Assembly (NCBI GenBank): GCA_947247005.1
Contig: OX365962.1
Span: 2,825,201-2,889,200 of the forward strand
Length of the DNA stretch: 64,000 bases
Direction of reading: 5' to 3'
Source: Spisula solida
Lineage: Eukaryota; Mollusca; Bivalvia; Venerida; Mactridae
Part shown: positions 1-64,000 of the stretch, piece by piece
How the letters are laid out: every line of letters starts with the position of its first letter
Numbering within the stretch: the stretch's first letter is position 1
Notes under the pieces: generated by a model
Seen by the model: only the letters and a program-made list of their open reading frames with translations
What the model was told of the DNA's origin: nothing
Databases searched by the model: none
Translations under genes and position numbers: made by a program

Positions 1-1544
1 ATTTATCTAATAAACATGTTTTCATACGGACACTTTACCAACACTTACTTTATACACATCAAATTGTCAGAATGCTCTCATTACAAGAATTCAGAAAATA
101 TAGAAAATTATTTTTTTGAAATTTAAAATGCCGTTTTTTTGTACCAAACACATTCAGTCCATTTGCAAGGATATGTAGTAGTTGAGGCAGATTGCTTATA
201 AATGCGTTGAAATAAGGTTGTTGCGTCCACAAGCATGTCACCATAAAGTCAGGGTTAATACGCCTGTTTTACTGTTATATCGTATCCAGTATTCTCGTAT
301 ATAAATTACAGAAAAGTTTCTGTACGCCAAGTTTACATTAAAAATAATACAGAAAATGAACTGTAATTGTTAAGGTCGCTATGACAATGCGAGAAATGAA
401 ATGGACGGACATTCCGATATAAATGGAATCTTTATAATAGACGTCAAAATATTGACTTTATGTTGAACTAAACACTTCAAGGCTTTTTCTTACAGAAAAA
501 AGTCGAGGATTACAAAACATTGACTCATACAATTTTCATAAAAAGAAATTCCATTTTTTCGGTTTTTAAATAAAAGAACAACAACAAACGATTAAGATGA
601 AAACTGTGATAAGATTTTAAGTAATGATTAGGTTCTTTAAGACGACGGCAAACATGACTCTGTCGAATAATTAAAAAGTCGGCCGTTCTGTAAATACTTT
701 TTTGAATACTGCTTATTTAAATCTCGGATTTAGAATTTATGCGTTGTTTATGTAAAACACATTAGAGGTTTTCGCCATTCTAATTTTACCGTTAACTTTG
801 AAAAGATCAAAGAAATGTTTTAAGAAAAAATGTCGTCTGTTTATGAATGGCTTATAGATTTCTGTTACTATTGGTTTTACGAAATTCCGCTAATAGACTT
901 TCTTCGGTTGTGTAAATGCGATTATGTGACTTGGAAGTTTTGTTGATTGATATAATTTCCGAAAAAAAAGTTTAATCCGCGGCGTCCTTTTACGTATTTA
1001 TGGTTCCCACGTTATCGTTCTAATCCAGCATGCATTTATGTTTATATTAAATAAGTGAGAGTTTAATCTGCGGCCCCTGCTGATAATCTGCGGTCCAAAT
1101 GAATAAGGTGTCTTTGAGGCATGCGACTAGGATAAGCCTGATCGTGTGTTTATTTAACGGCGTTTTTGAACCAAATGAAGGCCCACAAACAGCGTGACCT
1201 TCGTAATATAAAAGTCACAAGTTCGATGAGAGATTAGGGGCTGTAATAACGAAGGGACACACGAAGGAACCCGTTTCAGTTAGCTGCAAAAAAGTTCCAT
1301 TTTACTATTTATTTATGCAAACTTTATTAAAAAATGCCTAAAGTGGATGGTCTTGAATCTGTGCCTAAAGAAATGGACGGCCGATGTCCAGGAGAACTAG
1401 GCTTGGTTACAAAGTTATGAAAATTGTGATAATATAGCGTAAGAAAGATCATACTATACAAATAATATCAAAATATAACATTGAATTACAAAGTTGTAAC
1501 ATACATTGTACTTCTAAAACATAACAATCACCGCGTCTACTTTT
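1..1544. other. AT-rich non-coding stretch
   Basis: I see no coding exon, RNA gene or clear repeat here. The only long frames are short, low-complexity and lack splice or family support. It may be intergenic or intronic. Confidence 0.5.
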
Positions 1545-1692
1545 TGAGTGACGTCAGAAATGTCATTCAAACGTAAGATGGCGTAACGTTTACAAGCATT
1601 GATAAATTCTGACACTTGTTACATAATTACTTAATAATGTCACTATATATATATATATTATAAGCCCTGTTTTCCTTGAGAACAGCTCATAT
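1545..1692 (+). repeat. Internally deleted copy of TIR family D (3' part)
   Basis: The start (GACGTCAG...TCATTCAAACG) matches the inner part of the full element at 50378-51004, and the end (GCCCTGTTTTCCTTGAGAAC then GCTCATATG) matches its right terminus. Another partial copy is at 13890-14105. No left terminus is visible, so this is a deleted, non-autonomous remnant. Confidence 0.5.
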
Positions 1693-1857
1693 GTTATTCA
1701 GAAAGAGCAATGGTATTGTACCTACGGATTCCTCATATACATTTAAATCGGCAGGGGGTCATTGGTCAACCTGACTGGGATATTATGTTAGATGGCCACG
1801 TAGCGGCACTTGCAACGGATTCAGTCTAACGCAAATAAACACACGCATGAGACAATA

Positions 1858-2073
1858 TATAGTCCAGTCAGGATAAAAATCCAGTGACGCAGCGGTCGAG
1901 TCCACTATAATGGTGTAAATCCAATTATAAAGGCTTATACTGTACAAACAACTATAATTTCAATGCTAAACTAAAACACTAAACTTCACTCTACCTTTTT
2001 AAACAATGTTTATGATTTTTTGCGTACACATAAATTGCAACGTCACTGTCACAATATCCTAACTGGACTATAC
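1858..2073 (-). mobile_element. MITE, TIR family 1 (copy 1, inverted)
   Basis: It begins TATAGTCCAGTCAGGATAA and ends TATCCTAACTGGACTATA, an imperfect inverted repeat of about 17 bp. The interior is the reverse complement of the copies at 4566, 6627 and 16673. About 215 bp, no coding capacity. A TA at both tips suits a TA target-site duplication as in Tc1/mariner-like elements, but the superfamily is inferred. Confidence 0.75.
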
Positions 2074-3027
2074 ATTTTTACATAAAGAGTTTAAAGCTGT
2101 GTGAAGTATATACATGTATATAGTGACAGTTCAAACAATCACGTGACGTGGTTAAGGGCCGTTCACTCACTGAACACTATGGATTAATTACCCAATGACC
2201 CCTGCATAATTATCTCCAATTTTGAAGGAAACCTTTTTAATGCTTTAATTTATTGACTGTAAAAAGTCGATTGTTAAAGGTAACGCGACCCAGGTGCATA
2301 GGAAATCGTATCGCAAACATTGGTCAAGCTATACAATGACCAGCATGGTCAATTACAGCCACTCGGTCGGTCAATTGGCCGGAACATTAAACTTCTCATA
2401 TTTACAATAATCTTAAGTGATTCTGTCAAATATTTTAGAAATATTTAACAAATCTTGAAAAAGCTCTTAAAATGTGACATTCTCACAAAAATGCGTGTAT
2501 TTGATTATAGATGTTCACAATTCTTTAGTAGGGGATAAATGTCATATTGATCCGTTAAAGTCCGTACTGTTGTGTCCGGAATGTGACCGTTTTTTTTTGT
2601 TTTGATAACGTTCTAAACAATTTTATTGTATTGCAATAATTGTGAGAGATTTCGCATTTATTTGTTATGTCGAGTCATAAAATAAACACACATCAACGTA
2701 AATAATCTTTGAGTATTCTTTCTTTAATGCTTAAAGCACTTGACAACTACGCGCTGAAGTCAACAGCAACCGAGTGTTGAAATGGTGTCTATAAAAACGC
2801 TGTGTCAGGATCAACTTGAGAATTAAAAGAATTAAGGTGGACAGGTAACAGTATTTGTTTATGATTCTGCCATCATCTGTCAGCTCGGTGCTGATTTAAT
2901 ACCTAGGGGTTGTTTATGGCCCTTTTTATGACACCTACATAATACGGGGATAAAATAGGACACGGGATTTAGCAATTAAATGGCCATTTATAATATTGTT
3001 GCGTCAGGGTATACTCATTTCTCCAAT
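2074..3027. other. Non-coding stretch without recognised features
   Basis: AT-rich unique-looking sequence with no exon or repeat that I can support. Confidence 0.4.
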
Positions 3028-3118
3028 AGCCCCAGTGGCTCAGTGGTAACGCGTCAGTCTATAGATGATTTACCAGGTATGCTAGTCTTGTACGCAGATT
3101 CGAATCCATTTATTGTCT
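3028..3118 (+). repeat. tRNA-like sequence (SINE head or tRNA pseudogene)
   Basis: An A-box-like TGGCTCAGTGG at about 3036-3046 is followed by a B-box-like GATTCGAATCC at 3097-3107. The spacing fits an RNA polymerase III tRNA promoter. The acceptor ends do not pair convincingly, so a functional tRNA gene is unlikely. Confidence 0.5.
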
Positions 3119-3244
3119 ATTTTTTATTATATTTCTTTCTATTTTCATTTTCTCAACACTTTTAAATTACAAAGTCTATAAAGAAAAAACCAAACGAAAA
3201 AAAAGAAAAAAAACTAAATAAACGAATTATATTCTTTTAGAAAT

Positions 3245-3340
3245 ACCAGAATGAGTTGGATTCGAACTCGCGCATAATAAAATCATACCTTTGTTGCGAC
3301 TGGACCTTACGCTTTACTGATTGAGCTATTTCCTCATTGG
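3245..3340 (-). repeat. tRNA-like sequence (SINE head or tRNA pseudogene), minus strand
   Basis: On the minus strand, TAGCTCAATCAGTAA (A-box-like, about 3313-3328) precedes AGTTCGAATCC (B-box-like, 3258-3268). It lies ~130 bp from another tRNA-like unit in the opposite orientation. No convincing acceptor stem. Confidence 0.5.
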
Positions 3341-3600
3341 TCATTGCGTTGTATTTAATGCGTTATTAGTTTACTTCAGGTGCAAAAGATAATCAAGAAT
3401 GTTTATGTTCTGGTACTATTTATAGCCCGGCCAATTTATCTTTGTCCGATTATAGTCACTTTACCATCAAGATTACTCATAGATTACTATGGTTTGTAAG
3501 GTGATGTACATAAGAAGGACGAAAGTAAAGAAATCACAAATTGAATTATTTTTGTTTAATAAATTGCTATTTCTAAAAATCAGTGTCATGTACACAATCA

Positions 3601-3712
3601 TGCCTCCGTAGCTCAATGGTTAGTGCACTTGTCGGCGATCCGAGCTCAAATACGGGTGGAGGCACTCATATGCCTGCCATATTTCATCAGAAAGCTGACT
3701 GCCATAATAAAG
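3601..3712 (+). mobile_element. tRNA-derived SINE, family U (copy 1)
   Basis: The head GCCTCCGTAGCTCAATGG is tRNA-like. The body (ATATGCCTGCCATATTTCA, then CAGAAAGCTGACTG) is shared with the copy inserted at 34147-34298. The 3' end AATAAAGGCTCGG runs directly into the GGCTC array that follows. Confidence 0.7.
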
Positions 3713-3845
3713 GCTCGGCTCGGCGGCTCGGCGGCTCGGCGGCTCGGCGGCTCGGCGGCTCGGCGGCTCGGCGGCTCGGCGGCTCGGCGGCTCGGCTCGA
3801 CTCGGCTCGGCTCGGCTCGGCTCGACTCGGCTCGGCTCGGCGGCT
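3713..3845 (+). repeat. GC-rich (GGCTC/GGCGGCTC)n simple repeat
   Basis: About 130 bp of tandem GGCTC and GGCGGCTC units, very GC-rich against an AT-rich background. It is open in several frames on both strands, which is a by-product of the repeat and not evidence of coding. It appears to have grown from the 3' end of the adjacent SINE. Confidence 0.85.
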
Positions 3846-4375
3846 TTGTAATGAATCACAGTAACATTGCTAGTAAAACTTTAAAAATTATGCGAAAAAA
3901 CATCTACAAAAAAGCGAAAAAAATACTGATCTAACGTAACGAAGTTTGGCACGCAAAGCTTGTTCAAGTGTCATCCAGAAAAGTTATTTATAAAGAATGT
4001 TACTAGAATAAAAAATTCAAACGACTGTATAAGTAAGAGTAAAGTTTGTTTGTTACATACTCCGAAAGAAAAAATGATGCTACAATATAGAGCAAATTCG
4101 CCGGAACTTTGAAATTTGCTCGAATTAGGCCGGTTGCTCGAATAATCGCTGCTCGGATTACCGAGGTTTTACTCTAATTGCACTGGTGCATAATTTACAG
4201 TCACTTTGTCAACTTTCCCCTCCTATATTTGTAATGAACAATGAGTTCTGAAGCGTGTTTCAATGAATGTAATCTGGATTTGTATTATGAACATTCTGCA
4301 AACAATTTACATACGACTTTGGGATCTTGTTTTTATTGGGGTCGATTATGTTCAGACGACATTTAGATCGAATCT

Positions 4376-4518
4376 TCATTGAGATCGTGCCTATGTTGAC
4401 GTCGATCGTGCCTACATTGACGTCGATCGTGTCTACACTGACGTCGATCGTGCCTACATTGACGTCGATCGTGCCTACATTGACGTCGATCCTGTCTACA
4501 TTGACGTCGATCATGTTC
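4376..4518 (+). repeat. 21 bp minisatellite
   Basis: Six to seven copies of a 21 bp unit (GATCGTGCCTACATTGACGTC). A unit length divisible by three keeps frames open, but nothing else supports coding. It lies ~50 bp before the family 1 MITE at 4566. Confidence 0.85.
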
Positions 4519-4565
4519 AGCGGACCCCAGGTCCGTGCTGGGGACTGTTTTCAAGTAGTTGACTG

Positions 4566-4771
4566 ATACAGTCCAGTAAGGATATTGTGAAAGTGACGTT
4601 GTCGTTTTTGTATACACAAACTATTACCAACATTGTATGAACAGGTAGAGCGAAGATAGTATAGTTTTTTAGCTCTTAACTTATAGCTGTCTGTATATAA
4701 GCCTTCATAATTTCGCCGTAATGGTGGACTCGGACGCTGCCTCACTCTATTCTCACCCTGACTTGACTATA
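4566..4771 (+). mobile_element. MITE, TIR family 1 (copy 2)
   Basis: It begins ATACAGTCCAGTAAGGATA and ends CCCTGACTTGACTATA. The interior is homologous to the copies at 6627 and 16673 (shared words around GTAATGGTGGACTCGGACGC) but more diverged. About 205 bp, no coding capacity. Confidence 0.65.
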
Positions 4772-4959
4772 AGTGTGCGGTCATTAGTTTTATCCCTGCC
4801 TAACTGGCCTATGACCTTCGGGTTCGAGGGAAGAGACATAAAGTTTATGCATACAATGAATCCGGGTGCATCACACTAGCTCTTTCCGAATAATCTCCGT
4901 TGTTCTTTAACGTTCCCAGCTAGCGCATAGTTTAATCACTCCATGCATAAAGAAGAAAT

Positions 4960-5345
4960 GCACCGTACAAACTTCAATTTGACATTTGACATCTAACTGT
5001 GACCTTGACCTTTAAAATCGACACAGTGGATTTGCCATGGCACACCTCTCATGAAGGATAACATTCATGCCAAATATATGCAAGTTTGATCAGTTCATGA
5101 CAAAGTTATGGTCTGTACAAACTTCAATTTGACCTTTGACCTCCAACTGTGACCTTGACCATTGGGATAGCAACCTTGGGGTTATGTACGACACGCCTTC
5201 TAATGGGGGTTAACATTCATGCCAAATATAAGCAAGATTGGTCAGTACATGTCGAAGTTATGGTCCGGACAAAATTGGACGCACACACGCCCGCACTAAA
5301 GCACGCACACACTAACACACGCACGCACATACATCAGAAGTTGTG
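4960..5345 (+). repeat. TGACCTTGACC-type dispersed repeat, two tandem units
   Basis: CAAACTTCAATTTGAC, TGTGACCTTGACC and ACATTCATGCCAAATATA recur with a spacing of about 150 bp. The unit ends in a CACGCACACA-rich tract. The vocabulary is that of the pearl-like elements at 40-45 kb and 56-59 kb. Confidence 0.6.
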
Positions 5346-5544
5346 ACTATGTCTCGCCAACCACAAGCGAGTTCGACAATAAATGATCACTCGTATAGTA
5401 TCCATGGACTTTAGGGGGAAATTCTTTACCAGTTACTATGTACAATCAAATCCATATAAAACCATTGAAGTGTACCTTTAGAGTATTCGATCGAAGTACA
5501 TTTTTGTATTTCAGCACAATAACTTCACAATCAAAAACAAATTG

Positions 5545-5745
5545 ATGAAATGAAAAACTTCGTGTTCTGACTTAAAAGCACTTAAAATTTATCGAAATCC
5601 GGAACACTTAACATGTATTTTTCAGTAAACTTCTACATAAATCGAGATTGAGAAGGAAAAACTTCGTGTTTTTGACTATTTGAAAGCACTTAAGCCTATC
5701 GAAATTCATAAAACTTTACAAGTTATTTAGGCTTGTAAACTCCAA
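5545..5745 (+). repeat. Two-copy tandem duplication (about 110-120 bp)
   Basis: The words AAAACTTCGTGTT, AAAGCACTTAA, TATCGAAAT and GTAAACT recur in the same order in two adjacent diverged blocks. No gene seen. Confidence 0.5.
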
Positions 5746-6286
5746 TATCAATCTAGGGTATTATTACCGCGCATGCGCGAAGCACAAATGTCACGTGACC
5801 TTAACCAATATGAGTTCTACTGTTAGCATTAGCCAACAATTTGTCTTAAATGAATAGAAGTGTGGTAAGGGGCGTATTGATGTCCCAGTTTAAGTAAATA
5901 GTCCCCGTTTGTAAATGATTGAGTCATCAGAAAGGGACAGTTTTAGTTGTTTTAAGGGCCATTGACCCTTTTTGAAGATTGTTCTATTACACACAAGCGT
6001 CTGATGTCCTCAGACATGGACAGGTTATAACATGTTAACCATATATATACAATATCCAATCTTTGTCTTTGATATCATATTGAATGTTTGTTGTTAAAAC
6101 TTGACATGCCTAGATGTCTGTTTACATTTTAAGTAATTTATTGCATGACTTTAAGAGTAAATTTGCATAGGTGTTCTGTATCAGTACTGCCCTCTATCAG
6201 CACTGTACACAGATTCATTGAAAAGTTGATCAGTTAAAACAATGGTAGACTATCTGACCATCAACTTGCTAGCCTATGCATGTGTT

Positions 6287-6555
6287 TAGTCCGGAGAATT
6301 TGACACGATTCTCGACCTTTTATTAACATAACTTAACAGCTGGTGTATTGTCTACACAAATGTATTTATTTATAAATCCGGTTGTATGTTTTCATAAGCG
6401 GGATGTATCACGAAGACACTCGAGGTGTAATACCAACACAAATCTAAAGAACCGATATTGCACGATTTACTCGCGGAAATGTATATATTCAACGCAAGAA
6501 TCTTGTATTATATTCATGCATGAAGGTCAGGATCATGTCAACTTCTCTGAGCTAT
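6287..6555 (+). mobile_element. MITE, TIR family 2 (copy 1)
   Basis: The left end CCGGAGAATTTGACACGATT mirrors the right end AGGATCATGTCAACTTCTCTG as a ~27 bp imperfect TIR. The interior matches the inverted copy at 26964-27234. The outermost bases (TAGTCC) resemble family 1. Confidence 0.7.
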
Positions 6556-6626
6556 ATCTTATTTTGAAGACAATGATGTGTTTTGCGTGCTCGCCGGTAC
6601 GCGTGTACACTGTACAATGGCCCGAG

Positions 6627-6834
6627 TATAATCCAGTTAGGTCTAGTGACAGTGACGTAGCCGTTTATGTGTACACAGAAGATTACTATCATTGTCTGAA
6701 TAGGTAGTGCGAATATAGTCAGTTAGTTTTGCATTGAAACTATGGGTTTCTGTTTAAGCCTTTATAATTGGTTTTACACCGTAATATTCGACTCGAACGC
6801 TGCGTCACTGTATTCTTACGCTGACTGGACTATA
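6627..6834 (+). mobile_element. MITE, TIR family 1 (copy 3)
   Basis: It begins TATAATCCAGTTAGG and ends CGCTGACTGGACTATA. It is closely similar to the copy at 16673-16882 throughout its ~208 bp (for example GTGACAGTGACGTAGCCG). It sits 70 bp after a family 2 MITE; a 119-codon frame crossing both is fortuitous. Confidence 0.8.
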
Positions 6835-7057
6835 CATATATGCATTTGTCCTAGTCCAAGCATGCTTTTTAGTACTACATGCATCTATTAGGGCGCAAAC
6901 TAGGAAACACAATTCTCGACAAGTCGACTTTCCTTACAATTTTCTGAAACAGCAATTTTCTAATTTGTAAATTCGAGAGTAAGATAAGAACTTGTCTGAC
7001 TGACCAAACGATCATGTGGCTTACGTGACACGTGCTTTATAAGATTTGTCCACACAT

Positions 7058-7134
7058 CGTCCCTTTGGCGCAACAAGGTTGTATCTCCCTATTCACTATA
7101 TAGTGAGATACAATCTTGTTGCACTAAAGGGACG
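7058..7134. repeat. 77 bp hairpin (fold-back element)
   Basis: CGTCCCTTTGGCGCAACAAG at the left is the near-exact reverse complement of CTTGTTGCACTAAAGGGACG at the right. The ~30 bp arms meet at a TATA-rich centre (CACTATATAGTG). Confidence 0.8.
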
Positions 7135-7189
7135 ACATGCATAGTAATATTGCGTGTATGCGATCATTATGCATGTATTTCTTCGTGCG

Positions 7190-7285
7190 TATATATGTAT
7201 GTGTATGTGTGTGTGTGTGTGCGCGCGCGCGCGCGTGTGCGTGTGAGGGTGCGTGTGTGTGTGCGCGCGCGTGCGTGTGTGTACC
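7190..7285 (+). repeat. (GT)n/(GC)n alternating purine-pyrimidine microsatellite
   Basis: An almost uninterrupted run of GT, GC and TA dinucleotides, with potential to form Z-DNA. No gene. Confidence 0.9.
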
Positions 7286-8029
7286 GGAATGATATAATAA
7301 TACACGATACCATACTATGGTGCAGCGCTTGATGATAGAACAGTAAAACACTTCACGCAGATTTATACAGTGTTACTGCGGTACAATCGGGAATATATAT
7401 TCCGCTACCTTAACCCATGATGAGTTTGATATGCATAGTTTTACATACACAAGTAGGGTCCAATTTCATTTGGTTTGTTGCGGGTGCGGCGTCTTCTTTG
7501 TAGTTGTTTGTGGACAACAGTTAAACATGTATTTAGTATGTATCTATTGTAAACTAGAGTTAAAATGAACCGGTACGGACAAATAATTCTAATGTTAAAT
7601 TAGATAGATAACATTAATCAAAATTTGATAGCAGGCCCTCGGATTCGCTACACTTCATTTACATGCGATCGAGCATGTACGGATTAAAATGCAAATTGTC
7701 TCCTCAGACAATAAACCTTTGATAAATGTGTTTCATTCAAAGTAGTGCAATAATTGTAAATTGAAAATCAAATTACACTGTACATTACAAACGTAATTTG
7801 TTGCAGTATGCACAAAATTTGCAATACCATAAACGCTATAATTGCGTTGCCATAGTAATTAGTTTACCGCATGATAAAAAATGTGAAAATTAAGGTTATT
7901 TACGGGTTAATATTACATATAGGTTCAATCATTTACAAACCAATACTCGTAAATTTGGTATAAGCAATAGCATCGATATTTCCTTGTACTTTCTTAGTTG
8001 TCTGTACATATATCCCTATTTTTCGTGGA
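7286..8029. other. Non-coding stretch without recognised features
   Basis: AT-rich sequence; no exon or repeat that I can support. Confidence 0.4.
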
Positions 8030-8640
8030 GCGTGCGTGTAGACATCCTCCTGTGTGTGCGTCTGTGTTTGCGTGCGTGTGGACACTCTCCTGTGTGTACG
8101 TCTATCCGTGCGTGCGTGTGGACACTCTCCTGTGTGTACGTCTATCCGTGCGAGCGTGTGGACACTCTCCTGTGTGTACGTCTATCCGTGCGTGCGTGTG
8201 GACATCCTCCTGTGTGTACGTCTATCCGTGCGTGCGTGTGGACACTCTCCTGTGTGTACGTCTATCCGTGCGTGCGTGTGGACACTCTCCTGTGTGTACG
8301 TCTATCTGTGCGTGCGTGTGGACATCCTCCTGTGTGTACGTCTATCTGTGCGTGCGTGTGGACATCCTCCTGTGTGTACGTCTATCAGTGCGTGCGTGTG
8401 GACATCCTCCTGTGTGTACGTCTATCCGTGCGTGCGTGTGGACACTCTCCTGTGTGTATGTCTATCCGTGCGTGCGTGTGTACACTCTCCTGTGTGTACG
8501 TCTATCCGTGCGTGCGTGTGGACATCCTCCTGTGTGTACGTCTATCCGTGCGTGTGTGTGGACATCCTCCTGTGTGTATGTCTATCCGTGAGTGCGTGTG
8601 GACACTCTCCTGTGCGTCCATCTGCGCGTGCGTGTTTACA
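8030..8640 (+). repeat. 40 bp minisatellite
   Basis: About 15 copies of a 40 bp unit (key words CTCCTGTGTGTACG, TCTATCCGTGCGTGC, GTGTGGACA). Copies differ mainly at CACTCT versus CATCCT and at a few single bases. All three frames are open for >190 codons because unit and variants lack stops; I treat them as non-coding. Confidence 0.92.
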
Positions 8641-9117
8641 CGCAGTTTCAAAGGTACATCTTGAAATGGGACCCATGTACCGTTTATTTTCTGCAAATAG
8701 GTGTATAAATAGTTTTTTTTAATTAAATTACTAAGAAATCTAAAATCTGATAATGGAACTACCGCTGTTCGCCGCTACGGTGACGAATGTCCACCATTTA
8801 TTTTACGTCCTACGATGTTGCTTCCTTGACTTACCATATTTCCATATGACCTAGGCGTTTCCTACTTAAAAAACAATGCTGATTTGCAGCTTTACGAACA
8901 GGCAGTTTTTTAAAACTTTTTTTTAAAATTTTTTTTTGGTTGGTTGTGAAGATGTTCTATTACTTTTATTGATCATTTTCGACATCTCATTTAGGATAAT
9001 TTCTATCGCTATATGCTATACAAGGGTATCAAAGTAAAGGTTAGTTTGGCCTTTTTTCTGTTGGCTAAAAATTTATTTCATGACTTCTCACCTCAATTAA
9101 GCAACCACCTGTTCATA
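8641..9117. other. Non-coding stretch without recognised features
   Basis: Short T-rich runs only; no supported gene or repeat. Confidence 0.4.
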
Positions 9118-9362
9118 CCTCCTCGATAGCCTAGTGGTTAGGCGTCTGCTTAGAGTGCGGGAGGTCTCGGGTTAGAACCCATGCCGCGTCATACCAAAGA
9201 CAATTTAAAAATGGTACCAATAATTCCCTTGCTAGACGCTCAGCAAAAAGGACTAATGGCTTCACTTCTCTCATACCCTCGTGGCGATGGATAACATCAG
9301 GAATGAGGTGTCGATAGTGATAGATATAAGTTGAAAAAAAAAGTTTCACATTAGACCTAAAA
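9118..9362 (+). mobile_element. tRNA-derived SINE, family V (copy 1)
   Basis: The head CCTCGATAGCCTAGTGGTTA is an A-box-like tRNA start, with GGTTAGAACCC as a B-box-like element. The body continues to ACCCTCGTGGCGATGG and GAGGTGTCGA. The same order occurs inverted at 20092-20322 and 33980-34374, and a head-only copy is at 40979. Confidence 0.8.
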
Positions 9363-10430
9363 TAAAATACATGTAGTTTAAAATGTATGTTCATTTTGAG
9401 GTTGATTTATTAGCAAAGCAACGGAAATTGGCCTAAAAGTGGGTCGTGGTTTAGATGTTGACTTTTTACTGCGGTGGTCTGTATGAGAGGTTGTACTGTA
9501 TACTTGTTCAAGTTGATTTAACTAAGAATATGCACAATGCATAAACACGCCATTAATTAAAGATCTTTTTATATATTTTTTTAAACAAATTTGACATCCA
9601 AATAATAAGAGGTGGGTATACAAATAACGAATAATGACATGTCGGGAATACGGACAACTATCTGTTAATGAATGCAGAAATTTATACACAAACACACCAT
9701 GAATCTATTGAAATTATCTAACGGTATTTTCGTATCAAATTTCGTTTAAAATAAATCGCTATGATTTACTCAATCTAATTCTGAACATACTATCACATTT
9801 CCTTATTTATCGTAAGAATTAAAAGATGCGTTTATCTAGAGAACAAAGGGTCTCCTCAGCGTCGATAAGATGGTCCCAGATTTGGGGATTTTCTATCTGG
9901 GTGTAGCTGATAGTATTTTTATATTTTTAAGGGCTAGATGAAATAGGGGTCAATATAGGAGGAGTGTGTAAAGACATGCAATAGAATAAATTATCAAGTC
10001 ATAAACGCGCTGAACTATTTGATGCAGAAGAATGTGTTAAATATTACGGGACGGTACGTGCTAGTACGGATGGTACGGGAGATATCATGTCCTATCACAT
10101 GACCAGATTCGGTGAAACCGGAAGTTCAACGTTATACGAACGATCTAACATAATCTAGAGTACTGTCGTGGGTTAAATTTTAACTGTTTCGATCTGAACA
10201 CCATCTTGTATCCCAATCTTCAATACCCTCATCATACAACCCCTAGTCTCTTCTTCTGGACACAAGTAGTCTCCGAAACCCGAGTGCCTTATCCGCCCTT
10301 TAGTTTAGTAACTTTAGTTGAAACATATTCATTCCCAATATTTACAACATATTATAAACAATAACATATACATGTACTTTACAATTATAATACAGGATAG
10401 AATTAGAACGAAATACTTGAAAAAATATCA
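9363..10430. other. Non-coding stretch without recognised features
   Basis: AT-rich; no coding exon, hairpin or repeat I could confirm. Confidence 0.4.
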
Positions 10431-10436
10431 TATTAA

Positions 10437-10500
10437 GTCAGACAGTGAAGGCAGCACTCAGCTTAACCAGCCGAGCACAGAAAACATATAAGCGGCACAG
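10437..10500 (+). repeat. Dispersed motif M (copy 1)
   Basis: GGCAGCACTCAGCTTAACC followed by GCCGAGCACAGAAAACAT. The same ~45 bp module occurs at 30113 (+), 35262 (+, partial), 26247 (-), 33640 (-) and 59735 (-). Its parent element is not known to me. Confidence 0.6.
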
Positions 10501-10694
10501 ACACAGTCCAACGTAAAAATCTAGCAACTACAAAAACACGGCGTCCCGTCCCGAAAGTCTGCCGCCTCAGTCAAAACGAAACGAGAGCCATATGAAGTCT
10601 TATATACCGGTGCTAAGTTTTCTTCTACTGAGTGACAGGTCGCAGGTTTGTAGCCTGTGTATAAGAAGCTAAAACGTATATAGCATCATAATGA

Positions 10695-11060
10695 TACTCT
10701 GGCTCCAATACTCACCGCGTATAAACCAAATCACCGTACTCATTATTGTGATACTATACAATTCAACGTGTACTCAATATTGTGATTGAAACATCCGGTG
10801 ATTTTCCATCACTGTACTAATTACTGCAATCCTATACAATTCAACATGTACCAAAGAATACATGAGAATGGAACTGACACTAAGCTAAATTTCCTCTAGG
10901 AGCCGCCATTTTTAAAAGACATACTTCTTGACGATCGGCGTACGTCAGCAGCGATAAAAGCCGAACGGACCGTTCCGATTGTATTCTAGTGTATATCCGT
11001 GCGTGTACTCATTATTGCGATAACCGGAAGTTGACTCGTTTGTAGACTGTGATACTACTC
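10695..11060 (-). repeat. Dispersed repeat E (inverted relative to 18540-18800)
   Basis: TGTACTCAATATTGTGATTG, CATCCGGTGATTTTCCATCA and CCTATACAATTCAACATGTA are reverse complements of the 78 bp units upstream of the 18.9 kb gene. The right part (ATTATTGCGATAACCGGAAG) matches inverted sequence at about 18550-18585. The block also holds CCGAACGGACCGTTCCGATT, found inverted near 26440. Confidence 0.65.
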
Positions 11061-11264
11061 CAGTCTCACCGTCAGCTTAGTCAAATACACGATAACCTGT
11101 ATAATACGATGGTTGTTTACAAACTAAACGGGACTTTGATATAATGTCGGACAGTAAGGTTATAATATATGATGTTAATCAACAATTATAACTTGAAACA
11201 GTGTAATACATTTTCTACATACAGTGTAATTATGATCGAAACCAAATACACGGTACGATAGTTA

Positions 11265-11375
11265 CAAGGGTCTGAACAGGGACAGGGAACAGGGAACACT
11301 GACCCTGGGTCTGAACAGAGACACTAACGCTGACCCAGGGGTCGGTACAGGGTCTATAACACTGACCCGGGCGGC
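11265..11375 (+). repeat. Degenerate minisatellite
   Basis: Four or so diverged units built on GGGTCTGAACAG, AACACTGACCC and GGGTC. No gene. Confidence 0.55.
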
Positions 11376-13889
11376 ACAATTTGACGGTAACCTAACATGA
11401 ACGCATACGACATATATATATAAAGCCGATACGTTTTTACAAACTATAAAAGGGCATGCGCCAACTCTACCCGACCGACATTAGTTAATCAAGTATAATT
11501 ACCAAAATTAAGAAGGAAATGGATTTTCAATACCACTCACATGTAAAGAAATAACTAATGAATAATATGTGAAAGAATTTCTGGAAAATTATGCGTAGTG
11601 TTGAAATGGGAGACAAAGTTCGCGACATTTGTGGACAACCCTCGTATATATATATTATATGAACATACGTCAGAAAATATAATCCAGAAGTGACGCTTTT
11701 ATGAATGCGCACTTTAACATGCATTCAGATTTTTAAAACACTTAGTTATATAAAAAAGATAATATGTTTCGCAGGCAAGTACACAAAATCTAAAAGATGG
11801 TATTTCATAAATCCGAAGATTGGCCCCTTCAAGTTGAAGTCTGAAGTTTTAATCAATAAACAGATTTTACATGCAATCAGATGTTTTTTTAAACATCGAG
11901 TTATGAAATAACTTCAAATAAGATAAAGTTTCAAATATTTGCAGACGCATTTTTCAACATTGCACTTAAAAATCTTGTATATGAACTCATTATGGTGAAC
12001 ATCACATCGCCAAATATCCACACGACCCTGGCTAATACTTTAAATACAAGTATTTTATTTAAATATGGAAATGATGTAATTTCTAAAGTTGGGTATATGC
12101 AAATATAATTGCAGATTAAACCGCAAGCAACAAAAAAATGAATTTTATGTTTGCCAACAGATTTCTGTTTGTCAGTCATTTATTGCAAAGCCCGTAATCA
12201 ATATTTGTAAAATAATGTTATTTTGGGTTGTTTATGCTGAGAGACAAAACAGGGGACCTGACTAATGATGAAAGAACAAATCATTGAAATTACATCAGCA
12301 GTTTAAATTGATCTTACGGTTGAGGTGGTCTTGACATTAAAGGATGTAATTAGAAAAATAACATAATATATTAAAATGGTGTTCTAGATTCTATATAATA
12401 ATTATGAAATTGACCTTTTCATTAAGGTGGACTTGATATAGAGATTAAATAAAGATCAAACTAGCGAAATTGCTTTAATGAATATACATTTGTGCTCTTA
12501 ATTTTAATATGGGTTTATTATTTAGGCGGTCTTTAATTCAGGTTGAATTGCAAGAACAATATTTTAATTTGAAGCCTGTATACATGTACAAATGCTAACA
12601 CATTTATAAGCTTTTAAACATACGGCGCTTATCAATTTGTCTGCATTTGAAAATGAGTGGAAAATCTGTGCAATTGATTAAACTCAAAATTCAAGTTTTT
12701 TCTGCATAAAAAGACTCCCCGCAAGAGCACGTGACCCGTCTAGTGGTTTCCAGTATTAAACAAATCTACCCACGATCTATTTTCAAGTCCATACAAGCTC
12801 GAAAATGGTATTAAAGCGTTAAGTTTTGGAAGAAAACAATTTTAGGGTCTTCACCGGGTCCTATATAAGTCCATGACGCCCAGAGACAAGATTAGCTTTA
12901 ATCCCGCCTTAATAACCTTTGACATTTGAGAGCCGCCAATCACAGCGACTGTTACTAATCCTCGACCAATCAAACACTCGGATATATTTATTCCCACGTC
13001 GGTTACACACAATTGACAAGGTTTTAGCCTTCTGAATAGACCAGTGTGATTAATGATATACCAATGTTCGAAAAGAAATTTTATTACCATAGAAATGCTT
13101 AACTAAGAGTCCCATATTTTATAACGGCTAAAATAACGGTTTCAACTCGAGCGCAGACGATATAGACGGGTTATCGGGTTACACCGTATACCGGTAAATC
13201 AAGCGAAGCGTGACCCAGTCTAATCGTCTTAAGAAAAATGCTTGTCGAATCTTGAAGTCAGACATAATTTCGTACGCTTGGAGTTTAGATCAATTTATTA
13301 AAATGTGGAGTTTATTAAAATTTTGAGGAAAAATAAAATTATATTGCATACATGGACTTAAATTGGAGCTGAAATTAATTAATTTATAATGTAAGTTGTT
13401 CAATATTTTATTTATTTTTATAAATTTATACATGTATGTTTTATAAACGGATTTTTGTGGTTATTAGAATTGCATTTATATGCGTATTTAATGATATTTG
13501 CATTATAAATTTAAATGATCTGACATTTTTTATTTGTTGAATTTTGTCCTGTTTTTGTAGATAGTTGATGGAATGCTTTATTAAATTGCATGTATAGTAA
13601 TTTAACAGTGATATTCGATATTGTTCTATATAATATGATTTGATAAAATAATGTTTTGGTGATTAAAAATTGGTTGCCAAAGTGGACTGGTTTACAATGA
13701 AAGAGAGAAAAATGCAATAGTACTTAAAAGAAAAACATCTCCATGGATGTCGTATAGACTAAATCGTGCAAGATTATATTAAATTGTGTTAACTATATAA
13801 CATGGCTTATTTGCGTAGATATGTATGAAGGAGTAAAGTCTGTTTACAGTCAAAGATTCACGTGCACGTGTACATCTATATAATATTTC
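11376..13889. other. Non-coding stretch without recognised features
   Basis: About 2.5 kb of AT-rich, mostly unique-looking sequence. Several 65-80 codon frames exist but none has splice, start or family support. Confidence 0.4.
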
Positions 13890-14105
13890 AGAAATTGGTA
13901 ACCATAGCAACGACAAATGTTATTTTGACATAATTTAAGAGAAAAATAAAATCTAAGAGATAGTACTACTATATTATCCAATTACTTATACCTAAATCAA
14001 AGGAGATGACATTTTTTTCATTTTAGACACTTTTCTTAATCTTATTACATTATTGCTGTATATTGTCAATAAGCCCGGTTTTCTTGGAGAACGGCTCATA
14101 TGTTT
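13890..14105 (+). repeat. Partial copy of TIR family D
   Basis: TTTCAGAAATTGGTAACCAT near the start and GGTTTTCTTGGAGAACGGCT with GCTCATATG at the end match the right half of the element at 50378-51004 (TCTGAAATTGGTCACCATAG and GGTTTTCCTGGAGACTGGCT). The left half is missing. Confidence 0.55.
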
Positions 14106-14229
14106 TATATGTTTGTTGTTAAAAGTGTGATATATTGTGTTCATACTATATAGCGTTGACGACGTTTTTAACGTCTCTAGATAGCAAATGTTTCAACTCA
14201 TAACGATACATTTTGTGTTATGTACAGTC

Positions 14230-15172
14230 TAGCTGGTCCGATCGCTTAGTGGGTAGAGTGCCTGTCTTGGGGGTCATGGGTTTAACATCTGGTAGCGTAG
14301 TCGGTAGGGTGTCTGTCTTGGGAGGGTCTCGGGTTTAACACCTGTTAGCGTAGTGGGTGGATTGTCTGTCTCGGGAGGAGGGTGGACATGGGTTTAACAC
14401 CTGGTAGCGTAGTGGGTAGATTGTCTGTCTCGGGAGGGGGTGGTCATGGGTTTAACACCTGGTAGCGTAGCGGGTAGAGTGTCTGTCTCGGGAGAGGGGT
14501 GGTCATCGATTTAACACCTGTTAGCGTAGTGGGTGGAGTGTCTGTCTCGGGAGGAGGGTGGTCATCGGTTTAACACCTGGTAGCGTAGTGGGTTGAGTGT
14601 CTGTGTCGGTAGAGGGGGGTGGACATGGGTTTAACACCTGGTAGCGTAGTGGGTAGAATGTCTGTCTCGGGAGGGGGTGGTCATGGGTTAAACACCTGAT
14701 AGCGTAGTGGGTAGAGTGTCTGTCTCGGGAGAGGGGTGGTCATGGGTTTAACACCTGATAGCGTAGTGGGTAGAGTGTCTGTCTCGGGAGAGGGGTGGTC
14801 ATGGGTTTAACATCTGATAGCATAGTGGGTAGAGTGTCTGTCTCGGGAGAGGGGTGGTCATGGGTTTAACATCTGGTAGCGTAGTTGGTATTGTGTCTGT
14901 TTTGGGAGAGGGTGGTTATGGGTTTAACACCTGGTAGCGTAGTGGGTAGAGTGTCTGTCTCGGGAGGGGGTGGTCATGGGTTTAACACCTGTTAGCGTAG
15001 TGGGTGGAGTGTCTGTCTCGGGAGGGGGTGGTCATGGGTTTAACACCTGTTAGCGTAGTGGGTGGAGTGTCTGTCTCGGGAGGGGGTGGTCATGGGTTTA
15101 ATACCTGGTAGCGTAGTGGGTAGAGTGTCTGTCTCGGCATGGTCCCGGGTTTAACACCTGGTAGCGACATAA
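14230..15172 (+). repeat. ~59 bp tRNA-like satellite array
   Basis: About 16 units of 57-64 bp. Each carries TAGCGTAGTGGGTAGAGTGT (A-box-like), a CTGTCTCGGGAG segment and GGGTTTAACACCTG (B-box-like). Unit length and word order resemble a tRNA-derived head reiterated in tandem. The first unit (GTCCGATCGCTTAGTGGGTA) is the least simplified. Confidence 0.85.
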
Positions 15173-15394
15173 TTAAACTTTCGTTGAATATGCAGCATGT
15201 TAATGTACTCGTAGTCCAAGGATTGTTTGGACTCGTGTCTGGACAATGTTGTCGGCTGGGTAGCTGTATTTGTAGATGTACGTCAGAATGTAACGCTCAA
15301 CTGTAACTGCAGCATTAGTGTCATCGCCAGCATTTCCAAAGATTTTCTAAATCGCAACCACTAAAATGCATATTTTTTACACATGATAGCACCA

Positions 15395-15545
15395 TCTCCG
15401 CCATCATCAACAGCATGATATTATTATCGTCATCATCACCATCACAACCACCACGTGTTCACGTCATCATCACCATCACAACCACCACGTGATGATGTCA
15501 TCATCACCATCACAACCACCACGTGATGACGTCATCATCAATACA
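15395..15545 (+). repeat. CATCA-rich minisatellite with CACGTG
   Basis: Units of CATCATCACCATCACAACCA followed by CCACGTGATGACGT recur two to three times. It precedes a CAT/CAA microsatellite. Confidence 0.75.
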
Positions 15546-15584
15546 TTATCCATTGCAATCATCTAAACAACATCATAGTAGTTA

Positions 15585-15832
15585 TCATGGATAACATCAA
15601 AACTAAAACAACAACATCATCCTCATCAAAATCATCCTCATCATCATCATCAACAACAACAACAACATCATCATCATCATCATCAACAACAACAACATCA
15701 TCATCATCAACAACAACAACAACAACAACAACATCATCATCAACAACATCAACAACAACAACATTATCATCATCATCATCATCAACAACAACAACAACAA
15801 CATCATCATCATCATCACAACAATCACCAGCA
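15585..15832 (+). repeat. (CAT)n/(CAA)n microsatellite
   Basis: Alternating blocks of CAT and CAA triplets over ~245 bp. Homopolymer-like frames on both strands are by-products. Confidence 0.95.
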
Positions 15833-16670
15833 TTGCGTGTTCTATTATATTCAGTTCCATATTTGTCAAAATTGCATAGGTCAAAGGGACATAAAATAAA
15901 CATGATCAATCTCACAACGTTTGTGTGAATAATAACTAAGTTGTGTATCACAATTTCTCACAGAAAACTTACGTAAACTATTGATTAACGTACAATTGTT
16001 AAACTGGAACAAATTAAAGATGAAAGCGAGCAATATCTTTCTCTATAATCCTGGGATTTTGTGACAATTGCTTGATATAAACATATTTATGGTAAAGATA
16101 TTGGGTATTATGTAACGTAATGCGTAATCTACGTTAACCTTTGTAATCTCCGTAACTAGATTAGAAAAGTGCGATTTTCTGAGTTTACTTTGCAGATAAA
16201 GTTGGAAAATATTGTTTTTCTGATAAATACTGTATATTGAAATGTATATATACGGGTAACATAGGACGATTTAAAGTGTTAACAATGTTTATAACATTAT
16301 TTACTCAGACTTGGAGGTAAACATAACGGAGACTTTGTTATACCGCGCTGTTTAAGATATTTCTCAATATAAGGTATAACGATTTATGTCAATAGTTGCA
16401 GATAAGCATTAAAAACTTTGCTCAAAGCGTTATCTCCTGTAATGCACGTCACGTGACCTCGTATTTTTCGTCAAATTCGTCTGTATTTACAGAAAAATAA
16501 CTTCAAACGTCTAGCAGGTCCAGGAAGATACTCGCCTTCTATCCACAAACAGACTGATCATGCATCGTGATACCGAGGTCGCTTTATTTCTTATTTAGTA
16601 AATATCAATTTTAAGGATATAAATATACTCACAATATTTGCATCAAGCCCCGTTTCTCTCCTATATCGGT
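15833..16670. other. Non-coding stretch without recognised features
   Basis: AT-rich; no supported gene or repeat. It runs up to a family 1 MITE. Confidence 0.4.
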
Positions 16671-16672
16671 TT

Positions 16673-16882
16673 TATAATCCAGTTAGGATCAGGTGACAGT
16701 GACGTAGCCGTTTATGTGTACACAGAAGATTACAACCATTGTCTGAATTGGTAGTGCGAATATAGTTTGTTAGTTTAGCATTGAAATTATGGCCGTCTGT
16801 TGAAGCCTTTATAATATGTTTTACACCGTTATAGTGGACCCGACGGCTGTGTCATTGTATTCTTACCATGACTAGACTATAC
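16673..16882 (+). mobile_element. MITE, TIR family 1 (copy 4)
   Basis: It begins TATAATCCAGTTAGGATCA and ends CCATGACTAGACTATA. It is the closest relative of the copy at 6627 (shared GTGACAGTGACGTAGCCG and TGTGTACACAGAAGATTAC). No coding capacity. Confidence 0.8.
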
Positions 16883-17117
16883 ATCATCATATGTTTTGGT
16901 ATACATGGCCGGCGTACTTCACCCGACGAATGTGCGATACAAATTCCAACACGATATTCTCCTGCTTTTTAGTTGACTCATCAAATTAATGACCGTTTAG
17001 CAACATCGATAAATGAAAACATTACCTCCATACAAAAATTAATAGAAAGTATTATTTATAACCTCCCACGGATTGTACAGTAATGTCTTTTCATACTGAC
17101 TAACTGCTTATAATATT

Positions 17118-17355
17118 TCGATCTACTGGTAATTTGAAAACGGATTTAACTTAATCTTAACTTAATTTTAACTTAAACTTAACTTAAAAACTTAACTTAA
17201 TGTTATAAAAAAAAATTGTGAATGGTCTTATGTGCTTAAAGTCTTTCGGTCTACAGGTAATTTGAAAACGGGTTTATCTTAAACTTAACTTAATCTTAAC
17301 TTAAATGTAACTTAAAAACTTAGCTTAAACTTATCTTATTGTTATAATTTTTTTG
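17118..17355 (+). repeat. Tandem duplication carrying (CTTAACTTAA)n
   Basis: Two ~130 bp units each start with a TCTAC.GGTAATTTGAAAACG segment, continue into reiterated CTTAA words and end in a poly(A) or poly(T) stretch near GTTATAA. Confidence 0.7.
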
Positions 17356-17814
17356 TGAATTATAAAGTTTATACGTTCTTAAATATTCTTAAAGTGTTTT
17401 TTTATTTGCGATTAGATATTTATCGAAGTAAGGGTTACACGTAGGGATATCAGGGACTTGATTTGAGGGGTCGTGAGAACATCGCTCGATAGTTCAGTAT
17501 GCACTTCATATTTCATTGACAAAATGTATCCAAACTTTAACCAACAGTTTGTTATTTACAGACGTTATCAAGTTAGGCCTACATCGAGTGGTTTTAGTTA
17601 TCTAGACCGGGATAACATTCTTTATCTTAAACCTTACTTTTTGACGACGCTATAAAAACGCTAACATTAGAAGATACGCACCTATCCATACACGGCGCTT
17701 ATTTTAGTCGTGTTTCATAATCGTGTTTTTTATTATTTATCTTTTAATGTCATCGATACGGCATGTTGTCTTCGTCCTTTCTAGTTTGTAAACTGTAACT
17801 TAATACATGTAAAA

Positions 17815-18385
17815 CACTTTCATCATCACCATCACCGCCAATAACATTAACACCACCACCACCACAATCATCATCATCACCGCCAATAACATTAACACCA
17901 CCACCGCCATCGTCACCACCATCATCATCATCACCGCCAATAACATTAACACCGCCACCATCATCATCATCATCACCACCAATAACATTAACACCGCCAC
18001 CATCATCATCATCACCACCAATAACATTAACACCACCACCGTCACCGTCATCATCATCATCACCGCCAATAACATTAACACCGCCACCATCATCATCATC
18101 ATCACCACCAATAACATTAACACCGCCACCGTCAGCGTCATTATCATCATCACCGCCAATAACATTAACACCACCACAATCACCGACATCATCATCATCA
18201 CCACCAATAACATTAACACCGTCACCGCCATCATCATCATCATCGCCAATAACATTAACACCGTCACCGTCATCATCATCATCTATGTCAGTAACATTAT
18301 CATTATAATTATCATCGTCAGCAGCAGCAGCAGCAGCAACAACTAAATTATCAGCATCATTATCATCAACAACGTCATAACGTCC
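17815..18385 (+). repeat. CAT-rich minisatellite (36-48 bp units)
   Basis: Roughly 12 units of CCAATAACATTAACACC joined by variable CATCATCAT/CACCGCCAC spacers. On the minus strand it reads as a DDDD/GGGVNVIGG repeat for 223 codons, without start context or splice sites. Confidence 0.9.
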
Positions 18386-18539
18386 GAAATCACCACCATA
18401 AATACTTACAACATTATCCATATAACATCATCATCGTCATAAATAAAAAAAGTATATATCGAAACATAACCATTAACAACAGCACCATCGTCATCATTAT
18501 TTCTATCTGCAATACCATTTAGAACGTGAGCCCGCATAA

Positions 18540-18800
18540 TCACAGTGTATAGACGAGTCAACTTCCGGTTATCGCAATAATGAGTACACGTTGAATTGTA
18601 TAGGATTGCAATAATGAGTACAGTGATGAAAAATCACCGGATGTTTCAATCACAATAATGAGTACACGTTGAATTGTATAGGATTGCAATAATGAGTACA
18701 GTGATGGAAAATCACCGGATGTTTCAATCACAATAATGAGTACACATTGATTTGTATAGTATCACAATAATGAGTAGAGTGATTTGGTTTATCCGCGGTG
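18540..18800 (+). repeat. Dispersed repeat E, 78 bp units upstream of the 18.9 kb gene
   Basis: CAATAATGAGTACACGTTGA, TTGTATAGGATTGCAATAA and AAATCACCGGATGTTTCAAT recur with a 78 bp period (for example 18639 and 18717). The same sequence is inverted at 10695-11060. It ends ~100 bp before the first coding exon, so it may lie in an intron or in the promoter region. Confidence 0.75.
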
Positions 18801-18899
18801 ATAATGTATGTTTCTCTGTCTGGGTACGGATTATGGCGAATCTGGTGTTTTACGATACGTGTTTTAATGTCTTCTTGTTTTTCTTTTTCAGAAAATACA

Positions 18900-21339
18900 A
18901 TGGAAACGAAAGTAATATCAAATATACAGACACATGAAGCTTTCAGAAAGACTTGGAGTGAACCAGCAACGATAATATCCGAGGATGATCTAAGAGAAGC
19001 CGAGCGTCGAGATAACACGGATGGTGATCAGAGTTCATCAAACGCTCATAAAATACACGTGATAAACAACAACAACAATAATTCACATCTACCAAATATT
19101 CGGATACTTTCGGACAATATTGAACAAAAGAAACCTAGTGAAACTCACGAAATGACTTTTAAAACGCCGCAGAAGTTTCAAAATGACTACACAAAGCGTC
19201 TGTGCTCTTTGACTCCGGATGTTCATAAGAACTCCCAGCATTCGCTACTCTGTGATCAATCTGATTGGATGTTAGCCGAAAGGTCAAACTCAAGGTCGCC
19301 TCCATCACCAGCTCAGGTTTCAATGTCACCAGACTTAAGGTCAAGGTCACCGATGGTTTCCAGGTCACCTTCTATGCGAACAAATACAAATATATTTAAC
19401 TTTTCGCCTGAAAGAACGGAAATTTATAAGGAAATGGAGGCGGAAACTAGAAGAGCCAAGAAACGATTATTCGAGGAAATTTCATATGGTAAGTTGTTCA
19501 CCTTTGACTAGCATGCTTTGTGCATAGACCCTATTCACATTCACAATATCCGTTCAACAATTTAATGCGATGTATGACGTCATACAAATGACGTCACATC
19601 GTGTATTATATACATGTATATAATATTATATTCAATAGAAACGAAACCTTTTGAGTAGTTAAACTTTTCTTTCCTACAAAGAATATTTAACATATTTTGT
19701 ATTCACTGTTTCTATTATTTTTCAGCATCAGACGTTTCCGGTTCCAGCATGACTTCCGGTCTATATTCACCAACCCATCGTCATAGAGACGTCTATATAT
19801 CACCCAGACCTATGACGTCACGACATTACTCAATACACGAAGATGACGAACCTGAATTACCTCATTCTATGCGCTCTCCAGCGTTTAGAGATATAAACAC
19901 TCCTCTGTATGAACCGGAAGTGCTTACAGCCAAGCGTCGGTTGGACGTTGATTGTGAATGCACTGAAGTTCCTTCTCCAAAGAGATTACAGACCGGTAAG
20001 TTGATTTAAACTACATTAAAACCAGGATAATAAAACCACCTTTGATGCCTTTAAAACTTATTTGAGGTGGCTTTAGTTTATACCAATGTATTTAATGTCG
20101 ATTGGGAAACAAGTTTACTCTCGACACCTCAATGCTGATGTAATCAATCGCCACGAGGGTAGGAGAGAATAGAAGCCAGTTTCCCTTTCATGCTGAGCGT
20201 CTAGCTTTGGAATTTCTGGTACCATTTTTATTGTCGTCTTTGGTATGACGCGGTCAGGGATCAAACCCGATACCTCCCGCACTCGAAGCGGACGCTCAAC
20301 TACTAGGCTATCGAGGTGGCTTTCATATAGAGGTTATTGGAAAATATACAATCACTAGGACGATAGGCAAACACAATTGAGATATTGGGGGAACTTCGGT
20401 CAAGTAGATGTGTTGATTTCTTCACGTTGATATATTGCTGGTGTTTGGTACTTAAACATAAAATTGTCAACACAAACGGATCTTCGGGATTTATAGTAAT
20501 TGCTTTTAAAATTTGAACTGTTACAATAACGATACTGATACCGTTATGTTATGACAGTTCAAAGACTATGTTTTCAACATTCGCCACAAGATGGCGCTCT
20601 CAAGCTGTGTGTTATAGTCAACTCGTTACTTGATTATGATAAATTGCAATTGGACTGAGACCAAGATGGTCTAGTGTTTGTGGATACACCTCGGGAACTA
20701 AGGACTGTTGGTTTTGACATAGAATACGAGATTGTGCCGTCTCTAATATAATGACAGAATGTAATAAAATGATTTTAAGACATCTATATATTATGTAGGC
20801 AATGTCCTTTGTACCAAAAATGCAGTCCAAATACAGTGAGTCTGCAATGACCACTCATTTTAACGCCAAGTTAATGACGATAGACACTATAGCAGGACGC
20901 AAACTCGAAATGGCTGTTTTTTCAGATAGGTTTTGTAATAGTGATATAATCATATTAGATGGTGGTATTCAACACATGTTTGACTGTACCTTAAATTTAA
21001 ACATATATTAAAACTCGCCTTTTGATTTATTTTTCAGACTTGGTAAGAAAAGTCGGTTTTCGCTACCTCCAACAGCTTGAGAGTGATATTACTGCTATCA
21101 GGAATAAACTTCATCATTCCGAACCGGAAGTGAAGAAAATATCGAACTGCACATGCGCAATAATGGAAAGAGAGTTTTTAGAAATGGCGGAAAGTGCGTA
21201 TAGGTCAGTTAGAAGAATCGACGCCTCACCTCGAGGGTTTGAACAATTTAGACGAGAACTTATACAAACCAACGAAGTTATGAAAGATTCAATGGAGGTC
21301 TTGAAAAACATACGAAGCTTCTGTGAACACAAGTGCTAA
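18900..21339 (+). CDS. Uncharacterised 386-residue protein with SP/TP sites and cyclin-docking-like motifs (3 coding exons)
   Basis: Three exons join in frame, each junction in phase 1: 18900-19488 (donor GGTAAGT), 19726-19995 (acceptor TTTTTCAG, donor GGTAAGT) and 21038-21339 (acceptor TTTTTCAG, stop TAA). A good acceptor ends at 18891, eight bases before the ATG, so at least one 5' untranslated exon lies upstream; I could not place it. I do not recognise the family. Residues 1-280 look disordered: Asn run 56-61; proline-directed sites at T89, T105, S133, S136, S143, S150, S156, S169, S211, S222, S247, T255 and S280, of which T89 (TPQK) and S280 (SPKR) fit the full CDK consensus. KRLF (188-191) and KRRLDV (266-271) resemble cyclin-docking RxL motifs. 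Residues 287-386 look helical, with Cys at 386. No signal peptide or membrane segment. A cell-cycle role is only inference. Confidence 0.8.
20092..20322 (-). mobile_element. tRNA-derived SINE, family V (copy 2), in intron 2
   Basis: On the minus strand: CCTCGATAGCCTAGTAGTTG head, GGTTTGATCCC B-box-like element, body with CCTCGTGGCGATTG and GAGGTGTCGAGAG. Inserted antisense in the second intron of the 386-residue gene. Closely related to copies at 9118 and 33980. Confidence 0.8.
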
Positions 21340-21580
21340 TCACGTGATTGCACCAGTTAATCACGTGACTTACTTTCTAATCACGTGCTCACTTGTTAAT
21401 CAAGTGATGGACAAGTTAAGGTGACTAACTTGCTAATCACGCCATTGTCGTGGCTTTCACGAGATTACTACTTAATCACGTGATAAAGGCAAACATATTT
21501 ATTCGGTATTTACGTGATTTACTTATTTATCACATGATGCATGTGATATACATGTTAATTACGTAATTTTATTGCTCAAT
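21338..21580 (+). promoter_or_regulatory. CACGTG-rich degenerate tandem block after the stop codon
   Basis: Starting at the stop codon, AATCACGTGA or close variants recur at ~20-30 bp intervals (CACGTG present at least four times, plus variants CAAGTG, CACATG and TACGTG). CACGTG is a palindromic E-box. It would lie in the 3' UTR or just downstream. Regulatory function is not shown; it may simply be a decayed minisatellite. Confidence 0.45.
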
Positions 21581-22650
21581 TAATCTAATGTGGTTAAAAA
21601 ACGCAAGATAAGTGCAAATTCTCAAACCTAAGTCTTCTAATTCAAACTCATTTCAACAGAACTAAACACGTGCTATGACGTAAAAGAAGTAGAATCTAGC
21701 GTTTATAATTCATTTATGATTTTGTCTTCATAATTCTACAGAATTTATGTAACTATCTTAAAAATTCTGTAAGAATCCCAAAAACGAGATTTGAGTTTTG
21801 GTATTTATCTTGAGTTTTTATTTCAAAAGCCACAGAAATCAACATACTGACGATTATTTATTGAACAAATGTGTATCATCATTTATTTATTGCGTTTTGT
21901 ATTATTTAAACGTAAGCTCCGTCCGTTTTATATGTTGTATGTGTTACTATGGCAACGAAAAGAGTATTTTTCACAATGCATATTTATCTGTGTTCATTTT
22001 GTGTCCTGCGTTATATTGTTATTTCCATTTCACCACGTTAGTCAATTGACTGTCCAAAGTCATGTGGCCTTTTCAAAATGGCTGTCCTAGGCCACGTGAT
22101 ACATGTAGTCGATTTGGTTACCATAGTCACGTGATATTCAAATATCACATGAGAAATCCGTCTTCTCCAAGTTAATGTTATAGATATACAAAATGTATAT
22201 GTTTGTACTAAAACTGTGTTCTGTCAACGAATATTGTGATTAATATAAAACAATTGTGTTCAGATTTTAGCTAATACCAATCCAAAAGTGTTCAGTTTCT
22301 TTAGAATTTTTATGTTCAGTTTTTAGTTATACAGGTAAACCTCGGCAACACCCTTTGGTAGCTGCAAATATTGGCCGTTGTTTAGAGGTTGTTGCTATGC
22401 AGAGGTTAAACTTACAGTGTATAACGACTTAAAGGAACTTGTTAAGGTATTGTTATGGAGAGGTTATTCCTACACAGAGGTCAAACCCATACACGTGTTC
22501 TCCTGCTATAAGACGTCCGTATCAGTTATTAACCGATCTAGATATACCTCTAGATTACACCCTAAAACAGTCACATTCAATCTGTGATTTGACTGGTTGC
22601 TAAATGCAGGTTAGTCCTTAATTACTTATCTACAATCCGGGTGAGTATTG
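21581..22650. other. Probable 3' UTR and downstream sequence
   Basis: AT-rich with further isolated CACGTG sites (about 21667, 22094, 22129). No canonical AATAAA that I can confidently assign to the upstream gene. No other gene supported. Confidence 0.35.
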
Positions 22651-22654
22651 ATAG

Positions 22655-22818
22655 ATTCCGTTCCGGATATCTTCAATAGTTTCCGGGAATTTTCGTTTGT
22701 TCATGGATATATTCGTAAGTTTCCGGATGTCTTTAACAGTTTCTGGTAATTTTCGTTAGTTTCCGGATATCTTCGATAGTTTCCGGCAATTGTCGTTAAT
22801 TTCCGGATAATGACGTTA
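22655..22818 (+). repeat. ~40 bp minisatellite (TTTCCGGATAT)
   Basis: Diverged units of AGTTTCCGGATATCTTCGAT and AGTTTCCGGCAATTTTCGTT, about four pairs. Confidence 0.7.
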
Positions 22819-22993
22819 GATGAGTGCTATTGAGGTAGTACTGACACAGTCCATGTAAATTTAAACTGAAATTTCATCTCTTGGTTGAAATTGTTATTCG
22901 TATATTATTAATTTTATTAAACAAAGATAATTAGTATTTGTTCAAACCCTGCGTTAGTTACGAGTGTATAGTTTAAAGTTATTATTTAGTTTA

Positions 22994-23113
22994 GAAACGT
23001 CCCGGAAATTACATTTTGGTTTAAAGGCCAGTACTGTGACTATCCGGTGACGAACAGTCCCGGAAATTACAGTTTGGTTTAAAGGCCAGTTCTGTGACGT
23101 ATCCGGTGACGTC
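22994..23113 (+). repeat. 58 bp two-copy tandem duplication
   Basis: TCCCGGAAATTACA, TTTGGTTTAAAGGCCAGT and ATCCGGTGACG recur once at a 58 bp distance with few changes. Confidence 0.85.
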
Positions 23114-24020
23114 AGTTGTTTTAATTATTGTTAACCCGTTTGATTTGCTGTGATTTAGCGTTGTATTTTGTCATATATTTATTTTATTATTTATTTTTTC
23201 CACTTTGTACTCTTTTGTAAAAGAACCATAAATTATCAATTTGTTTTCAATTATAGATCAATTAACTTATTTTTATTTATATTATTATCACAATTATTAA
23301 ATTTCATATAACCTTCACAAGACCACATTCTCTATACCTATACATGTGCATACGTGAATCGAAGTTAAACAAAACCGATTAATTTTTTTTCCAACATGTA
23401 TCATATTTTTTACAACAATTCTCATTTTGTCCGTCTTATGACTTATTTAAGGCAGTACGAGCCTCTAAAATAGAATTGAATATAATCAATAATTAGCCAT
23501 AGTTTATTTGCTAGTAGTTATACTTATACTAATTATCCAAATAACCAGTTAGTATATATAATTCATATTAGAAAATAGTAGACATACATTCGGATGTGAC
23601 AATAGTTCGGATACGCTTTGATGTTTTAAGAGCCTACCTTAAAGTTGTTTTTGCAGAACGTTTAAAAATACTGAATGTTTATAATGTATACTTCAATCTG
23701 ATTCTAAAAGGAAAATAATATAATTTTAAAAGAAAGACAAAATAACGTTTAAATTTTATATAATTTTTCTGGTTTTTTTAGTTTGAAAAAAAATCATCAT
23801 CATCGGTTTATTACTTTTACACTGCAATTTCACAAACTAAACTTAAGGTACAAGGTGCTCTACGGCTATTACCAAACCGTTATATTGTCAACTTTCAATG
23901 TATTAGTTTAAATGCAAAATAATCGTTCATAACGATAACCCATCCCTTATCTTTCCCGTCCACTGGAAACTCCCATTTTATGACCCTTATAGTTACGTCC
24001 CCTGTATGTGCGTGTGTCTG
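23114..24020. other. Non-coding stretch without recognised features
   Basis: Very AT-rich; no supported gene or repeat. Confidence 0.4.
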
Positions 24021-24026
24021 TATGTT

Positions 24027-24202
24027 CACAGGAACTTGCATAATTTAAAAGAAAATGAAAAAAAAAATGAAAACAAATATGAAAAAAAATTCAATAGATC
24101 TATTGTATTAAAATATATATTTTATTGGTAGGCCTAGATCTACTAAAAAAAATTTTTTTTTCAATTTTCTTTTTATTTTTTTAAATTATGCAAGTTCCTG
24201 TG
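24027..24202. mobile_element. 176 bp TIR element with 7 bp target-site duplication
   Basis: CACAGGAACTTGCATAATTT at the left is inverted at the right (AAATTATGCAAGTTCCTGTG). The flanks repeat GTATGTT directly on each side, the expected signature of an insertion. The interior is poly(A)/poly(T) and non-coding. Confidence 0.75.
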
Positions 24203-24389
24203 GTATGTTACCGACTATTTGTTTACTTGTTTATTTTATTATTTAAGTATTTATGACTTTCTGTCTCTCCCTCAGGCTGTCATCTGTATTTTTCCGTTTT
24301 ACAATAAAACAGATTGAAATAAGTTTGTTTGTTTTTGTTTGTTTAGAACATAGAGAACATAGCTTACACCACACAGAATACCAACTAGA

Positions 24390-25475
24390 TTCTTTCTGCT
24401 GATAACGAGTGCTCTATCCATTGAGTTATTTGATGGGTTGATAATGAGTGCTCTTTCCATTGCGCTATTTGCTCGGTTGATAAAGAGTGCTCTATCCATT
24501 GTGCTAACAGCTCGGTTGATAGAGAATGCCGTATCCAAAGTGCTAACTGCTGGGTTGATAACGAGTGTTCAATCTATTGTGCTAATTACTGGTTTGATAG
24601 AGAATGCTCTATACATTGCGCTAACTGTTTGGTTGATAGTGAGTGGTCTATCCATTGTGCTAACTGATGGGTTGATAGAGAATGCTCTTTCCAGTGTGCT
24701 AACTGCTCGGTTGATAACGAGTGCTCTATTCATTGTGCTAACTGCTCGGTTGATAACGAATGTTCTGTCCATTTGGCTAACTGTTGGGTTGATAACGAGT
24801 GCTCTATCTAGTGTGCTAACTGCTTAGTTGATAACGAGTAGTCTACCCATTGTGCTAACTGCTGGGCTGATAACAAGTCTTCTATCCATTGTGCTAACTG
24901 CTCTGTTGATAACGAGTGCTCTGTCCATTGTGCTAACTGCTTGGTTTATAACGAGTGCTCTATGCATTGCGCTAACTGATGGGTAGATTTAGAATGCTCT
25001 ATTCATTGCGCTAACTGCTCGTTTGATAACGAGTGGTCTATCCATTGCACTAACTGCTCGGTTGATAACGAGTGCTCTATCCATTGCGCTAACTGCTCGG
25101 TTGATAACGAGTGGTCTATCCATTGCGCTAACTACTCGGTTGATAATTAGTGCTCTATCCAGTGCGCTAACTGCTCGGATGATAACGAGTGGTCTATCCA
25201 TTGCGTTAACTGATCGGATGATAACGAGTGGTCTATCTATTGCGCTAACTGCTCGGATGATTTCGAGTGGTCTATCTATTGCGCTAACTGCTCGGATGAT
25301 TTCGAGTGGTCTATCTATTGCGCTAACTGCTCGGATGATTTCGAGTGGTCTATCTATTGCGCTAACTGCTCGGATGATTTCGAGTGGTCTATCTATTGCA
25401 CTAACTGCTCGGATGATTTCGAGTGGTCTATCTATTGCGCTAACTGATAGGTTGATAACCAGTGCTACACATATT
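24390..25475 (-). repeat. 39 bp tRNA-A-box-like satellite
   Basis: About 27 units of 39 bp. On the minus strand each unit reads AGCGCAATGGATAGAGCACT followed by CGTTATCAACCGAGC, close to the A-box region of a tRNA gene. The later units (25240-25440) are nearly identical (GATTTCGAGTGG variant), showing recent local expansion. 39 is divisible by three, so frames stay open for 157 codons; I treat them as non-coding. Confidence 0.85.
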
Positions 25476-25820
25476 GATCTTGGCTTGACTATATAACTCT
25501 AGAATACCGGGACCAATTCGATAGGAGCTAGTGTTTTTCTTCGCATTCACAATTCATCCCTTGTCTGATTCGTACGCACTATTCGTACCCTATCCGATTC
25601 GTTTATAATTAAATATACAGCTGTACAGTTACGGCCGGACGCAGTTTTGTTGTTGTTGCTGGTTGTTTTCTTTTTCATGTTCTTGCACCCTTTCATCCCA
25701 TATCCAATTATTCATATTCGTTTTTATTTACTACCTTAAACAATTATTAGTGCGACTATACAGAGCTTTACCATTTACTGTTATTCTTTTAATATAATTT
25801 TTTCAGGACATTTTGCTGCT
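25476..25820. other. Non-coding stretch between two satellites
   Basis: No gene or repeat identified. It ends in a pyrimidine-rich tract with TTTTTTCAG at about 25800, which could act as a splice acceptor but leads only into a minisatellite. Confidence 0.35.
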
Positions 25821-25824
25821 TAGA

Positions 25825-26190
25825 CTGGGTCATTCAGCTTTTTTTATAACCGAAACTAGGCCATTCAGCTTTTTTATAACCGAAACTTGGTCATTCAGCT
25901 TTTTTATAACCGAAACTAGGTCATTCAGCTTTTTTATAACCGAAACTAGGTCTTTCAGCTTTTTTATAACCGAAACTAGGTCATTCAGCTTTTTTATAAC
26001 CGAAATTAGGCCATTCAGCTTTTTAGAGCTGAAACTAGGCCATTCAGCTTTTTTATTATCGTAACTAGGTCTTTCAGCTTTTTTATAACCGAAACTAGGT
26101 CATTCAGCTTTTTTATAACCGAAATTAGGCCATTCAGCTTTTTTATTATCGTAACTAGGCTAATCAGCTTTTGAAAGCTGAAACTTGGTT
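25825..26190 (+). repeat. 30 bp minisatellite
   Basis: About 12 units of CATTCAGCTTTTTTATAACC followed by GAAACTAGGT. It reads as a 10-residue repeat in one frame (83 codons), with no other coding evidence. Confidence 0.88.
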
Positions 26191-26246
26191 AAGTTCATTA
26201 TTCGTTGGGTGTTGGTCATTGTGTCATGTAATTGCGGTCTGTGTTG

Positions 26247-26485
26247 GTTTTATTTTTCTGTGCTCGTCTATTTCGATTGAGTGCTGCATTCCCTGTCTGA
26301 TGTATTACAATCTTTGTCAACGCTCATGCGATGAAAAGAACATACAATTGCAATTTAAAAAGTGTCTGTTGTCACGTACTCACAACAACTTCTGGACTTT
26401 TACGGTCAGACGGGAGTTTAGACAGGTAGACCTTTTATCCAATCGGAACGGTCCGTTCGGAATTTATCGCTTCCTGACGTCGCGA
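26247..26485 (-). repeat. Dispersed motif M and linked repeat segment (inverted)
   Basis: The reverse complement carries CAGACAGGGAATGCAGCACT at 26278-26300 and CGAGCACAGAAAAA next to it. The inner segment contains AATCGGAACGGTCCGTTCGG, the exact inverse of a segment at 10962-10981. The 134-codon plus-strand frame over this region is antisense to the repeat. Confidence 0.55.
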
Positions 26486-26963
26486 GATGTTGATTCTACA
26501 GAATTGTACGGGGTGTTCCGAATGCCTTTTATCACTACCACAATTATACCTATGTCACAATTACCCGACAATTGATGGGTGACCGGAAAGTCACCAGGGG
26601 AGGTAATCAATATTGGTCTTATTTAATTGGAGACTTAATAAGGATAGCCAATAATATCGCCTGTTACTAGCCAAGTGTTTAATATTGTGTGATCTGATTG
26701 GTTGTCCTTATCCTTAAGTCAAGTAACATCATTATTGAATATCACCTTAAAACTAGTCGTAAAATCATCGGAGCTTAATTGTGACCTTCAAATTTAACAC
26801 TAAGCCTCACAGGAGAAACAATTCATGATAAGAAGTCCTTGCATCTTTTTATATAATAAAAGAAAATACATTGGACTTCAAGACGAATGCTTCGATTTAT
26901 GCGGCATAGGTCGAATACACTTTCACTGACAATTTTCCACGTCGTACACATCGATTAGAGCGT
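26486..26963. other. Non-coding stretch without recognised features
   Basis: No supported gene or repeat. Confidence 0.4.
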
Positions 26964-27234
26964 TATAACACAGAGAATTTGACATGATCCTGACCTTTGT
27001 GCATGAATAAATTACAAGGTTCTTGCGTTGAATATATAAATATTCGCGTGCAAATCGTGCAAAATCGGTTCAATAAGGTGTGTGTTGGTATTACACATCG
27101 AGTGTCTTCGTGATACTCTACGCTTATAAAAACATACGACCGGGGTTATAAATATAGACAATATATCAGCTGTTAAATTATGCTAATTGAAGGTCGAGAG
27201 TCGTGTAAAATTCTCTGGACTATACCAACCCACG
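26964..27234 (-). mobile_element. MITE, TIR family 2 (copy 2, inverted)
   Basis: The left end ACAGAGAATTTGACATGATC and right end AAAATTCTCTGGACTATA form an imperfect TIR. The interior is the reverse complement of 6287-6555. The right tip (CTGGACTATA) is the same terminal decamer as in family 1. Confidence 0.75.
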
Positions 27235-28550
27235 CTCTGTTAAGATAAAACACACAAGAAGAAAACACAATAATAATTATGATTATCTAAAATTTGAATA
27301 GAAAACACAACAAAGGGAAATAGTAAAGCACTTTCTCTTTCGTTTTCAAACAAAAAGCGTCTTATTATTTGGTAAACAAACACGATAATCATTTGTTAGA
27401 ACCCAGCTATACTGGTACAGATGTTTTGAGTGAAATTCACCACAAAGAGCATAAAGACATGGACTCGTATAACGACTCGTGTGTGGTATAAACAGTAATG
27501 GGCCGTAAATAAGTCAAGTTTGAACTTCTGAAACCCTGGTGATCTGTGGCCCCTGAATACAGTATCTGTACCCTTATTCACAAAGATAACTATAGATAAT
27601 TATTATATTTTTGTTCAAGAAATAACAACTTTTTGCTTATATAGATCCATAAGGGATAACTATGATTAAAATACTATTATAATTATTAAAACTTGACTAA
27701 ACCAGTGAACTTTACTGATAATAGCCCTGCGCGAGGCGGGCCAAATGCTGATAATAATTTAAAAGGGCGCATAATACATTTTTTTCAATGCAAATTTGTT
27801 ACTATATATAGTAACATAAGTATTATTGCCTGGTAATTTCATAGTTCTAGAATCAATATATAAAAAGTTAGAAGGAAAGTCTTCGAATATATGGATCACC
27901 CCTCGTACGTTGACGCCATTGACGTTGGCATAAAATTTCGGCTTATATAGAAGATATTACATGATTGTCTTTTTATATTGAATTTATTAATCAAGTTGAA
28001 TAAATTCTATGTGGAAAGTCACAAATGTTTTCTTATCACATGTTAGCCTTTTTCGGTCGAAACATAAAATAGCTAGTTATTTTCACTATAATAAACGCAC
28101 ACCTTTGACGATATCGCCTATACTTGGAGTGACGTCACGTCAAAGCTTTATTACACTAGTGTATTATCAAAAATGAATAATGGCTTTATTACGATAACGC
28201 GACGTCAAATATGTGATAAAAGTATATTTTCGCATGTGTTACTATATATAGTAACAAAATTGCGCTGACTTTGAACTGATATGTGCGTCTAGTATGCCAA
28301 ATATCGATATCTGGCCCTCTTCCGGTGTGCCAAAACTCCGTATCGAGGCTATATCCGGTTATTTCGGAAGCGACGCGCGTACGTAACGTACACAAACATG
28401 TGACGTCATTAGCGCGCTGGAATACAAATTGAAGATTCTAACTGTTTCGCAGTTTAAAAAAGCTCTGGAAAAGTTAGATCTCAGTTTGTTTTGTTGTTTC
28501 GTGTTTAGAAAAAATAAGTGGAGTTAAACATATGCGATAAAAAGGTTATA
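27235..28550. other. Non-coding stretch with two copies of a 20 bp palindrome
   Basis: TGTTACTATATATAGTAACA occurs near 27797-27817 and 28236-28256, ~440 bp apart. The right part also carries CTAGTATGCCAAATATCGAT, close to the arm sequence of the palindrome at 28551. No gene supported. Confidence 0.5.
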
Positions 28551-28680
28551 AAACAGGGCCGTTGTGCATTAAGTCGATATTCGGCATACTAGGTTAGGTA
28601 TTGGCACTCGGGCTGAAGCCCTCGAGCCAATACCTTACCTAGTATGCCGAATATCGACTTAATGCACGCCGTCCCTGTGT
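28551..28680. repeat. 130 bp near-perfect palindrome
   Basis: The left arm word GTGCATTAAGTCGATATTCG (from 28564) is matched exactly by CGAATATCGACTTAATGCAC (to 28667). Pairing continues inward through GGCATACTAGGTTAGGTATT to a small centre near 28608-28623, and outward with mismatches (ACAGGGCC / ACAGGGAC). No protein coding. Confidence 0.9.
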
Positions 28681-29215
28681 AATAATCTATACATATAACA
28701 CATCGCACATACATGATACGGGTTCAGAAAATCGTAAATGCACGATACAGAAAATTCAATCCAACGTGCTTTGTGTTCCACTGTGCGTCTTGACCCAAAG
28801 GTATTTTTTGACTACACTGAATGGTACATGTATATAATAAATGTAAAAGCAATCGAGTCTATATTTAAACATTTGAATGAATATCAAATTTTACCCAATT
28901 ATGACATAAGATAAAAAAAATCTGATAAAATCGAACAATAAAAGAAACTCAATATTATCTGATCTTCAATCAGCGACGGCATGGATGTGTTTAAAACCCG
29001 TGTAATTTGAAAACAAAAGAACGAATGTTGTCATTTATTACGCGTCACTCAGCAACAAAAATCAGGACTAAAAAAGGACGCGTGGAACGTTATATTGTTA
29101 ACAAACTATTGAATTATTCGGTAGTTTCCTCACAGACAATATCGCTTTCATGTCGTGGACACTTTCAATGAAACTACAAACTTGTTTTTGTTTTGACAGT
29201 AACTGTCGAACTGGA
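28681..29215. other. Non-coding stretch without recognised features
   Basis: AT-rich; nothing I can support. Confidence 0.4.
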
Positions 29216-29219
29216 ATTA

Positions 29220-31204
29220 ATGCTGCGTTTACAGTCAGCCACGATGCCCACGATGTCCGCGATTTGACAATATCGTGGAGCTCCACGATTAATTGCATCA
29301 AATTTCATTTTGCTACGCTATCCTACGCTTTGTTACGTTGTGTTACTACCTGACGCGCTTTCTTACGATACCAACACGATTCATGTCAAGATCTGCCACG
29401 AATTCCATCACGTTCTCTAACGTTCTCTTACGACAACCACGATATGCTATTACGTTTTATTACGTCTTATTACGCTCTGTTAAGATCTCCTACGCTCTTC
29501 AAGTTATGCTGAGCTCTCTTACGATTAATATCCCCGACTTGACAAGATGGTCACGTTTTGAGTACGATTGAATGCATAAATACCCATTCTATAGATATTC
29601 CAAAAAGGAACAAGCTATGCATTCAAAAGATGAAGATGTATAATTCGTAGTAGTGTGCCTACATAGCTAATCTTCAACAGTGGCAACAAGGTATGGAGCG
29701 GGGAAGAATATAGGAGAAGTAAGGGAGAAGAAGAAATAGATGACTTACGACCTACTGTGAAGATACCATACTGGTTCAATATTTCAAACAAAGAATTCAG
29801 GCTTGGTGATGTTAGCTCCTTCGTCAACTTATTGGATGTTACGTTTATTTGATGATATTCTAAAAAGAGTAGCACCAAACATAGAGAGCACATATACCAA
29901 ATGAGAGCCCCTATTACATTGATTGAAGCTGACACTCATCCTCAAACATCTTTTCACTTAAGATAAAATCTATTATTATACTAGGGCTTCATATATAGTC
30001 ATTTCTTCTATATTGTTCAAGGTGTTCGTAAGGCAGTTGTTAAAACATATGAAGGTGATATTTTCTCATGACTTGTCACCTTTGAAGAACGAAAAAAGAT
30101 TATACTAACTCAGACAGGGAAGGCAGCACTCAACTTAACCAGCCGAGCACAGAAAACATTAAAAACTAACTGCAGACAAATTCAATATCCGATGCAATGT
30201 ATCACATGCTATAGGGTGTTTTCCATGGCCAACATAATAACTTCCCAAAAGCCAGCACACAGGTAGCTCGAGGGATGTAAATGTCCCACTTCGGTATTGG
30301 TAGATGCTTGAACTTAGTAGCATTTGTCATATGTCAGATAAACAAACTGTATCCATTATGTTTGCATGGTGCAACAGCAAAATATCCTTGGTCCGGGTGT
30401 TCATGTTTGTTGTCGACTATGTGCTATTCATAGGTGGAAAGGTTGACTTTCAGGGACCTCTGATATCATCTGCTTGATGTCACAGAATAGAGTTACTATC
30501 CTCAATCACCCGAGTTTTACCGAGTGGTAGTCTGATACGGCAGTTCCTCTTGTAGAGGTGGGGAAGATGGTCTTTTTCATTGGCTGCGTGAACTTACGGT
30601 AATTGGTGTTGGTAGGACGATTAGGCAATCTGATCATTCCTAGCAGGTTATTTCCTTCGTTTTTTGGCTGGTATTTTAGGGTGTCGAAAACGCGACGAAA
30701 CGTCACAGAGCGGCCCCACAATGATTGAAACGCACCGGAACTTACCAAGACGTAGGAGAGCGCCATAAAACGTGGGAGCCAATAAGGATCATCGTACCAG
30801 AACGTACTGCATCGTGATTAAATAACTGATACTACCCTATATATCTTGACGAAACGTAGCAGATAGTGATAGAGCGTGGTGGAATCGCAATGCAACTTAA
30901 CGCATCGTGTTTCAAAGTCCATCAAGATCCCTTACGATGAAGCATCACGGTCTGACACGCTGCGTTAAGGTCTGATAAGTTTTAATGCGCTCCACTACGC
31001 TTAGCACGTTCCATCATGGTCTCTCAAGATCAAAGATGAATCGGGACAATCGTGGTCAAATGTTTGACTGTCAACAATGTTGACCAAGTTTCCCCACGAT
31101 CATCACGATTCGATTCCACGACCTCCGACGATCCACCACGCCCACCACGATACTTTCCAATCGTGGTCATCGTGGCCATCGTGGCTGACTGTAAACGCAG
31201 CATA
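29220..31204. mobile_element. ~2 kb element with long TIRs rich in ACG words
   Basis: ATGCTGCGTTTACAGTCAGC near 29220 is inverted at the right end (GCTGACTGTAAACGCAGCAT, to 31204), followed by matching CCACGATG words on both arms. The subterminal ~300 bp at each end is a degenerate pattern of TTACG/CTACG (left) and CGTA/CGAAAC (right). The centre (29600-30500) holds other sequence, including motif M at 30113. No transposase recognised. Confidence 0.65.
30113..30168 (+). repeat. Dispersed motif M (copy inside the 2 kb element)
   Basis: CAGACAGGGAAGGCAGCACT followed by TTAACCAGCCGAGCACAG, nearly identical to the copy at 10437. Confidence 0.65.
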
Positions 31205-31554
31205 AAGACTACACATTATAATAAGAAATTTGTAAATCGGTACATTAAAGTTGGAACTCAACAACTTGGAAGGCACAAAAAAGAAACAGTATACAAATCG
31301 CTAGCTCGACTTGAAGGTGGCCCGGGTCCAAATGACAATAACTGATATTTGCTAAATTTTGACTGATATTTGATGACTTTTGACTGACTATTTAAAGGTT
31401 TATTATTTTTGTTAACCCAAAACATAAACATACTGATTCATCTGATCATTTTAAATTACTGATTCAAACTGTTTAGACAGAACACGGTCAAAATAAAACC
31501 CCGAGATTATTGTTGTTCATATTAGCTGACTTCACAGCTAGGCAGCCATTGTCC

Positions 31555-31620
31555 CATAAATAATAATAATAAATAATAAAATAAATAATATCTTTATTTT
31601 CAGAGGGTAAATCAATAAGA
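31555..31620 (-). mobile_element. LINE 3' tail fragment, minus strand
   Basis: Read on the minus strand: CCCTCTGAAAATAAAGATAT followed by a TTATTTATT-type microsatellite. This matches in form the 3' end at 33170-33213 (CCCTCTATAAATAAAGTC then (TTA)n). Only the tail is recognisable. Confidence 0.5.
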
Positions 31621-31811
31621 TGACAGACCCATTCCTGTATATAGAAACAATTGTACCTATTTGTAGCGACGCCTTCTTAAACAAATAAGTTCAAAAGAAC
31701 TTCTTTAACAACTTTTGAACAATGAGTACATGAGATTGGTCTCAAACCTGAGATTAGGTTTATACTTGAGATTCTGGATATTCGGGATGATTTGTGTCTC
31801 CAAAAATATAT

Positions 31812-32000
31812 CAATCTGAGCTAAATCTCAAATATATGTAGTGTCGCAATCTGAGCTAAATCAAATCTCAAATATATGTAGGATCGCAATCTGAGCTAAA
31901 TCAAATCTCAAATATATGTAGGATCTCAATCTGAGCGTAATCACAACTCAAATATATGTAGGATCGCAATCTGAGCTAAATCAAATCTCAAATATATGAA
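31812..32000 (+). repeat. 40 bp minisatellite
   Basis: About 4.7 units containing CAATCTGAGCTAAATCAAAT and CTCAAATATATGTAGGATCG; exact 40 bp period (31831, 31871, 31911, 31951, 31991). Confidence 0.92.
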
Positions 32001-32735
32001 TACATAATCTATATATATTGTCACATAATCTTTGGAGTATTTTCCATGCGAACGAACTCCAACTCTACATTTCTATTCCATGGTACAAATGTACAAACGT
32101 TAAACACATCAGATTTTCATGATAACAAAAAACTCAAACTGCAAAGAGCTCCCACTTGAGATTGGTCTCAAACTGAGACTATGTTAGAGTACCTTCTCAA
32201 TTGGAGATGAGATTTGTGCTTGTGGAGATCGGGCTTGGTTAACGATTCTCCCAGACATTTAGGGGCTAGTAAAATCGCATTCCTGTCGGCCCCTATTTAC
32301 AGACGTTTATCACATAAGTGTCAGTGTACAAGTACCACTTGAAATTTCTGGGGCTGTTATGAGACGGGGCCAACCATAATACCTGATACCTTATCATTGA
32401 ATGACTGAGTTAATGGCCAGTTTTGATTTTACAACCGACGATAACATCAAGTGCTTTCCGAAGATAAATTTCAAGATGGCTGTCTAATGTCGCCATGTCA
32501 TCCTATGGAGCCCGTTTATGTATCCAATTAATGATATGAAACCCTTCAGTGTACTACTAAGCTATCATTTGTTTTAGAGGTTTAAAATATGAGGATTTGA
32601 AAATAATTATTTTCGTGATAAGAGCAGGTCTGCTAGTGGAAAAGACGCCGATAAAGCCTGATACACGACGGAGTACCAATATAGTATAATGTTCGTATCG
32701 CAGTCGCGTCATAAAATTATCGACATCTAGCCTTC
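32001..32735. other. Non-coding stretch without recognised features
   Basis: Carries scattered relatives of the preceding minisatellite (TGAGATTGGTCTCAAAC words). No gene supported. Confidence 0.4.
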
Positions 32736-32739
32736 ATAT

Positions 32740-33213
32740 TTATTCTCCTCGACCTAATACTGAACTTTTCCGTAAGTCATTCGAATATATATTCGAATTA
32801 TTATTATTATTATTATATTCAGAATCATCTATTTGGAATGCTTTACCCAGTCCTATTCAGCAGTCTGCTACACTCAATCAATTCAAAGCGCTTTATATAA
32901 AATGGTTCTATTCATGAGGTAACACAATATGGAAAACATTTTTTACATCTTTAAGTTCAGGTACATGTACAATTGTATTGGTATGTATTGGGGTTGCAGT
33001 TTTAAACCTTAAACAAATTATATGACATATTAAAATTTTATAATTTCATTATATATCCATACGCTTGATATTTTGTGCATAATCTTTGGATTTATTGATG
33101 TCATATTTCTGTTGTTTCAATGTTTAACTGTTGAGGGCCTTACGGCAGATTGACAATTATGTCAAGTATGTTCCCTCTATAAATAAAGTCTTTATTATTA
33201 TTATTATTATTAT
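32740..33213 (+). mobile_element. 3' fragment of a LINE-type retrotransposon with (TTA)n tail
   Basis: One frame from about 32740 to a TGA at 32914-32916 reads RPNTELFRKSF, then a Leu run encoded by (TTA)n, then SSIWNALP and LNQFKALYIKWFYS. WNxLP followed by a short C-terminus is typical of the end of non-LTR reverse transcriptase ORFs. A ~300 bp 3' UTR follows, ending CCCTCTATAAATAAAGTC and (TTA)n at 33191-33213. It is 5'-truncated, and an in-frame triplet expansion interrupts the conserved segment. Confidence 0.75.
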
Positions 33214-33700
33214 CATATGAACCACGTCAGTTAGAACATAACAAAATATCGGGGTAGTTAATTTAACATAGATTTAAAGAGGTGGACTCAAACATGGTCT
33301 GTGACACGGTTGAACCCGTTGTTAAAGTATGTTATAACAAGATGGACAGGCTAGAAACTAGGTCCTAATGGAGAGGGCCGATATCTAATGTTTGAATAAC
33401 TTGTAGCCCGATATTTTTGTAATAAATGTGATATTGTAAAACTTTCACTGGTTTATTTTGATGATTTGTTTCTATTCTTTTTAATTAGTACTATCATTGC
33501 GGCATGCAAACCATTTGTTCTGTTGTTAAATTTCATGATTAAACTAGGGTTTTCAGCTTTTTCGACAACAGGGACTTGCACTTCTGACTTTTTGACAACT
33601 GAAGCTTTTGCTCGTTCAGCTGCCGGGTAATTGTGATCTGTGTTGTTCGGCTGTTTCAATTGAGTGCTGCCTTCCCTGTCCCGATATCTGACCATCATTT
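33214..33700. other. Stretch with an unsupported 81-codon minus-strand frame and motif M
   Basis: The minus strand is open 33698-33453, starting over motif M (GGGACAGGGAAGGCAGCACT, about 33661-33681). The frame is not recognised, and its overlap with a dispersed repeat argues against a gene. Confidence 0.3.
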
Positions 33701-33701
33701 A

Positions 33702-33925
33702 CAGTGTAGCAAAATCACGTGACTTTTGGCTACAGTTACAAGAAGAAATTTGTAAACATTGGAAAATAAAAAAGCCATAAATATTTTATTTCTTCATCGA
33801 TTTCTATGAAATATACGCCACGCTAAGGGACAATTATTTGCTTTCAATGATATATAAATTATGATATATATTTACAAATTTCTACTTGTAACTGTAGCCA
33901 AAAGCCACGTGGTATTGCTATCCTG
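33702..33925. mobile_element. TIR family 3 element (copy 1, 224 bp)
   Basis: It begins CAGTGTAGCAAAATCACGTG and ends CACGTGGTATTGCTATCCTG. The TIR is ~55 bp and includes GGCTACAGTTACAAG / CTTGTAACTGTAGCC. A 5 bp direct repeat ATTTA flanks it. Non-coding. Each terminus carries a CACGTG about 12 bp from the tip. Confidence 0.8.
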
Positions 33926-33979
33926 ATTTACAAGGAATCGTAAACTTTACCAACAGAATTACATACTATAATTTATCTA

Positions 33980-34374
33980 AGATCGATTGTGAAACCAGTT
34001 TTTCCAACTTAAATTAATCACTCTCGACACCTCATTCATGATGTTATCCATCGCCACGAGGGTATGAGAGAAGAGAAGCCAGTTTCCCTTTTATGCTGAT
34101 CGTCTAGCAAGGGAATTTCTTGTATCATTTTTATTTCGTCTTTGGTGGCCTCCGTAGCTCAGTGGTTAGTGCGCTTGCCGTCTAATTTGGCGTCTCGGTT
34201 TCAAATCCGAAAGGAGGCACACATATGCCTGCCATATTTCAGCAGAAAGCTGACTGGCAAATAAAGGTTATGCTCGACAAATAAAGGCTATGCTCGGTAT
34301 GACGCGGCCAGGGATCGAACCCGAGACCTCGCGCACTCATAGCGAACGCTCAACCACTAGGCTATCGAGGAGGC
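33980..34374 (-). mobile_element. tRNA-derived SINE, family V (copy 3), interrupted
   Basis: The minus-strand head (CCTCGATAGCCTAGTGGTTG, GGTTCGATCCC) at 34299-34374 continues at 33980-34146 with the usual body (CCTCGTGGCGATGG, GAGGTGTCGAGAG). The split falls inside ATACCAAAGAC, where a family U SINE has inserted in the opposite orientation. Confidence 0.85.
34147..34298 (+). mobile_element. tRNA-derived SINE, family U (copy 2), nested in family V
   Basis: The head GCCTCCGTAGCTCAGTGGTT (A box) with GGTTTCAAATCC (B-box-like) and the body ATATGCCTGCCATATTTCAG are shared with 3601-3712. The 3' end is a 20 bp duplication (AAATAAAGGTTATGCTCG / AAATAAAGGCTATGCTCG). A GGT on each side may be a short target duplication. 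The host SINE resumes exactly at 34299. Confidence 0.88.
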
Positions 34375-34855
34375 GGTGAATTCTTTAAATCGTAAAATAT
34401 TAAAGTGAAATCATGAATTTCGTAAATATTAAACTGTTAAAGCGAATTCCCGAATGACTGTATTTGAAAGTATTGAAATGAAATCACGAATTGATGAAAT
34501 CGTAAACCCTTGAAGTTTTAAAATTGGAATTTCCCTGCTGGTATTTTGTATTTATGATTCACCACTAACAAGGAAGGATTCGTACAAGAAATCAGATTTA
34601 TTTGCACTCGGATTAACTTCTATGTCGTATACATTCTAAGATCAGACGTCACCTTAATATATTAACTTTATAATGAATATAAGGGTACTTGAGATAAACG
34701 TTAATAATTGAGGAGTTTATAAAACTGCCATAGAAATAAAGCCATCACTCCGTATATTAATACATTGACTCCCGGCCTACTCGACTTTGTCTTTAAACTA
34801 TCATCCATCTATCAAGTAATGAAGTAATTTATCCAGGGATATAGACTTTATAAAA
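34375..34855. other. Non-coding stretch without recognised features
   Basis: Short reiterated CGTAAA/GAAATCA words just after the SINE; no supported gene. Confidence 0.4.
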
Positions 34856-35245
34856 CAGTGTAGCAATACCACGTGACTTTTTGCTACAGTTACAAGAAGA
34901 AATTTGTAAACATTGGAAAATAAAACAGACATAAGTATTTTATTTCTTCATCGATTTCTATGAAATATACGCCACGCTAAGGGGAACATTATTTGCTTTC
35001 CATGAAATATAAAATCCGTTTCAGCAGCTTTACCGATTTTTCTATTACCCTGTAATGTACAAAACGGCACAGCCGCTGAAAAATATTTTATATTTCATGG
35101 AAAGCAAATAACGTTCCCCTTAGCATGGCGAATATTTCATAGAAATCGATGAAGAAATAAAACACTTATGGCTACATTTGTGTTGCAATGTTTACACATT
35201 TCTACTTGGAACTGTAGTCAAAAACCACGTGGTATTGCTACACTG
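34856..35245. mobile_element. TIR family 3 element (copy 2, 390 bp)
   Basis: It begins CAGTGTAGCAATACCACGTG and ends CACGTGGTATTGCTACACTG, an exact 20 bp terminal inverted repeat that continues with mismatches. Flanked by the 5 bp direct repeat TAAAA. It is almost a complete fold-back: ATTTGCTTTCCATGAAATAT on the left pairs with ATATTTCATGGAAAGCAAAT on the right. Non-coding. Confidence 0.88.
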
Positions 35246-35261
35246 TAAAAGATAATATTAA

Positions 35262-35750
35262 ATCAAACAGGGAAAGCAGCACTCATCACACAGTAGAAAC
35301 GTCAGAGCAAATAGAATCACGAGAACAACGAAGTCACTAACACAGAAAAATAATGACAAAAAGCGGAGCACAGAAAGGAAAACACACAAAAAACACATAT
35401 AGACCACAAGCATACGTTATAACGCCCAATGCAAAACAGAACAAGAAAATGGAACTGAACTGCTACGAGCGCTAATTTCAGGTGTCAAAAAAGTCCTTAT
35501 AAGTTTAACAATCACTGTAATTGGTATAACCCCACATCAGCATAAATGATGTGTATGGTTATCAAAAAATTTAAAACGGGTTAACGGGGAAAAAAATGAA
35601 ACTAAAAAGCTAAAAAGACGTCAATGATTGTCACAAGTCCACGTTACTCCAATGCGGCTGGATCCATGTTTGCAACTTCGACAGCCTAGCGGTAGACCAA
35701 TCTCATTAGCCTAGTAAGGCTGGAGTTTCGCTCCCTCGACAAGCCATATT
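35262..35750 (+). repeat. Dispersed motif M (partial) and non-coding sequence
   Basis: CAGGGAAAGCAGCACTCATC at about 35269 matches motif M. The rest holds no supported gene. Confidence 0.4.
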
Positions 35751-35753
35751 AAG

Positions 35754-36115
35754 TCAGCTGTTAACTCAAATATTGAATTTTTAATTAACTTCTGAGTTAA
35801 CTTCTGTCAGCTGTTAACTCAAATACTAAATTTTGAATTAACTTCTGAGTTAACCTCTGTCAGCTGTTAACTCAAATACTAAATTTTGAATTAACTTCTG
35901 AGTTAACCTCTGTCAGCTGTTAACTCAAATACTAAATTTTGAATTAACTTCTGAGTTAACCTCTGTCAGCTGTTAACTCAAATACTAAATTTTGAATTAA
36001 CTTCTGAGTTAACTTCTGTCAGCTGTTAACTCAAATACTAAATTTTGAATTAACTTCTGAGTTAACTTCTGATAGCTGTTGTTAACTCAAATATTAAATT
36101 TTGAATTAACTTCTG
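35754..36115 (+). repeat. 53 bp minisatellite
   Basis: Nearly seven copies with an exact 53 bp period (35754, 35807, 35860, 35913, 35966, 36019). Key words TCAGCTGTTAACTCAAATAC and TTGAATTAACTTCTGAGTTA. Units are almost identical, indicating recent expansion. Each contains GTTAAC palindromes. Confidence 0.95.
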
Positions 36116-36424
36116 AATGAACAACTAACAACTAACTGTCAACTTCACATACCTGTGGTATGAAACATGTCTCGTTAAAATCTTTCAAAGAGTAATATAC
36201 TAAATACGGTTACTTTTTCTTAACTTTGCTCGCGTTAAAAGAGTGAACTTTACTTCGTTTTACTGGCGTTACGTCACATACCACGTGGTATTTCAACACA
36301 CCTTCTTCTTCCTGTTTAGTACAGATGCCACTCTGGGGCAATATCGTACTATTTAAATCGTATGAGCGGTTCAGCAAGTATTTACAGTGTGAGAGTTTAA
36401 AAACGTTTGAAAACAGCATAATTA

Positions 36425-36730
36425 TTCTTATCTATTCGCTGACCAGACCCCTCTTGAAGACCTCAACGCCGTCGACGATAGTGGCTTGCTCAGGGAGCTG
36501 GTTCCAGAGTCGGATGGCGAAGGGGAAGAAGGGGTACAGGAACACATTAGTGCGACAGAAGGGAAGCAAGTACCTGGTGGAGTGGCCCCTGGTGTTGATT
36601 GGTGTTGGGTGGAAGAAGGCCTCAGCTTGAATGTCGAAGAGTCCGTGGGTGATTCTGTAGACCATCACCGGATTGGCGTTGGAACGGCGTTCGGCAAGGG
36701 GTTTACCAGCCAATGTCTGTAATCATCTGG
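36425..36730 (-). mobile_element. C-terminal fragment of a LINE reverse-transcriptase ORF
   Basis: Minus-strand frame 36713-36432 reads QTLAGKPLAERR, then NPVMVYRITHGL, TRGHSTRYLLPF, FFPFAIRLWNQLP and FKRGL to a stop. This is the pattern of the C-terminal tail of many non-LTR retrotransposon ORF2 proteins (LxxRR...YKIxHGL...R..FF.R.I..WN.LP). The catalytic reverse-transcriptase core is absent and the frame is stopped upstream, so it is a dead 3' fragment. The plus-strand frame over the same bases is its shadow. Confidence 0.85.
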
Positions 36731-37195
36731 CTGTGCAGCTTGAGGTGCGGTAGTCCCCTTTGACAAATATACACTGTTGATAGGGGTCTGTTGTTTGTTG
36801 CTTGTTATTTACGTTGTCAAATGTTATGCTATGTCAGATGCCCATATGGGCCTTGACTACAATTAAAACTTGAAACTTGGTCTAGAGTTCAGCGCCTTGA
36901 TATTATAAGTGACGTCATAAGACTCGTATGCGAATATCGATCACGTGATGACGAAATAAATTAATTTAAATCTATAAAGAATTCTTTATCATGTGCTAAG
37001 CTCGGATACAGATATATTAATACCCTTTATATCTTCAATTGAGATACTCATCAATTATTTCGGAACGCTTCTGTCGTGTTCCCTGTTTACATATCATTTT
37101 TATTATATTTGTCTCTGACCTCAATGGTTTCCGTATGGGATGGGTATTTAAACAAAAGGCTAAACATGCCTGGCTGACGTAAGATCAATGTTTCT
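36731..37195. other. Non-coding stretch with possible retroelement 3' end
   Basis: GCCCATATGGGCC and ACTACAATTAAAACTTGAAA at about 36840-36877 look like a retroelement 3' terminus on the plus strand, but I cannot assign a family. Nothing else supported. Confidence 0.35.
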
Positions 37196-37197
37196 GA

Positions 37198-37268
37198 CCA
37201 GTAGTTGTTGTTGTTGCTGCTGCTGTTGTTGTTGTTGCTGCTGCTATTATTATTGTTGTTGTTGTTTC
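37198..37268 (+). repeat. (TTG)n/(CTG)n microsatellite
   Basis: A run of GTTGTTGTTGCTGCTGCTG-type triplets of ~70 bp. Confidence 0.92.
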
Positions 37269-37569
37269 ATGGCTGAATTATAAGCATACTGAATAAATGT
37301 TTTAAATGGACGTAGAACCCGATTGAATAAATGGAACAATGGACACGCATTACTCACATGCACACACGCACCGACACATAGGTAATTAACGTATCTGTAT
37401 TCTCGTTCATCAGAGTATTCTTCACCTGTGATAGTCTGGGAACTTGACTAACCACTGATGTATGAGTATGTCTACCTGAGAATCGTACACGGGTGGGCCG
37501 GACGACAATCTAACACTTTTCCCAATGAATTAACAGTGTTTTGAGTAGCGTACGATTGGTTGAACGGTG

Positions 37570-38045
37570 TATATTATTAGGTATAAATAAAAAAATATAT
37601 ACTAGATTTATATAGCGCCCTTTTCATGCGAACGCACATTCGTTCAAATGCACTTTACATTATTGTGTTGCAGCCAAAAGGGCACAGATGCATCCTCTAC
37701 CAGTGCAGATACAGCATGATCTGACCAGAGGGACAGACTGAGAGAAAGCCCCTGAAGAAAGAGAGAGATACATTAGATACAGACATGTCCGGCGCTGCAG
37801 AAGTGCGCCTAGCTCTTATTTCAAATAGACAGTCTGGTTCTTTAATGCGCCCGGTGTATAGCACCGATACACAACTTCCTGGCACTTCCATATACTTTGC
37901 AGATCACACGGCCAGATATAACGGGAAATAGTACATTTGTATATACATATTTCATAAATGTCAAGTTCCGATGCCAGGGATTCAACCCACGACCTCTAGA
38001 TTGACGGCCCAGTGCGTTACCACTGAGCTGAATCCGCTTAAATAC
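37570..38045 (-). mobile_element. tRNA-derived SINE, family W (copy 1)
   Basis: On the minus strand: tRNA-like head with GATTCAGCTCAGTGGTAACG (A box, about 38010-38033) and GTCGTGGGTTGAATCCC (B box). A long body follows, with TGCCAGGAAGTTGTGTATCG and GGGCGCTATATAAATCTAG at its 3' end near 37590. Collinear with 48545-48965 on the other strand. Confidence 0.75.
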
Positions 38046-38174
38046 CTCTCGAAGAAGCAAGCTCTACAAGCGTAGTTTTGAATATCAAACAAACTCTCAT
38101 GGGTAACGCACACGAAATATCTCAGGAAATGCTCAAATATTCCACTGGAAAGGAACATACAATAGTCTCATCGT

Positions 38175-38350
38175 GAACTCAATGACCAACCCTCGTCTCT
38201 CAATGGTCTCCCATTGTCTCTCAATGGTCTCCCCTTGTCTCTCAATGGTCTCCCCTTGTCTCTCAAAGATATCCCCTTGTCTCTCAATGGTCTCCCCTCG
38301 TCTCTCAATGGTCTCCCGTTGTCTCTCAATGGTCTCCCCTTGTCTCTCAA
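38175..38350 (+). repeat. 21 bp minisatellite
   Basis: About eight units of CTCAATGGTCTCCCCTTGTCT with small changes. It grades into the longer-unit array that follows. Confidence 0.9.
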
Positions 38351-38725
38351 TGTACACGACATATTTTCATGTACTCAATGACCACCCCTCATCGCTCAAT
38401 GTACACGACATGTTTCTCATCATGTACTCAATGGTCTCCCCTCGTCTCTCAATGTACACGAGATGTTTTTCATCGTGTACTCAATGGTCTCCCCTCGTCT
38501 CTCAATGTACACGACATGTTTCTCATCGTGTACTCAATGGTCTCCCCTCGTCTCTCAATGTACACGAGATGTTTTCATCGTGTACTCAATGGTCTCCCCT
38601 CGTCTCTCAATGTACACGACATGTTTCTCATCGTGTACTCAATGGTCTCCCCTCGTCTCTCAATGTACACGACATGTTTATCATCGTGTACTCAATGGTC
38701 TCCCCTCGTCTCTCAATGTACATGA
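38350..38725 (+). repeat. ~53 bp minisatellite built on the 21 bp unit
   Basis: About seven units in which the 21 bp word (CTCAATGGTCTCCCCTCGTC) is extended by TGTACACGACATGTTTCTCA. Unit length varies between 52 and 54 bp, so the open frames shift between copies, as expected of non-coding DNA. Confidence 0.9.
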
Positions 38726-38869
38726 AACGGCGTCTATTTTAAAAAGGGATTGTCTCTTCAATCCCTTTTATAGGCACTGTTTTGCCCTTTTTTAAGGTAC
38801 AAATGGTGATGATTTTTCAATATTCACACGTAAGAAAGAACAAAACACAGTGTTTTTAGTTCATATAAA

Positions 38870-39940
38870 GCTAATTTTATTCAACATTTCATGCAAATAA
38901 GGATTGAAATTGTTATGCCGGCATAACATTTTTGATCAAAAAAGATTTTCTTTTGAGAATTTTTCTCTTATATTTTCTTCAATATTTCATAGATGAAAGA
39001 TTGGATTTGTTATGCCGGCATAACATTTTGAATCAAAATTAATTTTCAGATGATAAATTTTCTATTATTTTCATTCAATATTTCATGCTAGAAATATTGA
39101 TGTTATGCCGGCATAACATTTTGAATTGAAACTATTTTTGTAATGAGAAATTTTCTATTTCATTCAATATTTCATGCAAGAAAGATTTGTTATGCCGGCA
39201 TAACATTTCAAATCAAAAATTATTTTCAAATGAGAATTTTCAGTAAATTTGATAGAAATTTTCAGTCTCATATTATTAAATATTTCATCCAAGAAAGACT
39301 GAAATGTTATGCCGGCATAACATTTTGAGTTGAAAATAATTTTTCAATGAGAAATTTTCAGTAATTTTGATAGAAATTTTCTGTCATATTATTCAATATT
39401 TCATGCAAGAAGACTGGATATGTTATGCCGGCATAACATTTTGAGTCCAAAAAAAATTTCAGTAAATTTGATAGAAATTTTCTATTTTGTCTAAATTGTT
39501 ATGCCGGCATAACATTTTGAATCAAAACTAATTTTCCAATGAGAAATTTTCAGTAATTATGATAGAAATGTTCTGTCATATATTATTAAATAGTTCATGT
39601 AAGAAGACTGGATATGTTATGCCGGCATAACATTTTGAGTCCAACAAATTTTTTTTCACCAAATTTGAAAGAAATTTTCTGTTTCGGATATGTTATGCCG
39701 GCATAACATTTTGAATCAAAAATAATTTCCAAATGAGAACTTTTCAGTAATTTTGAAAGAAATTTTCTATTTTGGATATGTTATGCCAGCATAACATTTT
39801 GAATCAAAAATAATTTCGAAATGAGAAATTTGATAGAATTTTTTGCTGTAGTTTATTCGATATTGCATGTGCAGAAAGATTGGTTATGTTACGCCAGCAT
39901 AACATTTTGAGATAAAAATACATTGTTCAGTAAATTTGAT
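38870..39940 (+). repeat. Left arm of a giant inverted repeat: 11 palindromes TGTTATGCCGGCATAACA
   Basis: The 18 bp palindrome starts at 38911, 39008, 39101, 39188, 39305, 39421, 39497, 39615, 39691, 39779 and 39887. Nine copies are exact; the last two carry GCCAGC. Spacers of 58-100 bp share TTTTGAATCAAAA, GAGAAATTTTC and TTCAATATTTCATGCAAGAA but vary in length. Spacings outside-in (93, 87, 117, 116, 76, 118, 76, 88 from the second copy) mirror those of the arm at 61600-62457, which is in the opposite orientation. Confidence 0.92.
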
Positions 39941-40028
39941 ATACAAGACTTAGTGTACAGGTAGTCATAATTCCACTTTTCTGTGATCTATAAAGAATAA
40001 TTCCATGTAAATAACAAATCACAAAATA

Positions 40029-40695
40029 AACTAGAGGGCCCAAATGGCCATAGGTCGCTCACCTGTCGTAGTAGTGCATGCACACCCCTATGGTGACCCT
40101 ATACATTTTTTGAATAAAATTTAAGGAAATTCAACCTCTTTTGCAACTTTTTTTATAATTTGACCATGTGACCTAGTTTTGGACCCCAGGTGACTTAATT
40201 AATATCAAACTTAACCTAGATTGTGTTGAGATGATCATTAGGACCAAGTTTCATAAAGATTAAGTCGAAATTGTGACCTCTGGTGACTACAAATGGTTTT
40301 TCTATGATCTATAACATTTTCCTCCATATAACAGTACAAATACATGCTTTAAAGACAAACATTACCTAAACACTTAAAAAAATAAAAATATAAAAAGATT
40401 ATGGTCCCAGTGGGGTTTGAACCCACGACCCTCAGGAATATGTCAATTGACTTTTTTTGTTAACATGATCATTGTGACCAAGTTTCTTAAATATTAATTA
40501 AAAATTATGACCTTGAATGACCCTATATCGAACTTGACCTAGATTTTGTTGAGATGATTATTGTGACTAAGTTTCAGATTAAGATTAAACCAAAATTGTG
40601 ACCTCTAGAGAGGACACAAGACAACTGTTGACGGACGGACGACGGACTAAGAGTGATCACAAAAGCTCACTCTGTCACTTTGTGAGAGGTGAGCT
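40029..40695 (+). mobile_element. Pearl-like non-autonomous element, family A (copy A1)
   Basis: Begins AGAGGGCCCAAATGGCC, GGTCGCTCACCTGTC. The core words GTGACCTAGTTTTGGACCCC and TGTGACCAAGTTTC recur. Ends with (ACGG)n and a hairpin AGCTCACTCTGTCAC/GTGAGAGGTGAGCT. Tandem core, ACGG microsatellite and 3' hairpin recall bivalve pearl elements, often viewed as Helitron-like. A tRNA-3'-like segment (GGGTTTGAACCCACGACC) at about 40415 interrupts it. Confidence 0.7.
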
Positions 40696-40978
40696 AAAAA
40701 TGTATACAAGAGAAAGGTGTACACAATTGCATGGTAGAAGTATTAAATATCACAAACATAATTTCAGGTAAATCCAACATATTGGTGTAAATCCCTAGCC
40801 CTCAACTGGGAAAAGTGTAATCTTTACTTTGTGATATTGACATGCTTCCACTCAAGGGCAATGTTAATTTAGATATACAAACAATGCATGAGGTATGCTG
40901 CAGTTCGAGGAATATGGGACAAGAAATATCACTAAATGATGAGTATCCCTAGAAAGTAATGGACACTGTTACACAACA
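40696..40978. other. Short spacer between dispersed repeats
   Basis: No gene or recognised repeat. Confidence 0.35.
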
Positions 40979-41072
40979 TATGTCTCCTCGATAGCCTAGT
41001 GGTTAAGTGTCCGCTTCGAGTGCGGGAGGTCTCGGTTTGACCCCTGTCCGCGTCATACTAAAGACGAAATAA
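40979..41072 (+). mobile_element. tRNA-derived SINE, family V, head-only copy
   Basis: CTCCTCGATAGCCTAGTGG and GTCATACTAAAGACGAAATA match the first ~90 bp of family V. It stops where element A2 begins, so it is truncated or was cut by that insertion. Confidence 0.75.
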
Positions 41073-42385
41073 ACAAGAGGGCCATGTGGCCCTAAGGCCC
41101 TAAAGCGCTCACCTGATGACTAGCAGTTAAGGCAGAATCAGTATATGTTTACATTAATATTTGATGTAGATTTTTCAAATACACACTTTATGGCCAGGTT
41201 TTATAAAGATGAGGTAAAATATGTGACCTCTAGATTGTTTACAAGGTTTTTCTTCAATGTGACCTTGTGACCTAGTTTTTGACCCCAGGTAACCCAGTTG
41301 CGAACTTGACCTAGATTTTATAGAGGTTCACAATGTGACCAAGTTTCATTAAGATTATATTAAAAATCAGACTGCTTGAGTGTTAACAAGGTTTTTCTTT
41401 GATTTGACCTAGTTTTTGACCCAGATGACACAGTTATGAACTTGGCCTAGATTTTATTGACACAAACATTGTGACGAAGTTTCATAATGATTCAAGTAAA
41501 AAATGTGACCTCTATATTTAAACAAGGTTTTTCTTCAATGTGACCTTGTGACCTAGATTTTTATCCCATGTGACCCAGTTGTAAATTTGACATATATTTC
41601 ATAGAGGTTCACATTCTGACCCAGTTTCATTAAGATTATCTCAAAAATGTGACCTCTAGTGTTAACAATGTGTTTCTTTGATTTGACCTAGTGACCTAGT
41701 GTTTGACCCCAGATGACCCAGTTACAAACGTGACCTAGATTTCATAGAGACAAAGTTTGTGACCAAGTGTCATAAAGATACTGTAAAAATGTGACCTCTA
41801 GAGTGTTAACAAGGTTTTTCTTCAATGTGACCTAGTTTTTGACCCCAGGTGACCCAGTTGCGAACTTGACCTATATTTCATAGAGGTTCACATTATGACC
41901 AAGTTTCATTAAGAGTAGGTCACAAATGTGACCTCTAGAGTGTTAACAAGGTTTTTCTTTGATTTAACCTAGTGACCTAGTGTTTGACCCCAGATGACCC
42001 AGTTACAAACTTGACCTAGATTTCATAGAGACAAAGATTGTGACCAAGTGTCATAAAGATTAGGTAAAAAATGTGACCTCTAGAGTGTTTCCAAGGTTTT
42101 TCTTTGATTTGACCTAGTGACCAAGTTTCATTAGGAGTAGGTAAAAAATGTGACCTCTAGAGTGTTAACAAGGTTTTTCTTTGATTTAACCTAGTGACCT
42201 AGTGTTTGACCTCGGATGACCCAGTTACAAACTTGACCTCGATTTTATAGAGACAAACATTGTGACCAAGTTTCATAAAGATTAAATGAAAACTGTGACC
42301 TCTAGAGTGTTAACATTCCAATTGTTGGCGACGGACTGTGGACACCGGACATAGGGTGATCACAATAGCTCACCTTAAGCACTTC
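41073..42385 (+). mobile_element. Pearl-like element, family A (copy A2)
   Basis: Begins AACAAGAGGGCCATGTGGCC, AAAGCGCTCACCTGATGAC. The core is seven or so diverged units of GTGACCTAGTTTTTGACCCC, CAGTTACAAACTTGACCTAG and GTGACCTCTAGAGTGTTAAC. Ends near AGCTCACCTTAAGCACTTCG. The inverted element at 58305-59705 is the same subtype. Confidence 0.75.
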
Positions 42386-42769
42386 GTAAAATCCAGTAAG
42401 AAACAACAAAGTTACAGAGCAGACACAACTTGCATGACTATATAATCTTTGACCTCTAAGTGTGACCTTGAACTTTGAGATAGGGACCTGGTCTTGACAA
42501 AGTTACAGAGTGGACACGATTTTGCTAACAGACCGACAGACCAACTAACATGATGACTCCAGTATACCCCCTTCAAACTTTGCTTGCAGGGGTTTTATTT
42601 ATAAAAATCATTAACAGGACAATAAATGACTTAAAATTGAGTTGACCAAGTTGAGCTGAAGATATGCTCACCTAGCTTTAGTACTGATAAATTAAGTCAC
42701 GACAAGTATCATTGAAATCCAACCAATGGCTAAATAGAAATAAAGCAGATAAAATTATCAGTGTAAACT
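42386..42769 (+). repeat. TGACCTTGAAC-type repeat fragments
   Basis: Diverged pieces related to family B, including a GTATACCCCCTTCAAACTTT terminus followed by GCAGGGGT. No gene. Confidence 0.45.
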
Positions 42770-43445
42770 AGAGCTGTCGCCATTTGGCAGACTAATATAC
42801 CCCCGCCGGCAAAGGACTATAATTCTGCCAATATTCATCGCAGCGCAAATTTCTTTCTTCATGCACATCTATATGTTGAGGTTGTCCGGACGGACGGACA
42901 GACAAGCTGAATCCAGTATACCCCCTTACAACTCGTTGTGCAGGGGTATAAAAGGGCACTTAATTTCTTCAAATTGATTAGACCAACATGTGCACACTAT
43001 GCACAGCTAGACTTGGTACTGATCAGTCCTACAAAGGTTCATTGCATCTGATCAATGGTTATCAAGAAATTGCTTGGACAAAAATATAAGTGTAAAAACA
43101 CAGGTCACTAACTCCCTTAAAACTGAACCGACCAACATGCGCCAACAATATGCCCAATTAAATTTGGTACTAAAAAGTCATTCAAAAGTTCATTGAAATC
43201 TGACCAATAGTTACAAAATAATAGCTCGGACAAAAATATAAGTGTAAAAAACAAATGGCAATAACTCCCTTTAACTTCATAAGACTAAGATGCGCCAACA
43301 ATATTCACAACTTACACAACTAATAAGGCATACAAAAATCCGACAAATGGTAACAGATAAATAGCGCTGACAAAATTGCATGGACCAACCAACTAACAGA
43401 CTGACCTCAAGCATGACTCCAACATACTTTGTATCTGGGGGTATA
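42770..43445 (+). repeat. Family B dispersed repeat (two or more units)
   Basis: Contains GTATACCCCCTTACAACTCG, a GGACGGACGGACAGAC tract, and tandem segments sharing CAACATGCGCCAACAATATG and TTCATTGAAATCTGACCAAT. Related to 45640-46145 and, inverted, to 56205-57070. Confidence 0.65.
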
Positions 43446-43569
43446 ATAAGGTCAATATCAATGTCATCTATAAATATAATAGGCTTAACATATACAATGT
43501 AGTCGTAAGTTATGCATATCCTTGTTGCAATGGAAAGCAAAAATCTTTAATAGTTTTTAAGATATGGAC

Positions 43570-44522
43570 ACTAACAACAAGAGGGCCCAAAGGGCCCTTG
43601 GTCGCTCACCTGTCGAACTTCACCTAGATTTTGTTGAGGTGGTCATTGTGACCAAGTTTTGTACAGATTAGGCCAATATTGTGATGTCTAGTGACTACAC
43701 AAGGTTTTTATATGATTGACCTAATGACCTACTTTTTGACCCCAGATGACCCAATATCGAACTTGACCTACATTTTGTTGTGTTGATCATTGTGACCAAG
43801 TTTCGTAAAGATTATGCTAAAACTGTGACCTCTAGTGACTACACAAGGTTTTTCTATGATTTGACCTTGTGACCTAGTTTTTGACCCCGGATGACCCAAT
43901 ATCAAACCTGACCTAGATTTTGTTGAGATGATCATTGTGACCAAGTTTCATAAAGATTAAGCCAAAATTGTGACCTCTAGTGACTACACAAGGTTTTTCT
44001 ATGATTTGACCTTGTGACCTAGTTTTTGACCCCGGATGACCCAATATCAAACTTGACCTAGATTTTGTTGAGATGATCATTGTGACCAAGTTTCATAAAG
44101 ATTAATTCAAAATTTTGACCTCTAGTGACTACACAAGGTTTTTCTATGATTTAACCTTGTGACCTAGTTTTTGACCCCGGATAAATCAATATCGAACTTG
44201 ACCTAGATTTTGTTAGGATGATCATTGTGACCAAGTTTCATAAATATTAAGTCAAAATTGTGACCTCTAGTGACTACACAAGGTTTTTCTATTATTTGAC
44301 CTAGTGACCTAGTTTTTGACCCTATATGACCCAATATCGAACTTGGCCTAGATTTTGTTGAGATGATCATTGTGACTAAGTTTCATAAGGATTAGGCTAA
44401 AATTGTGACCTCTAGTGTCTACACAAGCCAATTGTTGACGGACGGACGGACGGACAGAAGGACGGACGGACGAAGAGTGATCACAAAAGCTCACTCTGTC
44501 ACTTTGTGACAGGTGAGCTAAA
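43570..44522 (+). mobile_element. Pearl-like element, family A (copy A3, 145 bp core units)
   Basis: Begins AACAAGAGGGCCCAAAGGGC, GGTCGCTCACCTGTCGAAC. The core has about five units with an exact 145 bp period in the middle (GACCTAGTTTTTGACCCCGG at 43871, 44016 and 44161). It ends with (GGAC)n at about 44440-44471 and the hairpin AGCTCACTCTGTCAC / GTGACAGGTGAGCT. This is the best preserved copy. Confidence 0.82.
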
Positions 44523-44532
44523 AACATTTAAA

Positions 44533-44878
44533 CAAGAGATGTTTGTAAAACACGTATGCTCCAATGGCAGCCCAATAGTCAGAAATGGTAAAGGTCACAG
44601 TGACATTGGCCTTTGACCTACTGACCCCAAAATAGAGATCAATAGGTATCATCTACTGTTGATGACCAACCTCCATGTGAAGTTTGAAGATCCTAGGGAA
44701 AAGCATTCTTAAGTTATTGAACGGATACCATTAGAATAGTCAGAAATGGTAACGATCACAGTGGCCTTAACCTTTGACCTACTGACCTCATAATAAAACG
44801 GACGTATACTATTACTATATCCCTTCGCCTTCGGCCTTTGTCGACAAAAGCTCACTATGTGACAGGTGTGCTAAAAAT
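44533..44878 (+). mobile_element. Pearl-like element, related subtype (copy A4)
   Basis: Begins AACAAGAGATGTTTGTAAAA, GTATGCTCCAATGGC. The core GTCACAGTGACATTGGCCTT recurs about 170 bp later in diverged form. It ends with AGCTCACTATGTGACAGGTG. Directly follows A3. Confidence 0.6.
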
Positions 44879-45639
44879 ATTACGTCAACCAGACATTTTG
44901 ACAATAATAAAGAGCTTGTCATGCATTATGTAACATACATGTTACTGTAATTGTCCTAAGTTGATTAAACCAATAGTCCATAGCACTGTCACAAACTTGA
45001 CAAATCCACACAACAGTTTTGGTTTTATGGACTTAAATTGCATGTTCAAAACATATTTTACTATCCTTTCTTCTGAGGCAACACTATTTCTGCAATATAC
45101 ACTGTCTTGAACTATTCTGAATTATTCAATATAAATGCTGTTCTCATCTAGGAATGAACTGAAATAAAGAAAACAAAACAATATTTTACAATTATATGAC
45201 AATGCATTGATTAAGTACAGTATTACACAAAGACATATTAATTATAGTGATTACGTCCAGGGTTCCATCCGTTTTAACACCATTTCTCAACAATCGTTCA
45301 GTTCTTTACGGTGACGAAACCCCCTTATTGACTTTCCTTGACTGTAATAACCAGCACTAATTAAGTAGTAATTACCCTTCCTAATAGAAAAAGCAACTTC
45401 TCCACTGTGTAGGAAAATCAACTTTGTTGGCAAATTTGCATGGGAAAGTGTATGGAACAATTTGGATGGCCGGATTGCAAATCCAGTTCATTAACCCCTG
45501 GGTGGACTGGTTCCATCAGAGGCCGGCCATATCAAAGATGAAGGGTACCAGTTACCATGTGCCCCTCAAAGGATCATAACTGTGGCAATAACAAGAAATA
45601 TCACTAAATGGTATGAATACCCCCGCTACTACTTGACAC
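44879..45639. other. Non-coding stretch, possible 3' sequence of the minus-strand gene
   Basis: Largely unique sequence. On the minus strand a good acceptor (TTCTTTATTTCAG) ends at about 45149, but in the phase of the upstream exons it would stop after three codons. It could be an alternative last exon. Confidence 0.3.
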
Positions 45640-46145
45640 AATCACTCAAATGTGCTCTGACTTATAAATGCACAACTAGAGTTGGTCCTGATCAGTCATG
45701 CATGCAAAATTACATTGAAGTCAGACCAATAGTTACAGAGAAATAGAGCTGACAACATTAATAGGTGTAAAAAACAAAGGGCAATAACTCAAATGTGTGC
45801 CGACAAAATGCACAACTAGGCTTGGTAAAGATCAGTCATGCACAGTTTCGTTGAAATCCTACTACTGGTAACAGAGAAATAGCACGGACAAAATTTATAA
45901 ACATATAAACAAAGGGCCGTAACTCCCTTAAAATTCATCCAACCAACGTGTCCCAACAATATGCATGACTAGACTTGGTACTGATTTTTCATGCAAAGTT
46001 TCATTGAAATTCTACTGTCGGTAACAGAGACATAGCACAGACAAATTTTACATGGACAAACAGGTCAACAGATCAACCAACTAACCTCAAGCATGACTCC
46101 AATATAGCCCCCATATACTTTGTATCAGGGATGTATAATTATAGG
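45640..46145 (+). repeat. Family B dispersed repeat (tandem ~130 bp units)
   Basis: Units share CAAAGGGC.ATAACTC, CAACTAGGCTTGGTA and CATGCAAAGTTTCATTGAAA. It ends with AGCATGACTCCAATATAGCC and CCCATATACTTTGTATC. The mirror of this unit order is at 56205-57070 on the opposite strand. Confidence 0.7.
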
Positions 46146-46342
46146 ACCTACAGTCCTGACAATATGACCAACTAGGTTTAATTGTACTAACAATCGTGAA
46201 TGCATGTTAAGTTTCTAGTTAATCATTGGTTGGATGTCAATGAAACTTGACATGATTAGTTGGTAGATAAAGAAAACACATCTATATATACAAACATATT
46301 CTTGGCCATTAAAAGGCAATTACTCTAGCAATAAACATCGTT

Positions 46343-49300
46343 CTAAAAAAGTTTGATTTTATGCGAGAGACACAAATCTTTCCTTTCTATTATTTGCTTA
46401 GCAGTGAAAGCTGGCTTCTTTCCTTTATTGCTAATGGCAACTGATACCATCAGAACTGAGATTGATTAAAATAATCTAAAAGAATGTATTAATCATTTAA
46501 TGTCCAGATTATTAATATACTTTAAGTCTATGTATACAAGTAGTATATGGCATATATTTACTTGAAGTATACCGTATTAACTAAAAAGTCACTGTGCAAG
46601 TTTGAATCTTACCTTCAGTATGTAATTTAACCACTTTTAGTATAACCAAGTCTTTTACCATCCGCCTGTTCACTACCGGTAATTCTGAAACAAATTTATA
46701 AATTTTCAATATTTAAAAAATGAAAGCTTTTTACGCATGTACTTTGATATGGGAATACGCATTGGTTTAAATAAATAAAACTTTAAATGAGTGAAAAGAA
46801 CAGTATTTTTCAAATCATGTATTTTGTGATTCAAAATTTGTTTGTCACAGGAAATATGTAACGTCCGTACCCCCTCTGTATTAACTACAAAGTACAACAG
46901 AATATCTTGTCACTCATTTATACATAGTACCAGTCTTATTTTAGACACAGCATAAACATTGATATCATTACATAAAATGAGCCTTTTTTAATAAAGGAAC
47001 AAAAATCATGTAGTGTCCGTCCCCTATTAGACATGGTCCAGTGCCAAAAAGCAGGCCTTTAAGTTGACTTTATTATGAGTAATTATCCTTTTTAAAAGGT
47101 ATTTAATGTAAAATCATACAAATGATTAGTTTCTTTAAAAACTGAATGATAAAACTTTTTGTTTTAATTAATGGTTATTTATACTTAAATATATTCAATT
47201 TTTACTTATAAATATTTTAATTTATATTTTATGTCACTTTTTTCTACTTCAATTGTATTTTGTACATTATAAATTGTCTCTCGCATAGAATTGTAAAAGT
47301 AGTTTTTATAAAAGAAGTTTCAAATTCTTTAATCTACTAATTTATATGATATTATATATTGTTTGCTTAGACAAAGAAAATTTGTAATATTTAATAGGAA
47401 GATTAAAAACAACATTCATTTATTGAGGGGACGGACGTTAACAGTTCAAGGGGGTGGACATTATAGTTATGCATCAATTGTCAGTTACTGGTATGATTTA
47501 AGTTTTTATTTCTGATAAGTCAATATTTATACAAATCAAAGATCTAATAATACACTTTTAGATCTTTGTACAGATAAATTTTAGTAATTAACCTATTCTT
47601 TTTTCAGATGCATTATTTCATAAATGGCATTATTTTATATTAAATCCATGGCTTTATTTTTAAAATATATTACAGAGTGTACTCTGTCTTCTAAATATTA
47701 AAGTATGTACTGCAGTCATAAACATCACTTTTTATCTTACTTTAATAATTCCTAGTTTAGTTGATCTCCAAATCAAACCAATATACAATCCTTTCAAATC
47801 AAAGGAGTTATATAGTCTTTTTCCTGTCTCATGCTATTTCAATAATTTAACATCAATTCCTTGTAAACACAATAGATCCCTGCTACCACTACATGATCCC
47901 TAATTTATGCAGCCACTGTCCACAATACTAATATACAACCCTTTCAAGTGGTAGGTTTATGGTCTATTTTGCAGTCTCCTGCAGCTTCAATTATTGATAA
48001 TAAAAACATAGACCTGGCTTAGGATTTGAGCTAGGTTTTGTAATATTACATAATAGGGAGGAGATAATTAATAACTGCAAAGGTAATATTGCACAGTCTG
48101 ACTTGTGGGAGGAATTAATTTAATATACAGTCTGGCTCTGTACATTCAGGGAGGAGCTCAATATGGTCAGATAAAAAATACATATTGTATAAAAATGACA
48201 TGTATAGTATAAATATAATTGATTACAAATGGTATTACAAATTTCTATGAATGTGCGGTGCCAAGATAATTATATAATAATGATGAATATGTATGCCCAG
48301 TGTGCCAGTAAGAACTATGATGAATATGCCCTGGGAAGTGTGCAAGTATGAACTAAGATGGTAATAATGCCCTGTACACCAATATTAACTATACTGAATA
48401 TGCATGATATTCTTTTCTTGTAATTAATAGATGCTGTGATGTATGTGTGTTTGTACAGTTCTCTGTATTAAGACATTATATTCACTATTTCAAACTAATT
48501 AATTAACTAATTTTATTTATGACCTTATTAATTAGTGTAACTTTATACAGTGGTGATAGTTTAAGTCACTGCTAACGCACTGGGCCTGTTATCCAGAGGT
48601 TGTGGGCTCAAATTCCACGGACTTGACGGAAATATTTATTATATTTCTCGCTGTATTTGACCGTGCGTACTGCCAAGTATCTGGGTTAAGGTGCCAGGAA
48701 GCTGTGTATCGGTGCTATACACAGGGCACATGAAAGAACCCGGCTGTCTATTCGAAATAAGAGGCAGCACCTGACATGGCTGTATCTAATCTATCTCTCT
48801 CCCTTAAGGGCATTCTCTCAGTCGGTCAGATCATGCTGTATTTGCAAAGGTAGAGGATAGTCCTGCGTCCTTGTGGCTGCAACACTATAATGTAAGTGCC
48901 TTTGAATGTGTGTTTGCTTGAAAAAGGCGCTCTATAAATCTGGTATATTTATTTAATTTATTTATTAGCTTTCTCAAGTTTCTGTATTGATTACAATGTT
49001 TAAAGAAATACCTTCTTATAATAATAAATCTACATGAAATTGCTTTAACTATTTTAATAATTAAAGTGGTAATCACAGTCCTGAGTTATAACTTAATTAA
49101 TAGATATTGATCTAATTATGTGGTCTAAAATCATAATTTGCATGTTTTGCATAGGAAATGTTTCAGAAACACGTATTTTATATATCTAAAATGATGTTTT
49201 TGGGAGGCGTTTAAGCCTCTCATTACTACCATTGCCCATTTCTTACAAAATACAAAATTAACCGCCTTTAGGCTGCTATGTGAATCCGCATTCAAGTAGT

Positions 49301-52295
49301 TCCAGAAACTGTCAACATTCCCAATACTGCTACATACCGGTATGTTTCTCCAAATTTTTTAACTGATTTAAGCCAATCAGCAACATTTGTTTATTCCAAG
49401 ATCAAAAATTATTGTGAAACTGTTCGTTAAATCGATATTTTTGCAAAAAAATCACTACACTGGCCGATACCGAACTTGTTTCATAATACGAAAATGACGT
49501 GTTCATCAAATGTCCCCGCTGTAAAGCTATTTTTAGACTACGGTCAAGTGATGGTTTTATCAATGAATCGTATACGGTCTGCAAAGTACTGTTACAGTTA
49601 TGCAATCATATGGTGTCGCTGTACTAGCTAGCCGCTTTCTATAGACTGTCTCACGCTGTAAGGGAATTGATTACAAGACCGTACTGTAGAATCTGATAAA
49701 TAGGCGCGTAGTATTATTTTAAAGCCACTTTTGATATACCCATTCAATGCACATATTACATATAAATTAATATGCACCTTTTAACAATTATTTAGATACC
49801 CAACATGCCTATATAGTCACATATGCCTACTTTGACATTCAAGACAAGATCGGCAGTAAGAAAACGAACATTAAACATGTAAAGTCGGTTTAAGCTTTAG
49901 TAGCAGCAACCAGATCGCCTCCCACCAGTACTCTCAGTGCTTTGATTATACACGGTGTAATAATGTGTATAAAAAGAAGAGATAATACACTTTTTTCAGT
50001 GTTTATGTTTGCTGTCTGTATCCAGGGACATATTCATAGGGTGGACAAGTGGTCCAGTGGTAAGAGCTTAGTATTGACTGCTGATCCGAAGATGTGGATT
50101 CTATCCCGCCACATGCCTGATTAAAACAGAAATGCTTTCCATTTGAAGTGTTTCCCATGGTGTACCTAACGTTACTAAAATTACAATTACTGACAGTCTT
50201 TCGAACGAGACTTTAGACAGATCGAGGTCCCGTGTATGATTAAAAGAACCAGGGATGCTTCTGGAAATGGGGCATCTTCTGTATCATGCACTATCCCCCC
50301 AAACTAAAGTGACTAACCTCTTCTGGGGGTCTCTCCCATATGGGTTTCTGGTGGTGAGGATAAATTAAAGCATATGAGCTAGTCTCCAGGAAAACCTGCT
50401 ATTTTGACAAATCATTTGATGTTGAGATTTTTTATTATCTAAAAGAGTAATCTTAATATCTTAATGAAGCAAAATGCAAAAGAAATTTGGTTAATATCAT
50501 GATTTTTAAAGAAGTTACAGCTGTTTAGTTGAGGCCCTATTCAGGCCCTTTTTTGCATGACATCGCAAGCGTCATTCAAACGTTATACGACGTCGTTGTA
50601 ACAAGTACTTTATAAATACTGCATTTGATCAATTCTTGACGTAAACTGGTTAAAGTGGTATCAAGTTTTAGAATGATGTTTTAAGTTTAAAAATATACAT
50701 CCAAAAATGTTCACATTTAGAGAAAGACTACTAGTTACTGTTTTAAACAACTAACTCCTCGTTTTTCTCAATCAGAGTACTTTTCTGAAATTGGTCACCA
50801 TAGTAACAAAGTAAATGATTTCGACATTATTGATTATTAATTAAAAAATTTAAAGCTAAGATGTAGTAATATATGGATAAATGACTTAAAATTGAATCTA
50901 TTGGTATGTCATTTTTTCTTATTTGAAAGCTTTTTTTAGAGCTTGTTACATGCAGTAGATTATAAATGTCAATATAGCAGGTTTTCCTGGAGACTGGCTC
51001 ATATAAAAAATAAGGACAAATTTGGTGGGGGCGTTTGGACCTGAAGCCCCCCCCCCCCCCAGCTGGCTGGCTATATACCAATGAATTGATCAATTGGTGG
51101 CTAACTATATCTCTTGGCATCTTTCTATAGAGACCTGTATATTGGACATGTAAAATATGACATCCACTGTATAGGCCCCCCAGGCATGACTAATCAAGCA
51201 CTCAACATGACCTACTGCTGTTGAAGATGTGATTTGTGAAACTGATAAGACAATTAAAAGTGTGTTTAGGTTGATTAAAGATGGTCAGCCACAGATTACA
51301 TATATAACTGATGTTCACCATTTAATCCCATTAAATTTGAGCATGGTGATTAAAAATTAAAGTTTTACCTGAAGAATTGATAGTTAAATATGACATGCAT
51401 GTACATTGTAATATAATTACAGAGAGAAAAATGTATACTTTTCATTTCTTGTTGGTACAATTAATTAGGATTAAATGTTTGAATGGAAAGTAATGATCAC
51501 AATATTTTTAAATATCATCCATTTTGACATTGAAATGTGTTTGATAAATTTTAGTACTAAGAACTATTTTATATCACTGAATATTAGCTAAAAATTTAAA
51601 GTGCAGGAAATCTCATTAGGCCCACAGACTGCTACGTGCCTGAATATGTTTTTATTATATTATTTATAAATATATCCAGACGACAGGATAGGAACCTGAT
51701 ATTTTAAAACACATATGGCCCAAAACACTATCCAAGCTTAATTACTGGCAATTTTCTATACGGCCGGGTGCTTCTCAGTAAGTTGAGTAACGGGCTCTGT
51801 AAGGCTGTATAGTGTTTTGGGCCATATATTCTAAAATATCAGGTTCCTGTAGGCCTACATAAATTATCATTTTAAAAAACATCATGTTTGAATAAATTAC
51901 ACCATTTTAATTCATACATTGAATGAAGAAATCTTCACATTGAGGGAACACACCTCCATTGTCCCCCCCCACCTTCAACCTCATCTGCCCTGGACCCCCC
52001 CCCCCCCCCCCGTGTTTATGCATGGAAGACAAGAACAAAATGATCATAACATACATGATTTTACCTTTTTAACTTTAATCTTGTAATTTAAATCTTTATA
52101 ATGGTACAGCCTACTACATGTTCACATTATTAATTTACATACATGTAGTTGATTTCTATAATATCACGTAGATCTACATGTTTTTTCTACTAATTCTAGA
52201 TAACGTAGAATCTACGCAATAATTTAATAACTAATTGATTACTTCAATTACTTACCTTCGTCAACTTGTCCAGGTGTAGAATATGTATCTTCCAT
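46343..52295 (-). CDS. Candidate 74-residue protein, three coding exons, unknown function
   Basis: Minus-strand exons 52295-52256 (ATG; donor G|GTAAG), 46684-46613 (acceptor TTTGTTTCAG; donor G|GTAAG) and 46455-46343 (acceptor ATCAATCTCAG; stop TAG) join in phase 1 both times, giving an uninterrupted 74-residue frame. An in-frame stop lies just upstream of the ATG. The product starts MEDTYSTPGQVDE; the middle exon (residues 14-37) is rich in Val, Leu and Lys and may form an amphipathic helix; the last exon has KGKKPAF. No signal peptide and no family recognised. Intron 1 (~5.6 kb) holds a SINE, TIR family D and a hairpin. Support is splice sites and open phase only; the second exon alone is 24 clean codons, which chance could give. 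It could also be the 5' part of a longer, alternatively spliced gene. Confidence 0.4.
46700..48540. other. Intron sequence without recognised features
   Basis: Very AT-rich. Two patches of plain text similarity to GGGGACGGACGTTA near 47430 and CGTCCGTACCCCCTC near 46862 suggest an old small inverted element around 46860-47455. No exon supported. Confidence 0.35.
48545..48965 (+). mobile_element. tRNA-derived SINE, family W (copy 2)
   Basis: Head with AACGCACTGGGCC and GGTTGTGGGCTCAAATTCC; body with GTGCCAGGAAGCTGTGTATC, GGTGCTATACACAGGGC, CATCATGCTGTA-like words and a 3' end GGCGCTCTATAAATCTGGTA. Collinear with the inverted copy at 37570-38045. Lies in intron 1 of the minus-strand candidate gene. 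Confidence 0.75.
48966..49935. other. Intron sequence without recognised features
   Basis: AT-rich. A 67-codon minus-strand frame at 49402-49605 has no splice or family support. Confidence 0.35.
50040..50372 (+). mobile_element. tRNA-derived SINE, another family
   Basis: Head GACAAGTGGTCCAGTGGTAA (A box) with GTGGATTCTATCCCGCCAC (B-box-like). The body ends near GGGGTCTCTCCCATATGGG. Single copy in the window, so its 3' limit is uncertain. It abuts TIR family D. Confidence 0.6.
50376..51006. mobile_element. TIR family D, full-length copy (~630 bp)
   Basis: CATATGAGCTAGTCTCCAGG and AAAACCTGCTATTTTGAC at the left are inverted at the right (AATATAGCAGGTTTTCCTGG, AGACTGGCTCATATA). Partial copies at 1545 and 13890 share the right terminus and interior words. 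No transposase-like frame. Confidence 0.75.
51046..51061 (+). repeat. Poly(C) tract
   Basis: A C14 homopolymer just after GAAGC. It creates a Gly run in the minus-strand frame at 50827-51120, which I do not regard as coding. Confidence 0.9.
51062..51685. other. Intron sequence without recognised features
   Basis: No supported exon or repeat. Confidence 0.35.
51688..51848. mobile_element. ~160 bp fold-back element
   Basis: AGGAACCTGATATTTTAAAA and ATGGCCCAAAACACTAT at the left pair with ATAGTGTTTTGGGCCAT and CTAAAATATCAGGTTCCT at the right: arms of about 42 bp around a ~75 bp loop. No coding. Confidence 0.85.
51960..52015 (+). repeat. Poly(C)-rich tracts
   Basis: GTCCCCCCCCACC and a run of about 16 C before GTGTTTATG. 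Similar C/G homopolymers recur at 53060-53110 and 53727-53775. Confidence 0.85.
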
Positions 52296-52570
52296 CGCAA
52301 TATAGATTAGATGTTGAAAATAATTCACTAACAACCAAGTGCGTACGTATATCCTTGGTTTAACTGTTTAACTGTTAAAGACAATTTCCAGGACGAATTC
52401 ATTAATTATAAACGTGTAAAACATAATTGAGAAATGTCGTTTTAAAACACTACAGCAAACTGTTAATTCTTTCTGATGTATTATTTTGCAAACATTATAA
52501 AGTTTCTAATCGATAAATCCAAGTAAAACGACATATAAGAAGATAAACATTAAACATTACGTTGCCTTTA
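52296..52570. promoter_or_regulatory. Putative bidirectional promoter region
   Basis: This segment separates the ATG of the minus-strand candidate gene (52295) from a possible 5' exon of the plus-strand candidate gene (donor at 52725). AT-rich; a weak TATA-like TTTATAAG is at 52566. The call depends entirely on the two gene models being right. Confidence 0.3.
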
Positions 52571-52724
52571 TAAGAATGGTCCCTACACATATAATGGACT
52601 AGACCAGGCACCCCACTGCGTATCTGTCTACCGGTCAGTGTGTACACACACGACATAAACCGCGTGAAGCTGAAGAGGACTGCATCTTTACACGGACCAT
52701 GACTGATGTATAAATGAGGCTGAG
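52571..52724 (+). other. Possible 5' untranslated exon of the plus-strand candidate gene
   Basis: Ends GGCTGAG|GTAAGAT, a strong donor, 3.2 kb before the first coding exon. It contains two upstream ATGs: a four-codon uORF (ATGACTGATGTATAA) and an ATG at 52714. If spliced to 55886, the second gives a 20-codon uORF ending in TGA at 55935-55937, overlapping the main ATG by the four bases ATGA. The 5' limit is unknown. Confidence 0.3.
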
Positions 52725-52839
52725 GTAAGATATACTGTCTGTATTTGTGTCTTTTTATTTTAAATTTAATTATAACGACTTGATTGTTCAGTATTCAGTA
52801 ATGCATGTATTTGTTGATTAAATTTAGATGCGTTTAAGA

Positions 52840-54710
52840 GGACGACAGGGGCGTAGCTTGGTCGAAATCAATGTGTAGGCCACGTTATTTTAGGGGTCCC
52901 CCGAAAAAATAATTTCTATATCGTTGCAGGTGCATTCTTAACCGTTTTCAGAGTAAAAAACAAGAGTAACTACGACGCACTATTCTGTTAGAATATAATT
53001 CGCACTATTCTGTTAGAATATAATTCATCAAAATACATGGGCGTAGGAGCGTCTTCAACATTGGGGGGGGGGGGGGGGTGTGCAAATATTTGGGAAGGGG
53101 GGGGGGGCGAAATTTTTTTATTGAGATATTTGGGGGTCACATTAAGTGTTAATAAGCTATGGTGAAAGTTGGTGTTTATATTCACTAAGGTTAGGTGTAT
53201 GCTAAGGTGTTTGCTTGTCAAAATCCCGGTAAAAAATTGAACCCTATCATAAACTAGTAAGTAGGGGGATCCGTGGGCATGCTCCCCAGGAATTTCTTAA
53301 AACATTGGGCCAAACTGGTGTGTTCTGAGATAAGTGTTTGGTAAGATCAATCAAATTAAGTCTTTATTTTGTAAATATTTTTTACGAATTATTGAACAGA
53401 TGCCCGGATTCTGAGAGTTTTAGTGGTTTAGTAAGGGAATTTAACATAGCAATAACAAAGTTTAAAAGCAATATAGGAGTTGGTGCAAACTTTATCTTAC
53501 AATGTATTTCTGTAGTCCTTGTAGTTCTTTTCAACAGTTACGTGATCGGGTGATAACATATTACATAGATTAAAATCATTTTGCGAGCGCAGCGGGCACG
53601 GAAATTCACATTTTATACCTTTTAACCAAGGATAAAAGGCAAATTACCTAGTACAAGACTATTTTAGGTGGAAAATTATGAATATGTTCTGAATTATTGG
53701 GGGGCCAAACGATATGTTGGCCCCCCCCCCCCTGTCCTAACATTGGGGGGGGCCTGGTCCCCTTGCCCCCCCCCTTCTCCTACGCCCATGAAATATCTAA
53801 ATCATTAACATGAATGAAAATCACACTAGTAGGAGTATTGTCTACAGTCTAGATTTCATATAAACATAGATTTCCTTATTGTATGAGGGTCCCGGGGACA
53901 TGCTCCCCCGAATTTTTGAAATTATATTCTGTCATTTGTGTTCTCTGGACTATAAATATCAATAAGGCCAAATAAAAAAATATGTCTGGTTCAGGGAACC
54001 CGACCCTTCATATTTTTTCCTTGGGATCCTAACTTTTATTGTTTTTTGGGAATTATTGTTTTTGTGGTACGGGAAATTTGTACGAAAGACCTATGATAAC
54101 GCAATTTTCTATTTGAAACCATTGAAGAGATGGTACCTGGATGTGTGTCATTTGTGAGCTCAATGTTAGCATATAGTACATAGGGTAATTATTAAAAGGC
54201 AAATGGTGTATAATAAGCAAGCTACATGGCTAAATAAATACAGATATATTTAAGCAAACACCACAATACTAAGTATCACATGTTGGAAGTAAGTTACAAA
54301 ATGATGTCTGATAATTATCTCTACTTAAGTATGACTATGGCTTATGCAGCACACATGGAAACTGTATGTTACCGGTTACCCTCTTCAGTAAATTCCCTAG
54401 TGTTATTGTTATTGTACATTGAGTATTTCCAAAAAAAAAAGCCCATAAATAATGCCTACGCCCCCCCCCTAATTTTTGGGGCAATGTTGCCTGTACCAGA
54501 CTTTTTTTTGGCCTAACACTCTAGGTGAGTTTGACACTCCTATACCCCATACCCCAATTGATTTTTATTGCATTTTTGGCATTTTTATTGTTTTCGACTT
54601 TCTGTGAAAAAGTGTAGGCGGCGGCCTATATGGCCTATAGGAAGTTATGCCCCTTGACGCGGCAGGGGGGGGGGGCAGGACCTTATCCATTCACAAACCA
54701 CCATGGCAAA
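52840..54710. mobile_element. Cluster of GGGCGTAG-type repeats with G/C homopolymers
   Basis: CATGGGCGTAGGAG at 53037 is inverted at 53776-53790 (CTCCTACGCCCATG), defining a ~755 bp element bounded by poly(G)/poly(C). Outside it are AGGGGCGTAGCTTGGTCG (52848), two GGGCATGCTCCCC/GGACATGCTCCCC words (53272, 53896), GCCTACGCCCCCCCC (54456) and a terminus near 54655 (TTATGCCCCTTGACGC). This vocabulary is familiar from dispersed repeats of marine invertebrates. No intact frame. It lies in the first intron of the plus-strand candidate gene. Confidence 0.6.
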
Positions 54711-55885
54711 TATTTTCTTGTGTCTATTTGCTTATTTTTGGTAAATAAATTCAGTGGTATTCCACTGGTTTTTCTTTTTATTACCTCCCCTTATTAAAAA
54801 TTCCACATATATATTAAAAATTCCAAAATACTCTTTAAAAAAACATTTTGTTATATCCACATTATCATATAAAGGGAGAGGTTTATTAAATTAATTTGAC
54901 AAAATTGAAAATTCATAATTTCAACTTTACATTAATTAAGCCACAGTACAAGTACTAAAAACTTAACCCTGTCATTATTTAAAACTATCTGAATGATTTT
55001 CGGTGACTTGCATGTAAGCAGCAATTATTGTTGAGTACTTTCCTTTTAGTTCTTACTTGGTGTCTGACCATGAGACTATAGGGTTCTAAAGTGAAATGAA
55101 TGATAAATAAATTTAAAAAGATTTTTATGGATATAAGTGAAATTTTCCTCAAACCTTCTCTGGAATTCCGGTGGTATCAGAGAAATTTTTACTAGTATAT
55201 CAGTGGAATGCACTATTATTCCAGTGGTATACCAGCGGTAAAAAGTTTGTGGTATTCCAGTGAAATTTACCGCTGGTATATATGTATACTAATGAAACTT
55301 TTACTAGCTGTTAATGAAAATAGCGAAAGTAGATCCGCTTAGTAACTGTTGTTAGGAATGAGATAGCTGCATAGGTACCTTAAGTGTTAAGACTACACAT
55401 GTACATCGGAAGTCGGGCAATTGGCCCTTTGAGGTCAAGGTCACTGGAATTAAATACTGAAAACGAAACTTTCCTGCTCAATTTTTCAAGTAAGGTATGG
55501 GCCATTGGTGGTCATGGTCACTGGAACTAAAAATTGAAAAAAAAAATTCCTGTACAATTTTCTTGTAGTTACCTAGTTAAGTATGAGATAACATTGGTTG
55601 AACTTGCTGTGTATTAATTTAGCTTGTGTTAAAACCGCCGCTTTGGATTGAACATGGGACTGGTGAGGTCAATGCCACTGTGACAAAACAGCATATATCC
55701 ATTTCTGTCAAATTACGCTTTGCTGTCAGACATGAAAATCTGGTTTTTGCGAAATTTCCTTATCGTGTATGCCTTTTGTGCTCTGATTTATGCTGTTGAA
55801 TGCTCTGTCCTGGAGTGTCATCATGTCTGTTTTGTTATTATCTTTTTAACCAAACTGTAAGACTTTTGTATACTTTTCATTTCAG
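54711..55885. other. Intron sequence without recognised genes
   Basis: Includes a GTGGTATTCCAGTGG-rich stretch at about 54752-55270 in which ATTCCAGTGGTAT-like words recur, and TGAGGTCAAGGTCACTGG words at about 55430 and 55505. No exon supported. Confidence 0.4.
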
Positions 55886-55933
55886 ATCACACTTCAATGG
55901 CCTGTATGAAAGTGATTTCTGGTCAATTGAAAA

Positions 55934-58900
55934 ATGACTGCCTTTTGCACTGGTAGGTGTACTAATAATATATTCATACACCCACTACTGAAGTGGGGGG
56001 GGGGTGCTATATACATGTAGGAGTCACTTTGTCGGTCCTTCTGTCCCAATGTTTGTCCGGGCTGTATCTTCTGTATGCATAGATGGATTGTCAATAACTT
56101 GGTACATTTGTTCGCCTTGATGAGTCGGTGTGTCATGCGGAACAATTACGTCAATATCTCAGGTCAAGGTCACACTTTGAGTTGAAAGGTTAAAAATGGC
56201 AATAATTATACCCCCAGATACATAGTATATGGGGGCTATATTGGAGTCATGCTTGAGGTTGGTTGGTCTGTTGGTTGGTCCGTCGGTTGGTCCGTGCACA
56301 TTTTGTCTGCGCTATTTCTCTGTAACCCTTGGTCGGATTTCATCAAAACTTTGCATGACTGATAAGTACCAAGTCTAGTTATGCATATCGTCGACACACG
56401 CTGGTCGGATAAATTTTAATGGAGTTATGGCCCTTTGTTTTATTACACTTAGAAATTTTGTCCGGCTATTTCTGTTACCAATGGTCGGATTTCAATAAAA
56501 CTGTACATGAATGATCAGTACCACGTCTTGTTGTGCATATCCTCAGCACACGTTGGTTGGATAAATTTTAAGGGAGTTATGGCCCTTTGTTTTTTTACAC
56601 TTAGAAATTTTGTCTGCGCTATTTCTCTGTTACCAATGGTCGGATTTCAATGAAACTTTACATGAATGACCAGTACCAAGTCTAGTTGTGCATATCCTCG
56701 GCAGACGTTGGTTGGATAAATTTTAAGGGAGTTATGGCCCTTTGTTTTTTTACACTTAGAAATTTTGTCCACGCTATTTCTCTGTTACCAATGGTCGGAT
56801 TTCAACGAAACTTTGCATGAATGATCAATACCAAGTCAAGTTATCGCCGACGCACGTTAATCGAATAAATTTTAAGGTAGTTATGGCCCTTTGTAATTTT
56901 CACTTATAAATTTTATCCGCGCTATTTCTCTGTAACAAATGGTCGAATTTCAAAGAACCTGTGCATCAATGATAAGTACTAAGTCTATTTTTGCATGTGG
57001 TCGACACACGTTGGTCGGATCAATTTTAAGGTAGTTATTGCCCTTTGTTTTTTTACACTTAAAATTTTAATATTTCTTGTTGAGCTTGTCCGGAGCATAA
57101 CTTAGTCATTTATTGTTGGATTTGAAAATAATGTGCCACAAATGTTCACTACTACCAGACGGTGTGTCATGCATAACAAATACATCAATATCTCAAAGGT
57201 CAAGGTAACACTTGGAGTTCAAAGGTAAAAAATAGCCAAAATTGAGCTTGTCCGGCTCATAACTAAGTCATTTATGTGATTTGAAAATTATTTGGCACAA
57301 ATGTTAACTACCACCAGACAGTGTGTCATGCGAAACAATTACGTCAATATCTCATAGGTCAAGGACACAATTGGAGATGAAAGGTAAAAAATGGCCATTA
57401 TTGAGCTTGTCCGGTTCATAACTATAAAGTCATTTATTGTGGGATTTGAAAATAATTTGGCACAAATGTTAACTACCACCAGACAGTGTGTCATGCGAAA
57501 CAATTACGTCAATATCTCATAGGTCAAGGACACACTTGGAGTTGAAAGGTAAAAAACGGCCAAAATTGAGCTTGTCCGGCTCATAACTAAGTCATTTATT
57601 GTGGGATTAAAAAAATAATTTGGCACAAATGTTCACTACTTGCAGATTAGATTCCAATAAAATGCATGTGATAATTATGTCAATATCACAAAGGTCAAGG
57701 TCACGCTTAAGAGTTCAAAGGTCAGAAAGGACCATAATTTATGTTGTCGGGAACATAACTTCATCAAATAGTGTTGAATTTAAAAATAACTGTACAATTG
57801 TTGTCCACCATGCAACAGTTTTTATCGATGTTGTTTGACATACGTCTGTGACAAAGCGGTATGTGGGGGTATCATTAGTCACTCTGTGGCAGTTCTAGTT
57901 ATATATAGCCTCCTACTGGTTTGCAACCAAATGGTACTATAGATTATATATACCCCCCACACAACAAGTTGTAAGGGGGTATACTAGATTCAACTTGTCT
58001 GTCTATACGTAGACGCATTCTTGTGAATGCAACTTCTACAGTTCTTAGCACACCTGTCACAAAATGACAGGGTGAGCTTTTGTGATTGTCTGTCATCCAT
58101 CCGTTCACAATTTCCTGTGAACACAGTTCAACACACTAGAGGCCACTCTTATAACCAATCTTCATAAAACTTGGTTAGAATGTTTGTGTCTATAAAATCT
58201 TAAGTGCCAAGTTCGAAACTGAGTCATGTGGGCTCAAAAACTAGGTCACTTTATCAAATCTTAAAAAAAGCTTGTAAACACATAAGAGGACACAAGAATT
58301 GGGCTGATCGAAGTGCTCAAGGTGAGTTTTTGTGATGGCCCTATGTCCGTCGTCCACCGTCCGTCGTCCATCGTCAACAATTTGACCGAGGTCACAGTTT
58401 TCACTTAATCTTTATGAAACTTAGTCACAATGTTTGTCTCTATAAAATCTAGGTCAAGTTCGTAACTGGGTCATCTGAGGTCAAAAACTAGGTCTCTAGG
58501 TCAAATCAAAGAAAAACCTTGTTAACACTCTAGAGGTCACATTTTTTAAATAATCTTAATGAAACTTAAACACAATGTGAACCTTTATGAAATCCAAGTC
58601 AAATTCGCAACTTGGTCACCTGGGTCAAAAACTAGGTCACAAGGTCACATTGAAGAAAAACCTTGTTAACACTATAGTAATTAGAGGTCACATTTTTCAC
58701 TTAATCTTTATGAAATTCTGTCACAACGTTTTTCTCTATGAAATCTAGGTCAAGTTCGTAACTGGGTCATCTTGGGTCAACAACTAGGTCAAATCAAAGA
58801 AAAAACTTGTTAACACTCTAGAGGTCACATTTTTGACATAATCTTAATGAAACTTAATCACAATGTGAACCTTTATGAAATCTAAGTCTAGTTTGCAACT

Positions 58901-60595
58901 GGGTCACCTGGGGCTAACAACTAGGTCACAAGGTCACATTGAAGAAAAACCTTATTAACACTATAGAGGTCACAATTTTCACTTATTCTTTATAAATGAA
59001 ATTTGGTCACAATGTTTGTCTCTATGAAATATAGGTCAAGTTCGTGACTGGGTCATCTTGGGTCAAAAATTAGGTCACTCGGTCAAATAAAAGAAAAACC
59101 TCGTTAGCACTTGAGAGGTCACATTTTCGACATGAAACTTACTCACAATGTGAACCTTCATGAAATCTATGTCAAGTTCGCAACTGGGTCACCTGATGTC
59201 AAAAACTAGGTCACAAGGTCACATTGAAGAAAAACCTTGTTAACACTCTTAAGGTGACATTTATTACCTAATCTTTATGAAACTTGGTCACAAGGTTTGT
59301 CTCTATGAAATCTATGTCAAATTTTTAACTGGGTCATTTTGGGTAAAAAAACTAGGTCACTAGGTCGCATTAAAGAAAAACATTGTTAACACGCTAAAGG
59401 CATTATTTTTGACATAATATTAATGAAACTTGGTCACAATGTGAACCTTTATAAAATCTAGGTCAAGTTCATAAATTGGTTGTCTGGGACAAAAACTAGG
59501 TCACCAGATTACATCAAAGAAAAACGTTGTTTATACATAAGAGGTCACATTTTTTACCTCGTCTTTATAAAGCCTGGCCATAAAGTGTGTATTCCTGAAG
59601 TCTACATCAAATATTAAGGTCATATCATAACAAATACTGATTCTGCCTTAACTGCTAGTCATCAGGTGAGCGCTTAAGGGCCAAATGGCCCTTTTGTTTC
59701 GTTAAGTTGTGAGCTGGGCATAGTGCATTGTATGTTTTCTGTGCTCGGCTGGTTAAAGTCTGGAGCTGCCTCTCATGACCGACTTAATGTAATCATTTTT
59801 AGTTGACTCAGTATTCACCTAAAGGTCCCACTCATTGATAAAATTAGTGGTGTGGTATGCAGTGGACTACAGCCAGCACATTACGTCCAAGAAATCAACA
59901 ATTTATGCTAACAGTTGACCTAAAAAGCAACAGTAATTTGTAAATAAGCTCTTATTTTAATTCAAAGGGAGGTAATTTTAAAAATATCAATGACCCAAAC
60001 TGCATTAATCAGCTAAGACATTTTCAGTATCAAACTTGTTTTTCTTAACAACATTTCGTGTATTAAATTTATGTTTACAACTTAAAAACAGGTCAACAGC
60101 CCCCGAACGGATAGTTTGAATATGAATAATGTTTTTTTTTACAAAATCAGTTATTCCCCTTTCCGTTCAGTAATTTTGAGTTGTTTTCCCTGGAATTCTT
60201 CTACGGGGTGCTCCCGTGGGCAGTTGAAATGTCACGATGTCTGAACTTGGTTATTTTCTTAATGAGCATTGAAATATCCATATATGAATAATATAAAGTT
60301 TCTTTTTTTGCTCAATATACATGTAGTTTAAAATGTCATTCAGTCTATTATCAGGTAATTGAACATTGTGACGATTTATATTGCAGGCTATGAAAGCAGT
60401 TGCTGCACCTCATCATCGTACAGAATTAACGTTACTGAACAAGGTGAATATACATGTAGCGAGAGGAATAGAGATATTATACAACACAAACATATCAGTC
60501 CTGAAGAAATGGAAGCTGAAATAGACATCTTCGATATGCTAGTGTCTTCTCCATATCACTCAAAACTTGTAGCTAATTGTAACCTCTTCGAGTGA
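55934..60595 (+). CDS. Candidate 75-residue cysteine-containing protein, two coding exons, unknown function
   Basis: Coding exons are 55934-55952 (exon from 55886, acceptor TTTTCATTTCAG, donor G|GTAGGT) and 60387-60595 (acceptor TTTATATTGCAG, stop TGA). They join in phase 1 at Gly7. The ATG is preceded by an in-frame TGA two codons upstream, which fixes the start, and has A at -3 (AAAAATGA). The protein has Cys at 5, 12, 13, 30 and 71, an acidic segment at 46-56 (EEMEAEIDIFD) and a C-terminus ending NLFE. No signal peptide or membrane helix; I do not recognise the family. A 3' UTR to the AATAAA at 61506 is plausible. The 4.4 kb intron is filled with inverted family A and B repeats. The last exon is convincing as a coding exon; the 19-base first coding exon is less certain. 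Confidence 0.5.
56205..57070 (-). repeat. Family B dispersed repeat, inverted (~200 bp units)
   Basis: Begins ACCCCCAGATACATAGTATA, TGGAGTCATGCTTGAGG, then four or five units of GAGTTATGGCCCTTTGTTTT, TTTGTC.GCGCTATTTCTCTG and TACCAATGGTCGGATTTCA. It is the reverse complement of 45640-46145 and related to 42770-43445. Confidence 0.75.
57071..57905 (+). repeat. ~160 bp tandem repeat, related to family B
   Basis: Units with TGAGCTTGTCCGGCTCATAA, GGCACAAATGTTAACTACCA, GACAGTGTGTCATGCG and ATATCTCATAGGTCAAGG occur about every 160 bp from ~57085 to ~57720 (five copies). It ends with AAGCGGTATGTGGGGGTATC. Confidence 0.8.
57945..57985. repeat. Palindromic TATACCCCC terminus
   Basis: TATACCCCCCACACAACAAG then TTGTAAGGGGGTATA: a small inverted repeat that matches GTATACCCCCTTACAACTCG at about 42916. 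Probably a junction between two family B termini. Confidence 0.6.
58048..58304 (-). mobile_element. Pearl-like element, family A, truncated inverted copy (A5)
   Basis: CACACCTGTCACAAAATGAC and AGGGTGAGCTTTTGTGAT are the inverted 3' hairpin end of family A. One core unit follows (CTCAAAAACTAGGTCACTTT), then it stops where A6 starts. Confidence 0.65.
58305..59705 (-). mobile_element. Pearl-like element, family A, inverted copy (A6)
   Basis: Starts with the inverted 3' end (CGAAGTGCTCAAGGTGAG, then CCGTCCACCGTCCGTCGTCC), then about eight core units (ACTAGGTCACAAGGTCACAT, GTTAACACTCTAGAGGTCAC). Ends CTAGTCATCAGGTGAGCGCT and AAATGGCCCTTTTGTTTC. Same subtype as A2 at 41073-42385, opposite strand. 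Confidence 0.78.
59735..59792 (-). repeat. Dispersed motif M (inverted copy)
   Basis: The reverse complement reads GAGGCAGCTCCAGACTTTAA then CCAGCCGAGCACAGAAAACA, a diverged copy of the motif at 10437 and 30113. Confidence 0.5.
59793..60386. other. Intron sequence before the last coding exon
   Basis: No repeat or exon recognised. Ends in the acceptor TTTATATTGCAG. Confidence 0.4.
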
Positions 60596-61525
60596 CCATG
60601 ACCCACTGTTGGAATTGTGTATCCATGCTAGTTATGGAAATTCTTCGCTTGAATCATGGATGTCTGGGAACTTGACCAACCACTTAACCAATGTATGTGT
60701 TTGTAAAATAGAGGTGCTGTTGCAATCAACATCACATGGTGTAGTGAGATCAGAAGAACCTTAAGTTAAACCAAACATTAAAGTTATCATCTTCAAGCCT
60801 AACAGAGACTCAGAGACTTGTGACTGTTGTCAGTGTCAGGGATATAATATGCGACCATAGACACTCAAAGATATTTGAGAACATCTACAGACTCATGGTC
60901 ATCATAGAATCATCATAGACACATGATCAGTATTCTGTACATAGAGGAGAACATAAACGGGCAAAAAAAGACTTATACTAGGTTAATATGTCAAATTTTA
61001 AAAAACCGCCGGTACTAGGGTTTGAATATGGTAATTGCGATTCTTTGAGAAGTGTTTGTCTCGATAAATTGAAAATAAGAGTTTGTATATTCATTATTGG
61101 TCCTTATGACAGTGTTTGAGGAACTTGATATTCAGCCAACCAAGATAACATATTATTCCACTTGATCCGATTGAACTTTAATGGACTTAAATTAGAGTCG
61201 GGTCTTCCTAAAGACCTCCTGTTTATCGCAAATGACAGCAAGAATGTTCATAGTTCTAATAATGCCAATATGGTCGATTGTGACCCTGAAAATGGCAAAA
61301 TTTGATATTTTTTATTCAAGCTTTATACTTTTATGTTTGAGAACCATGTCACCTGTATTATTTTCATAATCCTTTATAAAAATGAACCATAACTAACTGG
61401 TCCAGCAAGCTTGCGTTTTGCGGCTCTTGATTATATTTTGGACATGGTGTGACATGGACTTTAGTCCGACTGTCTGGTACCGTACCTTACATTTGCAGAC
61501 TTTTGAATAAAAACCTATATCACTA
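60596..61525 (+). other. Probable 3' UTR of the plus-strand candidate gene
   Basis: Follows the TGA at 60593-60595. It has no repeat family seen elsewhere in the window, and ends near a canonical AATAAA at 61506-61511 (TTGAATAAAAACC). The assignment depends on the gene model. Confidence 0.4.
61506..61511 (+). terminator. Canonical polyadenylation hexamer AATAAA
   Basis: AATAAA about 910 bases after the stop at 60595, with no better hexamer closer. Cleavage would fall ~15-30 bases later, just before the right palindrome arm. Confidence 0.4.
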
Positions 61526-61574
61526 GGCTGAATCTTAGGTCATCCTTTTGGATGCAAGCTTTTTAGCTCCACTA

Positions 61575-62457
61575 TTCTGGCATGAAATATTGAATGAAAT
61601 AAAATGGAAATTTTCTGATTGGAAAATTATATTTGATTCAAAATGTTATGCCGGCATAACATATCCAATCTTTCTGAATACAATTTCTATCAAATTTACT
61701 GAAAATTTCTCATTTGAAAATTATTTTTGATTCAAAATGTTATGCCGGCATAACATATCCCAAACAGAAAATTCTATCAAATTTATCGAAAAAAATATTT
61801 TTGACTCGAAATGTTATGCCGGCATAACATATCCAGTCTTTCTTGTATGAAATATTGAATATTATAAGACAGATAATTTCTATCAAATTTACTGAAAATT
61901 TCTCATTTGAAAATTATTTTTGACTCAAAATGTTATGCCGGCATAACAAAACCATCTGTGCATGAAATATTGAAAAATCTAAGACAGAAATTTTCTATCA
62001 AATTTCTCTTTTGAAAAATATTTTTCCTTTCAAAATGTTATGCCGGCATAACAAATCCAATCTCTCTGTGCACGAAATATTGAATAATATGAAACAGAAA
62101 ATTTCTATCAAATTTATTGAAAATATCTCCTTTCAAAATGTTTTTGGTCCCAAATGTTATGCCGGCATAACAAATCTTTCTTGCATTAAATATTGAATAA
62201 TATGAAACAGAAAATTTCTATCAAATTTATTGACATTTTCTCCTTTGAAATTTTTTTTGGTCCCAAATGTTATGCCGGCATAACAAATCTTTCTTGCATG
62301 AAATATTGAATAAAATAGAAAATTTCTCATTACAAAAATATTTTCAATTCAAAATGTTATGCCGGCATAACATCCAATATTTCTAGCATGAAATTTTGAA
62401 TGAAAATAATAGAAAATTTGTCATCTGAAAATTATTTTGATTCAAAATGTTATGCCG
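61575..62457 (-). repeat. Right arm of the giant inverted repeat: 8 palindromes plus one broken
   Basis: TGTTATGCCGGCATAACA starts at 61644, 61738, 61812, 61931, 62036, 62155, 62268 and 62355, all exact. A ninth at 62448 breaks after TTATGCCGG. Outside-in spacings are 93, 87, 113, 119, 105, 119, 74, 94, matching the left arm from its second copy except one (105 versus 76). Spacers are near-identical reverse complements of their left-arm partners (for example 62286-62354 against 39119-39187). Confidence 0.92.
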
Positions 62458-62725
62458 GTGTAGCAGTCAGTTTTTTCCCCCCTCTATTTTTTCCCCGGGG
62501 AAAAAATTGACTAGTCAGTTTCTTCCCCGGGGAAGAAATTGACTAGTCAGCTTTTTCCCCGGGGAAAAAATTGACTAGTTATTTTTTTCCCCGGGGAAAA
62601 AACTGACTAGTCAATTTTTTCCCCCCTTAGTCCTTTTTTTCCCCCCTATGAAATTGTTCTTTCTAGTGAAGAATAATTGATTTATTAGAGGGGGGAAGAA
62701 ATTGACTAGTCAGTTCTTTCCCCCA
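62458..62725. repeat. Palindrome-rich block: TTCCCCGGGGAA and GACTAGTC
   Basis: Alternating perfect palindromes TTTTTTCCCCGGGGAAAAAA and TTGACTAGTCAG/A occur about every 30-40 bp (four of each in 62460-62610), then decay. It starts exactly where the right palindrome arm breaks. Confidence 0.85.
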
Positions 62726-62930
62726 GACTTGTTTTTTACTGATTGGAAGGAAGAAATATTGACTTGTCCATTCTATCCCTATTTTGTTTATGGCTAATAT
62801 GAGGTTAAATTATTGGTACTTGTCCATTCGTTCACCCCTAGTTAATGAATTATGGGAGGGGTGAAGAAATTGACTAGTCTGTTCTTTCCTCCCACCGACT
62901 TTCTTCGCCAGATGAGTCATAAACAAGTTG
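62726..62930 (+). repeat. Diverged satellite units
   Basis: Degenerate units with GAAGAAATTGACTAGTC, TTATGAGTCATAAAC-like spacers and GGGG/CCCC flanks; transitional between the palindrome block and the regular satellite. Confidence 0.65.
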
Positions 62931-64000
62931 AATGGGGGAAAAGAAAGGACTAGTGAGTTCCTTCCCCCCCCCCTCTGTTCGGACGTTTACTAGAAGGGTA
63001 GGGAAAGAACGGACTAGTCAGTTCCCCCCCCCCCCTCTGTTCAGCCATTTACAAGTATGATGGGGGAAAGAAAGGACTAGTCAGTTTCTTCCCCCCTCTG
63101 TTCAGACATTTACAAGTATGATGGGGGAAAGAACTGACTAGTCAGTTTCTTACCCCCTCTGTTCAGACGTTTACAAGTATGATGGGGGAAAGAACTGACT
63201 AGTCAGTTTCTTCCCCCCTCTGTTCAGACATTTACAAGTATGATGGGGGAAAGAATGGACTAGTCAGTTTCTTCCCCCCTCTGTTCAGACATTTACAAGT
63301 ATGATGGGGGAAAGAACTGACTAGTCAGTTTCTTCCCCCCTCTGTTCAGACATTTACAAGTATGATGGGGGAAAGAACTGACTAGTCAGTTTCTTCCCCC
63401 CCTCTGTTCAGACATTTACAAGTAAGATGGGGGAAAGAATGGACTAGTCAGTTTCTCCCCCTCCCCCTCTGTTCAGACATTTACAAGTATGATGGGGGAA
63501 AGAATGGACTAGTCAGTTTCTTCCCCCGTCAGTTCAGACATTTACAAGTATGATGGGGGAAAGAACTGACTAGTCAGTTTCTTCCCCCCCTCTGTTCAGA
63601 CATTTACAAGTATGATGGGGGAAAGAACTGACTAGTCAGTTTCTTCCCCCCTCTGTTCAGACATTTACAAGAAGGGTGGGGAAAGAAAGCACTAGTCAGT
63701 TTCCTCCCCCTCCCTCTCTGTTCAGCCGTTTACAAGTATGATGGGGGAAAGAATGGACTAGTCAGTTTCTTCCCCCGTCAGTTCAGACATTTACAAGTAT
63801 GATGGGGGTCATAAACAAGTTGGTGGGGGAAAGAACTGACTAGTCAATTTCTTCTCACCTCTGTTCAGACATTTACAAGTATGATGGGGGAAAGAATGGA
63901 CTAGTCAGTTTCTTAACCCCTCTGTTCAGACGTTTACAAGTATGATGGGGGAAAGAACTGACTAGTCAGTTTCTTCCCCCCTCTGTTCAGACTTTTACAA
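62931..64000 (+). repeat. ~61 bp satellite with a central TGACTAGTCA palindrome
   Basis: About 17 units of 60-62 bp: GTTCAGACATTTACAAGTAT, GATGGGGGAAAGAACTGACT, AGTCAGTTTCTTCCCCCCTC. Each unit carries TGACTAGTCA or GGACTAGTCA flanked by GGGGGAAAGAA and TTTCTTCCCCC, so the unit can fold on itself. Units are highly similar. The array runs off the end of the window. Confidence 0.95.

Follow-up and report, generated by a model that had tools for sequence, protein, structure and literature searches.

A giant, low-divergence DNA transposon family with subterminal palindrome arrays in Spisula solida, and a DUF7869 gene associated with the ends of its relatives

Introduction

Many short transposase-binding sites lie in both subterminal regions of the En/Spm (CACTA) and Ac/Ds transposons, foldback elements have inverted arms built of tandem units, and Teratorn, of the piggyBac type, makes TTAA duplications. 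Sola elements make 4-bp target-site duplications (AT-rich in Sola2), use a DDD transposase and have variable termini; their inverted repeats measure 11 to 1124 bp and some elements exceed 15 kb (PMC10741241, PMC3627910). Academ elements are prominent in bivalves, with a mean length of 5.6 kb (PMC10294476); duplications of 3-4 bp are given for AcademX, and the two Academ lineages are tied to a helicase and a nuclease (PMC10045372). CACTA elements have CACTA/CACTG ends and 3-bp duplications (PMC10741241). Large elements include Maverick/Polinton and Teratorn (PMC6431247), the duplications of Polinton being 6 bp long (PMC10045372), and in Drosophila the Ising TE moves as a segment of great length bounded by foldback elements (PMC6431247). 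Few DNA transposons of great length are expected, since transposition efficiency falls with the distance between the inverted repeats (PMC6431247).

The locus described here lies in a window of 64 kb, the whole stretch of Spisula solida DNA that was analysed. It belongs to a giant DNA transposon family of many copies and low divergence, marked by precise ends, duplications of 4 bp and arrays of palindromes. In relatives of the family, a DUF7869 gene is physically associated with ends of the same kind.

Results

The 18-bp palindrome TGTTATGCCGGCATAACA occurs 20 times in the window, 17 times exactly and three times with 1-3 mismatches; shuffled windows are expected to hold 0.03, and 20 were reached in none of 100 shuffles. 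The copies form two arrays. The left arm (38911-39904, forward strand) contains 11, nine of them exact, and the inner part of the right arm (61644-62465, reverse strand) contains nine, eight of them exact and the outermost, at the start of a satellite, with 3 mismatches. These are putative transposase-binding sites. A recount agrees with the first-pass annotation, which listed 11 palindromes on the left and eight plus a broken one on the right, in opposite orientation, and whose quoted spacings are exact. Its view of the arms as homologous inverted repeats also holds: 39015-39831 aligns with 62458-61609 at 84% identity over 859 columns, in the register it had proposed. Alternative long registers in the self-alignment reach 65-75%, and one short stretch of 184 columns reaches 82%. 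The leftmost palindrome, at 38911, has its right-hand partner outside the window.

The arrays are not the edges of the element. Its left terminus is at 38726 and its right terminus at C20:2893545 (window-equivalent 68345), 4.3 kb past the window edge because a satellite grew within the right arm, and the copy measures 29.6 kb. The giant inverted-repeat element of ~23.5 kb that had been drawn at 38870-62457 is real in kind, with limits that needed moving outward. Both termini begin AACGGCGTCTATTTTAAAAAGGGATTG, and the left one (38726-38775, forward strand) includes a perfect hairpin at 38742-38769, AAAAGGGATTG-TCTCTT-CAATCCCTTTT. A target-site duplication, proposed for the left outer edge, was found there as ATGA (38722-38725), with the right copy at C20:2893546-2893549 (68346-68349). 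The insertion target is a 53-bp tandem satellite (38325-38725) that continues in phase past the right terminus. When the flanks are joined minus one ATGA, the resulting 53-mer matches the satellite units at 51/53 positions, against only 32/53 for flank plus element; the 53-bp phase runs uninterrupted across the joined flanks, and a satellite unit is restored in this reconstructed empty site. The satellite inside the right arm (62466-64000, extending to about window-equivalent 68040) is a 32-bp plus 61-bp GACTAGTC satellite. Past it (~68040) come the last two right-arm palindromes, one with 2 mismatches, and then the terminus. In both the 32-bp and the 61-bp repeats (62466-64000; locus L042), GACTAGTC forms a palindromic core, and the satellite adjoins the interrupted transposon palindrome.

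The genome (932 Mb, 36 contigs) was searched for further copies. A 201-bp left-arm query found near-identical arms genome-wide, many of them in inverted pairs about 22-29 kb apart, and the terminal 180 bp gave at least 40 matches (40 of 50 candidates scored). A 24-nt end pattern, with up to 2 mismatches allowed, has 43 matches, its reversed control none. Twelve inverted pairs account for 24 of the 43 ends, 11 of them spanning 23.2-30.5 kb and one 55.1 kb; one further end belongs to the C1 copy and 18 lack a partner by pattern. Arms scattered singly or in random orientation, with no fixed distance or content, had been named as the outcome contrary to a giant element; the distribution seen, with 24 of 43 ends paired and 18 unpartnered by pattern, mainly favours the element. 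The pairs are spread over eight contigs and differ in their flanks. Matching 4-bp duplications surround 11 of the 12 pairs with both ends readable (C20 ATGA, C4 TTTC, C15 ATGC, C12a ATTT, C17 TTTT, C11 ATAA, C8 TTTT, C3:60 AAAT, C3:54 ATAC, C3:13 GTAC and C12b ATTC). The pair at C3:26206555-26230820 has both ends and the unmatched flanks GTAT/AATG, perhaps through recombination between two copies.

Six further copies, compared piecewise, match the window copy along its length. With 95 chunks of 250 bp in six copies, 536 of the 570 cells are covered to 90%; of these, 439 are at least 98% identical and 516 at least 95%, and the median chunk identity per copy is 98.2-99.6%. The remaining chunks coincide with insertions, deletions and tandem repeats. 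Every end of the six copies starts AACGGCGTCTATTTTAAAAAGGGATTG except the damaged left end of the C1 copy, in which 14 bp have been replaced. The central 1.2 kb is present at full length and 98-100% identity at at least 13 places (40 of 4186 candidates scored), 11 of which lie inside the 11 shorter pairs and two in the C1 and C19 copies. The family has inverted repeats with fixed ends, a duplication of fixed length and an empty site, as TIR cut-and-paste elements do.

The interior (39930-61600) shows nothing recognisable as coding sequence in the frames that were searched. A Pfam search at E<=0.1 found no domain in all six frames of 46.0-61.0 kb and five of the six of 40.0-46.0 kb, nor did the C8 copy show one in its additional 4.7 kb. 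In 25 of 27 open frames compared across copies, silent changes are not in excess over amino-acid changes; in the other two they are, on very few changes (49894-50121, 4 silent and 1 other; 50830-51189, 2 and 1). The two small captured or hosted genes of the first-pass annotation find no support here. Its statement that no transposase lies inside is upheld for the window copy by the domain search, but a related 55-kb element does have a transposase-like gene (see below). A tblastn search with 93 DUF7869 homologues gave no relic at E<=1e-3 in the window or in six whole copies, where the only matches were those of P0001, a frame of the window itself. Neither the Rfam scan nor the tRNA scan found anything in the window. 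By eye, the 39-bp and 58-bp units of tandem arrays at 24400-25466 and 14272-15166 resemble tRNA-derived (SINE-like) pieces.

Repeats occupy part of the interior. A 750-bp high-copy dispersed repeat (49197-49950, forward strand) is present in 13 of the 13 element copies listed, and the stretch also occurs at at least 27 other scored places at 93-94% identity. Its presence in all 13 copies suggests amplification from one repeat-laden progenitor, in which the repeat probably already resided. A dispersed repeat with units of ~145 bp forms a passenger insertion at 41085-42385 (forward strand, limits read by eye); relatives lie at about 43575-44520, inverted at 58070-59700, and in loci L017, L044 and L045. 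The inverted repeats at 41-44/58-60 kb were considered as longer arms and are read as oppositely oriented members of dispersed repeats, with relatives in other loci; those at 46/56-57 kb are provisionally read as such members too.

The palindrome has 310 exact copies in the genome and the reversed control none; among the first 50 by place, 49 lie in element arms on C1 and C3 and one beside a single end on C2. Palindrome and end pattern were both absent from the viral contigs searched, and the palindrome sequence did not occur in the limited body of literature searched. The left arm of the window copy and the right arm of the C12 copy, which is intact, agree at 98.9% in the palindromes and at 89.3% in the spacers. 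More distant arms were also compared, with an aligner that may be drawn to palindromes as anchors: with the two arms of the 55-kb element, 162/162 and 165/165 palindrome positions are identical and 80-81% of the others; against the end at C3:51.3 Mb, 161/165 and 79%; against C14, 154/163 and 86%. Not every relative retains the palindromes, exact copies being kept at 5/8 sites at C3:51.3 Mb and 5/9 at C14. In the arms of the eight copies read, the commonest decayed form is a CpG change, largely shared by descent. Judged from these alignments, the palindromes appear to evolve more slowly than the spacers and look constrained. In eight copies the left arm has spacings with 117, 116 and 76 and the right arm 105, 119 and 74, single units having been lost in some; the two distinct arm types indicate that the whole unit is inherited.

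The 55.1-kb pair, C4:57078685-57133795, is a related, divergent element with the same ends and palindromes and the duplication TTTC. Its first 50 bp are 98% identical to those of the window family, and its right half contains DUF7869 exons (E 6.9e-27 in one search, 3.8e-17 and 1.3e-12 in a second). In the predicted multi-exon gene model the splice sites look plausible and the exons read are free of internal stops, and a DUF7869 homologue is predicted to adopt an RNase H/DDE transposase fold. The ends of the C4 element are also alike ~3 kb inward, at 81% (L044:2001-3200 versus C4:57130760-57131696), so that its inverted repeats would be longer than the palindrome arrays. Two of the DUF7869 exons have a copy at C3:51.3 Mb, where a further end of this kind, also with palindromes, lies 18.8 kb away on the outer side. 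Identity to the C4 exons is 94.1% across 271 aligned positions, a 9-bp gap among them, and 97.4% across 117.

Genome-wide, DUF7869 has at least 86 matches (150 of 185 candidates scored), merged to 67 loci. Five of the 67 lie within 25 kb inside an end, all pointing to that end, and none within 25 kb outside; 0.077 are expected (P about 2e-8, with the 25-kb limit chosen after seeing the data and both element ends known for C4 only). A 60-kb limit gives the same five inside and none outside. The analysis found the domain in bivalves, lancelets, echinoderms, hemichordates, corals and a sponge, and the closest relatives of the linked gene pointed to a bivalve as the probable host. A DUF7869 exon had no phage match and no PDB match by sequence, and the limited body of literature searched held no mention of DUF7869/PF25273. 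The DUF7869 genes at C17:19676351-19679417 and C5:45468118-45470936 score the same, or almost the same, in each exon; lying away from AACGG ends, they probably represent another element family.

A compact 5.0-kb DNA transposon with 4-bp duplications (L047:1035-6052 and L048) also carries the domain. Among the matches scored, 11 lie in a 1042-aa frame, whose recurring length suggests recent activity of this 5-kb family. Two of the 11 were compared and are 99.2% identical over 5.0 kb, with ends CGAGGGGTTAGA and duplications ATAT and TTAT. Pfam finds only OTU and DUF7869 domains in the 1042-aa protein.

Discussion

Inverted pairs at similar distances, near-identical centres at at least 13 places, common termini, target-site duplications and a restored empty site bear out the giant DNA transposon with subterminal palindromes that the first-pass annotation had put forward. 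In the best reading, it is a giant non-autonomous transposon, probably moved in trans by a palindrome-recognising DUF7869 DDE transposase. We infer a transposase role for DUF7869, with the palindromes as its binding sites and the 24-kb family as a target mobilised in trans; the window element was probably moved by the enzyme of a related element.

The family is of the cut-and-paste kind, measures 23-30 kb and has terminal inverted repeats of about 1.1 kb. Each repeat has a hairpin in its fixed terminal 50 bp and holds 9-11 spaced 18-bp palindromes. In the proposed scheme, the 24-kb family would have grown from a single progenitor laden with repeats. A DDE/D transposase whose catalytic core is DUF7869, supplied by the 55-kb element with common ends, would bind the palindromes of both arms as a dimer. 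The bound arms would bring the distant ends together, cleavage would take place at AACGG, and insertion would proceed via 4-bp staggered cuts. Many binding sites could make pairing efficient for ends 24-55 kb apart. A 24-kb unit without recognisable genes, at 13 or more copies with centres 98-100% alike, indicates that something overcomes the distance limit on long transposons, and the conserved palindrome arrays offer a ready, testable answer. For the Pfam domain a function as DDE transposase is likely, and the domain is now tied to defined ends and a duplication length.

Arms made of repeated-unit arrays around a repeat-rich interior might also come from a satellite duplicated in inverted orientation on either side of ordinary sequence, with rearrangement of the genome as the means of spread. 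The ends, exact and common to the copies, the duplications of 4 bp around 11 of the 12 intact pairs, differing flanks on eight contigs and a precise empty site leave this a negligible chance, and the inverted segmental duplication that had been offered as an alternative is rejected on its precise ends with target-site duplications. It is very unlikely that each ~1.2-kb arm is itself a transposon, two inverted copies of which mobilise the DNA between them, as happens in Drosophila TEs flanked by foldback (FB) elements. Arms built of tandem arrays in the foldback manner, the 18 of 43 ends unpartnered by pattern, and the single ends at C11:42256969, C8:20445420 and C19:6066152, which have no centre among the scored matches, would suit such a composite. 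However, each of the eight copies read has one type of arm on the left and a different one on the right, and termini occur at the outer ends only, with none at the inner edges of the arms (19 pieces, six copies).

An enzyme other than DUF7869, from another element or domesticated by the host, could be the mover, and the lack of a DUF7869 relic in the window and six whole copies speaks for such a source. This is nonetheless unlikely given the 55-kb DUF7869 element, which shares 98% of the first 50 bp, identical palindromes and the duplication length, and given the association of five DUF7869 loci with ends. Returning to movement by DUF7869, a wider proposition can be put forward as a possibility, and a rather doubtful one: that DUF7869 proteins serve as transposases for a superfamily of animal DNA transposons not yet described, whose giant members synapse ends 24-55 kb apart through dozens of palindromes and move gene-sized blocks in trans. 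If true, the DUF7869 giants would be an animal counterpart of large cargo-carrying elements.

Known systems share single features with the family. The searched frames contain no polymerase, integrase or capsid domain and the duplications are of 4 bp, not 6 bp, so that Maverick/Polinton was set aside, in keeping with the earlier remark that such coding content is not supported. The searched frames of the window copy likewise contain no herpesvirus domain of the Teratorn kind, nor do the 4-bp duplications follow the TTAA of that element. In contrast to foldback elements and the Ising TE, a single unit with shared contents has here a left and a right type of arm. Subterminal arrays of putative sites in both arms recall En/Spm and Ac/Ds, but AACGG ends and 4-bp duplications are unlike the CACTA/CACTG ends and 3 bp of CACTA. 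Academ was compared by description: 4-bp duplications fit the 3-4 bp of AcademX and its size resembles that of the 5-kb DUF7869 family; the frames P0002, P0004, P0005, P0006 and P0030 and the 1042-aa frame hold no nuclease or helicase Pfam domain. Within the limited literature searched, no giant or palindromic element of bivalves or other hosts looked like the window element. Sola is the closest described superfamily, a likeness in duplication and repeat length judged by description: its 4-bp target-site duplications are found in the window family too, which differs, with its relatives, in a size of 23-55 kb, in arrays of 18-bp palindromes and in a large non-autonomous form.
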